Assembly: GCA_009869945.1 (NCBI GenBank)
Contig: WIXG01000055.1
Location: 124,001 to 188,000, forward strand
DNA: 64,000 nt
Source: Mesaphorura yosii
Taxonomy: Eukaryota; Arthropoda; Collembola; Poduromorpha; Tullbergiidae
Reading direction: 5' to 3'
Below are positions 1 to 64,000 of the stretch, piece after piece. Each line of letters begins with the position of its first letter. The stretch's first letter is position 1. The position numbers were made by a program, and so were the translations under genes. The notes under the pieces were generated by a model. The model was given only the letters and a program-made list of their open reading frames with translations. It was not told the DNA's origin and searched no databases.

Positions 1-508
1 TATCGACCGACTTATGAAAAATAGGCTCGGGTCCAGGCAAGGCGACTGAAATGAAACGGCGGACCAACGAATAACGAATTTCAGTTTTGTTGTTGTGCGT
101 GAGGACGGCGAGGGTGAGTCTGCCCATTGTTAACAGGCACAGGCATCATCGCATGAAAGACCGAGGCAGAGTATGCACGCTCGGAGCGGACTGACCTCAG
201 CCGAAGAATTGAACAATGCAGGGCCTTGCGAACAGCAGCACTCCACCGTTGCGACGGGAAAGAAAGGGCCGACTCGTTGCCCGGTCGGCTCATTTCGTAT
301 GCCTTTTTCGTAAACAATGAATAATAACCCCGAATTTCAAGGTTGCAGACGAAAGTAAAAGCGGGAGCGCAATGAAATGAGATTACAAGGGATCACGGCC
401 GCTTTCAATGCCGACTCACAGCAGCTGAAAGGATTCAATTTGAATGCCAGACTAAACTGAAATTTTGAAGTAAACTGTAAATGCATCCGGTGCTTACTTC
501 GTCCACAG
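1..508. other. Sequence upstream of the first visible lin-28 exon
   Basis: I see no supportable exon here. The first visible lin-28 exon opens after an acceptor ending at 508 (TCCACAG), so this stretch is best read as the 3' part of a lin-28 intron. Short open frames on the minus strand lack recognisable domains. The start of the cold-shock domain must lie left of the window. Confidence 0.5.
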
Positions 509-1202
509 AGCGTGATCCAAATGCCCGGATTCCGCAGTTTGGGCGACGAGGAGGAAGTTGAATTTGAGTGCAAGGAGTCGGACAAGGGCCTCGAGGCCAC
601 GCTGGTCACCGGCCCCTCGGGCAACGAATGCAAAGGCTCCCATCGAAGACCGCTTTCGGCGAAGAAAAAAGTCAAGAAAATCAGGTATATGACTAAAAAC
701 TTGGTCTGCTTGAATGGTGTTGATAAAATTTGGGGTTTCCTTGTGTAGGTGTTACAACTGCGGTGATTTGGCTCACCACGTCGCATCCAAATGCAATTTG
801 GGACCGCAGCCAAAACGCTGTCACAGTTGCAAGGCGGAAGATCACCTTATCGCCGACTGTCCAAGGAGAAAAGATAAAAATCAAAATGACAAGGTAAATT
901 CAGTAAACTGAATTAAAGTTGTAAAAATTGCCACAATCTCACTTTGCCCCGCCGAGGCCTGACTTTTGTATTTGCATTGTTGTGTGATATCTTGAAACAG
1001 AAAACGTACAGCAACGGAGAGCCTCGAACTTCCTCGCCAGACTCGAATGTAACTTGCGAGTCCACCAACTCAGCAGGTATGCAAAATTCAAACTAATTGG
1101 CCGTGGATCAGTAAACACGGGTAACTTCATGCGTGTCTTGTGCTTTGTACGCCTGCAGACGATCTGCACTCGGAGGAGATTGAAATCAACGGCAGCTCCT
1201 GA
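509..1202 (+). CDS. lin-28: Lin-28 RNA-binding protein, 3' part of the gene (5' truncated by window)
   Basis: Lin-28 is a cytoplasmic/nuclear RNA-binding protein that binds let-7 precursors and mRNAs and controls developmental timing. Four exons are visible: 509-684, 749-893, 1001-1076 and 1159-1202 (stop TGA). Introns are GT-AG and phases agree at each junction. The first exon codes the end of the cold-shock domain (SVIQMPGFRSLGDEEEVEFEC). The second codes the two CCHC zinc knuckles, CYNCGDLAHHVASKC and CHSCKAEDHLIADC, joined by the family linker LGPQPKR. The last two exons code a short polar tail ending in EIEINGSS. The first knuckle is CX2CX5HX4C and the second CX2CX4HX4C. The N-terminus and most of the cold-shock domain lie outside the window. 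The GTG at 512 is internal, not a start. The assignment is firm. Confidence 0.95.
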
Positions 1203-2190
1203 ACGGCGATGACGAATCTTCGAATACCAATTCCAGGCCGCTACATAATTAACCAAAATACCAAATTACTTTAGTTGGAGTCATGATTCCCTTAAATAGC
1301 TGACAGCTCCGTTTACGCCGTAATGCTGTAAATCTAATTCCATTACACGCTAAATACGTTATACTCTATTAAATTTCGTGTCTCCTGATTTGATATCTGC
1401 AGCGTTAAAAGGTCCTTGGAACATCGTACATTTTACTAATCTTGCATGGTCTAGCGAGTGTAAGTAATTATTAATTAATGTAGGTGTGATGTGCTTTAAT
1501 GTTTAACTCGTACATCAGGTGTCAGAGTTCTAGTTCCATTATGGCACTTTAAAAGCGCGGGGAAGAACCGTTTAATTGTAATAAAATGATGCAGGGTTAT
1601 TTAATACTACTACTACTACTAAAGAACAACTGATATCCGTAAGTGTTAGAGTAGAAATGTGAGTGATCGTCATTTCGAGGATACTTTCGTCTCAAAAACT
1701 TTATGATTGGGTGACCACTCAAAGATCATTTAAGTCTCCTATTCACTGATTTGTAAGGCAACTTTTTAGCCAACTTAGGACAATATGCACCTCGTCATGA
1801 ACTTTTATTTGTGAACCGACGATAAATTGGAGCGAATTAAATATTTTCATTGTGAAACTTGCGAGCGTGTACCATTATTGACAATTTTCAGACTCAAAAA
1901 AAACCTTTTCGTCTTGAAATGCGACACGGTCGCCATCCCCTCGCTTTCCACCAGCAACTCGGGCTTTCAAATATTTTGAGGGAATGCAGCTTGGACAATC
2001 GGAGCCGAAATGCATGTGCAAATTATAACATTAGTCAACCCGAAACTGCTCCGCACAATCTGAACTTTTCAGTTAATCATAATTAACAACTGGATTTCCA
2101 AACTGACTTTTCCGGTGAATGAAGTTAACCAGACTACTACATTTCCGATACTCCTTAAAAAAGGACGCACGCTTCACCAACATTCCAAAC
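1203..2190 (+). other. lin-28 3' UTR and lin-28/Trmt11 intergenic DNA
   Basis: This holds the lin-28 3' UTR, then an AT-rich spacer to the Trmt11 start. A short trinucleotide run, (TAC)5 plus TA, lies at 1605-1621. I looked for the let-7 seed match CTACCTC up to the poly(A) signal and saw none. No further gene is supported. Confidence 0.5.
1580..1585 (+). terminator. Poly(A) signal AATAAA, probably of lin-28
   Basis: AATAAA lies about 380 nt after the lin-28 stop and is the first good signal downstream, giving a 3' UTR of roughly 400 nt. Confidence 0.5.
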
Positions 2191-4340
2191 ATGAAATCGT
2201 ACGTCTTTTGGTTTTCCAACGAGCACACCGACTTCAGAATGCCTGTAAGACGATTAACTATTCTTTCTAATTAAGTCTCAGTCTTTCAGCTGGTTGACCA
2301 ATGGTATAAACCTTAGCATTATACGTCCATTGGTTGACCTTTCACAGGAACTGGAAGCGCTGTTCAAAATTTTCGGTATAAATCAAGAAACTCTTGACCG
2401 GAGTAGGTCCGTCGGGGTAAGCCTGCCACCTAAGACAAATTAAGCCCTTAATTTCATTCACTTTTTCAACCACTTACTAGCTAAGCTTTGTGGCACAAAT
2501 ATTTTTGTAAACAGCCGTTTGTGATACTTGAATTTCCAAATGAGGACAATCCGAGGAAATTGATGAGTCGGTCAATGCTGGCTCACTCCTGCTATGAACT
2601 TTGGTCAGAAGGCGACTCCCTCAGTGAAGTCCACAGAAGGCTCAAGGACAACCCCGGCTTGTTCGAGCCTTTCAATAGGCCGATATCACCATGTACCTTT
2701 CGCTTCAGAGTGGACACCTTCGGCAAAGTAATCAGTCAGCCTGAAAAAGTGAACCTCATCGAAGTGAGCTCCAACTTAATGTTTCTTGATAACATTAATA
2801 ATGCGTGATTAAGACCGAGTGTTGATCTTGACCTGATCTCTCCTTGTGCTTGTAGACTTTTGACTACGTGCCCCTTAAAGGGAAAGTTGATCTCGTCAAT
2901 CCTGATCTGAGTTTGCATTTATTACAATATTATGGGCTCGATCCAAACAAGACTCCTCCCAACCCGGTGCACCTCTTCGTAGGAAGATGGGTAAGAAAAT
3001 ATTGTGCGAATAATACCTACAAGTTTGAAGCGTCTCATTATCTCCTAACTTAAATGGCTATCGTTTTTAACAGATCGCCGACGGGCAGCGGAGACTTGCT
3101 TCCAAGCTATCACTAAAAACAAGGAAGTTTATTGGCAACACGTCGATGGACGCGCTGCTCTCCCTTCTCATGGCAAACCTGGCGGCCGTCGGCAAAGACG
3201 ACCTTGTCTGTGATCCATTCGTGGGCACGGGTAAGATAATTTCTTAGCTGATGCTGACCTGATGGACTAGACGGACCCTTTGTAAGTCATTTTGGTTGGC
3301 AGGCTCACTGCTCGTGGCTGCTGCTCAACTTGGGGCTCACGTTTGTGGAGGTGACATCGACTATTTGATGCTACACGCTCGAACTCGGCCTACGCGAGCC
3401 AAGCAGGTGAGCACCTCAGCTGCAAAGAGCATTTTAAGTGGTTGTGTGCACCCGGAATCGAATCTCCTTCAATTTCAGAAACATCGAGAAGAAGACGAAA
3501 GTGTGCGTGCAAATTTTAAACAATATATGATTGAGAGCAAATATCTGGACATTATCGTCAACGATTCCTCAAAACCAGTGTGGAGGTCCGATTTCAAGTT
3601 TGACGCAATTATCACAGATCGTAAGTGCTCCCTGTGCTGGAACTTGAGGCCACCCATTCTGATTCATTTTAAAAATCAGTTGACACTTGAACTTTAACGT
3701 CTGCAGCGCCCTACGGGATTCGGGAGTCTACAGAAAAGATCGGAACTGACAGACAGGATTACAAAGTCAAGGAGGAGCACGTGGCCACTCACATTCCCTC
3801 CAAACTGGACTACACACTGCCCGAAATTTACAAAGACCTGATCAACCTTTCCGCCAAGCACCTGAACACTCACGGGCGACTGGTGTGTTGGATTCCTGTG
3901 TCCAGGTATGTAACAGACTCTCATTAGATGAAACGATGAAGATGCATTCTCTGATCTCTGATTTGTGAATCTGAATGACAGAGCTGACTATGAGCCTGAT
4001 AAACTTCCCACACACCCCTGCTTCAAGCTGGTTGCAAATTGCGAGCAGCCGTTGACTCCCTGGGCAGCAAGACGCCTCCTCGTCTTTCAGAAAATCGCTG
4101 AGCCAACTGTAAGGAGTTGTAATTTCTCGCGCATTCGAAGGTTATCCTGAAACCATTTGATTAAATTATCAATTTATGTTTTAGGAAAATTGTCAGACGT
4201 TGATGGACGCGTCCGCTCTGATGTACCGAATCAAGTTTTTCGAGTCGGGAGGGATGCGATCTCGGAAGGAGAGGAAGCTGCTTTCCAACGCCCAGTTTGG
4301 GATGCGGTCGAAGCTTGGTCACCAATGCCCTTCCTCCTAG
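2191..4340 (+). CDS. Trmt11: tRNA (guanine-N2) methyltransferase catalytic subunit TRMT11
   Basis: TRMT11 with partner TRMT112 makes N2-methylguanosine at position 10 of cytosolic tRNAs using SAM. Ten exons give 463 aa: 2191-2244, 2348-2416, 2515-2763, 2856-2990, 3074-3230, 3303-3406, 3479-3620, 3707-3905, 3982-4108 and 4185-4340. All introns are GT-AG and all phases close. The N-terminal part carries the THUMP-like half (MKSYVFWFSNEHTDFR... VDLVNPDLSLHLLQYYG). The Rossmann methyltransferase domain starts with the SAM loop DPFVGTGSLLVAAAQLGAH, whose codons are split between exons 5 and 6. The catalytic motif DPPYGIRE spans the exon 7/8 junction. The ATG at 2191 is chosen because MKSYVFWFSNEH matches how the family begins. 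Total length equals the human protein. It lies head-to-tail between lin-28 and the RING gene. Confidence 0.96.
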
Positions 4341-4770
4341 CCTAGCCAGAGAATGGACTATCAATTTTTCAAGTTGGGTGGGCCAGATAGTCCGATTTAG
4401 AGAACACCCTTCTGTGTTTTTTACTTTTAAAACTTCATACGAAACGGCATTCTTGCTGTTATTAAAATGTGATAACGTGATGCGACTTTTTATTGCAATT
4501 CCGTTCGAATCTGGGGTTTGATTTGTTCATATGTAACTATGGGCTTCGTTCTTTTTGTAAACGACAAACAGAAAGCACAGAGCAAAGTTAATGGACGATA
4601 GTAAATTGTATTACAATTTCGTCGAAAAACTTTGGGACAAAGGATGTGCAATAAAGTAAAACTGAACTGAACTGGCTTTAAACTGAACGTCAAGAATCAC
4701 TTATCTTGATCAGTGGTCTTGGATCAGCTGATTGACGTGCTTGAGTCTTGAGCTGGACGAAGTCGTTGGA
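4341..4770 (+). other. Trmt11 3' UTR and spacer before the RING gene
   Basis: AATAAA at 4650-4655 is the likely poly(A) signal of Trmt11, about 310 nt after its stop. The remaining roughly 115 nt to the next start codon must hold the promoter and leader of the SIAH-like gene. I see no TATA box. No coding region is supported. Confidence 0.5.
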
Positions 4771-6254
4771 ATGATGGACAGCGCTCGTTTAGAAGCAGAG
4801 TTGGACACTTTGTCGGACGGGCTGCAAATCAGCAACGATGAGGAGTCTGTGCAGAAGCTCCGCGAACTGCTCCAGTGCCCCGTCTGTCTGGAGATTCCGC
4901 TGCCTCCGATCTTCCTCTGCAAGCGGGGCCACATTGTCTGCAGCGCGTGCCAGGACAGAACGTACTACTGCCCACTCTGCCGGGAGGAGTACTCAAACAC
5001 TCGGAGCTTCGTCGCTGAAGGCCTCATCGACAACTTCACGATGAAGTGCAAGTTCCGGAGTCAAGGCTGCGGGGAGGTGCTCAAGGGCTCCGCCATGGTG
5101 AACCACGTCAAGACCTGCGACTATCGGTAATTCTCCGAAGCCCCAATGACAATTTCATGCTCCCCTTCACTTGCTCAGCCTATCTCGTGTGCAGGCCCGC
5201 CCGGTGTCTGTACTGCCATGGCGAGCAGATTCCCTACGGCGAATTCTTCGAACATATGCGGAGCAAGCACAAGGTCGACGGCGTGGAGAACAAGGAAGGC
5301 TGCGTCAAGTACTCCATCGCCCTCGCACATGTCACCGACCTCGTCGGCGGTAAGCAGTTTCCTTTATCTGACTCCTCCTCTCCGCTGCCTGCTCCATACT
5401 AATTTGTGTTCCGCCACCTTAGGAAAATACTGCTGGTCACCGACGTTCTTCAAGTGCTTCGGACACACGTTCCTCTTTCAGCTGCATGTGGCCCACGGAA
5501 TCGCCTGTGGCTGGATTTGTCTCCTGGGCACCGGACCCGATTGCAACAAGTTTGAGGCGGCCGTCGGATTCCAGGGAGAAAAGGTAAACAGCCATTTGCT
5601 GATCTGCTTTTGGTGGCCGTGGCTGAGACGCCGATGTTCTTTTGGTCTGTTGCGCAGTTCAAAGTTCAGTGGGAGGGTCAAGTCAACAGCTTCCGAGAAG
5701 ATCCACTCAAAACGGTGTGCAAGGTTGGTGGCGGGCTTCTCGTCCCTTTCGAAGTGATTCGAGCGAATGTCGTCGTCAACCGGACGGAGCAGGTGCTGGA
5801 GTGGGGCTTCCACGTCTTCATTCACCAGAAGACAACCTCCGCCGGCGCAGGCGACAGCGCCAGTGCCAACGGTGCTCTTCCACAACACACCGACACGGGC
5901 CCATCTGTGGGTTTCGGACAGGAAAACGGAGGCGGTCAAAGTCAGGGCGGCGCCTCCGCTGCTGCAGCCGCGGCAACACCGAAGCCGATCGTCCTCACTC
6001 CGCCTCCGACGACCAACGCTTCCCGGCACTGCCGACACTTTCCAGTGCTTCACGAACTGCATCTCTCCGAAGACGAGGCTGCAGATCCCAACGTGGACAG
6101 AACTCATGCGGACCCCGACCAAGCCGAAGAGGAGGATCTCTTCCTCCCACTCACAAACGTCCCGGGCCCCTTCATTCTCAGAAACGCGCATGAACGTGTT
6201 TTTGAGGCCATGCGCCTTCAACTCTACAACGAACTCGACCTTGCTGAATTTTGA
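4771..6254 (+). CDS. SIAH/sina-like RING E3 ubiquitin ligase with extended C-terminus
   Basis: Four exons (4771-5126, 5195-5349, 5423-5583, 5658-6254) give 422 aa. A C3HC4 RING is complete at residues 36-70 (C36-C39-C50-H54-C57-C60-C67-C70; CPVCLEIPLPPIFLC then CPLC). A SIAH/TRAF-type zinc-finger region follows (CKFRSQGCGEVLK, CDYRPARCLYC, HMRSKH), then a beta-rich substrate-binding-like region (FKCFGHTFLFQLHVAHG, RANVVVNRTEQVLEWGFHVF). Such proteins act as RING E3 ligases. After about residue 285 the chain has a Gly/Ala/Pro-rich linker and an acidic tail (PDQAEEEDLFLPL) that SIAH proteins normally lack. Start: the first in-frame ATG at 4771. Arthropods carry several divergent SIAH-like RING genes, so I do not assign this one to sina itself. 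Confidence 0.88.
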
Positions 6255-6350
6255 AAAAAACAGGTCGTATACTTTTGCCTAAATTCTGGTATGATCATAG
6301 TCGAAAATGTAATTAAAGTGAATCATTCTTTAATCCAATCACTTTGGTGT

Positions 6351-7203
6351 TCAAGCCAGCACACATTTCGACTTGACGTGTTTTAAGAGCCTGGCGCTCA
6401 GGCAGCCGGGCTCACTCGGCTCGTCGATTGGGAGCTGCCCCAAACTGGTGAGCAGCGGCCGAAGCAACTCATGTTGGGCCTCAAACAGAATCCGAGTGAC
6501 GATGTCTTCGATTTCCGAAGCCGTTTCTTCTGGCAATTGGCTTGCAATCTCGTTCAAGAGCGCCATCGTGTCCAGAAGGAACTGATTGAAGAATGTGAAC
6601 AGGCTGTTAATGTTGGTCAGCAGCTCCTCCAGCGAAATCCCGAGGAGCGCCTCGATGATATCGGACACGATGTCCCGTGGCTCCTGCGCCTTTGTCTCGG
6701 GGAGGTGCAGAAGAATCTGCCGGAGCTGCTCCTGCACGGGCGCCAGCGCCGCCTGAGCAGTCGCCAGCCCACAATTGATGATGAGCTGAAGAGTTTGATT
6801 GTTGGCCCCATCCACTCGGTCCACGACGAGCTGAAGCTCCTCTGCAGCTCGAAGCGTCAGAGTTTCCAGCCCGCCCACGCACACGCTGATTTGTTTGATC
6901 AACTCTTCCGGTGTGATTCCGAGGACTTGTTTAATCAGATCGCTGAACCAGTCTCGTCCGTCTTTGACCTTGGCCGTTGCTTGTGGCTGATTAGCCAGCT
7001 CTTGTCGAGATGCACCTCAATTAATTAAGACATCTCTAATCACTGGAGATTGGCTCTTCATAATTCAAATCGTACGTAAACTTACGGGCAGTGCCGTTCC
7101 AAGTTTCAATTGAGCCGGCAGATATCGAAGGGAGAGGTGGTGCTGCTAGACGAGCCCTTCCCGCTCCCACAAGAAAGAAGGCGGCGATCGTAATCAGTCT
7201 CAT
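6351..7203 (-). CDS. Secreted helix-rich protein of unknown function, copy 1 of a tandem pair
   Basis: Two exons (7203-7086 and 7015-6351) give 260 aa. The first codes a signal peptide (MRLITIAAFFLVGAGRARLA) and a short linker with a possible N-glycosylation site (NGT). The second codes a long alpha-helical protein. Within it a segment repeats: WFSDLIKQVLGITPEELIKQ and, about 90 residues later, DIVSDIIEALLGISLEELLT. Cysteines are few. The neighbour at 7699-8496 is a clear paralog with the same signal-exon/body-exon layout and the same phase-1 intron. It converges on the RING gene: the two stop codons are only 96 nt apart, so their 3' ends probably overlap. I do not recognise the family; a secreted lipid-binding or structural role is possible but unsupported. 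Confidence 0.82.
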
Positions 7204-7698
7204 GTCAGTCTAAGCAGTCTAAGGTATTTATTCACCAGCCCTTTCCTAACGAATCGTCGATTAAGCTACAATCTACAATTATCCAAGATCAGCTAAGTTT
7301 GGTTGAGTTTGTCAATGCCACCAAATGATTCGTGTTTTTTTCCATTCATGCCAATGCGATGACTTGGTCACGGTCACCTTTACAGTCTTTCTCTTGTCAT
7401 GCAGGATGAGTAATCTTATCAGACACAAAACATGTCACGTACTATTGTTCCCTCATTCTGCGAATTGCCTCATTAATGTCCACTGGATTGCCTATTACGA
7501 AATTGAGCTTCTCATTCTCATCAACGGAATGTTCAAAAAGAACATCAATTGACATTGAAACTGCAATCAGACTTCAAATGGATTCGGTCATCAAAATTAT
7601 GGTCACAATTATATTTTATTGTTTATTCTGTCGAACGTAATTTCTGTGAATGCTTGATCGTTCTAGGAATGTCGGATATTGTAGCTGTGAGGCCGAAT
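7204..7698. other. Spacer between the two secreted-protein genes
   Basis: On the minus strand this holds the 3' UTR of copy 2, with AATAAA at 7620-7615 about 80 nt past its stop, and the promoter of copy 1. A TATA-like AATAAATA (minus strand, 7225-7232) sits close to the copy 1 ATG, probably too close to be its TATA box. No coding region is supported. Confidence 0.45.
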
Positions 7699-8496
7699 TC
7701 AGTAGGTGGGCAACTGATTGAGACTGCTGACGACGGGCAGAAGGTCCCGCTGGGCCTTCTCCAGCGCAGGGAGCACGTTCTCCTGGATCTCAGCAGCCAG
7801 CTCTGGAGACACCTGCTCAACGATCTGGCTCAGTAGCGTCAGCGTGTTGTTGAGGGCCGAGTTGAAGGCGTTGACCACCGCAGTGATACCAGTCAGAAAC
7901 TCCTGCAGCGTCATTCCGAGGAGGGCCTCTACGATATCGGACACGATGTCCGTCACTTCGGCTCCCGCGGGCAGTGTCTCTGGCAGATAGAGCAGAATCT
8001 CCCTCAGCTGCTCGAGCACGGGCTCGATGATTTCCAGCGCAGGGTTGAGCAGATTATCGATGACGTCGTGGAGGGCTGCCTGCGTCGGAGCGTCAACTTG
8101 CGGGATGAGCGCCTCCAAGTCCGCCACCACCTGTACGATGAGTGTCCGTATCGTGACGAGCGTCGTGTTGATGAGTTTGATGAGTTCCGCAGCCGTGACG
8201 CCGAGGATTTGCTTGATCAGGTCCGAGAACCAGTTGGAAATCGCCCGCAGCATCGCCTGCACGATCTGCGCCAACGTCGGGGCGGCCACCCCGCGGTCAC
8301 TCAGAAGCACACCTGTAAGAGACATCTGCTAGAACGCTTGAGTTGAAAAGCTGGGAATCATGTCTCTCGTTAGCCTTCACACGTTACCATTTTCCAACGA
8401 CCCCTCAACCTTAATCTTGTTCGCAGGTGAGGCGGAGACCGAAATTCCAGCGACTGCCAGGAAAATCAAAATTGTGATGGACTTGAAGTGCTTCAT
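7699..8496 (-). CDS. Secreted helix-rich protein of unknown function, copy 2 of a tandem pair
   Basis: Two exons (8496-8388 and 8312-7699) give 240 aa. Signal peptide: MKHFKSITILIFLAVAGISV, followed by SASP. The body is almost entirely helical and Leu/Ile/Val-rich. It matches copy 1 along its length (WFSDLIKQILGVTAAELIKL against WFSDLIKQVLGITPEELIKQ; REILLYLPET against RQILLHLPET; DIVSDIVEALLGMTLQEFLT against DIVSDIIEALLGISLEELLT). The same internal repeat is present, so an ancient internal duplication came before the gene duplication. The intron after the signal exon has the same phase (1) in both copies. Function is unknown. Confidence 0.82.
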
Positions 8497-9316
8497 TTAG
8501 GCTTTCGGGTACGAGAAATAAGTTAGCAGCAGCAGGTTTCCGAAAGCAGAAAGTGTTAATTTGATGCTTGGCGGAGTTGGAACAGTTGGCAGTCGGGATG
8601 TGACGCTCTCAAATCAATTGTGCAGAGTGCCGAGTGACAGGAGAAGCAGCTCCTCATTGAGATATTCAATTATGACTCTCATCTGCACTGATAATTATTA
8701 TTGCTATCAATGATCGTGTTCTGAATGATTCAAGAATGCAATCAATTTCAATTGAGCGATTCAAAGATTGGCGAAAGCAGAATCAAAGGTGAAACATTGG
8801 ACGTAACACTTCCAACGTCAATTAATTGAATTGATTGATTAGTAATTACGGGGAAACCCAGTCTAGCCAAAGATTTTAGCTCAAATTGTGTATTCTATTC
8901 TGCAGTTGCATTTTATTGGCCATCTGATATCAAATATCGCTATAATGCAAGGATACACGTCAACGGTCAATGTCAATTAATACTACCGACTTCGCAACTC
9001 GTCCTAAGCGACCTACGCGAAAATCGGCAATCGCGGTCCACAATCTTGCGTGATATGTTTAAGTTGCTACACTTCGCCTTAACATTAACATTGAAGTACG
9101 ATATTACGAATACATAAAATACCACTTACGTAGTCCTCATGAAAGGCACTAAAGCACTGATATCGCGTTATCGCGGTAAAACTAACACTAACTATCCAAG
9201 TGGTTGAAATATTGCGATTATAAAAACCTTCCATTTCGCAGTCAGTCGCAGTCGAATGATTCAAGTCAATTCTGCATGCTAAAATTGTATTACAAAAAAA
9301 AACGAGGCCTGAGTCG
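8497..9316. other. Intergenic DNA between secreted copy 2 and the Tak1 3' end
   Basis: AT-rich DNA that must contain the promoter of the 7699-8496 gene and the 3' UTR of Tak1, both read on the minus strand. I see no convincing TATA box, no AATAAA for Tak1 and no supportable reading frame. A run of nine A lies at about 9294-9302. Confidence 0.4.
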
Positions 9317-10269
9317 CTACTTGCGTTCGACCATCACCCAGCCCGGCTCCGCTTCGTACTCGGGCGGGAGGTTGCTGTCCGGGTTCCGGGCCTTCTTCAT
9401 AATCTCGAGTTGTTTCTTCAGGTTTTGGTGCAACTGCTCCAGGCCAACCTGCAATGCAACAGGCAAACAATAGACGGTCCCTCTCTCAGTTATAAAATTT
9501 TAAGGCGGTTGGCTTTGGCCTTGCTTTCGCACATTTTCACTTTGGAGTTCTCGCAATTCTTGGAAAAATTTCTGCGTGTCGCGCAGAGGTCCGCCCGCCT
9601 CCTCGTAAAGGCGCTGCTTCTCGAGGCTCTCCTTCACTTCGAGCAGGCACTCGATTTCCGTTCGGCATTTCAGGTACTCCTGCGCCAGCTGCAATTCAAT
9701 CGGCAAAAGTACAAAGTTAGGCAAAGTCCAGTTGGCGTTGGCGTCCCATTCGAAATGAGTCTGCCTACCTTTTTGTGGTCCTGGTAAATCTTCATGGACT
9801 CTGGGATATCGGTGGCTGGAGAAATGGGCTGCAGCTCGGGGTCCAGGAGCAGGTACGCGTTTTCGTACAACGAGTCGATGTCCCCTTCGCCTGCAATCAT
9901 CAGACAACTCACTTTAGCCATGAATTAATTTTCTGGTGAGGGTGTCCACATTTATCGTTGGAACAGCGCAATTTAATTTGTACCGAATCTTTCTCGGAGC
10001 AACCTCAGCTGGCGTTCTAATATTTGTCTGAGTTGCAGCTCAAAGTCACTGCTGCCTGAACCAGAATTCTCACTCGCGACCTTTCTTTCTTCATTCACAC
10101 TGCTGTTGCCGTCAATGCACATATCGACGTCAGTCGCCTCCACCTTTGCACTCGATTCTGTCCTGAGGCCCATCGGCCCGACAGAGGACGACTCAACCTC
10201 CTCCGCCTTTGGTCGAGACTCCGTCATTTCTGTCGAGGGCTTTGCCTTCTTGCGTGGACACGACTCCAT
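9317..10269 (-). CDS. Possible kinase-less short TAK1 product (alternative first exon)
   Basis: Exon 10269-9984 opens with its own ATG ([18 protein letters not shown]); a second in-frame ATG lies at 10281. It ends in a GT donor in phase 1, exactly the phase needed to join the Tak1 C-terminal exons at 9890, 9688 and 9448. The product would be 231 aa: an acidic Ser/Glu-rich head with a basic patch (PRKKAKP), a helical stretch ([20 protein letters not shown]), then the TAK1 coiled-coil. An in-frame stop lies just upstream of the ATGs, so the whole exon cannot be an internal Tak1 exon, although its last 72 nt could. Vertebrates have a separate gene, MAP3K7CL, made of just such a C-terminal part. 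Transcription is not shown here, so this is an inference from sequence. Confidence 0.55.
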
Positions 10270-13200
10270 TTGACAAATCATCGCATTCGATCAAGTGAAA
10301 GAGAGTCTGAATCGATGGAAGAATCGACTACACTTCACTTGGACGAGAATCACTCTCGAATTCACTCGCGATCAGGTCGACTCGACCTCAGGTTTTCGAA
10401 TTCCGAATAACAAAGCAAGCGGAGGAAAACACAGGCAGATGTAGCGAATCGCGATGGCAAGGAGCAACTGTAGAATTTCCTGGCTCCTGGCTACGTGAGA
10501 CTCAAAATGGACGAATCTTGGCACTCGACCATTTGGCAGCGATCGTGCTCCTATCATTTATTTGCCCCTGCTGACTCAGCTATCCCAAAAGGATCTGCTC
10601 AAAGCCTGCGCTCTTGGTGTGCTCTTCCTATTTTTAAGGCGAGGTAATCCCAACATCTCTTCTCTGAGCTCCGTGCTTGAGCCAGAGTTCATTTGCTTCC
10701 TTCAAAATCTAAGCAAGTGTTCGAGCGGCTGAGTCACGCACGCAGAGGTCTCGATTCTCGCTGCTTTGGGCCATAAAACAGAAGACAGCACCATGAAATA
10801 ATTTACACATGGAATTATGAAAACACCAGTGAAATGTGGAAAGAACAGCAGTTTAAAAATAGACAAACAGAATGAGTGCCCTGACGCAAAATTAACAAAC
10901 TAAAATTATCATCTTGCCATATTTCAATTCGTGTTTCGATTGTTTCTCAAACATTAGCAAAGACTCATTCAATCACTCACGCACGCGTGAGCATCAGTTT
11001 TTGAAGCGCGAGGATAAACAAACCGGCAGCTCTGTTCGCACTTTTCTAACTCCTGCAATCGATTCCTGATTCCACAACGCACAAGTCACTCGTCTTCCTT
11101 GAGTTCACACGAGTTTTAGTCTCGGGACGGAAAAGTGATTCATTCATTGCTTGAGAAGACGAGGAGTAGTGAGTCATGAGTCAGGAATTGGCGCATCTGT
11201 GCGTAGACTTTTGAAGAGAGCACACCTTGGCTCGTGCTTAAAATAGAAACAAAGAGTGCGCAGATTCTCTTGTCCGCCTCGCTTCTGAATTGCTCGACGA
11301 AAACATGAATGACATGAAACATTCTCGTCCAAATGACTTGTCAACTCTGGCATCCCGAATTTTAATGAGAAATCTCTCTCCTCTCTCCTTATTAAATTAT
11401 AAAGGCCCGAGACAAAAGCCATTCTTGTCTTGTTCGTCAGATGTTGCCAAATGCGAGACGGATAAAATTTGCGCAATTTAATTTTTTTACAAAGCCAAAC
11501 TGTGCTGCTGACTCACCTTCTCTTCTCGAGAACCCGGCGAATCCGTCGGCGAAATCTCGCTCCTCAGACTTGCGAAAGTCCTTCGACGACCCGTACGACG
11601 AAGATCTCCGGTGCCCTGCATTCAAGCACGGAGGCATTGAGACATGTATTTGAGGCTGTTTCGGATGCGAGTGCAACAGCTGTTGGCGCGTTGGCTTACC
11701 CGACGGCGCGTCGGACCGTCCCCCACCCCGTCTCGCCACTTCTGCAGTGTCGCCGTCACCCTCCGCGCCCGAGCCGAGGCCGTACTGCGCGAGGTTTTGC
11801 TGGCTCAGAAATTGGTTGACGTCTGCAGAGTGCCGTTTGTAGAAGGGGTTTAATACTGGAACCCGCCGCACGATGACAGAAGCCTCGATTCCCTCGAACG
11901 GATTAGGTCCCTGCCGAAAGTGTGGATGTACACCTCCAGTGGCTCGGCCCACGTCTTCCTGTCCAAGATTCGGGTAGTCCGTGTCCGGGATGTCCACTTG
12001 GCCGTGGCCAGGCACGTAAGGATTGAAGACACTTGTTGACGTCGAAGGACGAGCGGGGTCTGGGCGCGCAAGTGGCGGGAACTCCGTGGGGCTGTTCACG
12101 GCTCGGTACGATGGACCCGACACGCGGTGGTTCCACCCCACAAAGCCTTGACTACCCTGGCCCCCCGAGAAGTGGGGCTGGTTTCCAGGAGTGAAGGGGT
12201 TTCTGCTCACGTTCACGGCGGCTTTCGGTTTGGGGCGAGTGCGTGGTTTCGGAGTGGGCGAGGAGCCACGATTGGGCGGCTCCTCCACTTGATTTTGACT
12301 AGGGTCGATCAGCTGCGGGGAGAGTCTGGTCGTGTGGGAGCCCGTGGGCGAACTCACGCTCAAGGAACTGAAGGCGATCGTGGGAGTAAGCGGCCGGGGC
12401 AGCTCAGAAGGCCTGTCATTGTTGGCCTGTGAAACCTAAGGAGAACCTCTACATTAACATGCATGTCATGAGAAGTGAGAAGAATTTTCATCTTGCAAGA
12501 CTCACGATGATGATGTCTTCGCTCTCGCCCGCAAACTCCCACGGGTTCTTATCGACTTCGACTTGCAAGGGCGTGAGCAGTGACTGATCCCGTTGCGTGT
12601 CGCGGTTTGCGAGGGTTGAATTGCTCGAGGAATTGCTCTCTCGTCTTTGGTACTCTGTACACAAATGGCAATTCATGGAAATTTCAAATTGTGGAAATGA
12701 AAGGCAATTTAGTCATTAGTCTCGTACCCGGTAGATCGTAACCGTCATTATCGTCCAATGACTCCGACACTTCGTTTTCGGTAGGAACGTCGACGCCCAG
12801 CGGCTGCTGACTGTAAACTTGTTTCGGGTAGCGGAGCTGTTCTTCCGCACCGGGGAAGAATTCAGACAAGTGAGACATTACTTGCACGACCTTCTCCATC
12901 GGAGGCCTCTGCGTCGGGTCCTTGAGCCAGCACCTGCTTACAACAACAATTATTCAATTATCATGCAAAATTAAACTGCGAAGCTGATTCTTTCACTATC
13001 TCGAGACTCACGCTGTCATCAGCCTTTCGATCGGCGGAGGGCAGTTGGCGATGAGCGGAGGGCGTTGTCCCTTGTGCACTGCCCACATTATTCGGAACGC
13101 CGGGCCGCCAATATCTGCACGGTGCCAAAATGAACAAATTGGAGCTTGAATAAAGCATGTTCAAGAATTGATGCTGCATTAAAAGTACCGTCGAAAGGTT

Positions 13201-14063
13201 TCCTTCGTGTGAGGAGCTGCCATAGAATCACGCCAAAACTGAAGACATCGCACTTCTCGGTGTAGTTCTGGCCTTCAAACACTTCCGGCGCCATCCACGC
13301 GGCCGACCCTTTCCCGTTCGTCATGTACGTTTGTTTATCACAGGCAGTTCCTACAAAACGAGTTTAAGTGTGCAGTTGAGATCCTTTCTTTCCACGCCAA
13401 TGCTTAAATCTTACCAAAGTCACAAATTTTCAGGACAGTTCCACCTTTAATCAGGAGCAAGTTTGGTGGTTTCAGGTCACGATGAATTAATGCTTTAGGT
13501 TTCATTCTGTGCAAGTAGGCCACACCACGAGCAGTCTGGAGCGCCCAACTGATTGCGTGAGCCGCCTTGTACTCCAGCCGCGGAGTTCCGTGAAGAACTG
13601 GGACCGAGTGTGTTCACGATTAGATTACTGCCTCCAGACTCAATACTCAAAGTCAGAAATTCAGCTTACCGTTGTACAGGGAGCCTCCTTCGGCGTACTC
13701 CATGACGAGACACACCGGATTCACACAGGCGCCGTACAGCTTCACAATGTTAGGGTGAGATACTCGAGACAGCTGACGAATTTCCACCGAAAACGCCTTC
13801 TTCTCCGACTCAGACTCGATTCTCTTAACTGCGACGTAGCGATCCCTCCATTTCCCCTTGTGTACCACTCCGAACGACCCTTTCCCCACAACCTGCGACC
13901 GGAAGCATGAGTATTACACGATACGACTTCAATAATTAAGAGCCGCAACTACCTGCAGGTCAGTGATCTCCCTGAAGTCAATTTGCTCCACAAAGCCCAG
14001 TGACGAGGGTTCGTAGGGGTCAAATTCGGAGATGGGTGACATTGGAGTCAACGGAGTGCCCAT
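9317..14063 (-). CDS. Tak1: MAP kinase kinase kinase TAK1 (MAP3K7)
   Basis: TAK1 is the cytoplasmic MAP3K that, with TAB proteins, activates JNK/p38 and NF-kB signalling in immunity and development. Eleven exons: 14063-13953, 13892-13670, 13597-13415, 13350-13189, 13114-13012, 12933-12728, 12654-12506, 12435-11517, 9890-9769, 9688-9533 and 9448-9317. Together they give 821 aa with every phase closing. Kinase marks: G-loop GKGSFGVV (residues 40-47), VAVK (Lys60), [14 protein letters not shown] and [13 protein letters not shown], all in TAK1-specific wording. A 306-codon linker exon (11517-12435) is Pro/Ser-rich. The last three exons match the TAK1 C-terminal coiled-coil that binds TAB2/3 ([32 protein letters not shown]). 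The ATG at 14063 is the first in-frame ATG. An optional 72-nt exon (10055-9984) is phase-compatible and would give 845 aa. A 1.6-kb intron separates linker and C-terminal exons. Confidence 0.95.
10282..11516 (-). other. Tak1 intron that may contain an internal promoter
   Basis: This is most of the long Tak1 intron between the linker exon and the C-terminal exons, far longer than its other introns (about 70-100 nt). If the short form is real, its promoter and leader lie here. A TATA-like TTAAAAATAG (minus strand) occurs near 10630. The minus-strand open frames of 61-100 codons show no domain and look like chance. Confidence 0.4.
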
Positions 14064-15054
14064 TCTGCAGCTGGGATCAGGACACGGCTGTCTCCGGATT
14101 CGGGCTCGGTAACTCAACAGCAAGCAGTCCCAACATCAAATTGGATAAAAAAGACACAAACTCAACGGCGGTGGCGGCTTGATCATCTGTCGCTTCGAAT
14201 TCAGGAACGATTAACGATTCCCCGAGCCTAAGCTAACAATTCAATGAACAATGGTCAGCTACTACAACACTTCACTTAATTTGACAGTTATTTTAGCAAA
14301 CTAACCCTTCTAAGGTTAACTTGAGGCCTTCATGCTGAAATATTAACCCGTTCAGTAGTACCCCGAATAACTAAATTCCTCCACGGGCTACCTTCTTAGT
14401 CGTTGGAGCGATCCTTTCATGCGTAGTCGTTTGTCACTTGGATTTCCGTCAATTGCGAATTGCTAATTATGCAACCCAGTCAGTGTTATTAAGACTGTAG
14501 TGCTATGTATTAGCAAGAGTTTCGAATATTTTGCGAGAATCTCTGCTGATGTGGACCACGTGTGTTGCGTAGAATGTGAAGGAAGACGATGTGATGCAAC
14601 TAAAGAATAATGCACAAGATTACAGCGTACGCGTACAAAATGAGGCACGTAAACGAAGTCTGACCATTAACACAAACGACCATTAACAATTCGCCTCAAT
14701 TTTCGTTGCTTACTTACTAGTCTCTAAGCTAGGGTACTAAGGATAATTCCACTTCATCACGTTCCACGGTTTATAATTTACAGAGAATTACGCAGAATTG
14801 GGAATCGAGTCCAAGTCTTGTTGTACCCGACCGATACAATACTCGACCACCTCCACCGGAAGCGGCAGAGATAACGGGCTCGTATCTCAGAAACAACTCT
14901 GGGCGATGTTTATTCAGACGAGAGCACCTGAAGCGCTCGCGAATTCACTTTCAGGTCTTAGTTAAGGTGGATCTCAGTTTTATTTCAGTGAACCCGTATA
15001 AATGCGGTGCAGATGCACAAATTGAGCACAAAAGATAGGAGTTACGAGCTGCAT
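14064..15054. other. Tak1 leader/promoter and 3' end of the first serpin-like gene
   Basis: The right part holds the 3' UTR of the serpin-like gene at 15055, with AATAAA on the minus strand at 14984-14979, about 75 nt past its stop. The left part holds the Tak1 promoter and leader; the open frame continues upstream of the Tak1 ATG to 14123 without another ATG. No further gene is supported. Confidence 0.45.
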
Positions 15055-16705
15055 TTACAAGCATTTGAGGTACGCCAATTCCTTTAGCATTCCGAACACG
15101 GTTGACTTGGGCTTGCTATCGCTGGTTGGGGGCTTCTTGAGGGACTCCACCGATCCAGAGAACAGCACTCCGAGGTTGACGTCGACCACGGAGAAGGTGA
15201 AGGGGCGGTTGAACACGAGCACCTTCTCGGCACTGTCGTTGGTAGATGGCTGCTCTTTCTCGTGAGGCAGGTCACCCATCATCGGCGGCGGCTGCTCCAT
15301 CTCCTTGTTCTTCGCGGCGGCTGAAGGAGCCTTGGCAGCGGCCTCCTTGAACGAGGCTGCGTTGTTCACCTGAGAGCCTGAGATCGAGACCGCCTCGAAC
15401 TTGCTCGCATCCAGCGAGACGAAAGTGATGTCGTCCAGCAGCTGCATGAACGACTCCTCCTTCTTAAAGTCGCAGTTTGGACTTCCGCCCTGTGAACAGA
15501 GCAATAATAATAGTTAATTTAAGCTCTTTTGTGCTGGCGGAGGTTAAAGAACTTACAAATTCCACTTCGCGTGCGGTGTATTTGAAGACGGGCAGTTGGA
15601 GCCTCACTTGAGTGCTGTTGCTCATCTTCGGCGGTGTCGAGCCCGGCTCCTTCGACAGCTTTGACTCGTCGATTTTGTTGGGGAGAATGAACGAAATGAA
15701 TCGCTTTCCGTTCTGGAAGGGAATCGTGACTTCTGTGGACTCGACCGACTCAATGAGGCTGAAGATGCCCTTCAGCTCCAACGCCTCAGCCGGCTCCGCA
15801 TCGCCTCCGAACTTCATACTCTCAATCTTCTTGGGTTCCTGCGCACACAACACGAAAGTAAAACTCAACGATTTGCCTGCGATCACCCGGAGTGCCCGTC
15901 TCAACTTCAACTTACAACAGGCCAGGATTCGGTGATGTGGACGGTGTCCACAAGGAGCGCCTTGGCGGCCGGGTTCAGTGTGAATCCCTCCGGAATGTAC
16001 GCCTCCTCCAGCGGACTGGTCAGCTTCTCCTTCAGGCCCGAGTTGATCTTCGTGATGGTCGCTGGGTCCTGGAGGTCCGCCTTGATCAGCTCAACGTGCA
16101 GTTTGGTGAGAATGTCAGTCATTTTGACCTCCTCCGAGCTGTACAGCTGACTTGTGAGGACAAGATCGCGCTCGTTCTGAAACCCAACGCAAGCATGCAG
16201 TCAATCAGCCCAACTTGGTCAGCCCCTCCTCAAGCCTTCGTCTTCCTCTTACTTACCTTGTCCAGGGTTCCAACCAGCAGCTCGTAGGCGTGAGGAATGT
16301 TTTTGGGCGAGTGCTGAAGGAACTTGTCAAAGAGAGGAAACGCGATGGGGCCCGAGAGCGGTTGCTCCTTCAGAATGGCCAGGTGGTGGACCAGACCCAG
16401 CACCGAAGTGACGATGACGCCCTCGGGTAGCCCCATCGGAGGGTTCCGGAGCGTGTCGTTGATGAGAGCCTCCTGCAACAAGTACAGCACACGTTTCAGT
16501 AATGCGGACGCCTTCAATTGGAAGACTGAACTGCATGAAGGTGGCTTACTGAATAAATCTCGCTGACTCCCATCGTGAAGTTGAAGTACGACTCCGCCAG
16601 GTGAAACTGCTCTTGTGTTGGCGCAGGCTCCACAGAAAAAACACTGGGAAGCAGGCAGACCAACAATACTGCCAGGCATTTTGTGACCAGACGTGGAGGT
16701 TCCAT
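15055..16705 (-). CDS. Divergent secreted serpin-like protein A
   Basis: Five exons (16705-16550, 16472-16257, 16176-15916, 15838-15557, 15489-15055), all joined in phase 0, give 449 aa. A signal peptide is clear (KCLAVLLVCLLPSVFSVEP). The C-terminus shows the serpin end strands, FNRPFTFSVVDVNLGVLFSG, comparable to the canonical pattern FxADHPFLFFIRxxxTGxxLFxGxV. The hinge region is not canonical (FEAVSISGSQVNNAAS in place of a Glu-Gly-Thr-Glu-Ala-Ala run). It is followed by an Ala/Lys/Pro/Glu-rich stretch of about 50 residues before the end strands, longer than a normal reactive loop. It is a paralog of the genes at 17550 and 20176. Likely an extracellular serpin that is non-inhibitory or uses an unusual loop. 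The family call rests on fold motifs, not on a search. Confidence 0.78.
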
Positions 16706-17549
16706 CTTTGACAAAATTTAAAACGCCAAAAACTAAAAGGGTTGCTGTAATTATAACTCAGTGTCAGCCGAAAGAAACAGCAGATGAAATGAATGGCTGT
16801 GACTGTGACAACAAAGGCATTGTGCCTGCTGTATTTATACCGGTAAGCCGAGCCCAGCTAATTTGGAGTGACACCTCAACATTTTAGCATTCAGCCTCTG
16901 CGTTATTAAGTTGCGTTTATTTTGTTTCAGTACCTGCAGCTTCCCTTGTTCACATGTCGTAGATGTACCTGACCAAGTAAATGATGAGCGTATTTTCCAG
17001 AGAAATCTCGTCGTCGCGTCGCCAGGCTGCCTGTTCTATTTTCACGCACGGATTTCCATGCTAAAAGTAGAGCCATGCTAAGCCAAATACTAAATTAAAA
17101 CTGCACCTGAACTAAGGCATTCGAAGCACTCGCTATCGCTGTCTATTTCCACTGAATAATTAACACATTTACCTCATAACCTTAACCCGCACAAAAGACA
17201 GTTGAATGAGTACATCCGCCTTTCCAGCGAACAGTCAACAGATTTCGCAATGCTGACCATTAATTCCCCATTATTCAAACTTTGAATCGACTTTCATGGT
17301 CAGTGCTCATAAAATATGCATTTGCATTTGCACATTACGCAAACTCCATGCAGCCGCAGTGTAGTTAAGCAAAGGGTCAGCAGCCTTGGAGTGCCGAGTA
17401 GTCAAATATTTAATTCTCGGAAGCAAACACACGTTTCGGTGACCTCAACTTAATTATCGTATTCGTAGCGTAGCCGTAATTAAGAAAATTACTGATTACA
17501 CTTTGAGTCATCCTCTTCGCCGCTGCTGCCCATCTGCCTGCACAGGAAT
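16706..17549. other. Promoter region of serpin-like A and 3' flank of B
   Basis: Apart from the TATA box at 16832-16839, this is AT-rich spacer. A tandem ATGCATTTGCATTTGCA run near 17316-17332 contains one ATTTGCAT octamer (17320-17327). No coding region is supported. Confidence 0.45.
16832..16839 (-). promoter_or_regulatory. TATA box of serpin-like A
   Basis: TATAAATA on the minus strand, 127-134 nt upstream of the A start codon. It predicts a transcription start near 16805 and a leader of about 100 nt. The same octamer stands upstream of serpin-like C. Confidence 0.6.
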
Positions 17550-19327
17550 TTAGTTTTTACACAACAAGAAGGGCTTCATGAAGTCTTGCGCCACGACAGA
17601 GTTGCCGCTGCTGTCATCGCTGGACGTCGGGAAGAGCACGCCGCCAGTGACAAGCGGCCCCACGCTCACGTCCTCCAGCGACCAGAAGAAGGGCTGATCA
17701 AACACGGCCATGATGGCCTCCAGCGGCTCCCCAACTGGAATCTGCTTCGCTGCGTCCTCGTTCGGTCTCGTCGTTTCCGGAGCCTCGTCGTCCGGACTTC
17801 TGCGGCGTCGACCCTCCTGCCCCTGCTTGTGGCTGCCAATGTTCTTAGTTCCTGAGAGACAAACAGACAAAAGGGTCTAGAAGGTTTCGGAGTAAAGACT
17901 CGGATTGAGGCCTCATTCATTTTGCATTTTCCTACCCGTAATTGTCTGGAGTGCCAGCTTGTCCGTGTTGAACTCGATGTAGCTCAGCTGTCCAAACTGC
18001 TCCATAAAGTTTGTCCGGGCTCCGGCCGTCACTTGCGGCGTTGGGCAGAGTGTTTTGTTGAGGCCCATCTGTACCCAAAGACAACTCTTGAAGGTTGACA
18101 ACAAAGACCCGATCGCCCACACGTTAGCTGAGCCGCTTACCTCCTTGAGTCGAGGAATGACGGCGCCCCCAACCAACTGCCTCAGCACCGGAATTTGAAT
18201 GTTCATGAACTTCCTCGTCCATTCGCCCTCCTCCACGCCTGCCCTCACACGCACAAAGTCATTCCACAGTTTGTTGATGGAGTCAGCCCACTCGGCCGGA
18301 GTGTGCCCAGACTTGAGGAGCTCCACGTAGTGAATGTTTGACTTGACGAACACCAACTTCTTCCTCCCGCCCTGCAATAATTAATAGTTTGAATTAAGAA
18401 ATCAGCCTGAAGCCGCTTTCGACCGCCTCCTTCTTACGGGGAGCGGAACTCTGGCGAGAAGGAAGTTGTCTTTCCGGGCCAGCTCATAGAATCCCTCGGT
18501 GACCATGAACTGGACCACTTCCGTCTTGTTGAGCGAGAAGAAGTTGGCCGTCTCTTGCAGGAGCGTCCACGGCTTGGACCACGAATTTTGGTATTCAAAG
18601 ACGTTGACCAAATACTCTCCAGCAAGCTGCTCCCGAGGCAACCCTGCGACAGGCACACGCACAAAAATCAAAGAGTTTGAGTATCAATGCTTCCATGTTG
18701 TCAAATTGCAAGCAAACCTTCACTCTGGAAGAACGGCACAGGCATTTTGATGCTCGTCTTTCGCTGAACTTCCGCGTTGATAAAGTCGACGTAGGCCTTC
18801 AGGTCTTTGGTCATGTCGACGAGATTGACGAAGGTACTCAGCTTGCCCAGCCCGGGTGACAGGACCACGTCCTCCTCCTGCGTGTAGAGCGTGCTCGAAA
18901 TGCGCGTGTCACCGTCCTGATTAAATACTCGAATCACGATCGCCCGAATTGACTATGACTCTTTTCTCAACTATCTTACGTCTGTCAACTTCTTAAGAAG
19001 GGCCCTGTACGCGGCCGTGATTTTGTGACAGCCGATCCTGAGCACGTCTTCGATTCCTGAGGAGGACACGTTCAGCACGACGTTCTCGTTGACGACCGCG
19101 AGGGTCTGTCCGATTCCGAACTGGCCGACGACGAGGAGGTCCTGTGCTGCGAAGGGCTGCTCCTCCGCCAGGGCGCTCGCGTACTCGCCGTACTTCGCCA
19201 CCACCTCCGCCGGGGAGAGCGGCAGGTACTTGGGGTCGTACGCAGAGCGCTCGAGGCTCAGCCCCCACGCTCGCTCCTCCACGCCGAGTAACAACCCGAA
19301 AATCAGCACCAAGACCACCTTCATCAT
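17550..19327 (-). CDS. Divergent secreted serpin-like protein B with RRRR in the reactive-loop exon
   Basis: Six exons (19327-18980, 18916-18718, 18643-18438, 18371-18141, 18068-17936, 17851-17550) give 472 aa. Signal peptide: MMKVVLVLIFGLLLGVEERA. The C-terminal serpin strands read FDQPFFWSLEDVSVGPLVTG. The last exon begins at the reactive-loop position and carries a basic site, GQEGRRRRSPDDE, inside a polar stretch of about 60 residues. RRRR followed by Ser fits a proprotein-convertase (furin-type) target. The hinge (KLALQTITGTKN) is not canonical. The first three intron positions match gene C, and exon 2 is 199 nt in both; B has an extra intron at the loop. It could be a convertase-directed serpin, a substrate cleaved in the loop, or a non-inhibitory relative. 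Confidence 0.78.
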
Positions 19328-20175
19328 GGACAAAGGCAAAGGTCACTTGCTCTATGAACTCTGTCCAGCGCCAACCAAATTGTAGAACGGCGATTGGCGA
19401 ATTCACGACAGGCTGATTAACAAATTCGATCCAAGCCTCAAGACGACCAGCGAACAATGAATGAATGAAGACAAACACTTTTCAAGAACGCAGAAGAGAA
19501 GAATGAGAATGATGAATAATTTTCAGAATTAATGAGAATTTCCATCTCGCTGCTTGCTCTGAACGCTCAACGCTGCTTTTTTGCTCAGTCTGTTAATCAT
19601 ACCGCCGCCGTTTTACTGCCTCTGCCTGCCACTGCCTTCGTGACAACCAGAAATGCTTCAGAGCCGTACTTCAAAAGTAATGGGCATGGAATGGCATGAG
19701 GTAATGCGGCAAGTGTCTATTTTCAGCCACAGCCAGCATTTGGTCACCCAAACAGAAATATGAAAGAGACGACTCCTGAAGATTTGCGACACGACATGAC
19801 GATGAGATTCAAGTTAATTCATTGCATTGCGGTTGTCCTTCTCCTTCGTTCGTGAGCTCATCTGCCGTATCACTTCAATCACGCAATTGTTCCAATGCTA
19901 ATTAATACGGCAGTCTGACTCACGTCACGCTACTATCACTTTGGTTGAGTTGTTGATATGATAATAAATTATCAGTCCGTGAATACAAGCGCAGATCTTT
20001 CTCAGTCTGCCCCAAAAGACGCAATTTGGCTTTGGTCATCCTCTTTAGCAAAGCGAAGAGTAGGCTTTTATTGAGTTCGACTGGTCAACAGCGATGCTAC
20101 AATTCATAAAATTATTCAGTCAGTCAGGCGCACCTCAAAATTGGAAGCTCCATCGTCCATCGACGGAGTCTGAAA
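19328..20175. other. Spacer between serpin-like B and C
   Basis: Contains the promoter of B (no TATA box seen) and the 3' UTR of C, with AATAAA on the minus strand at 20072-20067, about 105 nt past the C stop. No coding region is supported. Confidence 0.45.
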
Positions 20176-21989
20176 CTAATTTTCTGCGTACTCGCATGAC
20201 CAGTGCGCGCGACTCTGCAGACTCTCAAACTGGCTGATCTGCTCCGGGAGCAGCGCGTCCTGTGGTCGCTCGAAGGAGAGCACCGAGCCAAAGAAGAGCG
20301 GCCCCGCCTGGTCGTCGTGCACGTACCAGAAGAACGGCTCGTCGAAGCGGATATGGGAGGGCTGCTCCAACGCCGAGTCGGCGGACGAGTCTTCCTTGTA
20401 GCTCGGCGCCTTCGGGTAGGTGTGCTTGGTGAAGTACCACTCGGGCTTCGAGCGGTGCGTTTTCTGGAACCTCTGCTTGGAGGTTCTTGCTGGCCCGTCC
20501 CAGGCGACTCGTGCAGACTCCACCGCGATGTACTGTAAGTGGTCAAAGGCCGGGTTCCTGCTCAGAGCGACGCCCGTCGCGGACGCCACCGTGACTTCGC
20601 TCGCGTCGACTTTGATGAACGTCCGCTGAGAAATCTTCTGCAGAACGTTTTCGTGGGAGGGTTTCGTGTTGCAGAAGATGTTTCGGGCGTCCATCTGAAA
20701 GAAATCAGCATCATCGTCAGTCAGATGGGCTAACTTAGCCAGTTAGCTGAGCTAGCTAGCTTAGTTAGTTAGCTTAGTTAGACTGTGGTCCATTGACTCT
20801 ATTGGTCCACCTCACCTTTTTAAGAGCTTCCATGGGCGTTCCGAAGAGGCTGAAGTTGAGTGCCGGGAGCTCGACGGTCATCTCTCGGGTACTGGGCCAA
20901 CCTTGCGGGGAATTTTCAAGACTGTGCTTCAGGTCGTCCCGGGTAACTTGGTTGATGCTGAACTTTGGCCGCACAATCACAAACAGTTTGTTGCCCTCCT
21001 GAACAAGACAAGACAACATTGAGTCCAGCATTAAACCATCGCATCGCATCGTGGCTTCATTAAACTGAATCACGAGTTATCGTTACTTTACTTGAGTTTA
21101 GCTTACGTTCAGCGGGATGCCGACGGACAAGAAGCGTTCGTTTTCGTGAACCCCAACCAGGCCGCTGTACGAAAGAAACTCTGGCCGGGCAGAGTCTCGG
21201 CCGAAAGGCTGCGGTCCAATGCCGCGGAGCCTCGCCCCGGCGTGCCAGCGGTCGGAGAACGTCAGCGTGTTCACGAAGATGGCACGGCTATCATTTCCAG
21301 CTCCGTCTGCGGAATATAACACGAGATTGGCCAAATTATTCGCCAGTCATGACTTTCACCAAGCCTTTGTCGATCTTACCGAAAGGGATCAGCTCGCCCT
21401 CGCCGAACAGATTGCCAAACGACTCGATGCCGATCTGCGTGTTGGCGATGATCGGGGCGTTTGTCTCCCAGTCCTCCGTGACTCTCGTGACGCGGGTGCC
21501 CAGCTCCGTGAGCCCCGCCGACAGCTCCACCTCGCTCTCAGGTGTGTAGATGTTCGAAAAGCTGAACGTGTTGCGATCCTTCAAAAGAAAAGACGACAGA
21601 GTAAGCAACCGTCTCCCAGCAGGGAATTGGAAATTGCTAGCATTATCACTGAATACCTTTTCCTGGAGAAGTTTGTCCAGCTGGGAGTACGCCTCGGTGA
21701 TCTGGTTCGAGGCCAGGCGGAGGGAAATCTCAAAAGAGTCCTTGGAAGGCACCCGCCAGAAAGACTGCTCGTTGAGGATCGCCAGCAGATGGCCGACACC
21801 GTACGGCGTGATGGCGGACGCCTGCACGAAGTTCTGGTTGCTCGATTGCCTGTACAGGTGCGGGTTGACGGTGAGCAGATCGGCCGAGAACTGCTGGAAA
21901 GCCTTCAGGGGCTTCGTGCTCGTTGGGTGGCAGGACACGAAACCGCCGAGGGCTGCAAGCGCCAGAATCAAAAAATTGGAAAGATACAT
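20176..21989 (-). CDS. Divergent secreted serpin-like protein C
   Basis: Five exons (21989-21657, 21578-21380, 21306-21107, 20998-20816, 20694-20176) give 477 aa. Signal peptide: MYLSNFLILALAALGGFVSC. The N-terminal core matches its paralogs (ASAITPYGVGHLLAILNEQ here, VIVTSVLGLVHHLAILKEQ in A). The shutter-like segment is DSRAIFVNTLTFSDRWH. The end strands are FDEPFFWYVHDDQAGPLFFG, followed by an extra tail of about 38 residues with one Cys. Between a degenerate hinge (DASEVTVASATGVAL) and the end strands lie about 85 residues, roughly 50 more than in a typical reactive loop. Probably extracellular; inhibitory activity is doubtful. Confidence 0.78.
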
Positions 21990-22215
21990 CCTCGCTTATA
22001 AAACTTCGCTCGCTCGTTCGTAGAAAGTTGAAAGAGAAATGCACTATCCTTCCTTCTCTTCTTGAAGTCTTTGACCAACTCGCAGATGCATCGTCGAACG
22101 ACGAGTTTTTATCTGAAAAGTTACGCCAGTTAGACGGCAGCGCAGTTGTCAGACGAGCGACGAACCTGACAAAAAGTGAGGCAGGGAGATGACGGATAAT
22201 TAAAACCAGTTTTGG

Positions 22216-22223
22216 TATTTATA
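22216..22223 (-). promoter_or_regulatory. TATA box of serpin-like C
   Basis: TATAAATA on the minus strand about 230 nt upstream of the C start codon, predicting transcription start near 22190. It is identical to the box of serpin-like A. Confidence 0.5.
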
Positions 22224-22543
22224 GTTAATTTTACAGCGACTCGGCCAATGAATTGCTGTCATAAAAAGTAGACTGGTGGGGCGAGCACTCCTCCACCACC
22301 TGAATTCTGCAACTGCCAATTACGAGTGTGATCGCTCAAATTCCAAGACGTTGCGAAGGACAAGTCGGCAGCGACAAGCGGCCTTCAAACATCAATAAAA
22401 CCCAACTTTGTCACTCGTCAGTGCGTGATAAGAACACGCGGTTTTTTAAGCCTTCTACGTAGTCCGGCGGCGAATTTCAAGGACATACAGGCACGTAGGA
22501 CACGTAGGACAACCTTTGCCCCTGAAATTAGACTGGTAACAAG

Positions 22544-22578
22544 ATTTAGCATGGAATTCATGGAATTCCATGCTAAAT
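22544..22578. repeat. Perfect 16-bp inverted repeat with 3-nt loop
   Basis: Left arm 22544-22559 (ATTTAGCATGGAATTC) and right arm 22563-22578 are exact reverse complements around the loop ATG. It lies between two divergent promoters, about 320 nt upstream of the TATA box of serpin-like C. It could extrude a cruciform or fold in RNA. It is too short for a typical animal microRNA precursor. Confidence 0.85.
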
Positions 22579-23466
22579 GGTGAAGGCTAAAAGACTGGAG
22601 TCTGGTCTGGTCCAGACAATGCGATAGAGGATCTTCATTTTAGAGAAGAGCACTGCATACATAAAAATGTCGGCCTCACTCCGCCGCGCGCCGTACGCCG
22701 ACACTGCCTTCCTTTACAGCCTTTCGAAATAAGTGCGATTTTGTGATTTCCTGTGTTATTCGAGGTCATTTTATTTTTGGGGCTCGCATTCTTACGCAAC
22801 GGAGGAACAAACATGCAGCAATCTGCAACAAGAGGATCAGCAGCTCAGTATCAGCGTGCTCGTGTTTTTACTGCGTCGCAGTTTCAGTATTCAGTTTGTA
22901 CTTAAATAACCTCTGCTGTAACCAAAACAAATGCGGACGTGCGGAATTACGATGTACAAGCATACTTCGAAAGGTGTAATCATCATTTTGCCTTGAGCGA
23001 TCTCCGTCATTGTCTTCATTGCATGGAAACAGATGAGAACTCGCTCACTTGCCTCGGGATGAGTATTGTTGTTGCGAGTTGCTGCGGTGGAGCTTCTTCT
23101 CGCTCCTACAGCATCATCGGACACGACTCAGCACAGTGTCGGATTGGTACGCGATTGGTACGAGTGCGATAGACAGCAGAAGGTCACTCGTCAATTTATT
23201 TGACACACGACGACAACGCGCTCAATCGCAGCCGTTCTTGTTGGTGCCTAGCGGAAGGAGTGGACACGCTTTAACCCAAACGTAAACTGGACTGCACCTG
23301 GCAGCTGACTTGGTACAGTGATTTAATGCGAGGTCAGGACAACATGCACTTGCTACGACTACGACACAAGTCCAGAATTTAGCAAGCAATTTTCAAGTTG
23401 CTCGACGTTCGAACGCACAAACTCAGTGATTGGGCAGTTGTGCGTTGGAGAGTGGAAAAAGTGGAA

Positions 23467-24246
23467 ATGGGCTGCCGCTGTGGTTGTCCGTGCTGCTGCT
23501 GCTTCTCGCTCCAGGTCGCCTGCAAAATCATCTCCATCATCGACATGGTAGGTTTAACTCTGCACGGCACGTGGCGCGTGCCTGCCTTGGACGGCTTGGA
23601 CAGGACGAATAAATTAACTTGTCATTTGTGTAGTTGGGAGCCACCTTCGGGGGCCTCACCGGAGGCCTCCTTCTCGTCACCATCCTCTTCTTCAGGCAAC
23701 AGCTCCAGGATGAACTCGACCAGGATGCTCAGCTGGGCAAAAACCTCGAACTCCGGAGTTTCCTGGCGAAGCCAGTCGCGGTGCAGTACTCCTTCATCAT
23801 CTTCACCATCCTCATCTGCCTCCTCGAAATGGTCGTCGCCTTCATTCTGTTTAATGGCGCCAGAAGGGTAAGTCCCACAGCAAATCCTCGACAGCCGATA
23901 TCTCCAGCATTTAATGTTATTAATCACTTCGCTTTGGCAGCGAGATGCGTCCCGCTGCATACTGTGGTTCCGCGTCCACTGCGTCCTCTTCGTCCTGGGC
24001 ATTATCTTCACCGTCCTCGCCATTCTTTCCTCCCAAGAGAAGCTCGTGCTCATCGTCCTCGGAGTCGGAGGGCTGCTCTACCAGGCCTACTCGCTCTGGG
24101 TCGTCTGGGCCTACGTAAAGCAACTCACCAGCAGGAGGGCGTCGCTCCAGAAGGGCGCATCGGTCGACGCCGACGTCGAGGAACAGGCCGAGCCGCTGCA
24201 GGACATGAACAGCAAAATGCTCGAGTCCGAGTTCGAACAGGCGTAG
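23467..24246 (+). CDS. Four-pass membrane protein (tetraspan, DUF4728/LAPTM-like)
   Basis: Three exons (23467-23547, 23634-23867, 23941-24246), joined in phase 0, give 206 aa. The N-terminus is cysteine-rich (MGCRCGCPCCCCFSLQ), a likely palmitoylation cluster. Four hydrophobic segments follow: LGATFGGLTGGLLLVTILFF; FIIFTILICLLEMVVAFIL; CVLFVLGIIFTVLAIL; and LIVLGVGGLLYQAYSLWVV. The cytosolic tail is acidic (EEQAEPLQDMNSKMLESEFE). The layout fits the small insect tetraspan proteins related to Pasiflora (DUF4728), some of which sit at septate junctions, but the family was not confirmed by search. The start is the first ATG in frame. Confidence 0.85.
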
Positions 24247-25488
24247 GCACTCAACTCATTTTTGTGGTATCTTAAGCTTTGTTGGTTGCCGTATTCGGCT
24301 TTGGATTTAGCATTTAGCTCGGAGGTGGATTTCCGGTGTGGTGCTCAATCCTCTCACCTCCTCCTCTTTGTTGGGCGGGTGTCTGTGTTCCCAAATTTGG
24401 TACTGGTACTAACTTTTTGTGTAACTCGTGCAAATTATTTGCTTTAATAAAATACTCACTCGGAGGGGTTGTTCAGTTTTGTAGAAATGTTTATGCCTTG
24501 CACTGGCTGATTAGCCTCTTGTTCTTGTGCCCAATTGACGCTGCGTTTACTCTCGCCAGATTCCTCACGGAATTCCAAAATCGAAGCACAAAGTAAAACA
24601 GCGCAATCGGCCAACGCACGTGGCTGGATTCGGAGGTGCGGAGGATTACCAGCACTCACTGCAACATTTCTGGAGGGTGTTTCTGGAGAGTGGTGACTTT
24701 AGTTATACCGCCTCCAAATTGGAAGCGAGGTAGTATGTGTGCATGACTTTCTGAACACTAGAAAGATTTTATTCGGTCAATTTTCGCAATATGACATTCG
24801 ATTCCTCAGCTTTCTATCTCAATTTGATAATTCTTCACTAAAGGTACCAACACGGTGTCATCAAAATAGCATTGTACTAATGTACTAATTAACGCTAATC
24901 GAATACAACTAAAAGTATGCTTATACAAGAATAGGAAAAGATCATTCGATACCCCTCACAGTTTCAATGCTTGACAAGCTGTTGGATTATTGTGTTTGGT
25001 CAATTTCATCCATAAAGCTACTGACTTGAGCGTTATTCGACCAATGTACTACTAAATTACAAAATTACAACAAAGGTGACAAGAAAGGAAGAATGTGATG
25101 GAATGCTTAACTAGTAAGGTCTGGAACAACATGAAATCATTCATGTTTCTATAAAAAAAAAAAGTATGTTCATTGGCACGTTCTCAATCCGAGGAGTCTA
25201 ACTTATCCTCATACCCCTTCTAATATCGTCAGGATGATACCAGCCTGACAGATTGTGTGTTTTTGATCAGTGGTACACAACTGAATTAATAAAAAAAAAC
25301 TCCACACAAATGGTATGGTCAGTAGAACTGGTGAACATGCATTAAGTATTTCTCGCAAAAGTACTGGTGGCAATTGTTGAAACAGCGAAACAGGATTTAA
25401 CTCGAACTTCGGAAGAAAGAAGGCAGCAATGCGTAAATGCGCTGCCGTCGAACTGCCATGAACTGAAGGCTTGACTTTCCCGGAGTTT
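24247..25488. other. Convergent 3' UTRs of the tetraspan gene and the giant gene
   Basis: AATAAA on the plus strand at 24446-24451 (about 200 nt past the tetraspan stop) and AATAAA on the minus strand at 24773-24768 (about 715 nt past the giant-gene stop) mark convergent ends. The DNA between is AT-rich and without coding potential. Confidence 0.55.
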
Positions 25489-27019
25489 CTAATCACTCGA
25501 AAGATTACTATCCGTATCCTGTATGGAAAAGAAATTAATTATATCTCAGAACGACTAATAATTTGTAAGGTGCTATTCAAGAAGCTTTGCTTACGTTTGA
25601 TAGCCGGAATAATCTTCCCTGCGTCGTATACACCGTCGAAGCTCCGTCTTTCTCTGCCATTGTGTGTCCAGTAGCAGACTTGTAAAAAGGAGGAAACTAA
25701 CGGTTATGACAAGAAGGAGAAGAGCAGACAAGCAAGGGTTAGTTAATTGCGTCAATTGCGTGTTGGTCTCACTGTTTGTTAGTTGTATAAAGTTAGCCCA
25801 TAATTAAGAATGACAGACTCACCTCACTGTAGGCACAGTACGACGGAGGTTTACAGCTGTAGCAACTCGCACGGGATGTCTCGGAGGAGAACATAGGGCG
25901 CGCGTGAGACCCCACAGTTGCCTCGTCGAAAGATCGCACATCCGACACAGTCCTACAATAAAACAGTCAGAACCGAACGTAACTTGAGCGGCTAATTTCT
26001 ATTTTGGCTGAGTTACTTTTCGTACGGTCGAATTGGAAGGTCAGGCTCCAGCCCCGTCGACCTTCTTCTCATTCCTCCTCTCGCAGAAACTTCAGTTCCA
26101 GAAGACACCAACGCACCTGAGCACGAGAGACAGAATGACTGAAACCTGAAATGTGAACTCTTCATGATGCGATAAGCCTTAATGCGATATTTACCCGAAG
26201 ATATTCTTCTTTCTTGAAGTGATACTCTACGGGTTTTGGCCTCTTGATTTCTCTGCGAAGTCGACTGTCGACTGGAACACTCACCAGGCATCCTGGGAGG
26301 AGGCTGTGATGAAAAAATGAAAATGCAGTCAATTTACTGACGGTTGCATTCGATGAAATGGTGGCTTGGCTGATTGGCTGGCTTGAAGCCTTACCGGAAT
26401 ATGCTTGGCCCCTGGTGCAGGGTCTAAAAAGCTCATGAGTTTGCTCTCAGCTGCCGCCAAGTCCGAATTTACATCTGGACCCAGGGCCGCGCTGGACGTG
26501 TTCGGTCTCGACGAAGGACGCGACGACGATCTGATCTTTGCTCTTGGAATGACGACGGTCAAGGATCGGTCCTGCTAAACAATTTCAAACCACATGATCC
26601 TTTAGCATGAAACGTCGTCCGTTTAACGAATGCCTTAAAGGCAGCGCAGCGAGTTTCTACTAGTTGACTATCATTACCTGATCCATAACCACATTTCGCA
26701 GAGAGAAGTTCATCAGATCAGCTCCACCTCCGCGTCCACCTTGCGTGTTCTTGTTGTTGTCGGAATCAATCTGCAAAGAAGGGCGAAGGCGATTGACTTT
26801 ACGTGCCACGCCGCTGAGATACACTTCAAACAAATGCGGATCTTACCAGTAGCGAGTCTGGCGTAAATGAATGCTGCTGTTGATGATGATGGGAATGAAG
26901 ATTAGATCTCGCCGGTGGAGTGCGCGTGCCGTCACTGCTGCTCCCGCTGTCATGCATGATGGCCGCCCTGTCCAAAGTTGCGTGAGAAGTTGGACTTCTG
27001 TATCTCATAAATCGGCCAC
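25489..27019 (-). other. Cytoplasmic-tail exons of the giant gene
   Basis: Eight small exons code the tail of roughly 285 residues. It starts after the membrane helix with SGRFMRYRSPTSHATLDRAA, is rich in Ser, Arg, Pro and His (HSHHHQQQHS) and ends DTDSNLSSD. Three exons (26678-26770, 26395-26574, 25595-25678) are phase 0-0 and could be skipped without a frameshift. A Cys/Tyr/Pro patch (SCYSCKPPSYCAYSE) is the only cysteine cluster. No known domain is seen. Confidence 0.75.
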
Positions 27020-30000
27020 CTGTTTCCGTAATCAAAATTAAGCATTTGCACTAAAGTTTAACTAAAGATGAAGGCGATGACCCTTCAAACGTACTTCCTG
27101 GTCCAGTTAGAATTCGGCCTGGATTTCTCTTCTTCTTTCGACATAACAAGAATCCGCACAGCAGCACAAACAAGAAGAGCACTCCGACAATTCCAATGAT
27201 GGCAATTAGTAGGACTAAACAGATAAAGGTAAGTCAGAATCAGTTTGTCCTCTGGTGCTAAGTGCTTACAATGCATTTACAATTTAAGAACCTACTTTTC
27301 AGGTTTATGTGGCACTGCGACCCGCCATACCACCGGAAGCAGTTGCAGGCTGTTTGTCCAATTCGGTTTATGTAACAGTTTCCTTTGTAATTGCACTCAG
27401 CACAGCCAGCCATTTCTGCAAAAGTAGCAAAGGTAAATCGGTTGATTATTGATTGAGTGATTAAATTCAACAGGTATTGGAACGTGGAAGCACAAGAAAC
27501 TACAAGAGCAAATGGCGGATTGTTGTTCTCCTTCTTGACTTTGGCAAGCCCCTTTGCAGTTTGCATAATTTTATGTTCATTCATAACGCAATTTCTGAAC
27601 ATTGGTATTTTAGCCGAAAGTTAGTATCGTTTTTACTTTGTGTCCTCAGCTGTGCTGCGCGCGAATCAGGTGTTAGGACAGGTAGTACCAGTTGACAGGC
27701 TGCTGTGAAGCGTTGTACGATTCATTTTGCATACTAATTAGCACACTCACTTCATTAAACTGTCGCTTTTTCCCTTTTTAACCCAAACAAACTTCATTTG
27801 ACACACGGATGTTTCTTTATGGACACATTCAAAGCCAGCAGCATTAGTTTATTTAAGACAAGAAAGAAAGCTTCTTACCGACACAATCGCGTCCTGGTTT
27901 CTTCCGCCTGCCCCTGTCTTTAAACCCGGCCTGACACTGGCAACGGTACGAGCCAAGCAAATTAATGCAGTCAGCATTCTCATCGCAGTCGTTAAAGACG
28001 GGGATCGCACATTCATTAAAATCTGTTAAACAAAAGTTCAGAGCGTGTTAGCTGTTTAATTACTGCAATGCAGTGGTGCAATGCAATTTATGCGCAGGAA
28101 GTTTTATTTTTTTTTACCTCTCGCGCTAAAATCACTCATGTTACTCGACGAGGTAATCAGCCCCGCCTTTCCCATCGTGAAATTGGAGTTGCGGAGGGAG
28201 CGAATGAGTTGGCCTTTGATCTTGTCCAGCGTTACGTTCTTGCGTGTCTGCACGAGAAAGTCAACGTCCACTTTTGGCTCCATCATGTGCGTCTCTTCGT
28301 TGTGGACAATTCGTGGGTCGATCTTCATGACCTCCGTTCCCTGGAAATCTCGTGTGATGATAGTTGTCAGGAAGATTTTGTCGAGTGCGTCTTTCGTCAT
28401 TGTGATAAAATTCAGGTACGCGTCCGACGCATCATTCTTGAGGTCGTTGTAGTTGAATGACACACCGTCCATGTGATTTATGGCGAAATTCATCTCGTAC
28501 GTGAATGTGGCTGAGAAAGAGAGATACATTTAGTCAAAAATTCGCCGCTGAGATTTCTCATGCATTAATTGTCTTGTCTTTATGTCACTTACGTCTGCAC
28601 GGTGAATTTGACTTGACTCTCGCGTAGCCTGGCGCACAAACGCACTTCGATTTGGTACCACCCGCGTACGCTTTACACATTTGATTTCCCTGCATGCTGC
28701 AGTTGTGTGTTTGGCAGCCTGGCTCAATGATATACGGTTTAATTTTACGCTTGGGCCCAACCTCAAACGAGGATGAAGACTCTTTGGATGTGATGGAGAC
28801 GTGAGTGCTGCTGGAGTCAATGATCGGGTCGAGTGTGGTTGCTTTGGCTTGCCCAGAAGAGTCCTTCGGCCGAGTTTTTACAATTCCGACTTGACCGTGC
28901 AGCACTTTTTCGGTGTGCGAGCCCGTCGGGTCGTAATGCGCTAAGAACAGAAATACAGTACATTTTCACAATCGATCGGCAGTTTTTCTTGTCTGTCACC
29001 TTGTATTATCTTACCTTGTGTTGCCTCCGAGTAGATTGTGGACCGCACAATCGTTGGTTTGATTTCCACGCTGTTGACGAGTGTCACACTTCCGATGATT
29101 GTGCTGATGAGCGTTTGTGGTGGGACCGTGTGCGTGATGACGACTGTTTGCGTGATTGGAGCTCCTCCAAAACCCGTAGATGAAAGCACGCTCGTCTCAG
29201 TTTCTGTGAACACGTGTGTTTCCGTCTCGGTGCTCGTGACGTACCGCGTTCTCTCGGCTGTGGTGGCAATCTCGTTGTCATCCGGGCTGAGAGTGACTGT
29301 TGCGCCTGAGGAGACAATCGATGTGACGATGGGTGCTCCGCGATTGGAAGTTATAATGCCAGTGATTGTGCGCGTGGGACTGATTTTCTGCTCAGGGCTC
29401 TGGCTCTGACCACTGTTTGTGACAACAGTGATCGTACCGTTCTTGGTCACCACTTGCGTTCGAATTCCCTTCGAGGCAGCATCGATCACCTGCTCTTCCT
29501 CGGAGCTCGAGGACTCCGTGCTGGTCACCAAAACGTGCGTCCTGAGACCCGAGGGCACAGCAGTCGTCGTGCTGGTGCTGCTCGGGACCGCTTTTGTATT
29601 GAACGAGTAAGTGCCGTGCTCCTTGGAGCTACCCAGCAGGTTGGGGCGAATTGCTGGCCTGAACGTGGTTGGCTTGAACGCCTCGCTTGACTTCTGCGAG
29701 GACTGCGTGTCTTCAGCTGTGGAAATACTGAATTCGGTGCTTGTCGTAATTTTCGGCGTTGTACTAAAGAAATTGAGGCGCGTTTTGTTGTATTTAGACG
29801 GTATAACGACACGATCCTTGGATTTTGTCGTTGTGCTTGTCACGGAGGACGAGGTGCTTATAGACACATTCTCCTCACTCGCGCGTTCGTCCTCCTCCAC
29901 TTCATTGCTGCCGTCATCCTCTTCCGGTTTGCCCGTGGATGAAGACGTCGTCCGACGGTTCCAAGGCAGAAGAGCATTCGAAGCAGTCGGGTTTCTTGTT

Positions 30001-33000
30001 GGAAGGAACGGCCGCCGAGAGAAAACTGGTCGCTTCGCCGACGTGCTGACGGTACTTTCCGGGGTTGTCGAAGGCGGCGAAGCTGTGGTTGGCGGTGTTG
30101 TAAATCTCGGTCTTGTGAAGGGTCTCCTGCTTGAGAAGGGCGGGAACGGAGTCGTCTTTGTTGGTGTTGGAGAGACACTCATCGGCGTGAACCCGCCGGT
30201 CGTGCTCGTGGGTGTAATCGGCGGGGACACAGCTTCGCCTTCCTCGCTTTCGCTCGAGTGAACTCGAGTGCTAATGCGCAGTCGCGTCCTCTGAATTATG
30301 GCCGTGCGAGTATTCGTGGCCGTGGAGACGTGCTCGTTCTCCTCCTTCGGGCTGTTTGAGGCTCCAGCTGGAGTCGGTCTTGGGAGGACAGGAGCAGCGG
30401 CAGTCTGAAATCTGCCTCCAACGTAATGAACAACGGCGCTGCTTTCCCTGCTGTTACTTCCATCCTCAGCCGAATCCACAATGGAGCTTGCTAGTTCGAA
30501 CGCAATCTGTTCGGGCGAGTCTTCCTCTTCGCTGAATGTGCTCGTGCTCGTTGGACGAATGACATCCTCAGCGGAATCGAGCGTCTGGGAAGGTTCAATG
30601 TTGGCAGAAGCTGCGGCCGCCGCCTTGGAACTCTCCTGGTGATAACGGTTGTTGTGTATCATTGGCACGATGTTTGTGGCCACGATTTTGTTATCATCGT
30701 CCACACTTGCTATCGTGTGGAATGTAGGCGTCGGCCGGGCCAGAGTCGGTTTCAGAAGCTCGGCGTCTGGGCGGAGCAGATTCGGTCGTAGTCTCTGGCG
30801 AACACGATGGAACTTGGGACTGTTCGGATTTGGTCGGCCTGGCCGATCCGCTGGCGGTGGCAAGGTTGGGAGCTCGAGAACTGCTGGCTTGTGTCGAAGA
30901 CTGTCGACGGGCGGTGGCGCCATTTCTGTTTCTGGCTGCGGGAACCTGGGATCTTTGTACTCATGAATTTCGACAGACGTCGACGTGTCTGAGGACGAAG
31001 GGTTTTTACTTGTTTCCACAACCAGCGTGCCTGCCTTTGGTGGAAATGGTTTCGGTCTCCGAATTCGCTTTCTTTGTCCGGGTCCCAGCGGGCGCGGTCC
31101 GTTCAGATTGCTCTGTTCGAAGGAGCCGCTCCCGTCGTGTTCAACGCTGGTGTGAGTCACTGGTCTCGGTCGCACTGCTTCGATACTGTTCTCGATTTCT
31201 GCTTTGATCTGATTATGAAAGTCATGCAGATGGTCGTTGGTTCGCAACGGCTCCACCTGCTTGAGGACTTCATTCTCGAGATCGTTTTCTTCCGGCAGGC
31301 CACCGTGTTCCTCCGAGTCGTGCCCTTCCAGCGACTGTTCGTGTTCGTGGGAGTTGGGAAGTGTTGTCTGAGGGTGGTGTGCGCCTATCGGACGGCGAAT
31401 GTTTGAAGGATGCTGATTCTGTTCGCCAGATCCCGCATGCACGCCATGTTGATGTTGCGGTTGGAGTGGTCCCCTGAATGGCCGTTGTTGCTGTCCACCA
31501 GAATGCTCCGGTCTTCCAACTGGTTGTGGTCGCCTCACCAGCTCCGGTGGTATGATCGGTCTCCTAAGTTGATAGTTCTGATTCAAGTTGCTGTTTTCAG
31601 CAGCCGGATTCAGTGGAATCGGCCTGATTTTGTTGAAGGTCGACTCCGGATTAAGCCCAGGCTGTGGTCTCGCGTTGTTTATTCCGTGGTCAGGCTGCGG
31701 CTTGCGTACAATGTTCAGGTGGCCGACGTTTCCATTTCCGCCCGACGGTCGCTGAGGAGGAGACTCGCCATGCGGTGGAGGATGGGGACCATCCGGCCTT
31801 GGTCGCAGTGGGCGCCTGAACAGGTTGGTAATGGCATCGAACGGTCCCGATGGGCGTGGTGGCTGTTGATTCGACTGGCCCTGACCCTGGCCTGGACTTG
31901 GTGGACTCTGTGGATAAGGAGGCTGATGTGGCGGTGGCATTGGCCGAAGAATTGGTCGCCTTCCATTTTGCACATCCACATTGCCATTGGCGTGACCTAA
32001 ATGACCTTGTGGTTGTGGTCTCAGAGGTGGACGCGGCCCAGCTTCATGAGGCTGTGGCGGCGGTGGGCGCAACCTGGTCATCGGGTACCCGGGCGGACCC
32101 AGCTCGAAGGTTTCATTCGTATCCTCCTCTTCAGTGTGAGTGCTTGCATGCTGCTGCGGCTGAGGTCTTTGTGTTGGCGTCAGCATCAGTGGCCGTTTTT
32201 GCTGTTTCGTCTCGTGAGTTTTCACAATGTCACTTCCCGTGCTTCCGTTCTGGAGTTCTGATGCATCGTCGTCCTCATTCGCTTCTTGGTCTTCCAGCGA
32301 GTAGAAAGGCTTCTTGAATCCCTGACTGCCATCGCTGCCTGTCTGCGAATTGCTCGAGCCAATCCCTGCCGAGGATTCTTCTTCGTACGAACCTGGAATG
32401 AGGGCCAGCACCGGATGTTGGTGCTGGTGACCTTGCTGTCCTCCTCTGACTGGCCCTTTTGCAAATTCTGGTCTCTTGTGAATCTCCACATTTTTGAGTT
32501 TAATGTTCTCAATTCCCTCTTCATCGTCATAAAATGAGTTCGCGGTCGCTGGGTGCGTGTTCGAGGCAGAAGACAGAAGGCCACCCGGTCCGCGTACACC
32601 CGGCGCCGGTCGTCGTACGGGCGACTCGTTCGGCGGTCGACGGAACAAATTTGGCCTGAACGTGGTTGGTTGCAAAATATTCCTGAACGTCGTCGGTTGT
32701 TGCAGATCAACAATGTTTGGCGAGACGCTCGACTCCGCGTTTTGGGTTGGAAAAATATCGTGCCACACCAAATCCTTGTGGTCGTTCACGCTCGTGGTAG
32801 ATGAGATTCCGTGAGCGTGACCAAGGCTAGTGAAATTTTCACGGAATCCAAAATTTGCAAAGGGACGAAAGGTAGTGCCGCCGGCTCCGGCCCAGAAATC
32901 ATCACCTTCCTTGCCCATCGAGGAAAAGAAGCCGTCGGGGAGCGTGAATCCTTTCAGGAGCTCGTTTTCGTCAATGTTTTCTTCGTCGAGCTCCTGCTCG

Positions 33001-36000
33001 TGTGAGTTGTGAGGCCGATGCCTGACCGGGCCGACTGTTGAGCTTGGCGACGGAAGCGGGGACTTGATTACTTGGTTAGTGTTCGGATCGATGATTGAAA
33101 CATTGTCCTCCGAGCCACCGACCATTTTGTCGAAGGATCCTTCACCGTGACTGTGGGGTTGGGGATTCCCGACGAAGTTGCCCAGATGGAAGCCGCTGGC
33201 GTTGCCACCGAAATGATTTCGGTCAAATATGTCAGAGATGGTTGGAGACACCATGAAACCACCGGATTTCATGAAATGATTGTCAGCGCTGTGTTCATCA
33301 GACTCGCTGTTGCTGTTTTGGTGCTGCTGCGCTGGTCTCTCTGTGGTTGCTGGCGTTGATGGTGTGCGTATGAAAGTGGGATGAAGACGCGTGGTCTTTG
33401 GAGTCGTCGGTTGTGGCGGAATTTCGTTTATGATAAGTTTCTGTGGCGGTGGTCGGTGCGAGGAAGCGGTGAAAGGAGGCATGACCGGATGAGGGCTGCC
33501 GCTGACCTCGTTTTCAACCTCATTCGTGCCCTCCTCCGGCAACTCGGCCATGGGTGGCGGATCGTACGTCTCATGCACGTAGAAAACTGTCGTAGGGCTT
33601 ACGTGATGAGGTGCGATGTGAGGGGTTGGAGCAAAGAATCCAGGCAGCAGAGGAGGTGGCAGCGGACCCTCTTGACTCTGACTTTGCTGCTCGCCCGACT
33701 GCTCCTGCTGTACCATGAAAGGCGGAGGCCGTGCAAATTGCGGGTACGACTGTGTGTTTTCATGCCCGTGCATCGTCTCAATTGGCCAGGGCGGGATTTG
33801 TTGCATTCCTGGAAGCAAAACGGCGTGCCCTTGACTTTGATGCCCTGGGGCCACAATTCCTGTACTCAAATGCTGCCTGAAAATGTTGCCGTCCTCGAAA
33901 ATTGGAGGAGGTCGACGAGAGGTTGAGACGAAGTCAAATGGAATGAGCGACGGCGACGGCGGTGGCTGCGGAAGGTGCTGGTGTTGGTTCTGTGCTGCTC
34001 CGTTGTAATGCGAGGGCGGCCTGAACTGTGCTGTCGTCGGTGGTTCGGTCTCGAGGATCGGTCTGAAGGGCTGATGGTCAATGTTTGTGGCGGGGATCTG
34101 CGGAATGTGCACGTGGTTAAACTCAGGCGTTGGGTTCATTTGTTGATGATGCCGCATAAACTGCTCGTGCGCTCCTCGCAATGGCTGCTCCTCGCTCCTT
34201 GTCAACTCTTGCTGGTGCTGGTGTTGCGGAGTATTGTGTTGACCGAACGCAGGAATTGATCCCTGCGGTTGTTGTGCTTGCGAGGGTCGATTATGCAGTC
34301 TTGTGAGGATCCCCTGACCAGTTTGCATCGGATGCCGCATCGGAAGCTGGGGACCAATCAACTTGTGTTCGTGCTCGTGCTCGTCGCTGCCCTCGCCTTG
34401 GTGCCCCTGCACAGGAATCCTTTCAGTCATTACCACATCAAACGTGTTTGGAAGATGCACAGGATGATGCAGCCCAATTTCATTTGACCCAGCCATGTCA
34501 AAGTGCTTGTGCTCCTCGCTATTTTGGTTGTGACCCTTTGAACTCGGCTCTTCATAACTGTTGACAAACTTATCCTCGTTCTCGACGGTATGAAACATTG
34601 AATTGTGAGCCGCAGACGGCATCAGCAGATTGGGCCGTTGATTTTGAGTGATGTCAAAAGAATGTGGCAATTGAGGCCCGTGTTCTTCGGAGGAGGTGCC
34701 ACTTTGAGACGGCGGTGGACCTTTTTCGAAGGGAATTCTATTCCTTGGCGGAAACAGCGCGCTGTGAACCTCGTTCGAAGCTTCAGGAATTGGCGAGGAA
34801 TGCTGGCTCGGCAAATGGGGCCTTGGTCGGACGGCTGTTGAGGGCCGGTTAATTTGTTCCATTTCGGTGGGCGGTGGCACTCGTAGAAGGTTAAGATTTG
34901 GTGGGATTTGGTCGTCGTGCGAGTGGATTCCGAGTTCATTCGAGTGAGCATATGCAATTGACTTATTTTCTTCTGCTTCTTCGTCTTCGTCCCGATGCTG
35001 CTGCTGTAGGTGCGGCGGAGGTGGTGGTGGCCGTGCGACCGGAACCAGCACGGTGCTTGGCCGCTGGTACGGCTCTTGGCTCCGTGGGGGCTGTCTGAAG
35101 AATGTCGGCTCTCTCTTCTTTTCGCCGCTGTTCCTGAAGACATTATGAAAGGTTGGCGTACGATTCACTGGGCCCGCGAGGACCGGAGTCCCAGAAACCA
35201 CTTTTACAACGTGCGAAGTTGGGAGGCGCGACTCAGTCCGGAGGCCCGTGTTCGCGTTCGCGTTTGCATTGTTGTTGATTGAATAAATATTTGGTTGTCT
35301 GTCATTTGGCGGCGTAAAACTGTTTTGATTCTGAGGAAAGAAAGGCCGAGTGTTGCTGGTCGCTGCGCTCTGAAACTGTTCTTGGTTGGCGTGTGACATG
35401 GGGCGTCTCGGAATGTTGTCGTTCGGATGACGGAGTAAATGTAGAGGCCGCTTCTGCTGCTGGTGGAACTGGCCAACAGGAATCACATTCGGCTCCTTTT
35501 GGTACGGGACGATGGTTCCGATGCCCTCGTGCGTGGAAGACGGGTATCGCGCAGGGAAAAGGGGCTTCTCTTGCTTGTAGACTGTGCCGTACTGTCCTTG
35601 AGTGTCGTTTCTCGCAATGACGGGTGCGAATCCATGCTTGATGTAGCCTGCCATTGAGCTCAGGAGCGGACTCAATTTTGTCAACGTGCTTGCGCCCAGC
35701 CCACCAAGTCCAATTGCGCCCAGGTTGAGCAGCGGCTTCCAGTTGATGGTCGTTCCGCCTGTGCTGACGACCGATCCTCCGCCTCCGCCGGTGTTGACCG
35801 AGGGCCCGTCGTTCATTACAGTGATACCGGGACCGGAGAACATCGTGGGTGGTCTCCGTTGAGAATTGTGCTCGAACCCCTCCTGCTCGTGCTCGTCGTG
35901 TTTATTTGTCTGATTCTTCTTCTTGTTCCCTTTCTTGTTCTTCTTGGTTTTGGTCTTCTTCTTCTTCTGCCCTGTGTCCACGTCCGAGACATCGCTCACT

Positions 36001-39000
36001 CCGCCCTCGAGTTCATCCTCGGCCTCATCCACGTCCACGTCCGAATTGTTCGGATCAGCAGCCGTGCCGTCTTTTATCACCAAATGATAGACTTGTGTGA
36101 CGGACTCGATTTCCGGATCTTCGAGGTAGTCTTCGTCGGCGTAGTCGATCGGAATCTTGAGTTTAATCTCTTTTGTGGGTGGCAAAGTGGGCATCGTCGG
36201 CGCAGGTTTGTCCTTTGCGAAGCTGAATAAGGGCTTTTTCGTACTCACTCCGTTGGTCGTGTCGTTGGCCGCCGCTTCTGTCGTCGTCGTGTCGTTCTTG
36301 GGAATCTTTATCACGCTCGTGTTTGGACTTCCGTCCGATGTAAACTTGATAACAGTCATCAGCTCGCCGGAGGCGCTGCTCTCCAGCGCAGAGTGGATTT
36401 GGTGAACGTCGCCAGAAGGAACGCCGGCGTCGCCCTCCGCAGACATCGGCGTGGTTGCTTGGACATTAACCTTATGCTGAAAGCGATTGATCGTGCTTGG
36501 CCTCCCCTTTGTCCACTTAGGTGGTTTGGTCGTCCGTATGTACACGCGATCATCGGCAGCTGAAGAAGAGGAAGAATCGACGACCTCTGCAAAAGGTCGC
36601 TGAATAAAACCAAGCGTCACCTTTTTGTTTGCATCCGTGACTTTGTTCTTATTACTCGGCTTGTCAGCAGCCCCAGCCGCAGCCCCAGCCGCATCGATCT
36701 TAATCTCGTCGTCCTGAAGGGAGTTGGAGCTCAGTGTCGTTTCTCTTACATTCAAGTTGTACACATTTGTCGTGTCGAGGTCGTCGTGCTCATCCTCCTT
36801 GAAAACCTCGTCTTCCTTCACTTCGTCGTAGTATTCCGGGTGCTTCGGTTTCGTTCCAAATTCGTCCGAATTGTCGTCAGCCGTGATTTCAGAGAACAAG
36901 TCGAAGACCGGCGAGTGCGGGATTTTGGTGGGGACCTTTGAAGGAACGATTTTGATGATGAGCGTTGACGACCACGGCTCCCACTCGTAGCTCGAGTAAT
37001 CGTACACGGGTGAGAGTCCAGTTTTCTTGAGGAGCATCAGAGAATCCTGGTTGAATTCAGAAGTCGAGGAAGGCCAGGGTGACGTCGACGAGAATTCGTC
37101 ATACAAGTCGGGTTTCGGAGTCTTGGAAGGAAACGGCGTGGACGCGGGTCCGGCAGCTGGCGATGCCGACGACAAATACGCGAGTTCATACGTGCTGCTC
37201 GTCTTCTTGGTGCTACTAAATTGCTGGCTCTTGACAAACAGGTCGACAAGGCTAGAAATGTCGCCGTAATGCATGTCGTTGTAAGCAGCATCCTGCGAGC
37301 CGATGGCTAGTCCAAGATCATCGTCCACAAAGTCTGGAAACACCAGGTCCTCATTGATTTTGTTTGTGGTTTCAGTTTCCACAGGGTCACCTGAATCAGA
37401 AGATGTTGGCTTGGTGGCTGACTGCGAGGACGTAGCCGGTTGGGTCTTTAATTGTGAAACAGTCGCACTGGTGCTTGTGCTCGTGGGCGTGGCAGTCAAG
37501 CCGACAGGTGGGCGAGAGATGGACAAAGGCGGCGTCCGCGAGTGTGTGACGGCGGCCGAATACAAACTGTGGATTTCGACACCAACTTCCGTATCCGAGG
37601 ATGGACTTGTAAACTCGTCGTCGTCGTGATCGATTTCTTGAGGTGACTTTAGTGCAATTTCTTCGTATACCGTGCCCATGCCCTGGTTTCGGCTGGGACT
37701 GTGAGCTGCTGTAGGAAACACGCTTGAGTACTGCTCGTCAACAATTGACGCTGCAGTGGGCGAAACCAGAACTCGATGACTGCTGAAGTTTGTGCTACCG
37801 CCAACTGTGTCCGTCAATACATTGACAATGTGGTGAATTTCACTGCTCATCGACTCTTCAAAGTCCTTGTGCACGAGAATCGGCTCGATCGTAATTGAGG
37901 CCATGTCAACTCCGGCGCTGGGATAGAAGGGGTCCATGATTGCCTCGTCTTCGTCTTTTGGCCAGTGCGGCCACAAAATGGACGACGTGGGTTCATCCGG
38001 CACGTACGAACCCTCAATCGTTCGTGTCGGAATGATTTCGTGGACCGACGACGTGACTTCGAGGAGAGTTGAGTGCTGTGACAAGTATGACAGTTTGAGG
38101 ACGTTGAGGTGCTGTGCAATCAGCTCCGTTGCCAGTGCCTCCGTTGTGACGCGGGATACGATTTGCGTCCTACTTTGAATCTTCGTGGCTGACGGTCCTT
38201 CGCCAAGGATTGATGTGAAGTACGTGTACGTTGTGAAGTACGTCTTAGTCGCGTAAATCATGACTGGCTCGTAGATTTGTGAGGGCGCAGATGGACCAGT
38301 CAGCCCCAACTCTGATGCTGAGTCCAGTATCGAATGGTGAAGGTGGAACTCGTCGAGGTTGCCCGAGTCAATGATGTTATTCTGAATGAGGAATGTGACC
38401 GGGTCCAGATCGTTGAGGCTGCCGTACTCCAGGCTCTCGGAGTCCGCATCCACTGACGAGTACTCGACGCCAAGCGGTGATGCGATGGGAGTTGGCGAAA
38501 GGACCACCGCGTCGTAGGGCACAATCGTCGGTGTGTGCTCGATTTCGACAAGAAGCTGTTCAGTCACCACATTCGACGTCAGGTGTGTGGAGCTCTGCAC
38601 GTACGAGTCGGTCCCGTTCAGAAAGGTGGAAAAATGAGTGAAAGTGGTATAGAAAGTCTTCTCAATCGTTGATCTTGAAGGCACGATCAGAATTGGTGTG
38701 GCTTCCACGACCTGCGACGGTGTTGATTCCACCGGCACGGGCACCAGCGCCTCGGTCACAACCACCTGCGTCAGAATTTCTTGCGTTGTCAGCACCTTGC
38801 TTGATGTCGGCACTTCGTCGTTGTCAAACATAGTTTTCGAGAAGACGAGCGTCGTGAAGTACGTCTCCGTCTCGAACACCCGCGAATAGCTGGGGAGAAT
38901 GAACTCTTGCCCCTCTGCGACCGGAATATTAATCTCCTGCGTGGTTAGAGCAGGAGGCCTCGTGGTAGCCATCGCCATGCTTCTGGTTGGGGCAATTGAG

Positions 39001-42000
39001 GGTGACCGCAGCGTAAGCGAAATCATGTACGCAGGGACAGTCAGCACATTTGAGACCAGCTCAGTTCGCGTGATGACAATAGGGATCGAGTCTGCAGTGA
39101 ATGTGTTGTAGTACACGTATGTCGTCGTCATTGTGTTGGTCAGGTACGAATTGACTACGCCAAAATGCTCCGGGAGAATCGTCGGTGTTTCCTGAATCCG
39201 TGGTGTGTACTCAACTGTTGGACGAAACTTCTGGGTCACAACGTTCGATATCGTCTGAAACAAATTAAGTGACAATGAAAACCATTAAAGATACTTTGCA
39301 TATGAATCTTTGCCCATTTTCCTAATGAGTACGGATCCGAATTCGAATGGGTACTGAACTCACCTCTTCACGACTGCTGACGACTGTACTGCTTCGCTCG
39401 TCCAGAATCGTTGAGAAGTACGTGAACGTAGTCAGCAGCGTTTTAGTGACCAAATCAGGCGAAACAGAACGCACAATTGAGTGCAGCAGGTGATCGATTG
39501 GATTGTGCTGGAAGATTGGGACGAATTGGGAATTAATTAATTAATTGCTTATCGGCTCAGAAAGCGATGCACCATGCACGCATACGGGGGACTCGGGAAT
39601 TAAAGCGCACTTACCAGTTTGTTCGGGTGGTCGATGAGATGAAACTGCCTAGAGACGGTGTACGGTGGAAATGTGATAGCGTGCGGAGTCGGTGGAAATG
39701 GATGGATCCCATCGGCGTACCCGGCGTAGGTGGTTTTGTTACCTTCACGGGCATGAACATTGTTAGTAAGATTAATCGCTGGAACAAAGTAGCGAATTGC
39801 AATTGCCGGAAGGGGTTGCGTACCTTTGACGATCACTTCCACCCCGTTGCTCATTACTTTGGTCGCGAGTTGCCTGCCAGACTGCGGGTTGACTCCTCTG
39901 GAGACAAACAGTCGTCCGCCTTCCACGCGCTGTTCGCTGACGACTACGCTCGGGCTCAAGCTTTTGTTGGTGTTGGCGTTGTGACTGTTGTTAGTCCCGT
40001 TTAAAATGAGCGGGCTTCGAACGAGGATGCCGCCATCTTACAAACAACAGGCGAGTGCGAAATTTTAATTACTCGTCTCGAGGCATGACGTTATGAATTA
40101 TGAATTCGTCGAAGGCGTAATTCAGCAATTCTGGTTCTGGGACAGGCAGGACATGAAGGCGAGCATGAATTGCAGATGATATCTAGAAAGAGACCTGAAG
40201 AGAATCGACGATACTGTGTCAATTGTCAATGGCATGGACAGAAGTCATGGAAGAGAGCAAAACAGCCGTCAGGCGAGAAGTGAATCAAAATTAAGCGAAT
40301 GAGGCAATAGGCAGATGGAAGTGTGCAAGACAGTAAATATCAAAGGTGAAGATGAAGTGAAGATGACCCAACAGTCAACTCTCGTTTCTTTTGTCGAGAG
40401 ACCCAAATTACAACTCACAATTCACACATCGATCTTGTGCACCCTCTCAATTTAATTTGGCACACCTTCTGGTTTCCATTTTATTACGAGTACAAGTACG
40501 CAAATGTAACTAATCTAATAACGCTTGAGCTGACGCATCGACGATCCATCTACGACTACGACGCTGGCAATTTCTAATGCATAGCTTGATTTAAGATCAA
40601 AAACTTGAAGTTGAAGTTTACATTAATAATGATCAAATTAACGATAATTAAATGACAGTACACGCATAAGGGCATGAATGAGGTTAAGATGAAGCACAAG
40701 ATAAGACACATTTACAAGACTGAGCCACTTATTATTATCACTAATTTACTAACTGCACTAAACACGAACTAAGATGTGCTGGTAATAAAAAAGAATACAT
40801 AAGATTAGAAAATTGACATAAAGGTCGGAGTTGAAAGCACAAGAGCTTGATTAATGCAATTCTTAATTGTTAGCGTTAATACTAATTAACTTACACCTTA
40901 CAATTCTTACCTTTGTGATTTACCTTTATTTGATTATGGCCACGATTGTCCAGGTCGTGAATCGTAATACCTAATAAATGTATAAGTCGTCGATCGTCTA
41001 CGTTGTCTACTAAACTTCGATTACCCCAATACAATAATAATTTAAATTATTATTAATTATTGTAATAATTAATGTTATGCACGTGAACTTGATTCTTGAC
41101 GCTAATCTCTGAGACGGGGACAGCCGATAACGGACGACGTTTGAAGACTTAAATTATCTGGAAATAATGCAAAAGAAAGAACCTCAGGTCGGTTGCTCCG
41201 TTTCTTCTGATTTTGGGGTTGATCCTCAGTTTCCTCTTCTTCAGTAGTTGTCTAATTCGCTCCTACTCCGTGTCACATGTAAAATCTGTTGGTTGCTTAA
41301 TCGTACTGTATTTGTATTAAGGTTGGACTGGCTGCTCACTAAGTTGCTGCCCAGGACGTCACTGAACGAGTAGCTGTCTTCCAACTGCAGCCCTCCACCT
41401 TCGCCTATTTCTTCGATGTCATCCTCATAATCGTCATCAAACTTCACTTCCTCTTCTCCTCCGTCAATGTACATGGCGGTTGGCGCCACTTTGGTGTTTG
41501 GATCGACCTTTGTAAACTCGCCGCTGCGCAACTCGTTTTCACCGCCCCCAAACGGCAATTTGCTGTTCGCTGGCGTGCTGGGCACACTCCGCTTGACTCT
41601 GCTGGTCTCGAACGGGACTGTGCTGAGAATAGTGCTGAATTCACCCGGGTTTCGGCCCGAGACGTACAATGTCACGACGGAAAATTGTGGTTTTTCTTTG
41701 TGCTGCTGGCTCACTGCTCTCGCTTCAGCCATTTCTTCGTCCACCGTCTGGGTGACTGTTTGCGTGTGGACGAGCACGGCGGGTGCCGTGGGCTGAATCA
41801 ATGCCTCTTGTTGCTGCTGCAGGACGAGCGCTTGTTGTTGCTGGAAGAGGCCCTGAAGGAGTGCTGGGTTTAACCCGTTGAGCTGTGGCTGGTGCTGCTG
41901 CTGTTGTTGCGTCTGTGGAACAAATGCGGGCTGAGTTTGTGCTGGTGTGATGACAGTCGACTCGGTGATGAATTCAGTTGCCGTAATTACATTTGTGGAG

Positions 42001-45000
42001 CTCTCAACGATCGTTGTTTTGATTGCCTTTCCATGTAGCGTGATTGGGAGCACGGTGCTTGTGTAGTCGGTCACGGTGGTCACGTACGATGTGGTTTTTG
42101 TGTTGTACTGGGTGATGGGCGTCGCCGACTCGCCTGGCGCGATCATCTGCTGCTGGAACGACTGCTGCTGCTGTTGCTGCTGGAAGTTGTTGAGCAGGCC
42201 GTTCTGATTCAGATTGAGGTTCCCGAGCAACTGATTCAAGAGCAGGTTTGTGAGGTGTGTGTTGTCGGCCAGGGGATTCGAAGTGATTGTGGACACGATT
42301 GGTTCAATGGAGTACACAGTGGAGGGAACGATGTGGGAGAAGGACGTCTTGCGTCCGCGGATAGTCGTTGGTGTGAAGGTGATGCTCGTCGTGGACGACT
42401 CTCTGATTAAGTACTTTGTCACTTCAGTCACGCCAAACGAGGGAGTTGAGCTGAGTTCGCTGTTGAGCACGAGGACAGACTTGCCCTGGTAGTCGGAGTA
42501 CGTGTACTGGTAGGGGGCGACGATTTCCACGGAGGGACTCGGGGTGAGGATGGTTTTGTACTCGGTCTGCTTCCCGTTTATGACAGGAATGCTCGTTTCG
42601 GTCGGAATGTAGTGCGTGACTGAAATCGTGCCCAGTTCGAGTTGATCCTTGGCGCGTGAGTCATCGGTCGATGAGTAGCGGTCGTCCGAGTTGAGGTAAC
42701 TTGAGCGAATGTTGCCTCCACCCAAGGAGCTTGAGGAGTAGGAAGAAGACCCTCGTCCACGTCCTGAGCTGTAGCGATTTCTGGTGAACGATCTCGGTGT
42801 GGTTGTTGTTTCGCCTCGGTACCTCGACCGAAACCGGTTTGAGGTGGAGGCTGGGCGAGTGGTGGTGGTGGTCGCGGTGTACGAAGTGTCTGATGAGCTG
42901 GGTCTGTAGCGGGACTGACTGCGTCTGGCATAGGACAGGCTGCCGGAAGTGCTAGGCGAGCGTGCGTTACTGAAGGAGGATGTTCGTGTGTTTGGATTCG
43001 TTAAGGTGAAGGGAGTCTGTCGTGATGTGGCCGTCGTGGGTGAAATGCGTCCTCTAAGTCGTCCTCTCGGGGCCGGGGTTGTCGTCGTCGTGGTGGTTGG
43101 AGGAGGCGGAGGGGCTGCTGGAGTCTCGTCATAGTAGTAGTCGTCATAGTCTGAATTTAAGGAAGAAACAGAACGTGAGTTTGTGTTTCGAGTGTTATAC
43201 GTCGACGGTCTAAACTTTGAGCGCAGCGTGGATCGTTTGCGCTGGCCAAAGTAGTCGTCGTTATCCTCGTAAACATAGTCTGCCACTTGCCTGACTGATC
43301 GTTTGAGCGTCTGGCCTCGTGTCCGTCCGACTTCACTGCTCTCTGTCTCTGTATTGTTACTAGTATTGCTATTGTCGTCCGAGTAGTACTCGTAAGATTC
43401 GTACGGAGAGTGAACCTCCTCGAAGAATTGATTTCCGCTGTCCACGAGACTTGGAACATTCACTATGTCTCCGTCAAACGTCTTCTCGCCAACGTAGCGC
43501 TGCTGCTGCTCCGACTCGTGCAGTGGAAGGCGCTGGACGACTTGAATGGACTCGTCTTGCTGCAAGTCTCCTGCACTCATCGTGTCGCCTGCGGCCTCGG
43601 CGATCACGGGCACTTGGTTGGAGCCTGCGGCCTCCAGACTGGCTGTTGGTGGCAGGTTCCTAGACTCCTCAAGCTCAAGCTCGTCGTCAGAGTTGTCGAC
43701 GTCAACCGCAGCGGTCGTGGTTCCGGCGGTCGGACGAATTAAACCTGAAACATTTACGATAGTTCTATCAATTCAATTCTCAATCGGCTCAAATGAAATG
43801 TTCACCGCGTTCAGAACAGTAATTTACCTTTGCTTGGGAATCCTGACGGTCTGGATCGCGGAGCGAAGGCTCTCCTAGTCGTGGTTTTTGGAGCAGGTGT
43901 GGTCGTGGTGGTGGTGGTCGCCACACGATTACTGCCACCCGAAGTCGTGCGTCCAACGGGCTTGATGAGGTTCTTCAGAGCAAATCGTGGTTTGAGGGTT
44001 ACGGAGCTCGGAGACGCGTCAACAGGAGCCCCCGCCTCCAAAATCTCAGTCACTCCATCAATTGCTGCTGCGTTCGGGTTGGAGTCTGCACTTATTGTGG
44101 ACGTCGTGGGTTTGGTGAAGGTCCTTCGTTTGGGAAATGCAACGTTCCCACTCCCAGTTCTCGGAGTCGTGGTTGAACTCGTGCTCACTCCGATCAAGTT
44201 TGACGTTTGAAGTCGAGGGTTGAGACGGAAGCGGTTATTGCCAAACCTGTTGGGTGTCGTCGCCTTTTCGGTAGTGGACGAACCGAGGGCTGGGGCGCTG
44301 TTGTCGTACTCGTACTCAATTATTTCGTACTCGTCGTCTTCAAGGGCCGCAGTTGGCTTCACTGTTGTCGCGGACTTTGTCGGAGACACGCTTCCTCTTC
44401 CTCTGACGTTGTACCGGCTGCTGCTGGCTCCAGTTCCCTGGAAGCCCGAAGTGCTTGTAGCACTTGCCCGACCTGGGAAAGTCGAACTTCCTCGACGGCT
44501 GAATCCAGAAGACGATATTTTCGCAGCACCGCTTGTGCCTCGTCCTCGACCGCCCGGACTACTTCCAGTAGCTTGGCTCGTGCTGGTTGGCTGAATGACG
44601 ACTTCTGAAGCTGAGTCCGCCCCTCCACTTCCGGGCCTTGGTCGCTGGAATCTGGTTCGGCTTAGGGTGCTCGGAAGTCTTGGCGTCGGTCCACCGGAAC
44701 TGGCAGGAGTCGTGCCTGAAGACGACTCTTCCGGTCTGCGGTATCGCTGTCGATTCGCAAAACTGCTTCCTCTTGTTGGCAAGGATTTCGTAGTTGACGC
44801 TGGTGCAAGTGTGGCCGTTACAGTGGGTGTGACATCAGTTCGTGTGACGATGACCGCCGAAGTCTGTTTTCGTTTCGGCGCGAAAGCTGCACGACTTCTC
44901 GACGAGAATGGCGTAATGAATGGTGTAAATGATTTGGAGCCCGGAGGAGTAAACGCTGGACGGCTCGCACGCTCTCGACCTCGGCCGAGGAACCGCTTCG

Positions 45001-48000
45001 AGGATTTTCCTTCTTCCTCCTCTTTGCTTTCTTGAGGTGTGGTCGGAACCTCTTCGGTCGTGTCTTCAGAACTCTCAATGTCAACAGTTCCAGTCGGCTG
45101 TACTGTTGTGAATTCTTCCGTCTTGGATGGGTTGATGATGACTCTGCTCGTGCTTTCCAGGATTTGTGCGTACTGGTTCTCAATAATCGTTCCCAGCACA
45201 CTTGTCGTGTAGAATGTGGTGGTCTTGTCGTTCTCAACGGCTGATCCGTCGGTCACACGCAGAATGCCCGTTTTGAACTGATTTTGGTCGGTGTACTCCG
45301 AGTTAACTTGCACGGTGGTCGTACTTTGAACGATTTGAGCGTACGTGTTGTCAATCACAGTTCCATACGTCTTTGTGGTAAAGAATGTGATTGTGTTGTT
45401 GTTTTCACCTTCAAGAACCTTGCCTTCGTCGGAACTTATGAGTCCCGTGGACTTGAGGACAGCATCGGGCAAGTAGTTGGTTTCCATTCCCACAGAAATT
45501 GATTGCGAGGCTGCAGTCGGTGCGATGATGATTTTTGACGTACTTTCGAGAACTTGAGCGTAAATTCCGTCAATGAAGGTGCCTGGAAAAGGCAGCACAC
45601 GAGAATTAGCATGACTGATGGCGTCGGAAATTTCGGAACTGATCGGAATGCTTACCAAACACGTCGGTTGAGAAGACAGTCGTTGTTGCTCCGTCCACTT
45701 CCGAGTTGACAACAGTCGAGAGCAAGCCGACTGGCAAGTCATAATCGTGGTCTTCCAGCGCAGGAGTTGTGCTGTCAACGAGCTGCTGCTCGATCGGTGC
45801 TGAGCCAATGGCTCGTGGAGTCTGGTCATCTGCTACCTCGGAAGCAGGCCCCAAGTCGGCCACTTGCGTGGGTTCGATTGTTCCCGTCACCAAATTCGTA
45901 ACTGTCTCGAATCTGCTATTGACGATTGTGTCGTCCCCAATGTAAGACGTCGTATAATATCTGAAGTTATTTTAACATAAAACGAATTGTACAACGGTTC
46001 CATTCACTGTTTCAAAGTTGTAGGTAGTTTGTCTAGCTTACGTGTAAGTGGTAAAGTAAGTTGTCAGCTCAACTTCGGCAAATATTTCGCTCGGTTCCAC
46101 GTCGGCGACGAGGTCCTTGTTTTGCTTTCCTTCTCGACCCGTCTTTGCAGGCGAGGCTGACACGGCAGTCGTCGTCGGCTCACTCAGTGCTTCGTAAGTG
46201 GAAGTTTTGGTTGGAGCCACATCGTCGATGCCTGGAGTCACAACGTTGGACACGGTCTCTTCACGACTGGTCACGACAGGAGTCTTGTCCTTGAACGAAG
46301 TTGTCCTGCAATGTTAAAAAATGTATTTGTGTTCATGGAGAAAGGAAAATTCAGACTTGTGAGAAAAAGCACGTTTGTAAGTATTGTGACTGTACTTACC
46401 AGTACGTATAAGTCGTGAAATACGTGATCGGGTAAACGGGCAGTACTGGCTGGTCCGTGGCTGAGGAATCCGGATCCTGCACGGCTTCACTGGCAACATT
46501 TGTGACAGTCTCCAAGCGACTGGATACGGTGGACGTTCCGTGCTTATAGAAAGCTGAAAATAACACGGAAGCAAAAACTTACGCTGAGCATCAAAACTTT
46601 TGTGGGTTAATGGCTTACTCGTGAAAAATGTAAACGTCGTGAAGTACGTCTTCAGCGCTGGCGTGGCCTGGACAATCTCATTCTCGTCCACTTCCTCGTC
46701 GCTGCTCTTATCCTCATCGTCAAATTGCTCGTGTTCGTTGTACACGGACTTTTCAGTCGTTCCCTCAGATCCTTCGAGCTCGAAGCCGGTTGTGGCAGTC
46801 TCCTCAGCAGTTGCCTGACTCGTTTCACTCAGGTGGCTTCCAACTTCATTCAAGTCATCGTCAGACGCCTCGAGTGGTGTCTTGGATGCTGTGGCAGCAG
46901 TACGCCCAGCAATCTTGGTTGGCTCAACAGCTGGCAAGACCGCCGACTCAGGCTTCTTGACGAGGCCAGAGCGGATTGTCGACCCAGCCGCCACCACATT
47001 TGTGTACGTGTCGAGAGAGCTCTTGTGGTACGTGGTCCCGTCCTTGAATATGGAGCTGAGGTACGTGTAGGTTGTGTAGAAAGTCGTTTCGCCAACGTGG
47101 TGCTTTGGTGGTTCGTCGCCATCAGCCATGGATGCAGTTGCAGTGGGCTCAATTTGGTCAGTGGTGGCTGGCGAAGGAGCGATTGTGTTGTAGACGGTGG
47201 ACCGAGTCACCGTCGGTACGATGTTTGTGATGACTTCCGTTCTGGTCTTGGTCGAAGCGTCAATTCCGTTGAAAAGTGTTGTGAAGTACGTCAAACTCGT
47301 GTAAAATGTCTTCAGGATCGTTTGCTCTACAACTGACGACGGGATGAGGGTTGAGCTCTGCTCTGGCTCGACGATCGCGACGGAGGAGGATGGCGTAGCC
47401 GCAGTCGCAACAGAGGATTTGGACCTGTCTGCGAAGAGTGGCGATCGTGGCAGTGTTGAGTAGGAGGAAGAAGGTCTAAACTTCTTGCTGGCCGTGAACT
47501 TGCCAGACTGCGAACTTCGACTTGGAGACGCGTACGATTTAGACTTGCTCGGTTCAATCGACGAGAATGGTTGCACGGAGCTTGTCGGAATAATTTCCGA
47601 GCTCGAAGGCTGGTCTGAAAGTAAGGTGGTTAGAGTGACCACATTGCTGACGACCTCCTCGCGTGAAGCCAGGCTGGTTGTTTGCCCGGTAAAGAAAGTT
47701 GTCACCTGAAATCAGATGGATTGTTAGAAAATAAGAAAAGGACTACAGTTTGTTCTCAGAGCCTGAACTTACGTATGTGTACGTGGTGAAGAATGTTTTG
47801 TAGATGAGCTGAGTGCTTGTTGGCGAAATGTGCTCCTCGCCAATCGATTTAAGTTCGTCCTCCTCTTCATCATCCTCAACAGCGGTGGCAGTGGCCGACG
47901 TTTCAACTGGCTTCGCTGCGACTGTGGACGTTGGGAGGATGTTGCTGAACGTCTTCTTCACGAATCCGACCGCAGTCGACGTGATTTCACGTGAAATGAC

Positions 48001-51000
48001 GCTCGTCACGGTCTCCTCATTCTCTGTCGGGATGAAGAAGGTCGTGTAGTACGTGTACGTGCGGTAGACTGTCGTCGGAAGGGTTCTGGTAACAAAGATC
48101 GTTTGTTCCTCTTCGTCCGCCGCAGGCGACGCAGACACCCTGTCCTTGTCAGCGACGTCGGAAATAATTTGTCCCTTCACCGGGCGATTTCCGCCAACTT
48201 TCCTGCCTTCAATTTCGTTCTGCGATTCATTATCCACATTGTCAGCAGATTTTGGAGTTGTGGTTCTGGACTCCGAGTCTTCGATTAGTGGTGTGGTTGA
48301 GTCCGAGTTGCTCGACTCCACATTGGCACTCACGATGCTTTCGGTGGTGGTCACGCTGACTTCTGCCCGGTCGTAGTTGGCCGGGGTCGTGCTGGACTCT
48401 TCGTCACTGGACTCCGTGGTCGTTGTGACTTCGTAACTGAAGACTGCAGGTTTCGCGGTTGACGAAGACCCGGAAGAGAATTTGGCAACTGGCGTTGGTT
48501 TGATTTTAGAGTACGTGGGTGATGGTGGAGTGAAAATCGATCCAGCTGCTGATGGAGACACCGCTTCCGAACCCTCCACCGTTTTGCTTGGAATCAAGAA
48601 GAACACCGTTGATGTGCTTTTGATTATCTGTGCGTAGCTCGTGTCGATGTACGTGCCGAAAATCAGGCTTGTAAACAAGGTCGTGGTGCTATCCCGCACA
48701 ATTGAGCCTCCGATGGACGTCACCAGCCCGGTCGGATTCACTTTGTCCGTTTGGTAGATGGCAGTCGTGGCTGTTGTTAAGTGACCATTTTTCGAAACGA
48801 CGGGTGAGGTCAAAAGGGGAGCAGTGGAGGACGTGGCTGTTGGGGAGACGACTCCACTCACGCTTGCATCGGACACGGTCTTCAGCAGCAACTTCGGAGT
48901 GTATTTTGGTCTCGGAGAGAAGAGCGAGCTGCGCTTGTCAGAAGGACTCTGACTGCTACTGCCTGGCGGAATCGGCGTCGCTTCAACGGAGAATGAGGGA
49001 GTCGCAGATGGGTTGATGTCGCCAATAAGACGCGTCTGAACTCCGCTCTGTTGCTGAAGGATCTTGGAGTTGCGGTGGTCAAGATTCGTGAAAATTGTCT
49101 GCCTTCCAGAGTATACAATCGTTGTTTCACTGCCCACCGACGCCGGTTTAATCTCTTCGGATGCTGACACAGCTGATCCGAAGGTTGAGCTGCCGAGGTA
49201 CTTTGGAGTGAAGTCTTTCTTTGGAGCACGACGACTCGAGTTCTCTTTCCCTGCGCTCTTTTCCTTCGCTGGCGGAGCGGTCGTGCCCACTGCGTCATCA
49301 GCGTCACTGCGTTCTGTCGTGGTGCTGGTCACTCGTGTGGTCGTGGGGACGTTGTTCGTGGTGTATTGAACCGTGGGCTGAATGGAAGTTGAAGACGGTG
49401 AGATTGTCTTGCTGGTAGCCAAGTCCTCAATCATTCTTGTTCTGGGCATGAATACAATCACCGTGTTTCCGACCGTCGTCGTGAAGTCAGCGAATCCGAC
49501 GTACGTCACCGTCGCGTGGCCAGTCGAGGCTGCGCTTTGCAGGTCGAGAGAGTCAACTTCATTCCCTGCTTCGATGCTGGAGCCCGTAGCTCGCCCGTTT
49601 GACGACTTAGGGTTCCTGAAGGAGCCTGGCTGGCCCTTTTGAGTGCGTGGTCCAGTGCCTGGCACATTGTAGTAGGAATTGACCTTGTTATTGTTGCTGT
49701 TGTTGTTGTTCGCCATCGCTGCGGAGGCCGGGCGTTGAAAGACGGGCACACTTTTGCGTGATGAACTCGAAGAACTGGACGATGAAACTGACTCTCCTCC
49801 CTTGGGCACCAGTTTCACTTGGGCACTCTGGGTCGGGGCCGACGCCATGTCTTCCTGGTTCGGGTCGTATTGCCCAACTGTGAACGTTGGCAACGTCAAA
49901 GCCTCAGCCTTGCTTGGCTTCGGGAGTCCGGATGAAGCAGGGAATTTTCTGCCGGTTGGAACTTCATTCTCAACGTTGACAGCAGATGATCCCTTTGCTT
50001 TTGATGACGAAGACGAAGAGAAAGACTTGGTCTTCTTGGAACCTGCAGTCAGCGACGCGGCAGTCGGGTCCTTTTCCAGCGTGAGTGTAATCGCGTCAAT
50101 CTTCGGTCCAATGATTGGAGTCTGTTTCGTGGCTCCGTCAACTGAGATGAACTCACTGCTGTAGGGCAGATCGGACTCTGAAGATTCAATCTCAATCATG
50201 ACGCCTTCCATGACTTCTCCGTCGATTGAGCTATCGACCGTAGCCCGGTTGTTGGTTGCTGGCACAATAACTTTGAGGTTCTTCGACATGTCGACGATCA
50301 CGCTGTTCTTCTGCGGCCCGTTCTCGACGATGATGGTTTGCTGTGGCTGCGGAGTTCCTGCGATGGTCGCAGACGGAGACAGGACCGTGTTGCCAAAGAA
50401 GAACAGGAAGGTCTTCGAGTTCTGGACGTACGTGCCCGTAAACACGTTGTAGGTCGTCTCGTCACCACCGACTGGATTCGTGTGCACAAAGTTTCCGTGG
50501 GTGCCCGTCACTCGAACCTCATTCTCCTTCACGTTGTTTAGCCGCAGAGCGCGAAGACGGTTTTCGTTCTCATCCTCGACGAGTCCGAGTTCGGCGACAA
50601 TGTCGGCACCGCCATTGCTGCTCTTTTTTGTGATGAAGTTCCCACTCAGCTCTTGCGGCAGGAAGGGATGTGCAGTTGGCTCCGGTTGCGACACGGACTT
50701 AGCTGGCACGATCGGTGCAATGATGACGGTTTCTAGCTTGCCATTGTTCACGACTTGGAGCGTGGTTCTGAACGATTCTTCGGTCAACACGGGAGTGGCG
50801 TAAATGAGCCCAGCGTCGGAGGCAGTGGCCAGTTGAAGTGAAGGTGGTTTGGTGCCGTCAATGGCGTCGGTGTACCAGGGCGGGTAGTGGACGTTGGAGT
50901 AGCTGGACACGACCTGGGCGTACGTGCCGTCGATGTACGTGCGATAAAAGTCGGTCGTGATCGCCGTGGTGGCGTAGCCGTGCACTTCGGTCGAGACGGT

Positions 51001-54000
51001 GGACGCAATGAACCCCGTTGGTCGGATCATCATGTGCTCTCCGTTGGGAAGGTCGGTTGGCACGGCGTGGTAGATTCTGGAGCTGGTCGTCTGAATACGT
51101 GCGTACGTGTTCTTGATGTAGGTCGCCAGCAGCTTCGTGATATACTCCGTCGTTGTGCCCGACGTGATGAAGGCCCCCATAGTTGTTGTGAGGAGTCCAA
51201 CGGGACGAGTCTGCAGCTGACCACGACCATCTTCGTAGAAGGTCGTCGTAGCTCCATTGATAACCACTTTTTTCAGTTCTGGATTTTGTCGGAAGACAAA
51301 AGGATAGAGACAGAGAAGAAAAGGAAGACAATAATTGCATTAGTGACTGACTGTAAACTTGATGGAAATTAAACGAATTGGGTTTAAAGAAGTGCAATCG
51401 AACTCGAAGGGTAAGTTTAGGTTAATTAAGAGTGTGGAAGGAGCGAATTCCGATTTTATTGTGTATCTGTGGTTGTCACGCTGAAAGTCATTTGCGAAGG
51501 TTCAAAATCGTACAAAGAGAAGGATGGAAAATGCCATACGCACAACTGAAGCTAAGAGTACAGAGATGAGAAGAAGATAAGATAAGGTTGACTTGACATG
51601 GTGAAGTATGGACGGTGAAAGTAGCGAGGCAGAATGGCAGTGACAGCAAGAAGACAAGTTATCATGCTCAGAGTACAATAAATTACATGCAGAAATGTGT
51701 GCGTTTTCGTAGTTACATCTGTAATTCGGAAGCCAACTCCAAAGTCCGATGGCTGTATGTAAAGAAAGTGCATGCTTATTACGAAAAGATGAAGAATTGA
51801 CAATTAAATTGTCCACTACGTTGCTGTTCGAAAAACAAAGGAAAAGAGAAAATCCCTCGGATAGACAAGACACAAGAAGGTAACGTGTGTAATTGGGCAA
51901 GTGTGCAATTATGGAGTGAATTGTTTCAGGAGCTGCGTCAGCGCACGACGAGTAATTATTTCTCCTTTTAGTCACTCAATTATTGCAATGACATCTTTCA
52001 AATTGCAGCCTCATCGTCTAATATATAATAGCGGCATAATTACACCAAAGGTGCGGCGTAACTCGTAACGTAAAACGTAACTGGCTAAGCTTTTGTTTTT
52101 TTGTTTCGCTTTTGTGAGTGTGAAAGTTTTGACCATCGCGAGACGCGCCTCCAAAATTGCAATTGCGACTTCTGGCAGAGTTACGAAACGGCAAAAGCGA
52201 ATGGATAATGCAATAATCTTCTTCAGTTCCTCTTCACCGTCGGGTCGTCAATACCAAACTGAGTATGCTTGTCAGCGTGCCATCATCGGCTAATCCGCAG
52301 TAGGAAGTGCAGGCGAATCGGCATGCGAAATTGTGTAACACTCACACAGTGACCAAATTTGTTCATGCTCGGCTCGCGGATTATCGTCGAAATATTGCTA
52401 TTGCGCTTCCATTTGCATTTTGGAAGTAGGCGCAGGCCGCTCTAAGTGCAAATGCAAATTCTTGAGAGAAAAACAAGTTTCAATGCAAGAGCCCAAATGG
52501 CAAAATGGGTAAATCGTAATTTTTTTCTGCAACTCTTCTTCCTTTCGTCTCCACCCTCGACGGCTTTGGCACGACAGGCTCGAATGATGAATGACGAATC
52601 TCTTGAAAAAGTGAGGAATGCCATGCCATGCCATTCTCATTACAAAGAGCATTAGCATTATGATACGACTGACTGGCAGTGGCAGCAATGGTCAAGCACG
52701 GTACGGCTCGATAACAACAGCAGCAGCGTGAGCATTTATTGTTGCAACTTTCACGAAATTCCGCTTAAAACAAATAGACCAACCATCCTTCAGTGCTTTG
52801 CGTGCGTGCGTGCGTTCAAGATTCATTGACCATTGAGTCGCAAATCGAAAATTGAAGTCGATCGTGCATCGCATGCAAGTCTGCCGCCTGCTTCTGCTTG
52901 GCCTAATAACATGCAAATGCGGACGGACACTCAAACACGTGAACTTTGTGTTGCACTTTCCATGTCAAAGTTCAAGAAACTAAATCGCTCCACTCCCTCC
53001 GGACACAAACGTGCACGCTGCCTCAAAGTACTAGCAGACTTCGATTTGCGAGCATGTGTTTTGTGCTTTCTATTCTTCACACAATACACGAGGCTCTTGA
53101 GAAAAAGTGCAATAATTATTCCAATCTGTACGAGGCAACAATAACTAATTATATTAATACGTATTTGTAGCACCACACATTGTTGTACGTGTACAACGAC
53201 TCATATGAAAGTCTCAATGGCCAAGTTATGGAAATTATCACTTTGTATGAGCGAATTGAATGCATAACACATAATTGCACGTTACTCGCCCAGAATTTGT
53301 TGCCAATTGCCATTTGTTTGCTGTGCCTTGCCTTGTCTTGCGCACAAACTGCACTGGGCACGTACGCGATTTATTACATTGCAACTTTTACGAGTTTAAG
53401 GAGATAGTAATAGGAGATAAGTATTGAATTTCAATATTTCAATGGCCCGAGATCAGAGCAGAAAAGTTTCTACGCGCGTAATTCCACTTGGAAAGGCGTC
53501 AAGACGATTTTCTATGTACTAAACCGATTAATTACTACGTATCACTGAATTATTGTGTCGAGTACGTGCGCATTTCAATTTGCAGGTACTTAACATGGGA
53601 AAGAGAAAAGAGAGTTGTTGATAATTTTGCGCAAAACATGTGAAAGAATAATATTTCATGTTTGAGAACAATGCAGGCATTATCGCCGATGCACGAGAGT
53701 TCATTACATTATTCAGTCTCAGTTTTCCAATGACTCTTCCAATAAATCCACTTGCTTCGTCGCGGCAAGAAGTAAATAAAAGAAAACTTTCAAATCCACG
53801 TAATTCTCGAGCACAAAGCTCGTAATTTTTAATGAATGGACTCGATGAAAGTTTCGAGATGTCTTTTTTGCAATCCATTTACTCTTCTGCTTTGTGACGA
53901 CGACGCGACGAGGCGATTCAATGGAATTTCGGTGAGCACACACAGCACAAAAGCCGATGCTTAATTATGTTTCTGAGCACCCAAAGCAGAAGTAGCAACA

Positions 54001-57000
54001 CGGTTTATTAAAAACAAAGATTAAGAAATATGAACATTGTACGAGAACGTGAACAAGTCGCGGCAGAGTCGAGTCGATTCGAATATTAGCATGAATTGAG
54101 GTCAGGCGTCGTGAAAAGGAAGAGTGATCAGCAGAGGAGATGAGATGATGATTTTGAACAAGCAGAGATTAATGCACGGTTTGCTTGCTACTTGTCAAAG
54201 GAAAGGCAATAAATAATCGCCCTTAAAACCAAATTTGAATTCATGAACTCTGCTAACTGCATGATGAATTCCTGCCTGGTCTGCAGTCTGCGGTCAATAA
54301 TTACACTCGAACGTGTGAAACGCGAAACTCAAGCCTTTGACGCGTCGAGTAGGAAGAAGAATGGTAAACGAACTTATAAATCAACATTAATTTTGTACAG
54401 CAGCTCAGGTGCACTCGACCATGTTCAAACTCCCACGATTTCTCATTTGCACTGTCTAAACCCTGTCGCGGTGGTCACAGAAAAATGCTGCTTATTCGCA
54501 TTCTTTATTTCCGAATTGAGAATGCTAATTCTGGGATTGCTGTCTTCGAGATACCACAAACCACTTGGAAGCATTTATCCAAATGTAATGTTTGTCCACC
54601 AAATCTCAAGATTTGACGGGAAACTTGATTAGGGTGAATTAAGAGCTTGCCTTGAGCCAAGTAACAACCTCTTACATGTATAAATGTTTTTCCAGCTTGA
54701 CGGCCTATTTTACACGAATGTGTAAAAGTATTTACATCCTTAACTCTGCAGGCAGATGCAATCATGATAATGGTCAAGAAGTTGAAAACCTGAAGAGTGG
54801 AGTGTGCCAAGCACAAAAAGGTCAGAGTTTATAAATTATTCAGGAAAGTTCTCGCCTCGTAGCGTAGCGTCATTGTGAGAATTGGGTAAAAAGGAAATGT
54901 GGCTTGCTTTTTCCTGATTGACGAGTTTATAATCATTTTATGAGGCATCATTTCGCATGCGTAAATACACATGCATATGCAATGCATACAGCTTAAGTAT
55001 TGTTTAGGTTTGTGCGCTACGCAAATAAGTGTGCCCCAATTAAGAATATGAATACAGTGTATTGTCGCTGACCAGCGCATCACTGCACTATCCTGACTTC
55101 AATTATAATTACACATGGTCTGGCCATGTTGTGGTGCATGTAATTGCGCGAAATGTGAATTGCAGACGGATGAATGCGCGACTTTAATATATAGCGACGA
55201 GAGCAACTTTTGACCATCGATTCGGTCATCGTCGTTGGCTCGTCATTGTCAATCCGACACCCAAATGTGCCTCGTGTCTCCAATTCCATTCAACTCTACT
55301 TTCAATTTGTCCTTAATTTATTACTTTGGCTCACCTACATTCATTCGCATCAATGAACGAAACAATTTCTTACAAAGGCATCCCATCAGTCAGCCATCAT
55401 AATGTATGCTATGATAATAATGCAGATTGGAGGTGGAAGTGTGCGATGCCAAAATTCACTTGCCCCTGCTATTGTTATGCAGGCAGTCCGCACGAATTGC
55501 AACTTTTTGTAGAAAAATGCAACCCACAAATGGTAAATTAGTAAATGACAAGATCATGATGATCATGAAGCTAAAGCGGTTAAAGGTACACAACAAAAAT
55601 TACAATGTTTCATTGTCACCCCAGTGTCGCTCACAAGCGATGCGTATTCAATGAGTTGGCCCGCATTTCCATTCATTAGGCGCGTTATTTATGTTTTGTA
55701 GTCAAATTATCAACTTTTCCTTTCAGACTGCGCGAACGCTCGTGGACAGACATTCGTCTTCGTAACTCTGCCCATTCAGAATGTGAAAATAGAAACGCGG
55801 AATGGACAACTAAATGACATTGAGGAAGATACTTTTACCAAATTAGCAAATGACAAATTATCACAATTCAGTTTGGAAGGCGCTTGCATGGCAGATATTT
55901 CACACTCACAAAGCCCCATTCTTTGCTCGATTCCCTAGCCTGCTGCACTTGAATTTAAATTTATGCAAATTGCTTACGCGTTGTTCGATTGCTTTCTCTC
56001 AATCGCGAATTGCAATGACGATTGCATTCGAGCGCAGAAAGTGAGCGCAGCGCATGATTGACGCTCGTTCGAAACTGAATCTGGTCTGATACTCACCTGA
56101 TAAAGCGGCCCGCTTGAATCTGATGTTCTCAGACGTCGTATTCTTGATTGCACATTTCGATGGATCCCATTGACCTAGAAATGAGCAGAGAAGAAATTCA
56201 GGATGAGAAAAATAGAAAAGGAGATGCATACGATGATGGAGTTTTTGCTAGCAATACGGCGATGACGATAATGATCTTCGCCACATTGTAATGAGGATGT
56301 CTGCCGGTTGCAGCTGCACAATGCACATTGGAGAGTCAGCGATCATCAATAACAAAAGCAGAGTAAATGAGACGTGAAGCCCAAAGCAAAAATCGCTATC
56401 CGCGAACAAATTACTATTTTTAACATGTGCCTGCTTGAATCGCGATTTTGCAGCAGTGCGTGCGTGAATACAGCGTACCTGCGTTACGCTGCGACCGAGA
56501 CACACATTCAGCAATTCCTTGACCGTCCTTTGTCAGAACGGGCAAGACAAACAATACAGGAAAATGCGAAATGCGCTATGGGCTTGCTTGCATTGCAACA
56601 AATTGCATTGATCTTGATGATATTGATCAACAGCAGATGCAGAATCGAATTCAAGCAACTCAGAGCCGTGCCATGATGATAATGACAGGAAAGAAAGTTG
56701 AATTAGAATAGAAAATCGAAAATCAGGCTTGCAGGCGAATAGAGAATTTTTAAGACCAAATCATGGGCCAATTCCTCATTACTTGGCACGCAGTATGGGA
56801 TTTTTTTTACCAAACTTAGGGCGTTAAACCAATTTCGAGCTTCTGGAATCTTGAATGTTTTGATGGCGATTGATTAATACGGAAATTGATCCCATTAATT
56901 AATGCATTGGCAATTGACAGGTTGTGGCTGGCGTGGTCGGCTCTTGTTTTAAGCACAGACTAATTAATTGGATCCTAAAGCAAAGCGAATGTGAAGGCCA

Positions 57001-57134
57001 TTGAAGTCAAGCGCTTTTTGCATTCTCACCTTCATCTGATCCATCAACGCAGTCTTGAACTCCATCCTTAACTAGTGCTTTGTCTATACAGCGTGGAATT
57101 CCACAGAGGCACTTGTGCTGCGACTCTCCGCATT
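25489..57134 (-). CDS. Giant LDLa-mucin-EGF-SEA-EGF-EGF transmembrane protein (MUA-3/MUP-4-like layout), 5' end not found
   Basis: Twenty-six exons join with consistent phases, high to low: 57134-57030, 56174-56097, 51278-47773, 47705-46619, 46553-46400, 46305-46042, 45960-45656, 45582-43828, 43744-41399, 40036-39824, 39778-39615, 39507-39364, 39254-29015, 28940-28593, 28510-28118, 28022-27879, 27415-27296, 27214-27095, 27019-26847, 26770-26678, 26574-26395, 26303-26195, 26116-26017, 25952-25823, 25678-25595, 25518-25489. The frame is about 7,460 aa without the missing N-terminus and signal peptide. Domain order is LDLa, Ser/Thr/Pro-rich repeats, EGF, SEA, EGF, EGF, one TM, tail. C. elegans MUA-3 and MUP-4 combine LDLa, EGF and SEA domains and hold epidermis to cuticle; a similar apical-matrix role is inferred. 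The junction 41399 to 40036 is the weak point. Confidence 0.75.
27095..27214 (-). other. Membrane-helix exon of the giant gene
   Basis: Phase 1-1 exon of 120 nt. It codes one hydrophobic helix (IAIIGIVGVLFLFVLLCGF) followed by the stop-transfer CRKKKRNPGR. This sets the topology: EGF/SEA side outside, tail inside. Confidence 0.9.
27296..28022 (-). other. Two EGF-like domain exons of the giant gene
   Basis: Exon 28022-27879 codes a calcium-binding-type EGF domain (DFNECAIPVF, DENADCINLLGSYRCQC, GRDCV). Exon 27415-27296 codes a second, juxtamembrane EGF-like domain (CAECNYKGNCYIN, TACNCFRWYGGSQC). Both are single exons in phase 1-1, as expected of shuffled EGF modules. Confidence 0.88.
28118..28510 (-). 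other. SEA-domain exon of the giant gene
   Basis: Phase 1-1 exon of 393 nt coding about 130 residues with the SEA pattern: an N-terminal strand FTYEMNFAINHMDGVSF, a helix with DAYLNFITMTKDALDKIF and the strand KVDVDFLVQT. The usual autocleavage signal (Gly-Ser-Val-Val-Val or similar) before the third strand is not seen, so self-cleavage is not predicted. Confidence 0.8.
28593..28940 (-). other. EGF-like exon preceding the SEA domain of the giant gene
   Basis: Phase 1-1 exon. About 65 residues of Ser/Lys-rich linker lead into a six-cysteine EGF-like module (CQTHNCSMQGNQMC, SKCVCAPGYARV, NSPCR). It abuts the SEA exon directly. Confidence 0.8.
29015..39254 (-). other. Single 10,240-nt exon of the giant gene
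   Basis: One uninterrupted frame of 3,413 codons, entered at an AG acceptor in phase 0 and left at GTAAGA in phase 1. The first third has four more YFTTYTYF-type modules (for example KTYFTTYTYFTSILGEG near 38.2 kb), then acidic and Ser/Thr-rich sequence. The middle (about 31-36 kb) is Pro/His/Gln/Asn-rich (RRPILRPMPPPHQPPYP, and repeated RPNL and TTFRP words) with a lysine run near 35.9 kb. The last part is Thr/Ser-rich mucin-like. It is extracellular by topology. Plus-strand open frames within it are shadows of its biased composition. Confidence 0.88.
39364..40036 (-). other. Three exons leading into the 10-kb exon of the giant gene
   Basis: Exon 40036-39824 enters in phase 1 (GGILVRSPLILNGTNNSHN, with NGT and NNS glycosylation sites). 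Exon 39778-39615 codes NLTNNVHAREGNKTTYAGYA. Exon 39507-39364 codes a YFTTYTY-type module (LLTTFTYFSTILDE, VSSREE) whose second half (TISNVVTQ) begins the 10-kb exon. Acceptors and donors are good; only the partner upstream of 40036 is uncertain. Confidence 0.7.
40037..41240. other. Long AT-rich intron or intergenic gap inside the giant locus
   Basis: No exon is seen on either strand. Several TTTATT words give minus-strand AATAAA (for example near 40926) and could end a transcript that stops at 41241. The intron would be about 1.36 kb if the chain continues from 41399 to 40036, against mostly 65-260 nt for nearby introns. Confidence 0.45.
41241..43744 (-). other. Exon with alternative ending: stop at 41241 or donor near 41398
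   Basis: The frame runs from the acceptor at 43744 (GLIRPTAGTT) for 833 codons to a TGA at 41241 (...SRSELDNY). It holds Asp/Tyr and Ser/Arg-rich sequence, polyglutamine stretches (QQQQQQSFQQQ) and degenerate repeat modules. To reach the next exon, the donor GAAG|GTGGAG at 41398 gives the right phase (1) but is a weak site. The better-looking donor TTA|GTGAGC (near 41341) has the wrong phase. So this may be the C-terminus of a secreted form. Confidence 0.6.
43828..51278 (-). other. Repeat-module exons of the giant gene
   Basis: Exons 51278-47773 and 45582-43828, with the small exons between them, carry two repeated modules. Type B reads roughly TGL...TTTxFxTxxxGTYIDxxYAQIxxSTSxVxxxP: GTYIDTSYAQIIKSTSTVF, GTFIDGIYAQVLESTSKII, GTVIDNTYAQIVQSTTTVQ, GTIIENQYAQILESTSRVI, and degenerate copies at the N-terminal end. 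Type A reads KTYFTTYTYFTxxxxGxxxxxSRxExVSNVVT. Ser/Thr/Pro linkers separate them. I recall insect proteins of unknown function with similar modules but could not check a family name. Confidence 0.75.
45656..47705 (-). other. Run of small exons each split inside a type-A module
   Basis: Exons 47705-46619, 46553-46400, 46305-46042 and 45960-45656. Each junction falls within a few codons after the YFTTYTY core: TTYTY|VTTFF (phase 0), TFTFFT|TFYKHG (phase 1), TTYTYW|TTSFK (phase 2), TTYT|YYTTSY (phase 2). The second half of each module then reads SRxExVxNV. Confidence 0.75.
51279..56096 (-). other. 4.8-kb intron of the giant gene
   Basis: Separates the LDLa-side exons from the repeat-module exons; phases match across it (phase 1). 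AT-rich, with four exact POU octamers (52411, 52452, 52911, 55963). I see no gene or mobile element. Open frames on both strands are short and without domains. Confidence 0.6.
56097..57134 (-). other. LDLa-domain exons of the giant gene
   Basis: Exon 57134-57030 codes five of the six cysteines of an LDL-receptor class A domain (ECGESQHKCLCGIPRC, then DCVDGSDE with the calcium-binding acidic residues). Exon 56174-56097 supplies the sixth (QWDPSKCAI) and then RFKRAALS, a furin-type site. Both exons are phase 1-1. They are separated by an 855-nt intron with no gene in it. The domain must be preceded by a signal peptide that I did not find in the window. Confidence 0.85.
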
Positions 57135-60100
57135 CTGCAAGACAAATACAAACATAAAATTAAAAAGTGTACTGTCATCAAAGCCATTCATTTATGCCAT
57201 TCTTAAGCAGAAACCCGACGAGGACCGTTGGGATAACTGTGTGGATGGATTTTGGGTACGAAAAAGGAAATCTTCGTTTGGCAATTGCAATGCTCTTAAC
57301 TCTTAAGGAATTAGAAAATAAAGAGCGCAAGTCACAATCGCATTATAAACACAGGAAAGGCCCAGGAAATAATGCACAACGCCAACGCGAGAAGCTCAGC
57401 GCTTCTCGCAGCTCAATGACACGAGTGACGAAGGGTCAAGAATTATGAAACCGAGACGCATAACATAACGATTATACCGTGAAAATTAAATATCGCGCTA
57501 AGCCCTGGTGACATGCTGGCCCATGGCCCACAAGCTGTTAATGCCCTGTCATTACTATCACCTGACGAAGAGCCATGTAATTAATTGGCAGGTATGCCCA
57601 AATACGTGGATGAATTCTGTAAATGCATTTTTTAAATGTTTACATTGCTATACCTGCCATATATTTCATTTTCCAATCTGAGGTCTTGCTTGCGTTCAAC
57701 AGGTTGATGAGTCTCATTTCATACCGCACCGGTACTCGTAATGATTCATGAGATCAAGATCGAGATTTGCTCGGAACGAACAGATGCGTGCCGTCGCATA
57801 ACAATCGTGCTTGATTTGCAGTCAAGAATTTGGTCAAGTTTTGGCCTATCACGGATCACGGTTCACTGCAGTAATTAATCTCACTGTCAACGGCACTTGC
57901 TGCCCTGCATGAAAAGACATTACGGAAATATTCTGCCCATATTTTGGTTTCTTGGCTCGTTTTTGTGAGAGAATGTTAATTCCTATTTACTATTCCATTC
58001 CGACTCCACCCTTGCAGGCCAATCCATCATCGAGAATTTTATTTGTAAGCCTCGCTTGATCCAGAATGCGAGCCAAAGTCATCTCTTATCCACGTCCAAG
58101 ACCGTTAGAACAACCTGAATCCGTGTCCGTGTCCCGCACTAAGCAACATTTTATTTGCACTTCACGTTTACAAACGTTTGTAATCTGATTTCTTATTTAA
58201 GGTATCAAAATTAAAACGCTCATTGCTCATGACTTATGAATTACGCCTTTGCTCGGGCTCATACTAATAAATTACAGCTTTGCCGTGCACGGCTACAAAT
58301 TATGTCCTTCGGCATTGAGCGTACGATTTACATTAAGATTACGAGTACAATGAATTCAAATTGCAAGTATTTTCGAGTTTTGTGATCCTCTTAAAATAAT
58401 AAAGACTTTTTAATACATTTGTTCTGACTCAAGAGCACTGAACATGCGTTGACCAAATCTCGCGTACGGCCGAATGCATAATTCGGTTGAGTTCTTCCGT
58501 TCTTCCGCCACTCGCTCAAGTCCCGTATTTTTCAACTCTTGCCAAGGCAAGGCAATGCAGCTGAGATTAAAATTGGGCAGTTTGGCAATTTGGGTAATTT
58601 AACACAGTGCGATGCGAATGCACTGGCCAGCAATTACTGTGATGCAATCAGGACTCTGGGTAGGTGGATTGTTCTAGCGTCAATCCTAACAGAATCGCCG
58701 GACGAACAATGTGGAAGGAATTAATGACGACGAGCTTCACAGGGGACTGCGCTCGCTATTGGCAATTTTAATTCGAAGCCCAGTGAATTCATGACCAAAT
58801 TACGCAACTTAACGCAGCATTCAATTCAAGCCTAATTGAATCACATTGTCCTTCACGGTGCTACGCTACGCTGTGAAGGATTATCAGAGCAACTTTAATG
58901 CGCTCGTTACGCATTGCACAATTCGCAGATCGCACCCGGTAGAAGCAGAATTAATATTCATACAAACAACTGCAAGGCTCAGACTCCAAACTCATTGTCT
59001 GTCAAATCAGAATTCATGGTTTAGTTAATGAGACCACGACGGACTCTGCGCCTGAATACGATAAATTCATAAATCGTGTAGTGAACCACAATTCGCAATT
59101 TCATTGTCAATACAATTTTTTTGGTTTTGTTTTGTGTGCGTCTATTTTTATTGCACCTGCCATTGTCGTTGTTAACAAGCTGTGCAGTGGGCTCAAACGC
59201 TGGCATCGAATGGCAATGAATTTCGACTGGTTGTTTACGTTTTCGTGAGAGAAACAAATAAATTACTGTTAAACACGGCTGCGAGGCTGCGACCAAATAC
59301 AGCACAGCACCATGCGCCATGCTGTAGTAGATCAGCCATGGCAGGTGATTGTGATTAATTGAAGTAGCAAATGAGTCTATTTCGGGCTGAAAATTTGAAT
59401 TTGCGCTGTACACAGACTGTGCATTTTGTGTTCATGCTTCATTTCGGACTTTTCGGATTTTGTGTTGCGCAATTAAGCATTTCATTATGCCACTTGTGTC
59501 TTTCAGCCTCAATTTGCACGTTTGCATTTGTATTCATTTGAGAAATTCAAAGAAAAAGCGCACAGATGAAACGATGAAAGGCATTTTGAGTCATGGAATG
59601 GGACTGTGCTAATTACTTCACAATACGTTGGCCAATTCGAAAGCAATTTGCAACTGCACACGTTGCATTTTTCCTTAATTTTTCGTACACTCTACATTCA
59701 TTACTCAATTGCATCATAGCACAATGTTTCAATTAGCAACTCATTATCTCATTTTACTGTCCTCTCTTCGATTTTGGCTTTTAGCGACAGAAATTTCATA
59801 ATCGAAGATCCTAAAGTACGGATATTTGTAGCATGCTTTTTACGTTTTTACGTGAATGGTCGAGTACTCAGAAAAGGGAACAGGTGAGGATTTGTTTCCA
59901 TTTAGCATTGGGAATGACACACATTCTATGAAGAATACAACTTTTGTGTCTTCCTTTCCTTCCATTTACTGCTGCTTGAAGAGGAAGTGAACAAGTGACT
60001 CGTCCTTGCAGAAGCAGAAGCAAGAGACTCGTCTGCCCAGCCTCACGCACACGCTCACGCCGCTGTGTTGTCCAACAATACGCCTCTCTGCCCATTCTGT

Positions 60101-63100
60101 ACTTCACACAGTGATTAGTACGTTATTTACTGCGACTGCACTGTGACTGAACATTTTGCTGCATTTGTTGAAATCCGTTTCTAAAATAAGGCTAACCTAA
60201 TTTTGTCGAAAGCCGGCATTCAGTGCTCTTTGAGGCTCGGACTCTGGTAATAGGCTTGCTAATGTTCGGGAGCGCGCTGGCGCTCCAAAGCGGCTTGCGC
60301 TGCGCAGTGCTTGATTACATGATTTATGGCCACGAGCTGCGTTTAATCGTCGAGTCAAATGATTTCAACCATAATATGACGATTTTATAGGTTTTTAAGC
60401 CTACTCTGCGCTGCAATTGATGGCATGACCACAGAGGCACTGCAGACAGAGTTTGCAATTATCTCGTATTTTTGGTAACAGACTTGAATCGCTTCTCCGC
60501 GTCTGCGTCTGGTCTCCGAGTGTCCCGTTACCCACGGCACAGCACAAGCCTGAGCCTCTCCAAACCTAGCTCTGCCTTTATTTGCGTATCCTATTCCCAT
60601 CAGCCGCAGTCGTAGCAGTCGTTTAAATGGATTTGCTAGTGTTTATTCATAAAATTTCTTACCGTTAAGAAGAAAATCCCGGCCGACAACGCATCGCGTC
60701 GCGTAAGCCTCATTCCCAGCGTTTGGCTACAATTTGTGCCATATTTTATTTCCTTTTAAAGGAACGCACAATACACAAAACATGAAGCCCAGAAGAGTGT
60801 GTTTCAACAAATGCCAGGCTAAATGCAGCGTATTGTTGGAGAAGCATCACATAACACACTTATTAGATAATTTCCTCGTATTGTACTTGCGTGGGGCTCA
60901 CATTACATTCGAAATTTGTGGATCACGACGGCATGGCAGTGCAGCATTATTACAAGCATTGTTGGAACAATGCTCGTGCTCGTTTGACGCTTGCTGCATT
61001 GCATTGTGATCGGGCACAATAGCAGAGGAGACGAGTGAGAATGCATGCGTGATTAATAACAATGCGAGCATAATAACAGAAGTACAACATTGCGATCCTG
61101 AATTACGATTGACGATTACGATTGTTACACAACAACAATAACTCATAATCGAACGCAGAAATGCAGCCTGCATGCGTGCATCCAGGCAGGCTGTCAAAGC
61201 AGGTGGAAGATGATGGCCATTCCGACCATCGTAATGTACACAAAGAAATGCTCCACATTTCATTTCGTTTCGTGTAACATTGAGAAGCAGGTAAACAAAC
61301 ACAAACACAATACAAAGCGAGATACAACCACAGATTTCCTGTGAATGCGAACACAACACACAACGGCTCGCCAAACACCAAACGACAAGTGCCATGCCAT
61401 GCACTTATGCTGATTGCTGAGATATTGAGGTTAATCAACCAATAAATGTTTACAATAAGAACACGAGTGTCTTCCTTTATGAGATAATTATGTCAGAGTG
61501 CGCCCAATTTGGGCCTGCCTGCCCGTGCCTGTGAATTTGTGCAAATTTGGTCATTGAGTCCATCTGATGCGCGTGTCTCATCTTCCAGATTTGTGCAGCA
61601 TGAGTAATCGGCATTAAAAGTTGCGAGAGAATGTTGCAAGGCAACGGGATTCACAAAAAAATGTTCACAACCACCACAGTGCAGCATTTATGCAACACTT
61701 GGTGACGACGGTGATTGTGACAAGCTCACGCAATCCAATGCCAATGCCAATACCATGAAGAACGAAGTCCACTTGATCACAGCACTGCGAATGCGAATGC
61801 ATGCGTACAAATGGGAAAAGTAAACAATGCAACTGTACACGAGTACAGAATATTTAAACTCATTTAGTTCCGCTCCACGGCACAATAAAACGTTAAGCGT
61901 TAGCTTAACGTTAACGCTACGCTGTCTCGTCTCTTCTCAGCCTCTCATCATCGTCATCCATTCAAACACTTCAGCCACTGATGACAATACAATAGAGCGA
62001 TCGGAAACGCCGCGCAAGACGACGAACGACAAGAAGACGAAGACGACGAGAACGAACGGATTTGCATTTGTTTTAGCGTGTGAAGTTCATCATTTCATTT
62101 CGGCCCATTATTCGTGTGTCGTATTTCGTACTTTGTAAAGTGCGAGCTAATAGAAATTAAATACAAACAAAATGTGAAGAATTGAATAAAGAAAAATGAA
62201 TTGTTGTTCCCTGGCATCGTAACCTTTTCACTCATCACAAGTACGAATCGGAATACGAGTAAAAGAGCCTTGGCCTGTGAACAATTCAGCATTTAACCCA
62301 CACACGCTCGCCTAATTGACTGAATGAAAAGCAGAGACACGGCACAGGTGAATTACTCAGGAACGGGATTTCTTTTGTTGCCATTGTGCATCATCGTAAA
62401 AACTTGTGCCCGGGCTCGTACATTATGTAATGCAAAGGCAATTGGGGCGTAATTAGAGCATCGTGATTAATTAACCTGCACATTCAATTTGGCAAGGCAA
62501 TGCAAAGCTTCATTTAGCCACGGCACGGCCACGGCCTGTCCCGAGATGTTCGCACCTTCGCTCTGCTCTTGCATGAATCTGTTCGATGCCCACACTCGCA
62601 GTCGATTGCAGTCGTACGGAAGAAGTAATAAATTACTCGAATCGCACCGCAAATGATGAGCCGATAACAAGAGATAATTGCAGGTTAGACAATCCGAACC
62701 GTTCGCCAAGCCGTAAATTGTAAATCGCATCCGCGTCTTCAGCACTTTAGCGTTGAGACGGCTGCAGCCGGTCGGCTGCCGGTGCACGAGTACGAATTAT
62801 GCAACCTCTGATAATGATGGGCCAAGTGTTGAGTTAAGATGGCTTGAAGGATAAGTACGTATTATGAAATGTTTTATCGTGCATAAAAAGTGCAACTAAC
62901 TGACCACTGACCCATCGATCCATGCAAATCGCAGTGCAAAGCAATGCAAAGTCCAAGTTCACGAGTGCGAGTAAAGCCGGACAGCCGGTCTCGTCTCAAA
63001 TTTTCCTAAGTCATGCCAGCAAATGGCAAAACGCAAAAATGTAGTGTTAGAGGAACCAGAGCAGAACATGAAGCCAAGTTTAAATGCAATGGAGATTGTT

Positions 63101-64000
63101 GCTTCTGTCCTAATCTTTTTGGTTCAGCTCTCCTCAACTTTAATTCCTTCCTCATATTTTCCCAAGCTAGCCCAAGTGCAGTATTGCCAGAGCTTTTGTG
63201 GCAATGACTTATGGACTCGAAAAGAGAAATGAACTCGAATTTTTTGTTGTTTCAGGAAACGCAATGACGACGACGAGATTAGAAAAGAAAGGAAACAATG
63301 CGCTGACTTTTTGCTGGCGCTGAGCTAGAAATCTGGACAGCGACAAGCGTTTGGGAATTCATGAATTTACAAATACATTCACGGGGATTTCAAGAGCAGT
63401 GCAGTGGCAGAAGTCGACAAATCGTGAGACAATTAAGTAAAATGACGGCATTTTTTGTCATTTTCATATTCAAAGCATTTTCATATCCTCGCATGCAGCA
63501 GGGTGATTATGCGCTAATGTGCCGTAATTGCCTCAGATTAATTCTTCCTGAGAGTGCAACTGAAAAGGTAATTGCGAGTATTTGTCTTTGAATTGCAAAT
63601 TCCTCCCGTTTCATCTGATTAAGCGATTATGCACGAGAACGATTACGGTGCACTCACGAAATGAAATCACGTGCAATATTTGCTTCATTTCTTTCCTGCC
63701 TTTTGCCTTTCCATTTCAATGGCAAAGACAAATATGTCCTTTCATTTCCGTGATGTGCATGGAAAAATTGCAAGTGATCGCTCATCGCAAATACAATCAC
63801 AATTTGAGAAGGTAGTGCTTGGAAGGTTCTAATCTAAAAGTCGCCCGATTCAAGTTCAATGCCTTCGACCCCTTTCCTCAGTTTTTGTTTGAAGACATGG
63901 GATAATTAAATGCAGCAGTTCATTAATACCGGCGGTTGGTGCCACAGACGGAATTGATTCACAATGCAACAATGTGACATGCGACAGTCGCTTCCCTTGC
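57135..64000. other. AT-rich DNA upstream of the first recognised giant-gene exon
   Basis: Probably 5' intron or upstream region of the giant gene. No frame with a domain or convincing splice context was found on either strand. A minus-strand frame at 59868-60107 has a LLLLLL stretch but no following domain. Two POU octamers (62060 and 62922) and a small hairpin (61891-61910) are present. Words such as AATTGCA and TGCAATG recur often. Confidence 0.5.
61891..61910. repeat. Short perfect hairpin, 8-bp arms
   Basis: CGTTAAGC and GCTTAACG flank the loop GTTA; a further GTTAACG follows at once. Too short to be more than a possible protein-binding palindrome. Confidence 0.6.

Follow-up and report, generated by a model that had tools for sequence, protein, structure and literature searches.

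To our knowledge, the attachment of arthropod epidermis to cuticle across the apical membrane is poorly known outside the ZP proteins. MUA-3 and MUP-4 contain LDLa and SEA domains as well as a long EGF array, and MUC17 has a SEA domain, the MUC17-type mucins having an EGF-SEA-EGF-TM base; the Gly-Ser pair is the motif of SEA autoproteolysis. Dumpy has a ZP domain, and its DPY module is cysteine-bearing. In one report, MUA-3 and MUP-4 are described as matrilin-like large transmembrane proteins of C. elegans with VWA and EGF domains, proposed to link cuticle and epidermis (PMC11304992). For Drosophila Dumpy, a composition of numerous EGF and DPY modules is described (PMC2930355); MUC17 is described as 4,493 aa long, its ectodomain being PTS-rich, and as building a 1-μm apical glycocalyx (PMC12172626).

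The gene analysed here lies on the minus strand, and all but its probable first exon falls within a 64-kb stretch of DNA (the window). It resembles MUA-3 and MUP-4 in encoding a large transmembrane protein with EGF domains and an LDLa domain, and the transmembrane link that a first-pass annotation had drawn from these proteins is an idea we retain. However, it has three EGFs only, DUF4758 modules are found instead, and no VWA domain was detected in the exons scanned with Pfam on either side of the 41.3–40.0 kb gap. The SEA-like exon scores 15.0–19.4 bits against a Pfam SEA cut-off of 26.4. The VWA model has 12 matches elsewhere in the genome and 0 on this contig. Membership of the MUA-3/MUP-4 group was rejected because both the VWA domain and the EGF array are absent from the exons scanned. 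Dumpy is likewise a giant matrix protein encoded by a many-exon gene, but the present protein has no Pfam ZP match in the exons scanned and only three EGFs, and its cysteine-free stalk offers no place for cysteine-bearing modules of the DPY type. With the MUC17-type transmembrane mucins it shares a giant S/T-rich stalk, a SEA/EGF base, one transmembrane segment and a cytoplasmic tail, but differs from them in its DUF4758 modules and LDLa head. Compared with a SEA-type transmembrane mucin, it has the long S/T/P-rich stalk but neither a tandem-repeat stalk nor a Gly-Ser pair in its SEA-like exon.

Gene model and N-terminal end

The exon model comprises 25 coding exons within the window, from the start of the LDLa exon at 57134 to the stop codon at 25489, and one signal-peptide exon beyond it; coordinates below refer to the minus strand of the window unless a contig is named. 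GT-AG ends and compatible phases were found for 24 introns, 23 of them in the window and one behind the signal exon. The phase closure over 26 exons claimed in the first-pass annotation is confirmed at these introns but not between 41.34 and 40.04 kb, where no well-scored splice path was found. On either side of this junction, the exon structure of the upstream and downstream halves can be read from the sequence. The model amounts to 3,256 and ~4,275 residues plus whatever connects these two parts, close to the ~7,500 residues first estimated. The gene includes one exon of 10,240 bp and a single open frame of 3,447 codons. The 64-kb window gave 0 Rfam matches, and a viral-contig scan found no relative. 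When the genome was searched for COX1, there was no match at E <= 0.001.

A candidate signal-peptide exon was located at C55:203286-203178, outside the window, with 22 kb between it and the LDLa exon downstream. It was the sole hit on the gene's strand in the 26.9 kb searched, and 40 Markov shuffles yielded a mean of 0.0 hits at its score level; it is likely to be the signal-peptide exon of this gene. The LDLa exon (57030..57134, phase 1 in and 1 out) scores 30.4 bits with Pfam Ldl_recept_a (cut-off 24.1) when searched as an exon and 22.1 bits in its spliced context. Its six cysteines are in order, the sixth being supplied by the next exon (56097..56174), which also carries the furin-type site RFKR↓AALS.

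DUF4758 modules, stalk and the junction between the halves

The repeat modules, which the first-pass annotation could not name, match Pfam PF15950 (DUF4758) with E = 5e-56 on the spliced protein. In the spliced A7-B6 region, made up of three exons, three stretches together score 189 bits, the longest match to the profile (positions 1-129) being also the best, and the downstream half scores 40.5 bits, the curated Pfam cut-off being 27 bits. These matches place this giant gene in a family that has a name but is functionally blank. All eight DUF4758 matches in the genome are at this locus. Among the matches listed, no study of DUF4758 or of this architecture was found in the open-licence literature; no solved structure was found by sequence for DUF4758 up to E = 10, and NCBIfam gave no match to one DUF4758 stretch.

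The modules comprise 12 copies of type A (~34 aa) and six of type B (~54 aa), which make up ~10% of the chain and are dispersed and diverged, mostly in two clusters. As to whether the two types are a single repeat, a profile of 10 type-A copies, which omitted two copies bearing insertions, was compared with a profile of five type-B copies, which omitted the one interrupted by an intron; the probability was 5% and E = 0.0076. One B module is predicted to form a three-stranded beta sheet. The best of its five models has a mean pLDDT of 81 (range of the five 53.5–81) and pTM 0.51, from an alignment of few rows (five siblings); this model had no PDB structural match at E <= 0.001 (best 0.05). A large exon (47773..51278; DUF4758 65 bits) encodes B modules 1-3, A1, the start of A2 and S/T-rich stalk, and is followed by exons bearing the rest of A2, A3, A4 and the start of A5 (46619..47705; 41.4 bits), the rest of A5 and the start of A6 (46400..46553; no Pfam match alone), the rest of A6 and the start of A7 (46042..46305; 26.6 bits, slightly below the cut-off of 27), the rest of A7 and the start of B4 (45656..45960; 68.5 bits alone), and the rest of B4, B5 and B6, which lead into S/T/R-rich stalk (43828..45582; 79 bits). 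Beyond the junction, most of A8 is carried by the exon at 39364..39507, and the 10,240-bp exon (29015..39254) encodes the end of A8, A9-A12 and then P/Q/H/N-rich and S/T-rich stalk.

Between residues 79 and 6943 the model has 6,863 positions, including 10 placeholders, and no cysteine; every extracellular cysteine outside the signal peptide falls within the LDLa domain or one of the three EGFs of the model. The resulting stalk of ~6,900 residues is S/T-rich first and later P/Q/H-rich, its non-module remainder being of low complexity. The upstream half contains 12.9% S, 14.4% T and 6.6% P (S+T 27%), and in the downstream half S/T/P richness is uneven, with a long P/Q/H-rich part. Tandem Repeats Finder (TRF), run over 31.6 kb, detected one 27-bp tandem array, and no tandem expansion can be seen. 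The "mucin repeats" first described are borne out in part. Growth of the ectodomain through repeat expansion is not supported, because the recognisable modules account for ~10% of its length and TRF finds this one array. The ectodomain holds five furin-type sites against a shuffle mean of 1.3 (3/500 shuffles reach five), one of them within EGF2. Cleavage of the stalk at such sites is possible, a point against a single continuous tether.

The two halves meet in an AT-rich stretch of low coding signal (40037..41340). On its upstream side, the exon at 41241..43744, which contains the furin-type site RVKR↓SVPS, is open to a TGA at 41241, its strong coding signal ending at ~41340; on its downstream side lies an exon (39615..40036) whose first base is uncertain (acceptor score -1.3). 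In all 25 of the best listed splice paths across 41.34–40.04 kb, the opening donor and the closing acceptor score below the range of the other 23 window introns. These scores are rough and not independent, because the training set was 23 introns of this gene, one acceptor being misplaced by two bases. The poorly scored splice paths, together with a coding signal that is mostly negative over ~1.2 kb, would fit two products: an LDLa-DUF4758 protein that is secreted and stops at the TGA, and another that sits in the membrane and comprises the second DUF4758 cluster, the EGFs, SEA and TM. Tandem genes, or isoforms that share the signal exon, would encode them. Downstream of the TGA there are four polyadenylation-type hexamers (AATAAA at 40930 and 40485, ATTAAA at 40456 and 40069), which also speak for this arrangement, but the excess over the shuffle mean of 1.7 is slight (30/500 shuffles reach four). 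Moreover, 11 frames of at least 12 codons begin with ATG at 41300-39200, and in not one of them is a strong hydrophobic core connected to a donor with both a positive score and the right phase; therefore no start or signal peptide belonging to the downstream half is visible there. The type-A modules flank the gap, seven on its upstream and five on its downstream side, and they and the cysteine-free stalk are common to both halves. We consider two products unlikely, with some weight left to them, and a single transcript from the LDLa side through to the SEA/TM side likely. We put the latter no higher because none of the listed paths closes the junction with splice sites of normal score.

Membrane-proximal base, transmembrane segment and tail

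Toward the C-terminus the translated exons encode EGF1, the SEA-like exon, EGF2, EGF3 and a single transmembrane segment, followed by a tail of 314 residues. The gene contains three EGF-type cysteine sextets. EGF1 (28593..28940), with cysteine spacing 4-7-10-1-12, was not called by the Pfam EGF models and is identified by this spacing; it has weak matches to factor VII EGFs in the PDB (E ~0.5). EGF2 (27879..28022) is of the calcium-binding type (Pfam EGF_CA 39 bits), and Notch EGF pairs from the PDB align across EGF3 (27296..27415), which has six cysteines. The 48 matches of the tail region to PDB sequences lie over the EGF segments.

The SEA-like exon (28118..28510) has no cysteine. On its own it matches Pfam SEA with E = 0.0012 and 19.4 bits, and two further contexts gave 19.1 and, for the spliced tail, 15.0 bits, all below the cut-off; shuffled versions gave 0/9 matches. 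NCBIfam gave no match to this exon. The sub-threshold score and a single-sequence AlphaFold2 model with pLDDT 35 also count against an apical tether. By dipeptide test the exon lacks a Gly-Ser pair, and its one GT lies, by hand alignment, away from the expected hairpin; from its sequence, the domain is probably non-cleaving. The first-pass annotation had listed LDLa, EGF, SEA and TM in this order. The order and the single transmembrane segment are confirmed; of the domains searched with profile models, the LDLa exon and EGF2 were called, SEA fell short of the cut-off and EGF1 went uncalled. The signal peptide, the membrane-proximal EGF-SEA-EGF-EGF cassette and the single transmembrane segment support a protein of the cell surface whose ectodomain is very long.

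The transmembrane segment is encoded at 27095..27214 with a basic juxtamembrane stretch, and the remainder of the cytoplasmic tail by eight exons (25489..27019). The tail contains one PPxY, a WW-binding-type motif, and ends in LSSD, in contrast to the class I PDZ-binding end described for MUC17 (PMC12172626).

A putative role at the apical surface

We propose that the gene encodes a transmembrane-mucin-like, single-pass DUF4758 surface protein that serves a cuticle-making epithelium, at its apical face, as a flexible, extended tether or as a glycocalyx stalk, a reading to which we give a probability of about 0.5. The LDLa head would sit at the N-terminus, perhaps trimmed by furin at RFKR; the stalk of ~6,900 residues, with its DUF4758 modules mostly in two clusters, would extend from the membrane, where EGF1, the SEA-like domain and two further EGFs would form a compact base. 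Such a stalk would hold the membrane to new apical matrix or keep a defined gap from it, and the protein may tether skin cells to cuticle. We infer O-glycosylation, use of furin, apical location and cuticle binding. In favour of this reading are the DUF4758 matches of both halves, the signal-peptide exon, the type-A modules on both sides of the gap, the lack of a visible start for the downstream half there, the transmembrane segment with its tail, the confinement of cysteines, the apical glycocalyx made by MUC17, and the 66 matches of Chitin_bind_4, a cuticle-protein domain, in the same genome. Abundance of this domain is a mark of arthropods, and an arthropod source is accordingly likely. Against a tether, no chitin-binding or other cuticle-binding domain was found in the exons scanned with Pfam.

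The S+T content of the upstream half and a base resembling the EGF-SEA-EGF-TM architecture of MUC17-type mucins would equally suit a membrane mucin that builds only a protective glycocalyx in gut, trachea or gland lumen, without binding cuticle or bearing load. However, the DUF4758 clusters, with a B module predicted as beta sheet (pLDDT 81, best of five models), differ from plain PTS sequence, a long part of it is rich in P/Q/H and not in S/T within the stalk, the DNA holds a single 27-bp array, and the SEA-like exon lacks the Gly-Ser pair, so that this alternative appears improbable. A gonad or sperm surface protein is highly improbable: Pfam describes DUF4758 as "Putative sperm flagellar membrane protein" and in one damselfly, genes that bear the annotation "63 kDa sperm flagellar membrane protein" are reported to be up in males (PMC5131402), but the name is probably a transferred annotation, and the insect records may not be DUF4758 proteins. 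The family name, pointing to sperm and not to cuticle, also counts against an apical tether. A whitefly gene annotated as sperm flagellar membrane protein is reported to be down after fungal treatment (PMC9727895), which carries little weight either way.

The apical-tether reading can be carried further, in a speculative form that we regard as quite doubtful. DUF4758 would then be the hallmark of a class of arthropod proteins, megadalton tethers at the apical surface with no relation to MUA-3/MUP-4 or the ZP anchors, in which beta modules at two sites of the cysteine-free stalk dock into matrix layers, an uncleavable SEA base bears load, and furin release or the alternative end at 41241 frees the tether for moulting.

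Even if its role were that of a glycocalyx only, the protein would be among the largest membrane-mucin-like proteins known to us. DUF4758 gains a concrete architecture, consisting of signal peptide, LDLa, stalk, EGF-SEA-EGF-EGF and one transmembrane segment. The tether reading, if true, predicts that knockdown would lead to detachment of the cuticle or of the tube lumen.

Gene model, DUF4758 modules and stalk

On the minus strand of the window (C55:124001-188000, contig WIXG01000055.1), a giant gene runs from at least 57134 down to a stop at 25489, and its stop-to-stop frames of 3,447, 1,198, 843, 673 and 465 codons are far beyond chance. Its 25 coding exons in the window form two chains, nine at 57134-41340 and sixteen at 40036-25489, with GT-AG ends and matching phase at all junctions within each. 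The repeat modules that the first-pass annotation could not name are recognised here as Pfam DUF4758 (PF15950), which scores 189 bits over three stretches of the spliced A7-B4-B5-B6 module region, the best spanning profile positions 1-129, and 40.5 bits in the downstream module cluster. Searching the genome (93.0 Mb, 1,127 contigs) placed 8 of 8 reported DUF4758 matches at this locus; the scan read exon by exon, scored the best candidates alone and missed the downstream cluster, and weak copies may therefore exist elsewhere. The gene is real and belongs, as a very large member, to a known family whose function is not known, and DUF4758 was mentioned by name in no paper of the literature collection searched.

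Iterated profiles resolved two module kinds: type A (12 copies of ~34 aa, seven upstream and five downstream) and type B (six copies of ~54 aa, all upstream). An AlphaFold2 prediction of type B with five sibling rows gave three long strands (pLDDT 81, pTM 0.51), the remaining four models having pLDDT of 53.5 to 74.9; no significant PDB match to the type B model was found. Together the modules make up 749 of roughly 7,530 residues and TRF reported a single tandem array of 27 bp, so that the proposed growth of the ectodomain through tandem expansion is not visible. Most of the protein length is a low-complexity stalk, S/T-rich upstream, P/Q/H/N-rich at residues ~4750-6250 and S/T-rich again near 6500-6750, with no cysteine between model residues 79 and 6943, a span of 6,863 positions that includes ten placeholder X. 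Fully extended, a stalk of 6,900 residues would span about 2.4 um (0.34-0.36 nm per residue). Furin-type sites number five in the ectodomain, one right after LDLa, one near the gap junction and one within EGF2; shuffles average 1.3, and 3 of 500 have five or more.

Terminal domains and a candidate first exon

Profile searches placed the LDLa exon (30.4 bits alone, Pfam cut-off 24.1) and EGF2 (EGF_CA, 39 bits) over cut-off, whereas LDLa in spliced context (22.1 bits) and SEA fell below; the earlier domain assignment is upheld in part. The sixth of the six LDLa cysteines is encoded by the following exon, which supports that splice. EGF1 and EGF3 were recognised from cysteine spacing, EGF3 being also spanned by Notch EGF alignments. 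The SEA-like exon scores 19.4 bits (E = 0.0012) alone and 15.0 bits in the spliced tail against a cut-off of 26.4, and 0 of 9 shuffles matched SEA; because the exon is flanked by EGFs and lies next to the membrane, its identity as SEA is likely. Classical SEA autoproteolysis uses a Gly-Ser motif, and since this dipeptide is absent from the exon, such cleavage would not be expected. The sole SEA match in the genome scan's report, at G000:C2:484896-485072, reaches 40.4 bits, above the Pfam cut-off. No VWA, ZP or chitin-binding domain exceeded the Pfam cut-off in the exons scanned, nor did any other beyond those named and EGF-type models overlapping EGF2.

A first-exon search covering the remaining window and a 20 kb flank yielded a single fitting candidate on the gene's strand, the ATG exon C55:203286-203178, which encodes MWWWTHRPTHNGAVLTLSLLFVVLVICSALEDSVQK and whose strong donor has the required phase. 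At its score level 40 Markov shuffles gave a mean of 0.0 hits, and the opposite strand carried six weaker look-alikes. Nothing gene-like was seen among open frames on both strands in the 22 kb between this candidate and the LDLa exon, where the longest of those listed has 168 codons. If the exon is right, the protein would be secretory, which the first-pass model could not show.

Nearby, an open frame at 20179-20742 (minus strand) is perhaps an exon of an adjacent gene; its match to the serpin C-terminus is weak, at 20.6 bits against a cut-off of 27. A P/S-rich open frame of 332 codons at 11440-12435 (minus strand) had no Pfam match at E <= 0.01. Outside the window, C55:77416-82174 contains two Chitin_bind_4 cuticle-protein matches.

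One transcript or two across 41340-40036

We estimate at about 70-75% the probability that a single transcript joins both sides of the gap at 41340-40036. In favour of one gene, type-A modules flank the gap, the stalk is cysteine-free on either side of it, and the gap shows no signal peptide that could serve the downstream side through a usable donor. Against one gene, four polyadenylation-type hexamers follow the TGA at 41241, as far as which the upstream exon is open, a slight excess over the shuffle mean of 1.7 (30 of 500 reach four). Over most of the gap the coding signal is negative, apart from minor positive spots around 41260-41230, 41140 and 40150. When splice paths across the gap were enumerated, allowing at most two exons in between, each of the 25 best paths listed had a starting donor below 1.7 and a final acceptor below 0.5, the score minima across this gene's 23 well-behaved introns. 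Donor 41645 (1.6) and acceptor 39897 (1.4), isolated sites in or near the normal range, are unattractive because their use drops sequence with good coding signal. Given these low scores, the phase closure originally described throughout is true of each side, not across the gap. Within the gap, a strong acceptor (6.0) and donor (4.9) flank a stretch at 41157-40911 (minus strand), which has stops in all three frames and lacks an ATG; it may be an alternative promoter or a non-coding exon.

A putative apical-matrix tether

None among the matches listed in the literature searched was a published study of such an architecture. MUC17 is closest in general build (PMC12172626), and the giant Drosophila matrix protein Dumpy differs by its EGF and DPY modules (PMC2930355). 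MUA-3 and MUP-4, to which the first-pass annotation likened the protein, are described as matrilin-like VWA and EGF proteins thought to connect cuticle with hemidesmosomes (PMC11304992, PMC7712855); membership is rejected, neither VWA nor an EGF array having appeared in the scanned exons, but the idea is reasonable and a similar working could apply.

A plain glycocalyx is hard to tell from an apical-matrix tether by sequence. We favour the tether because the folded-looking modules exceed plain mucin sequence, the SEA-like base looks uncleavable and the genome is rich in cuticle proteins, with 66 matches to Chitin_bind_4, a domain of such proteins, a number that suggests an arthropod. Most likely the protein holds a flexible, probably O-glycosylated stalk in the apical membrane through a compact base and carries a PPxY motif in its tail, and its DUF4758 clusters may serve as points for binding or self-association.
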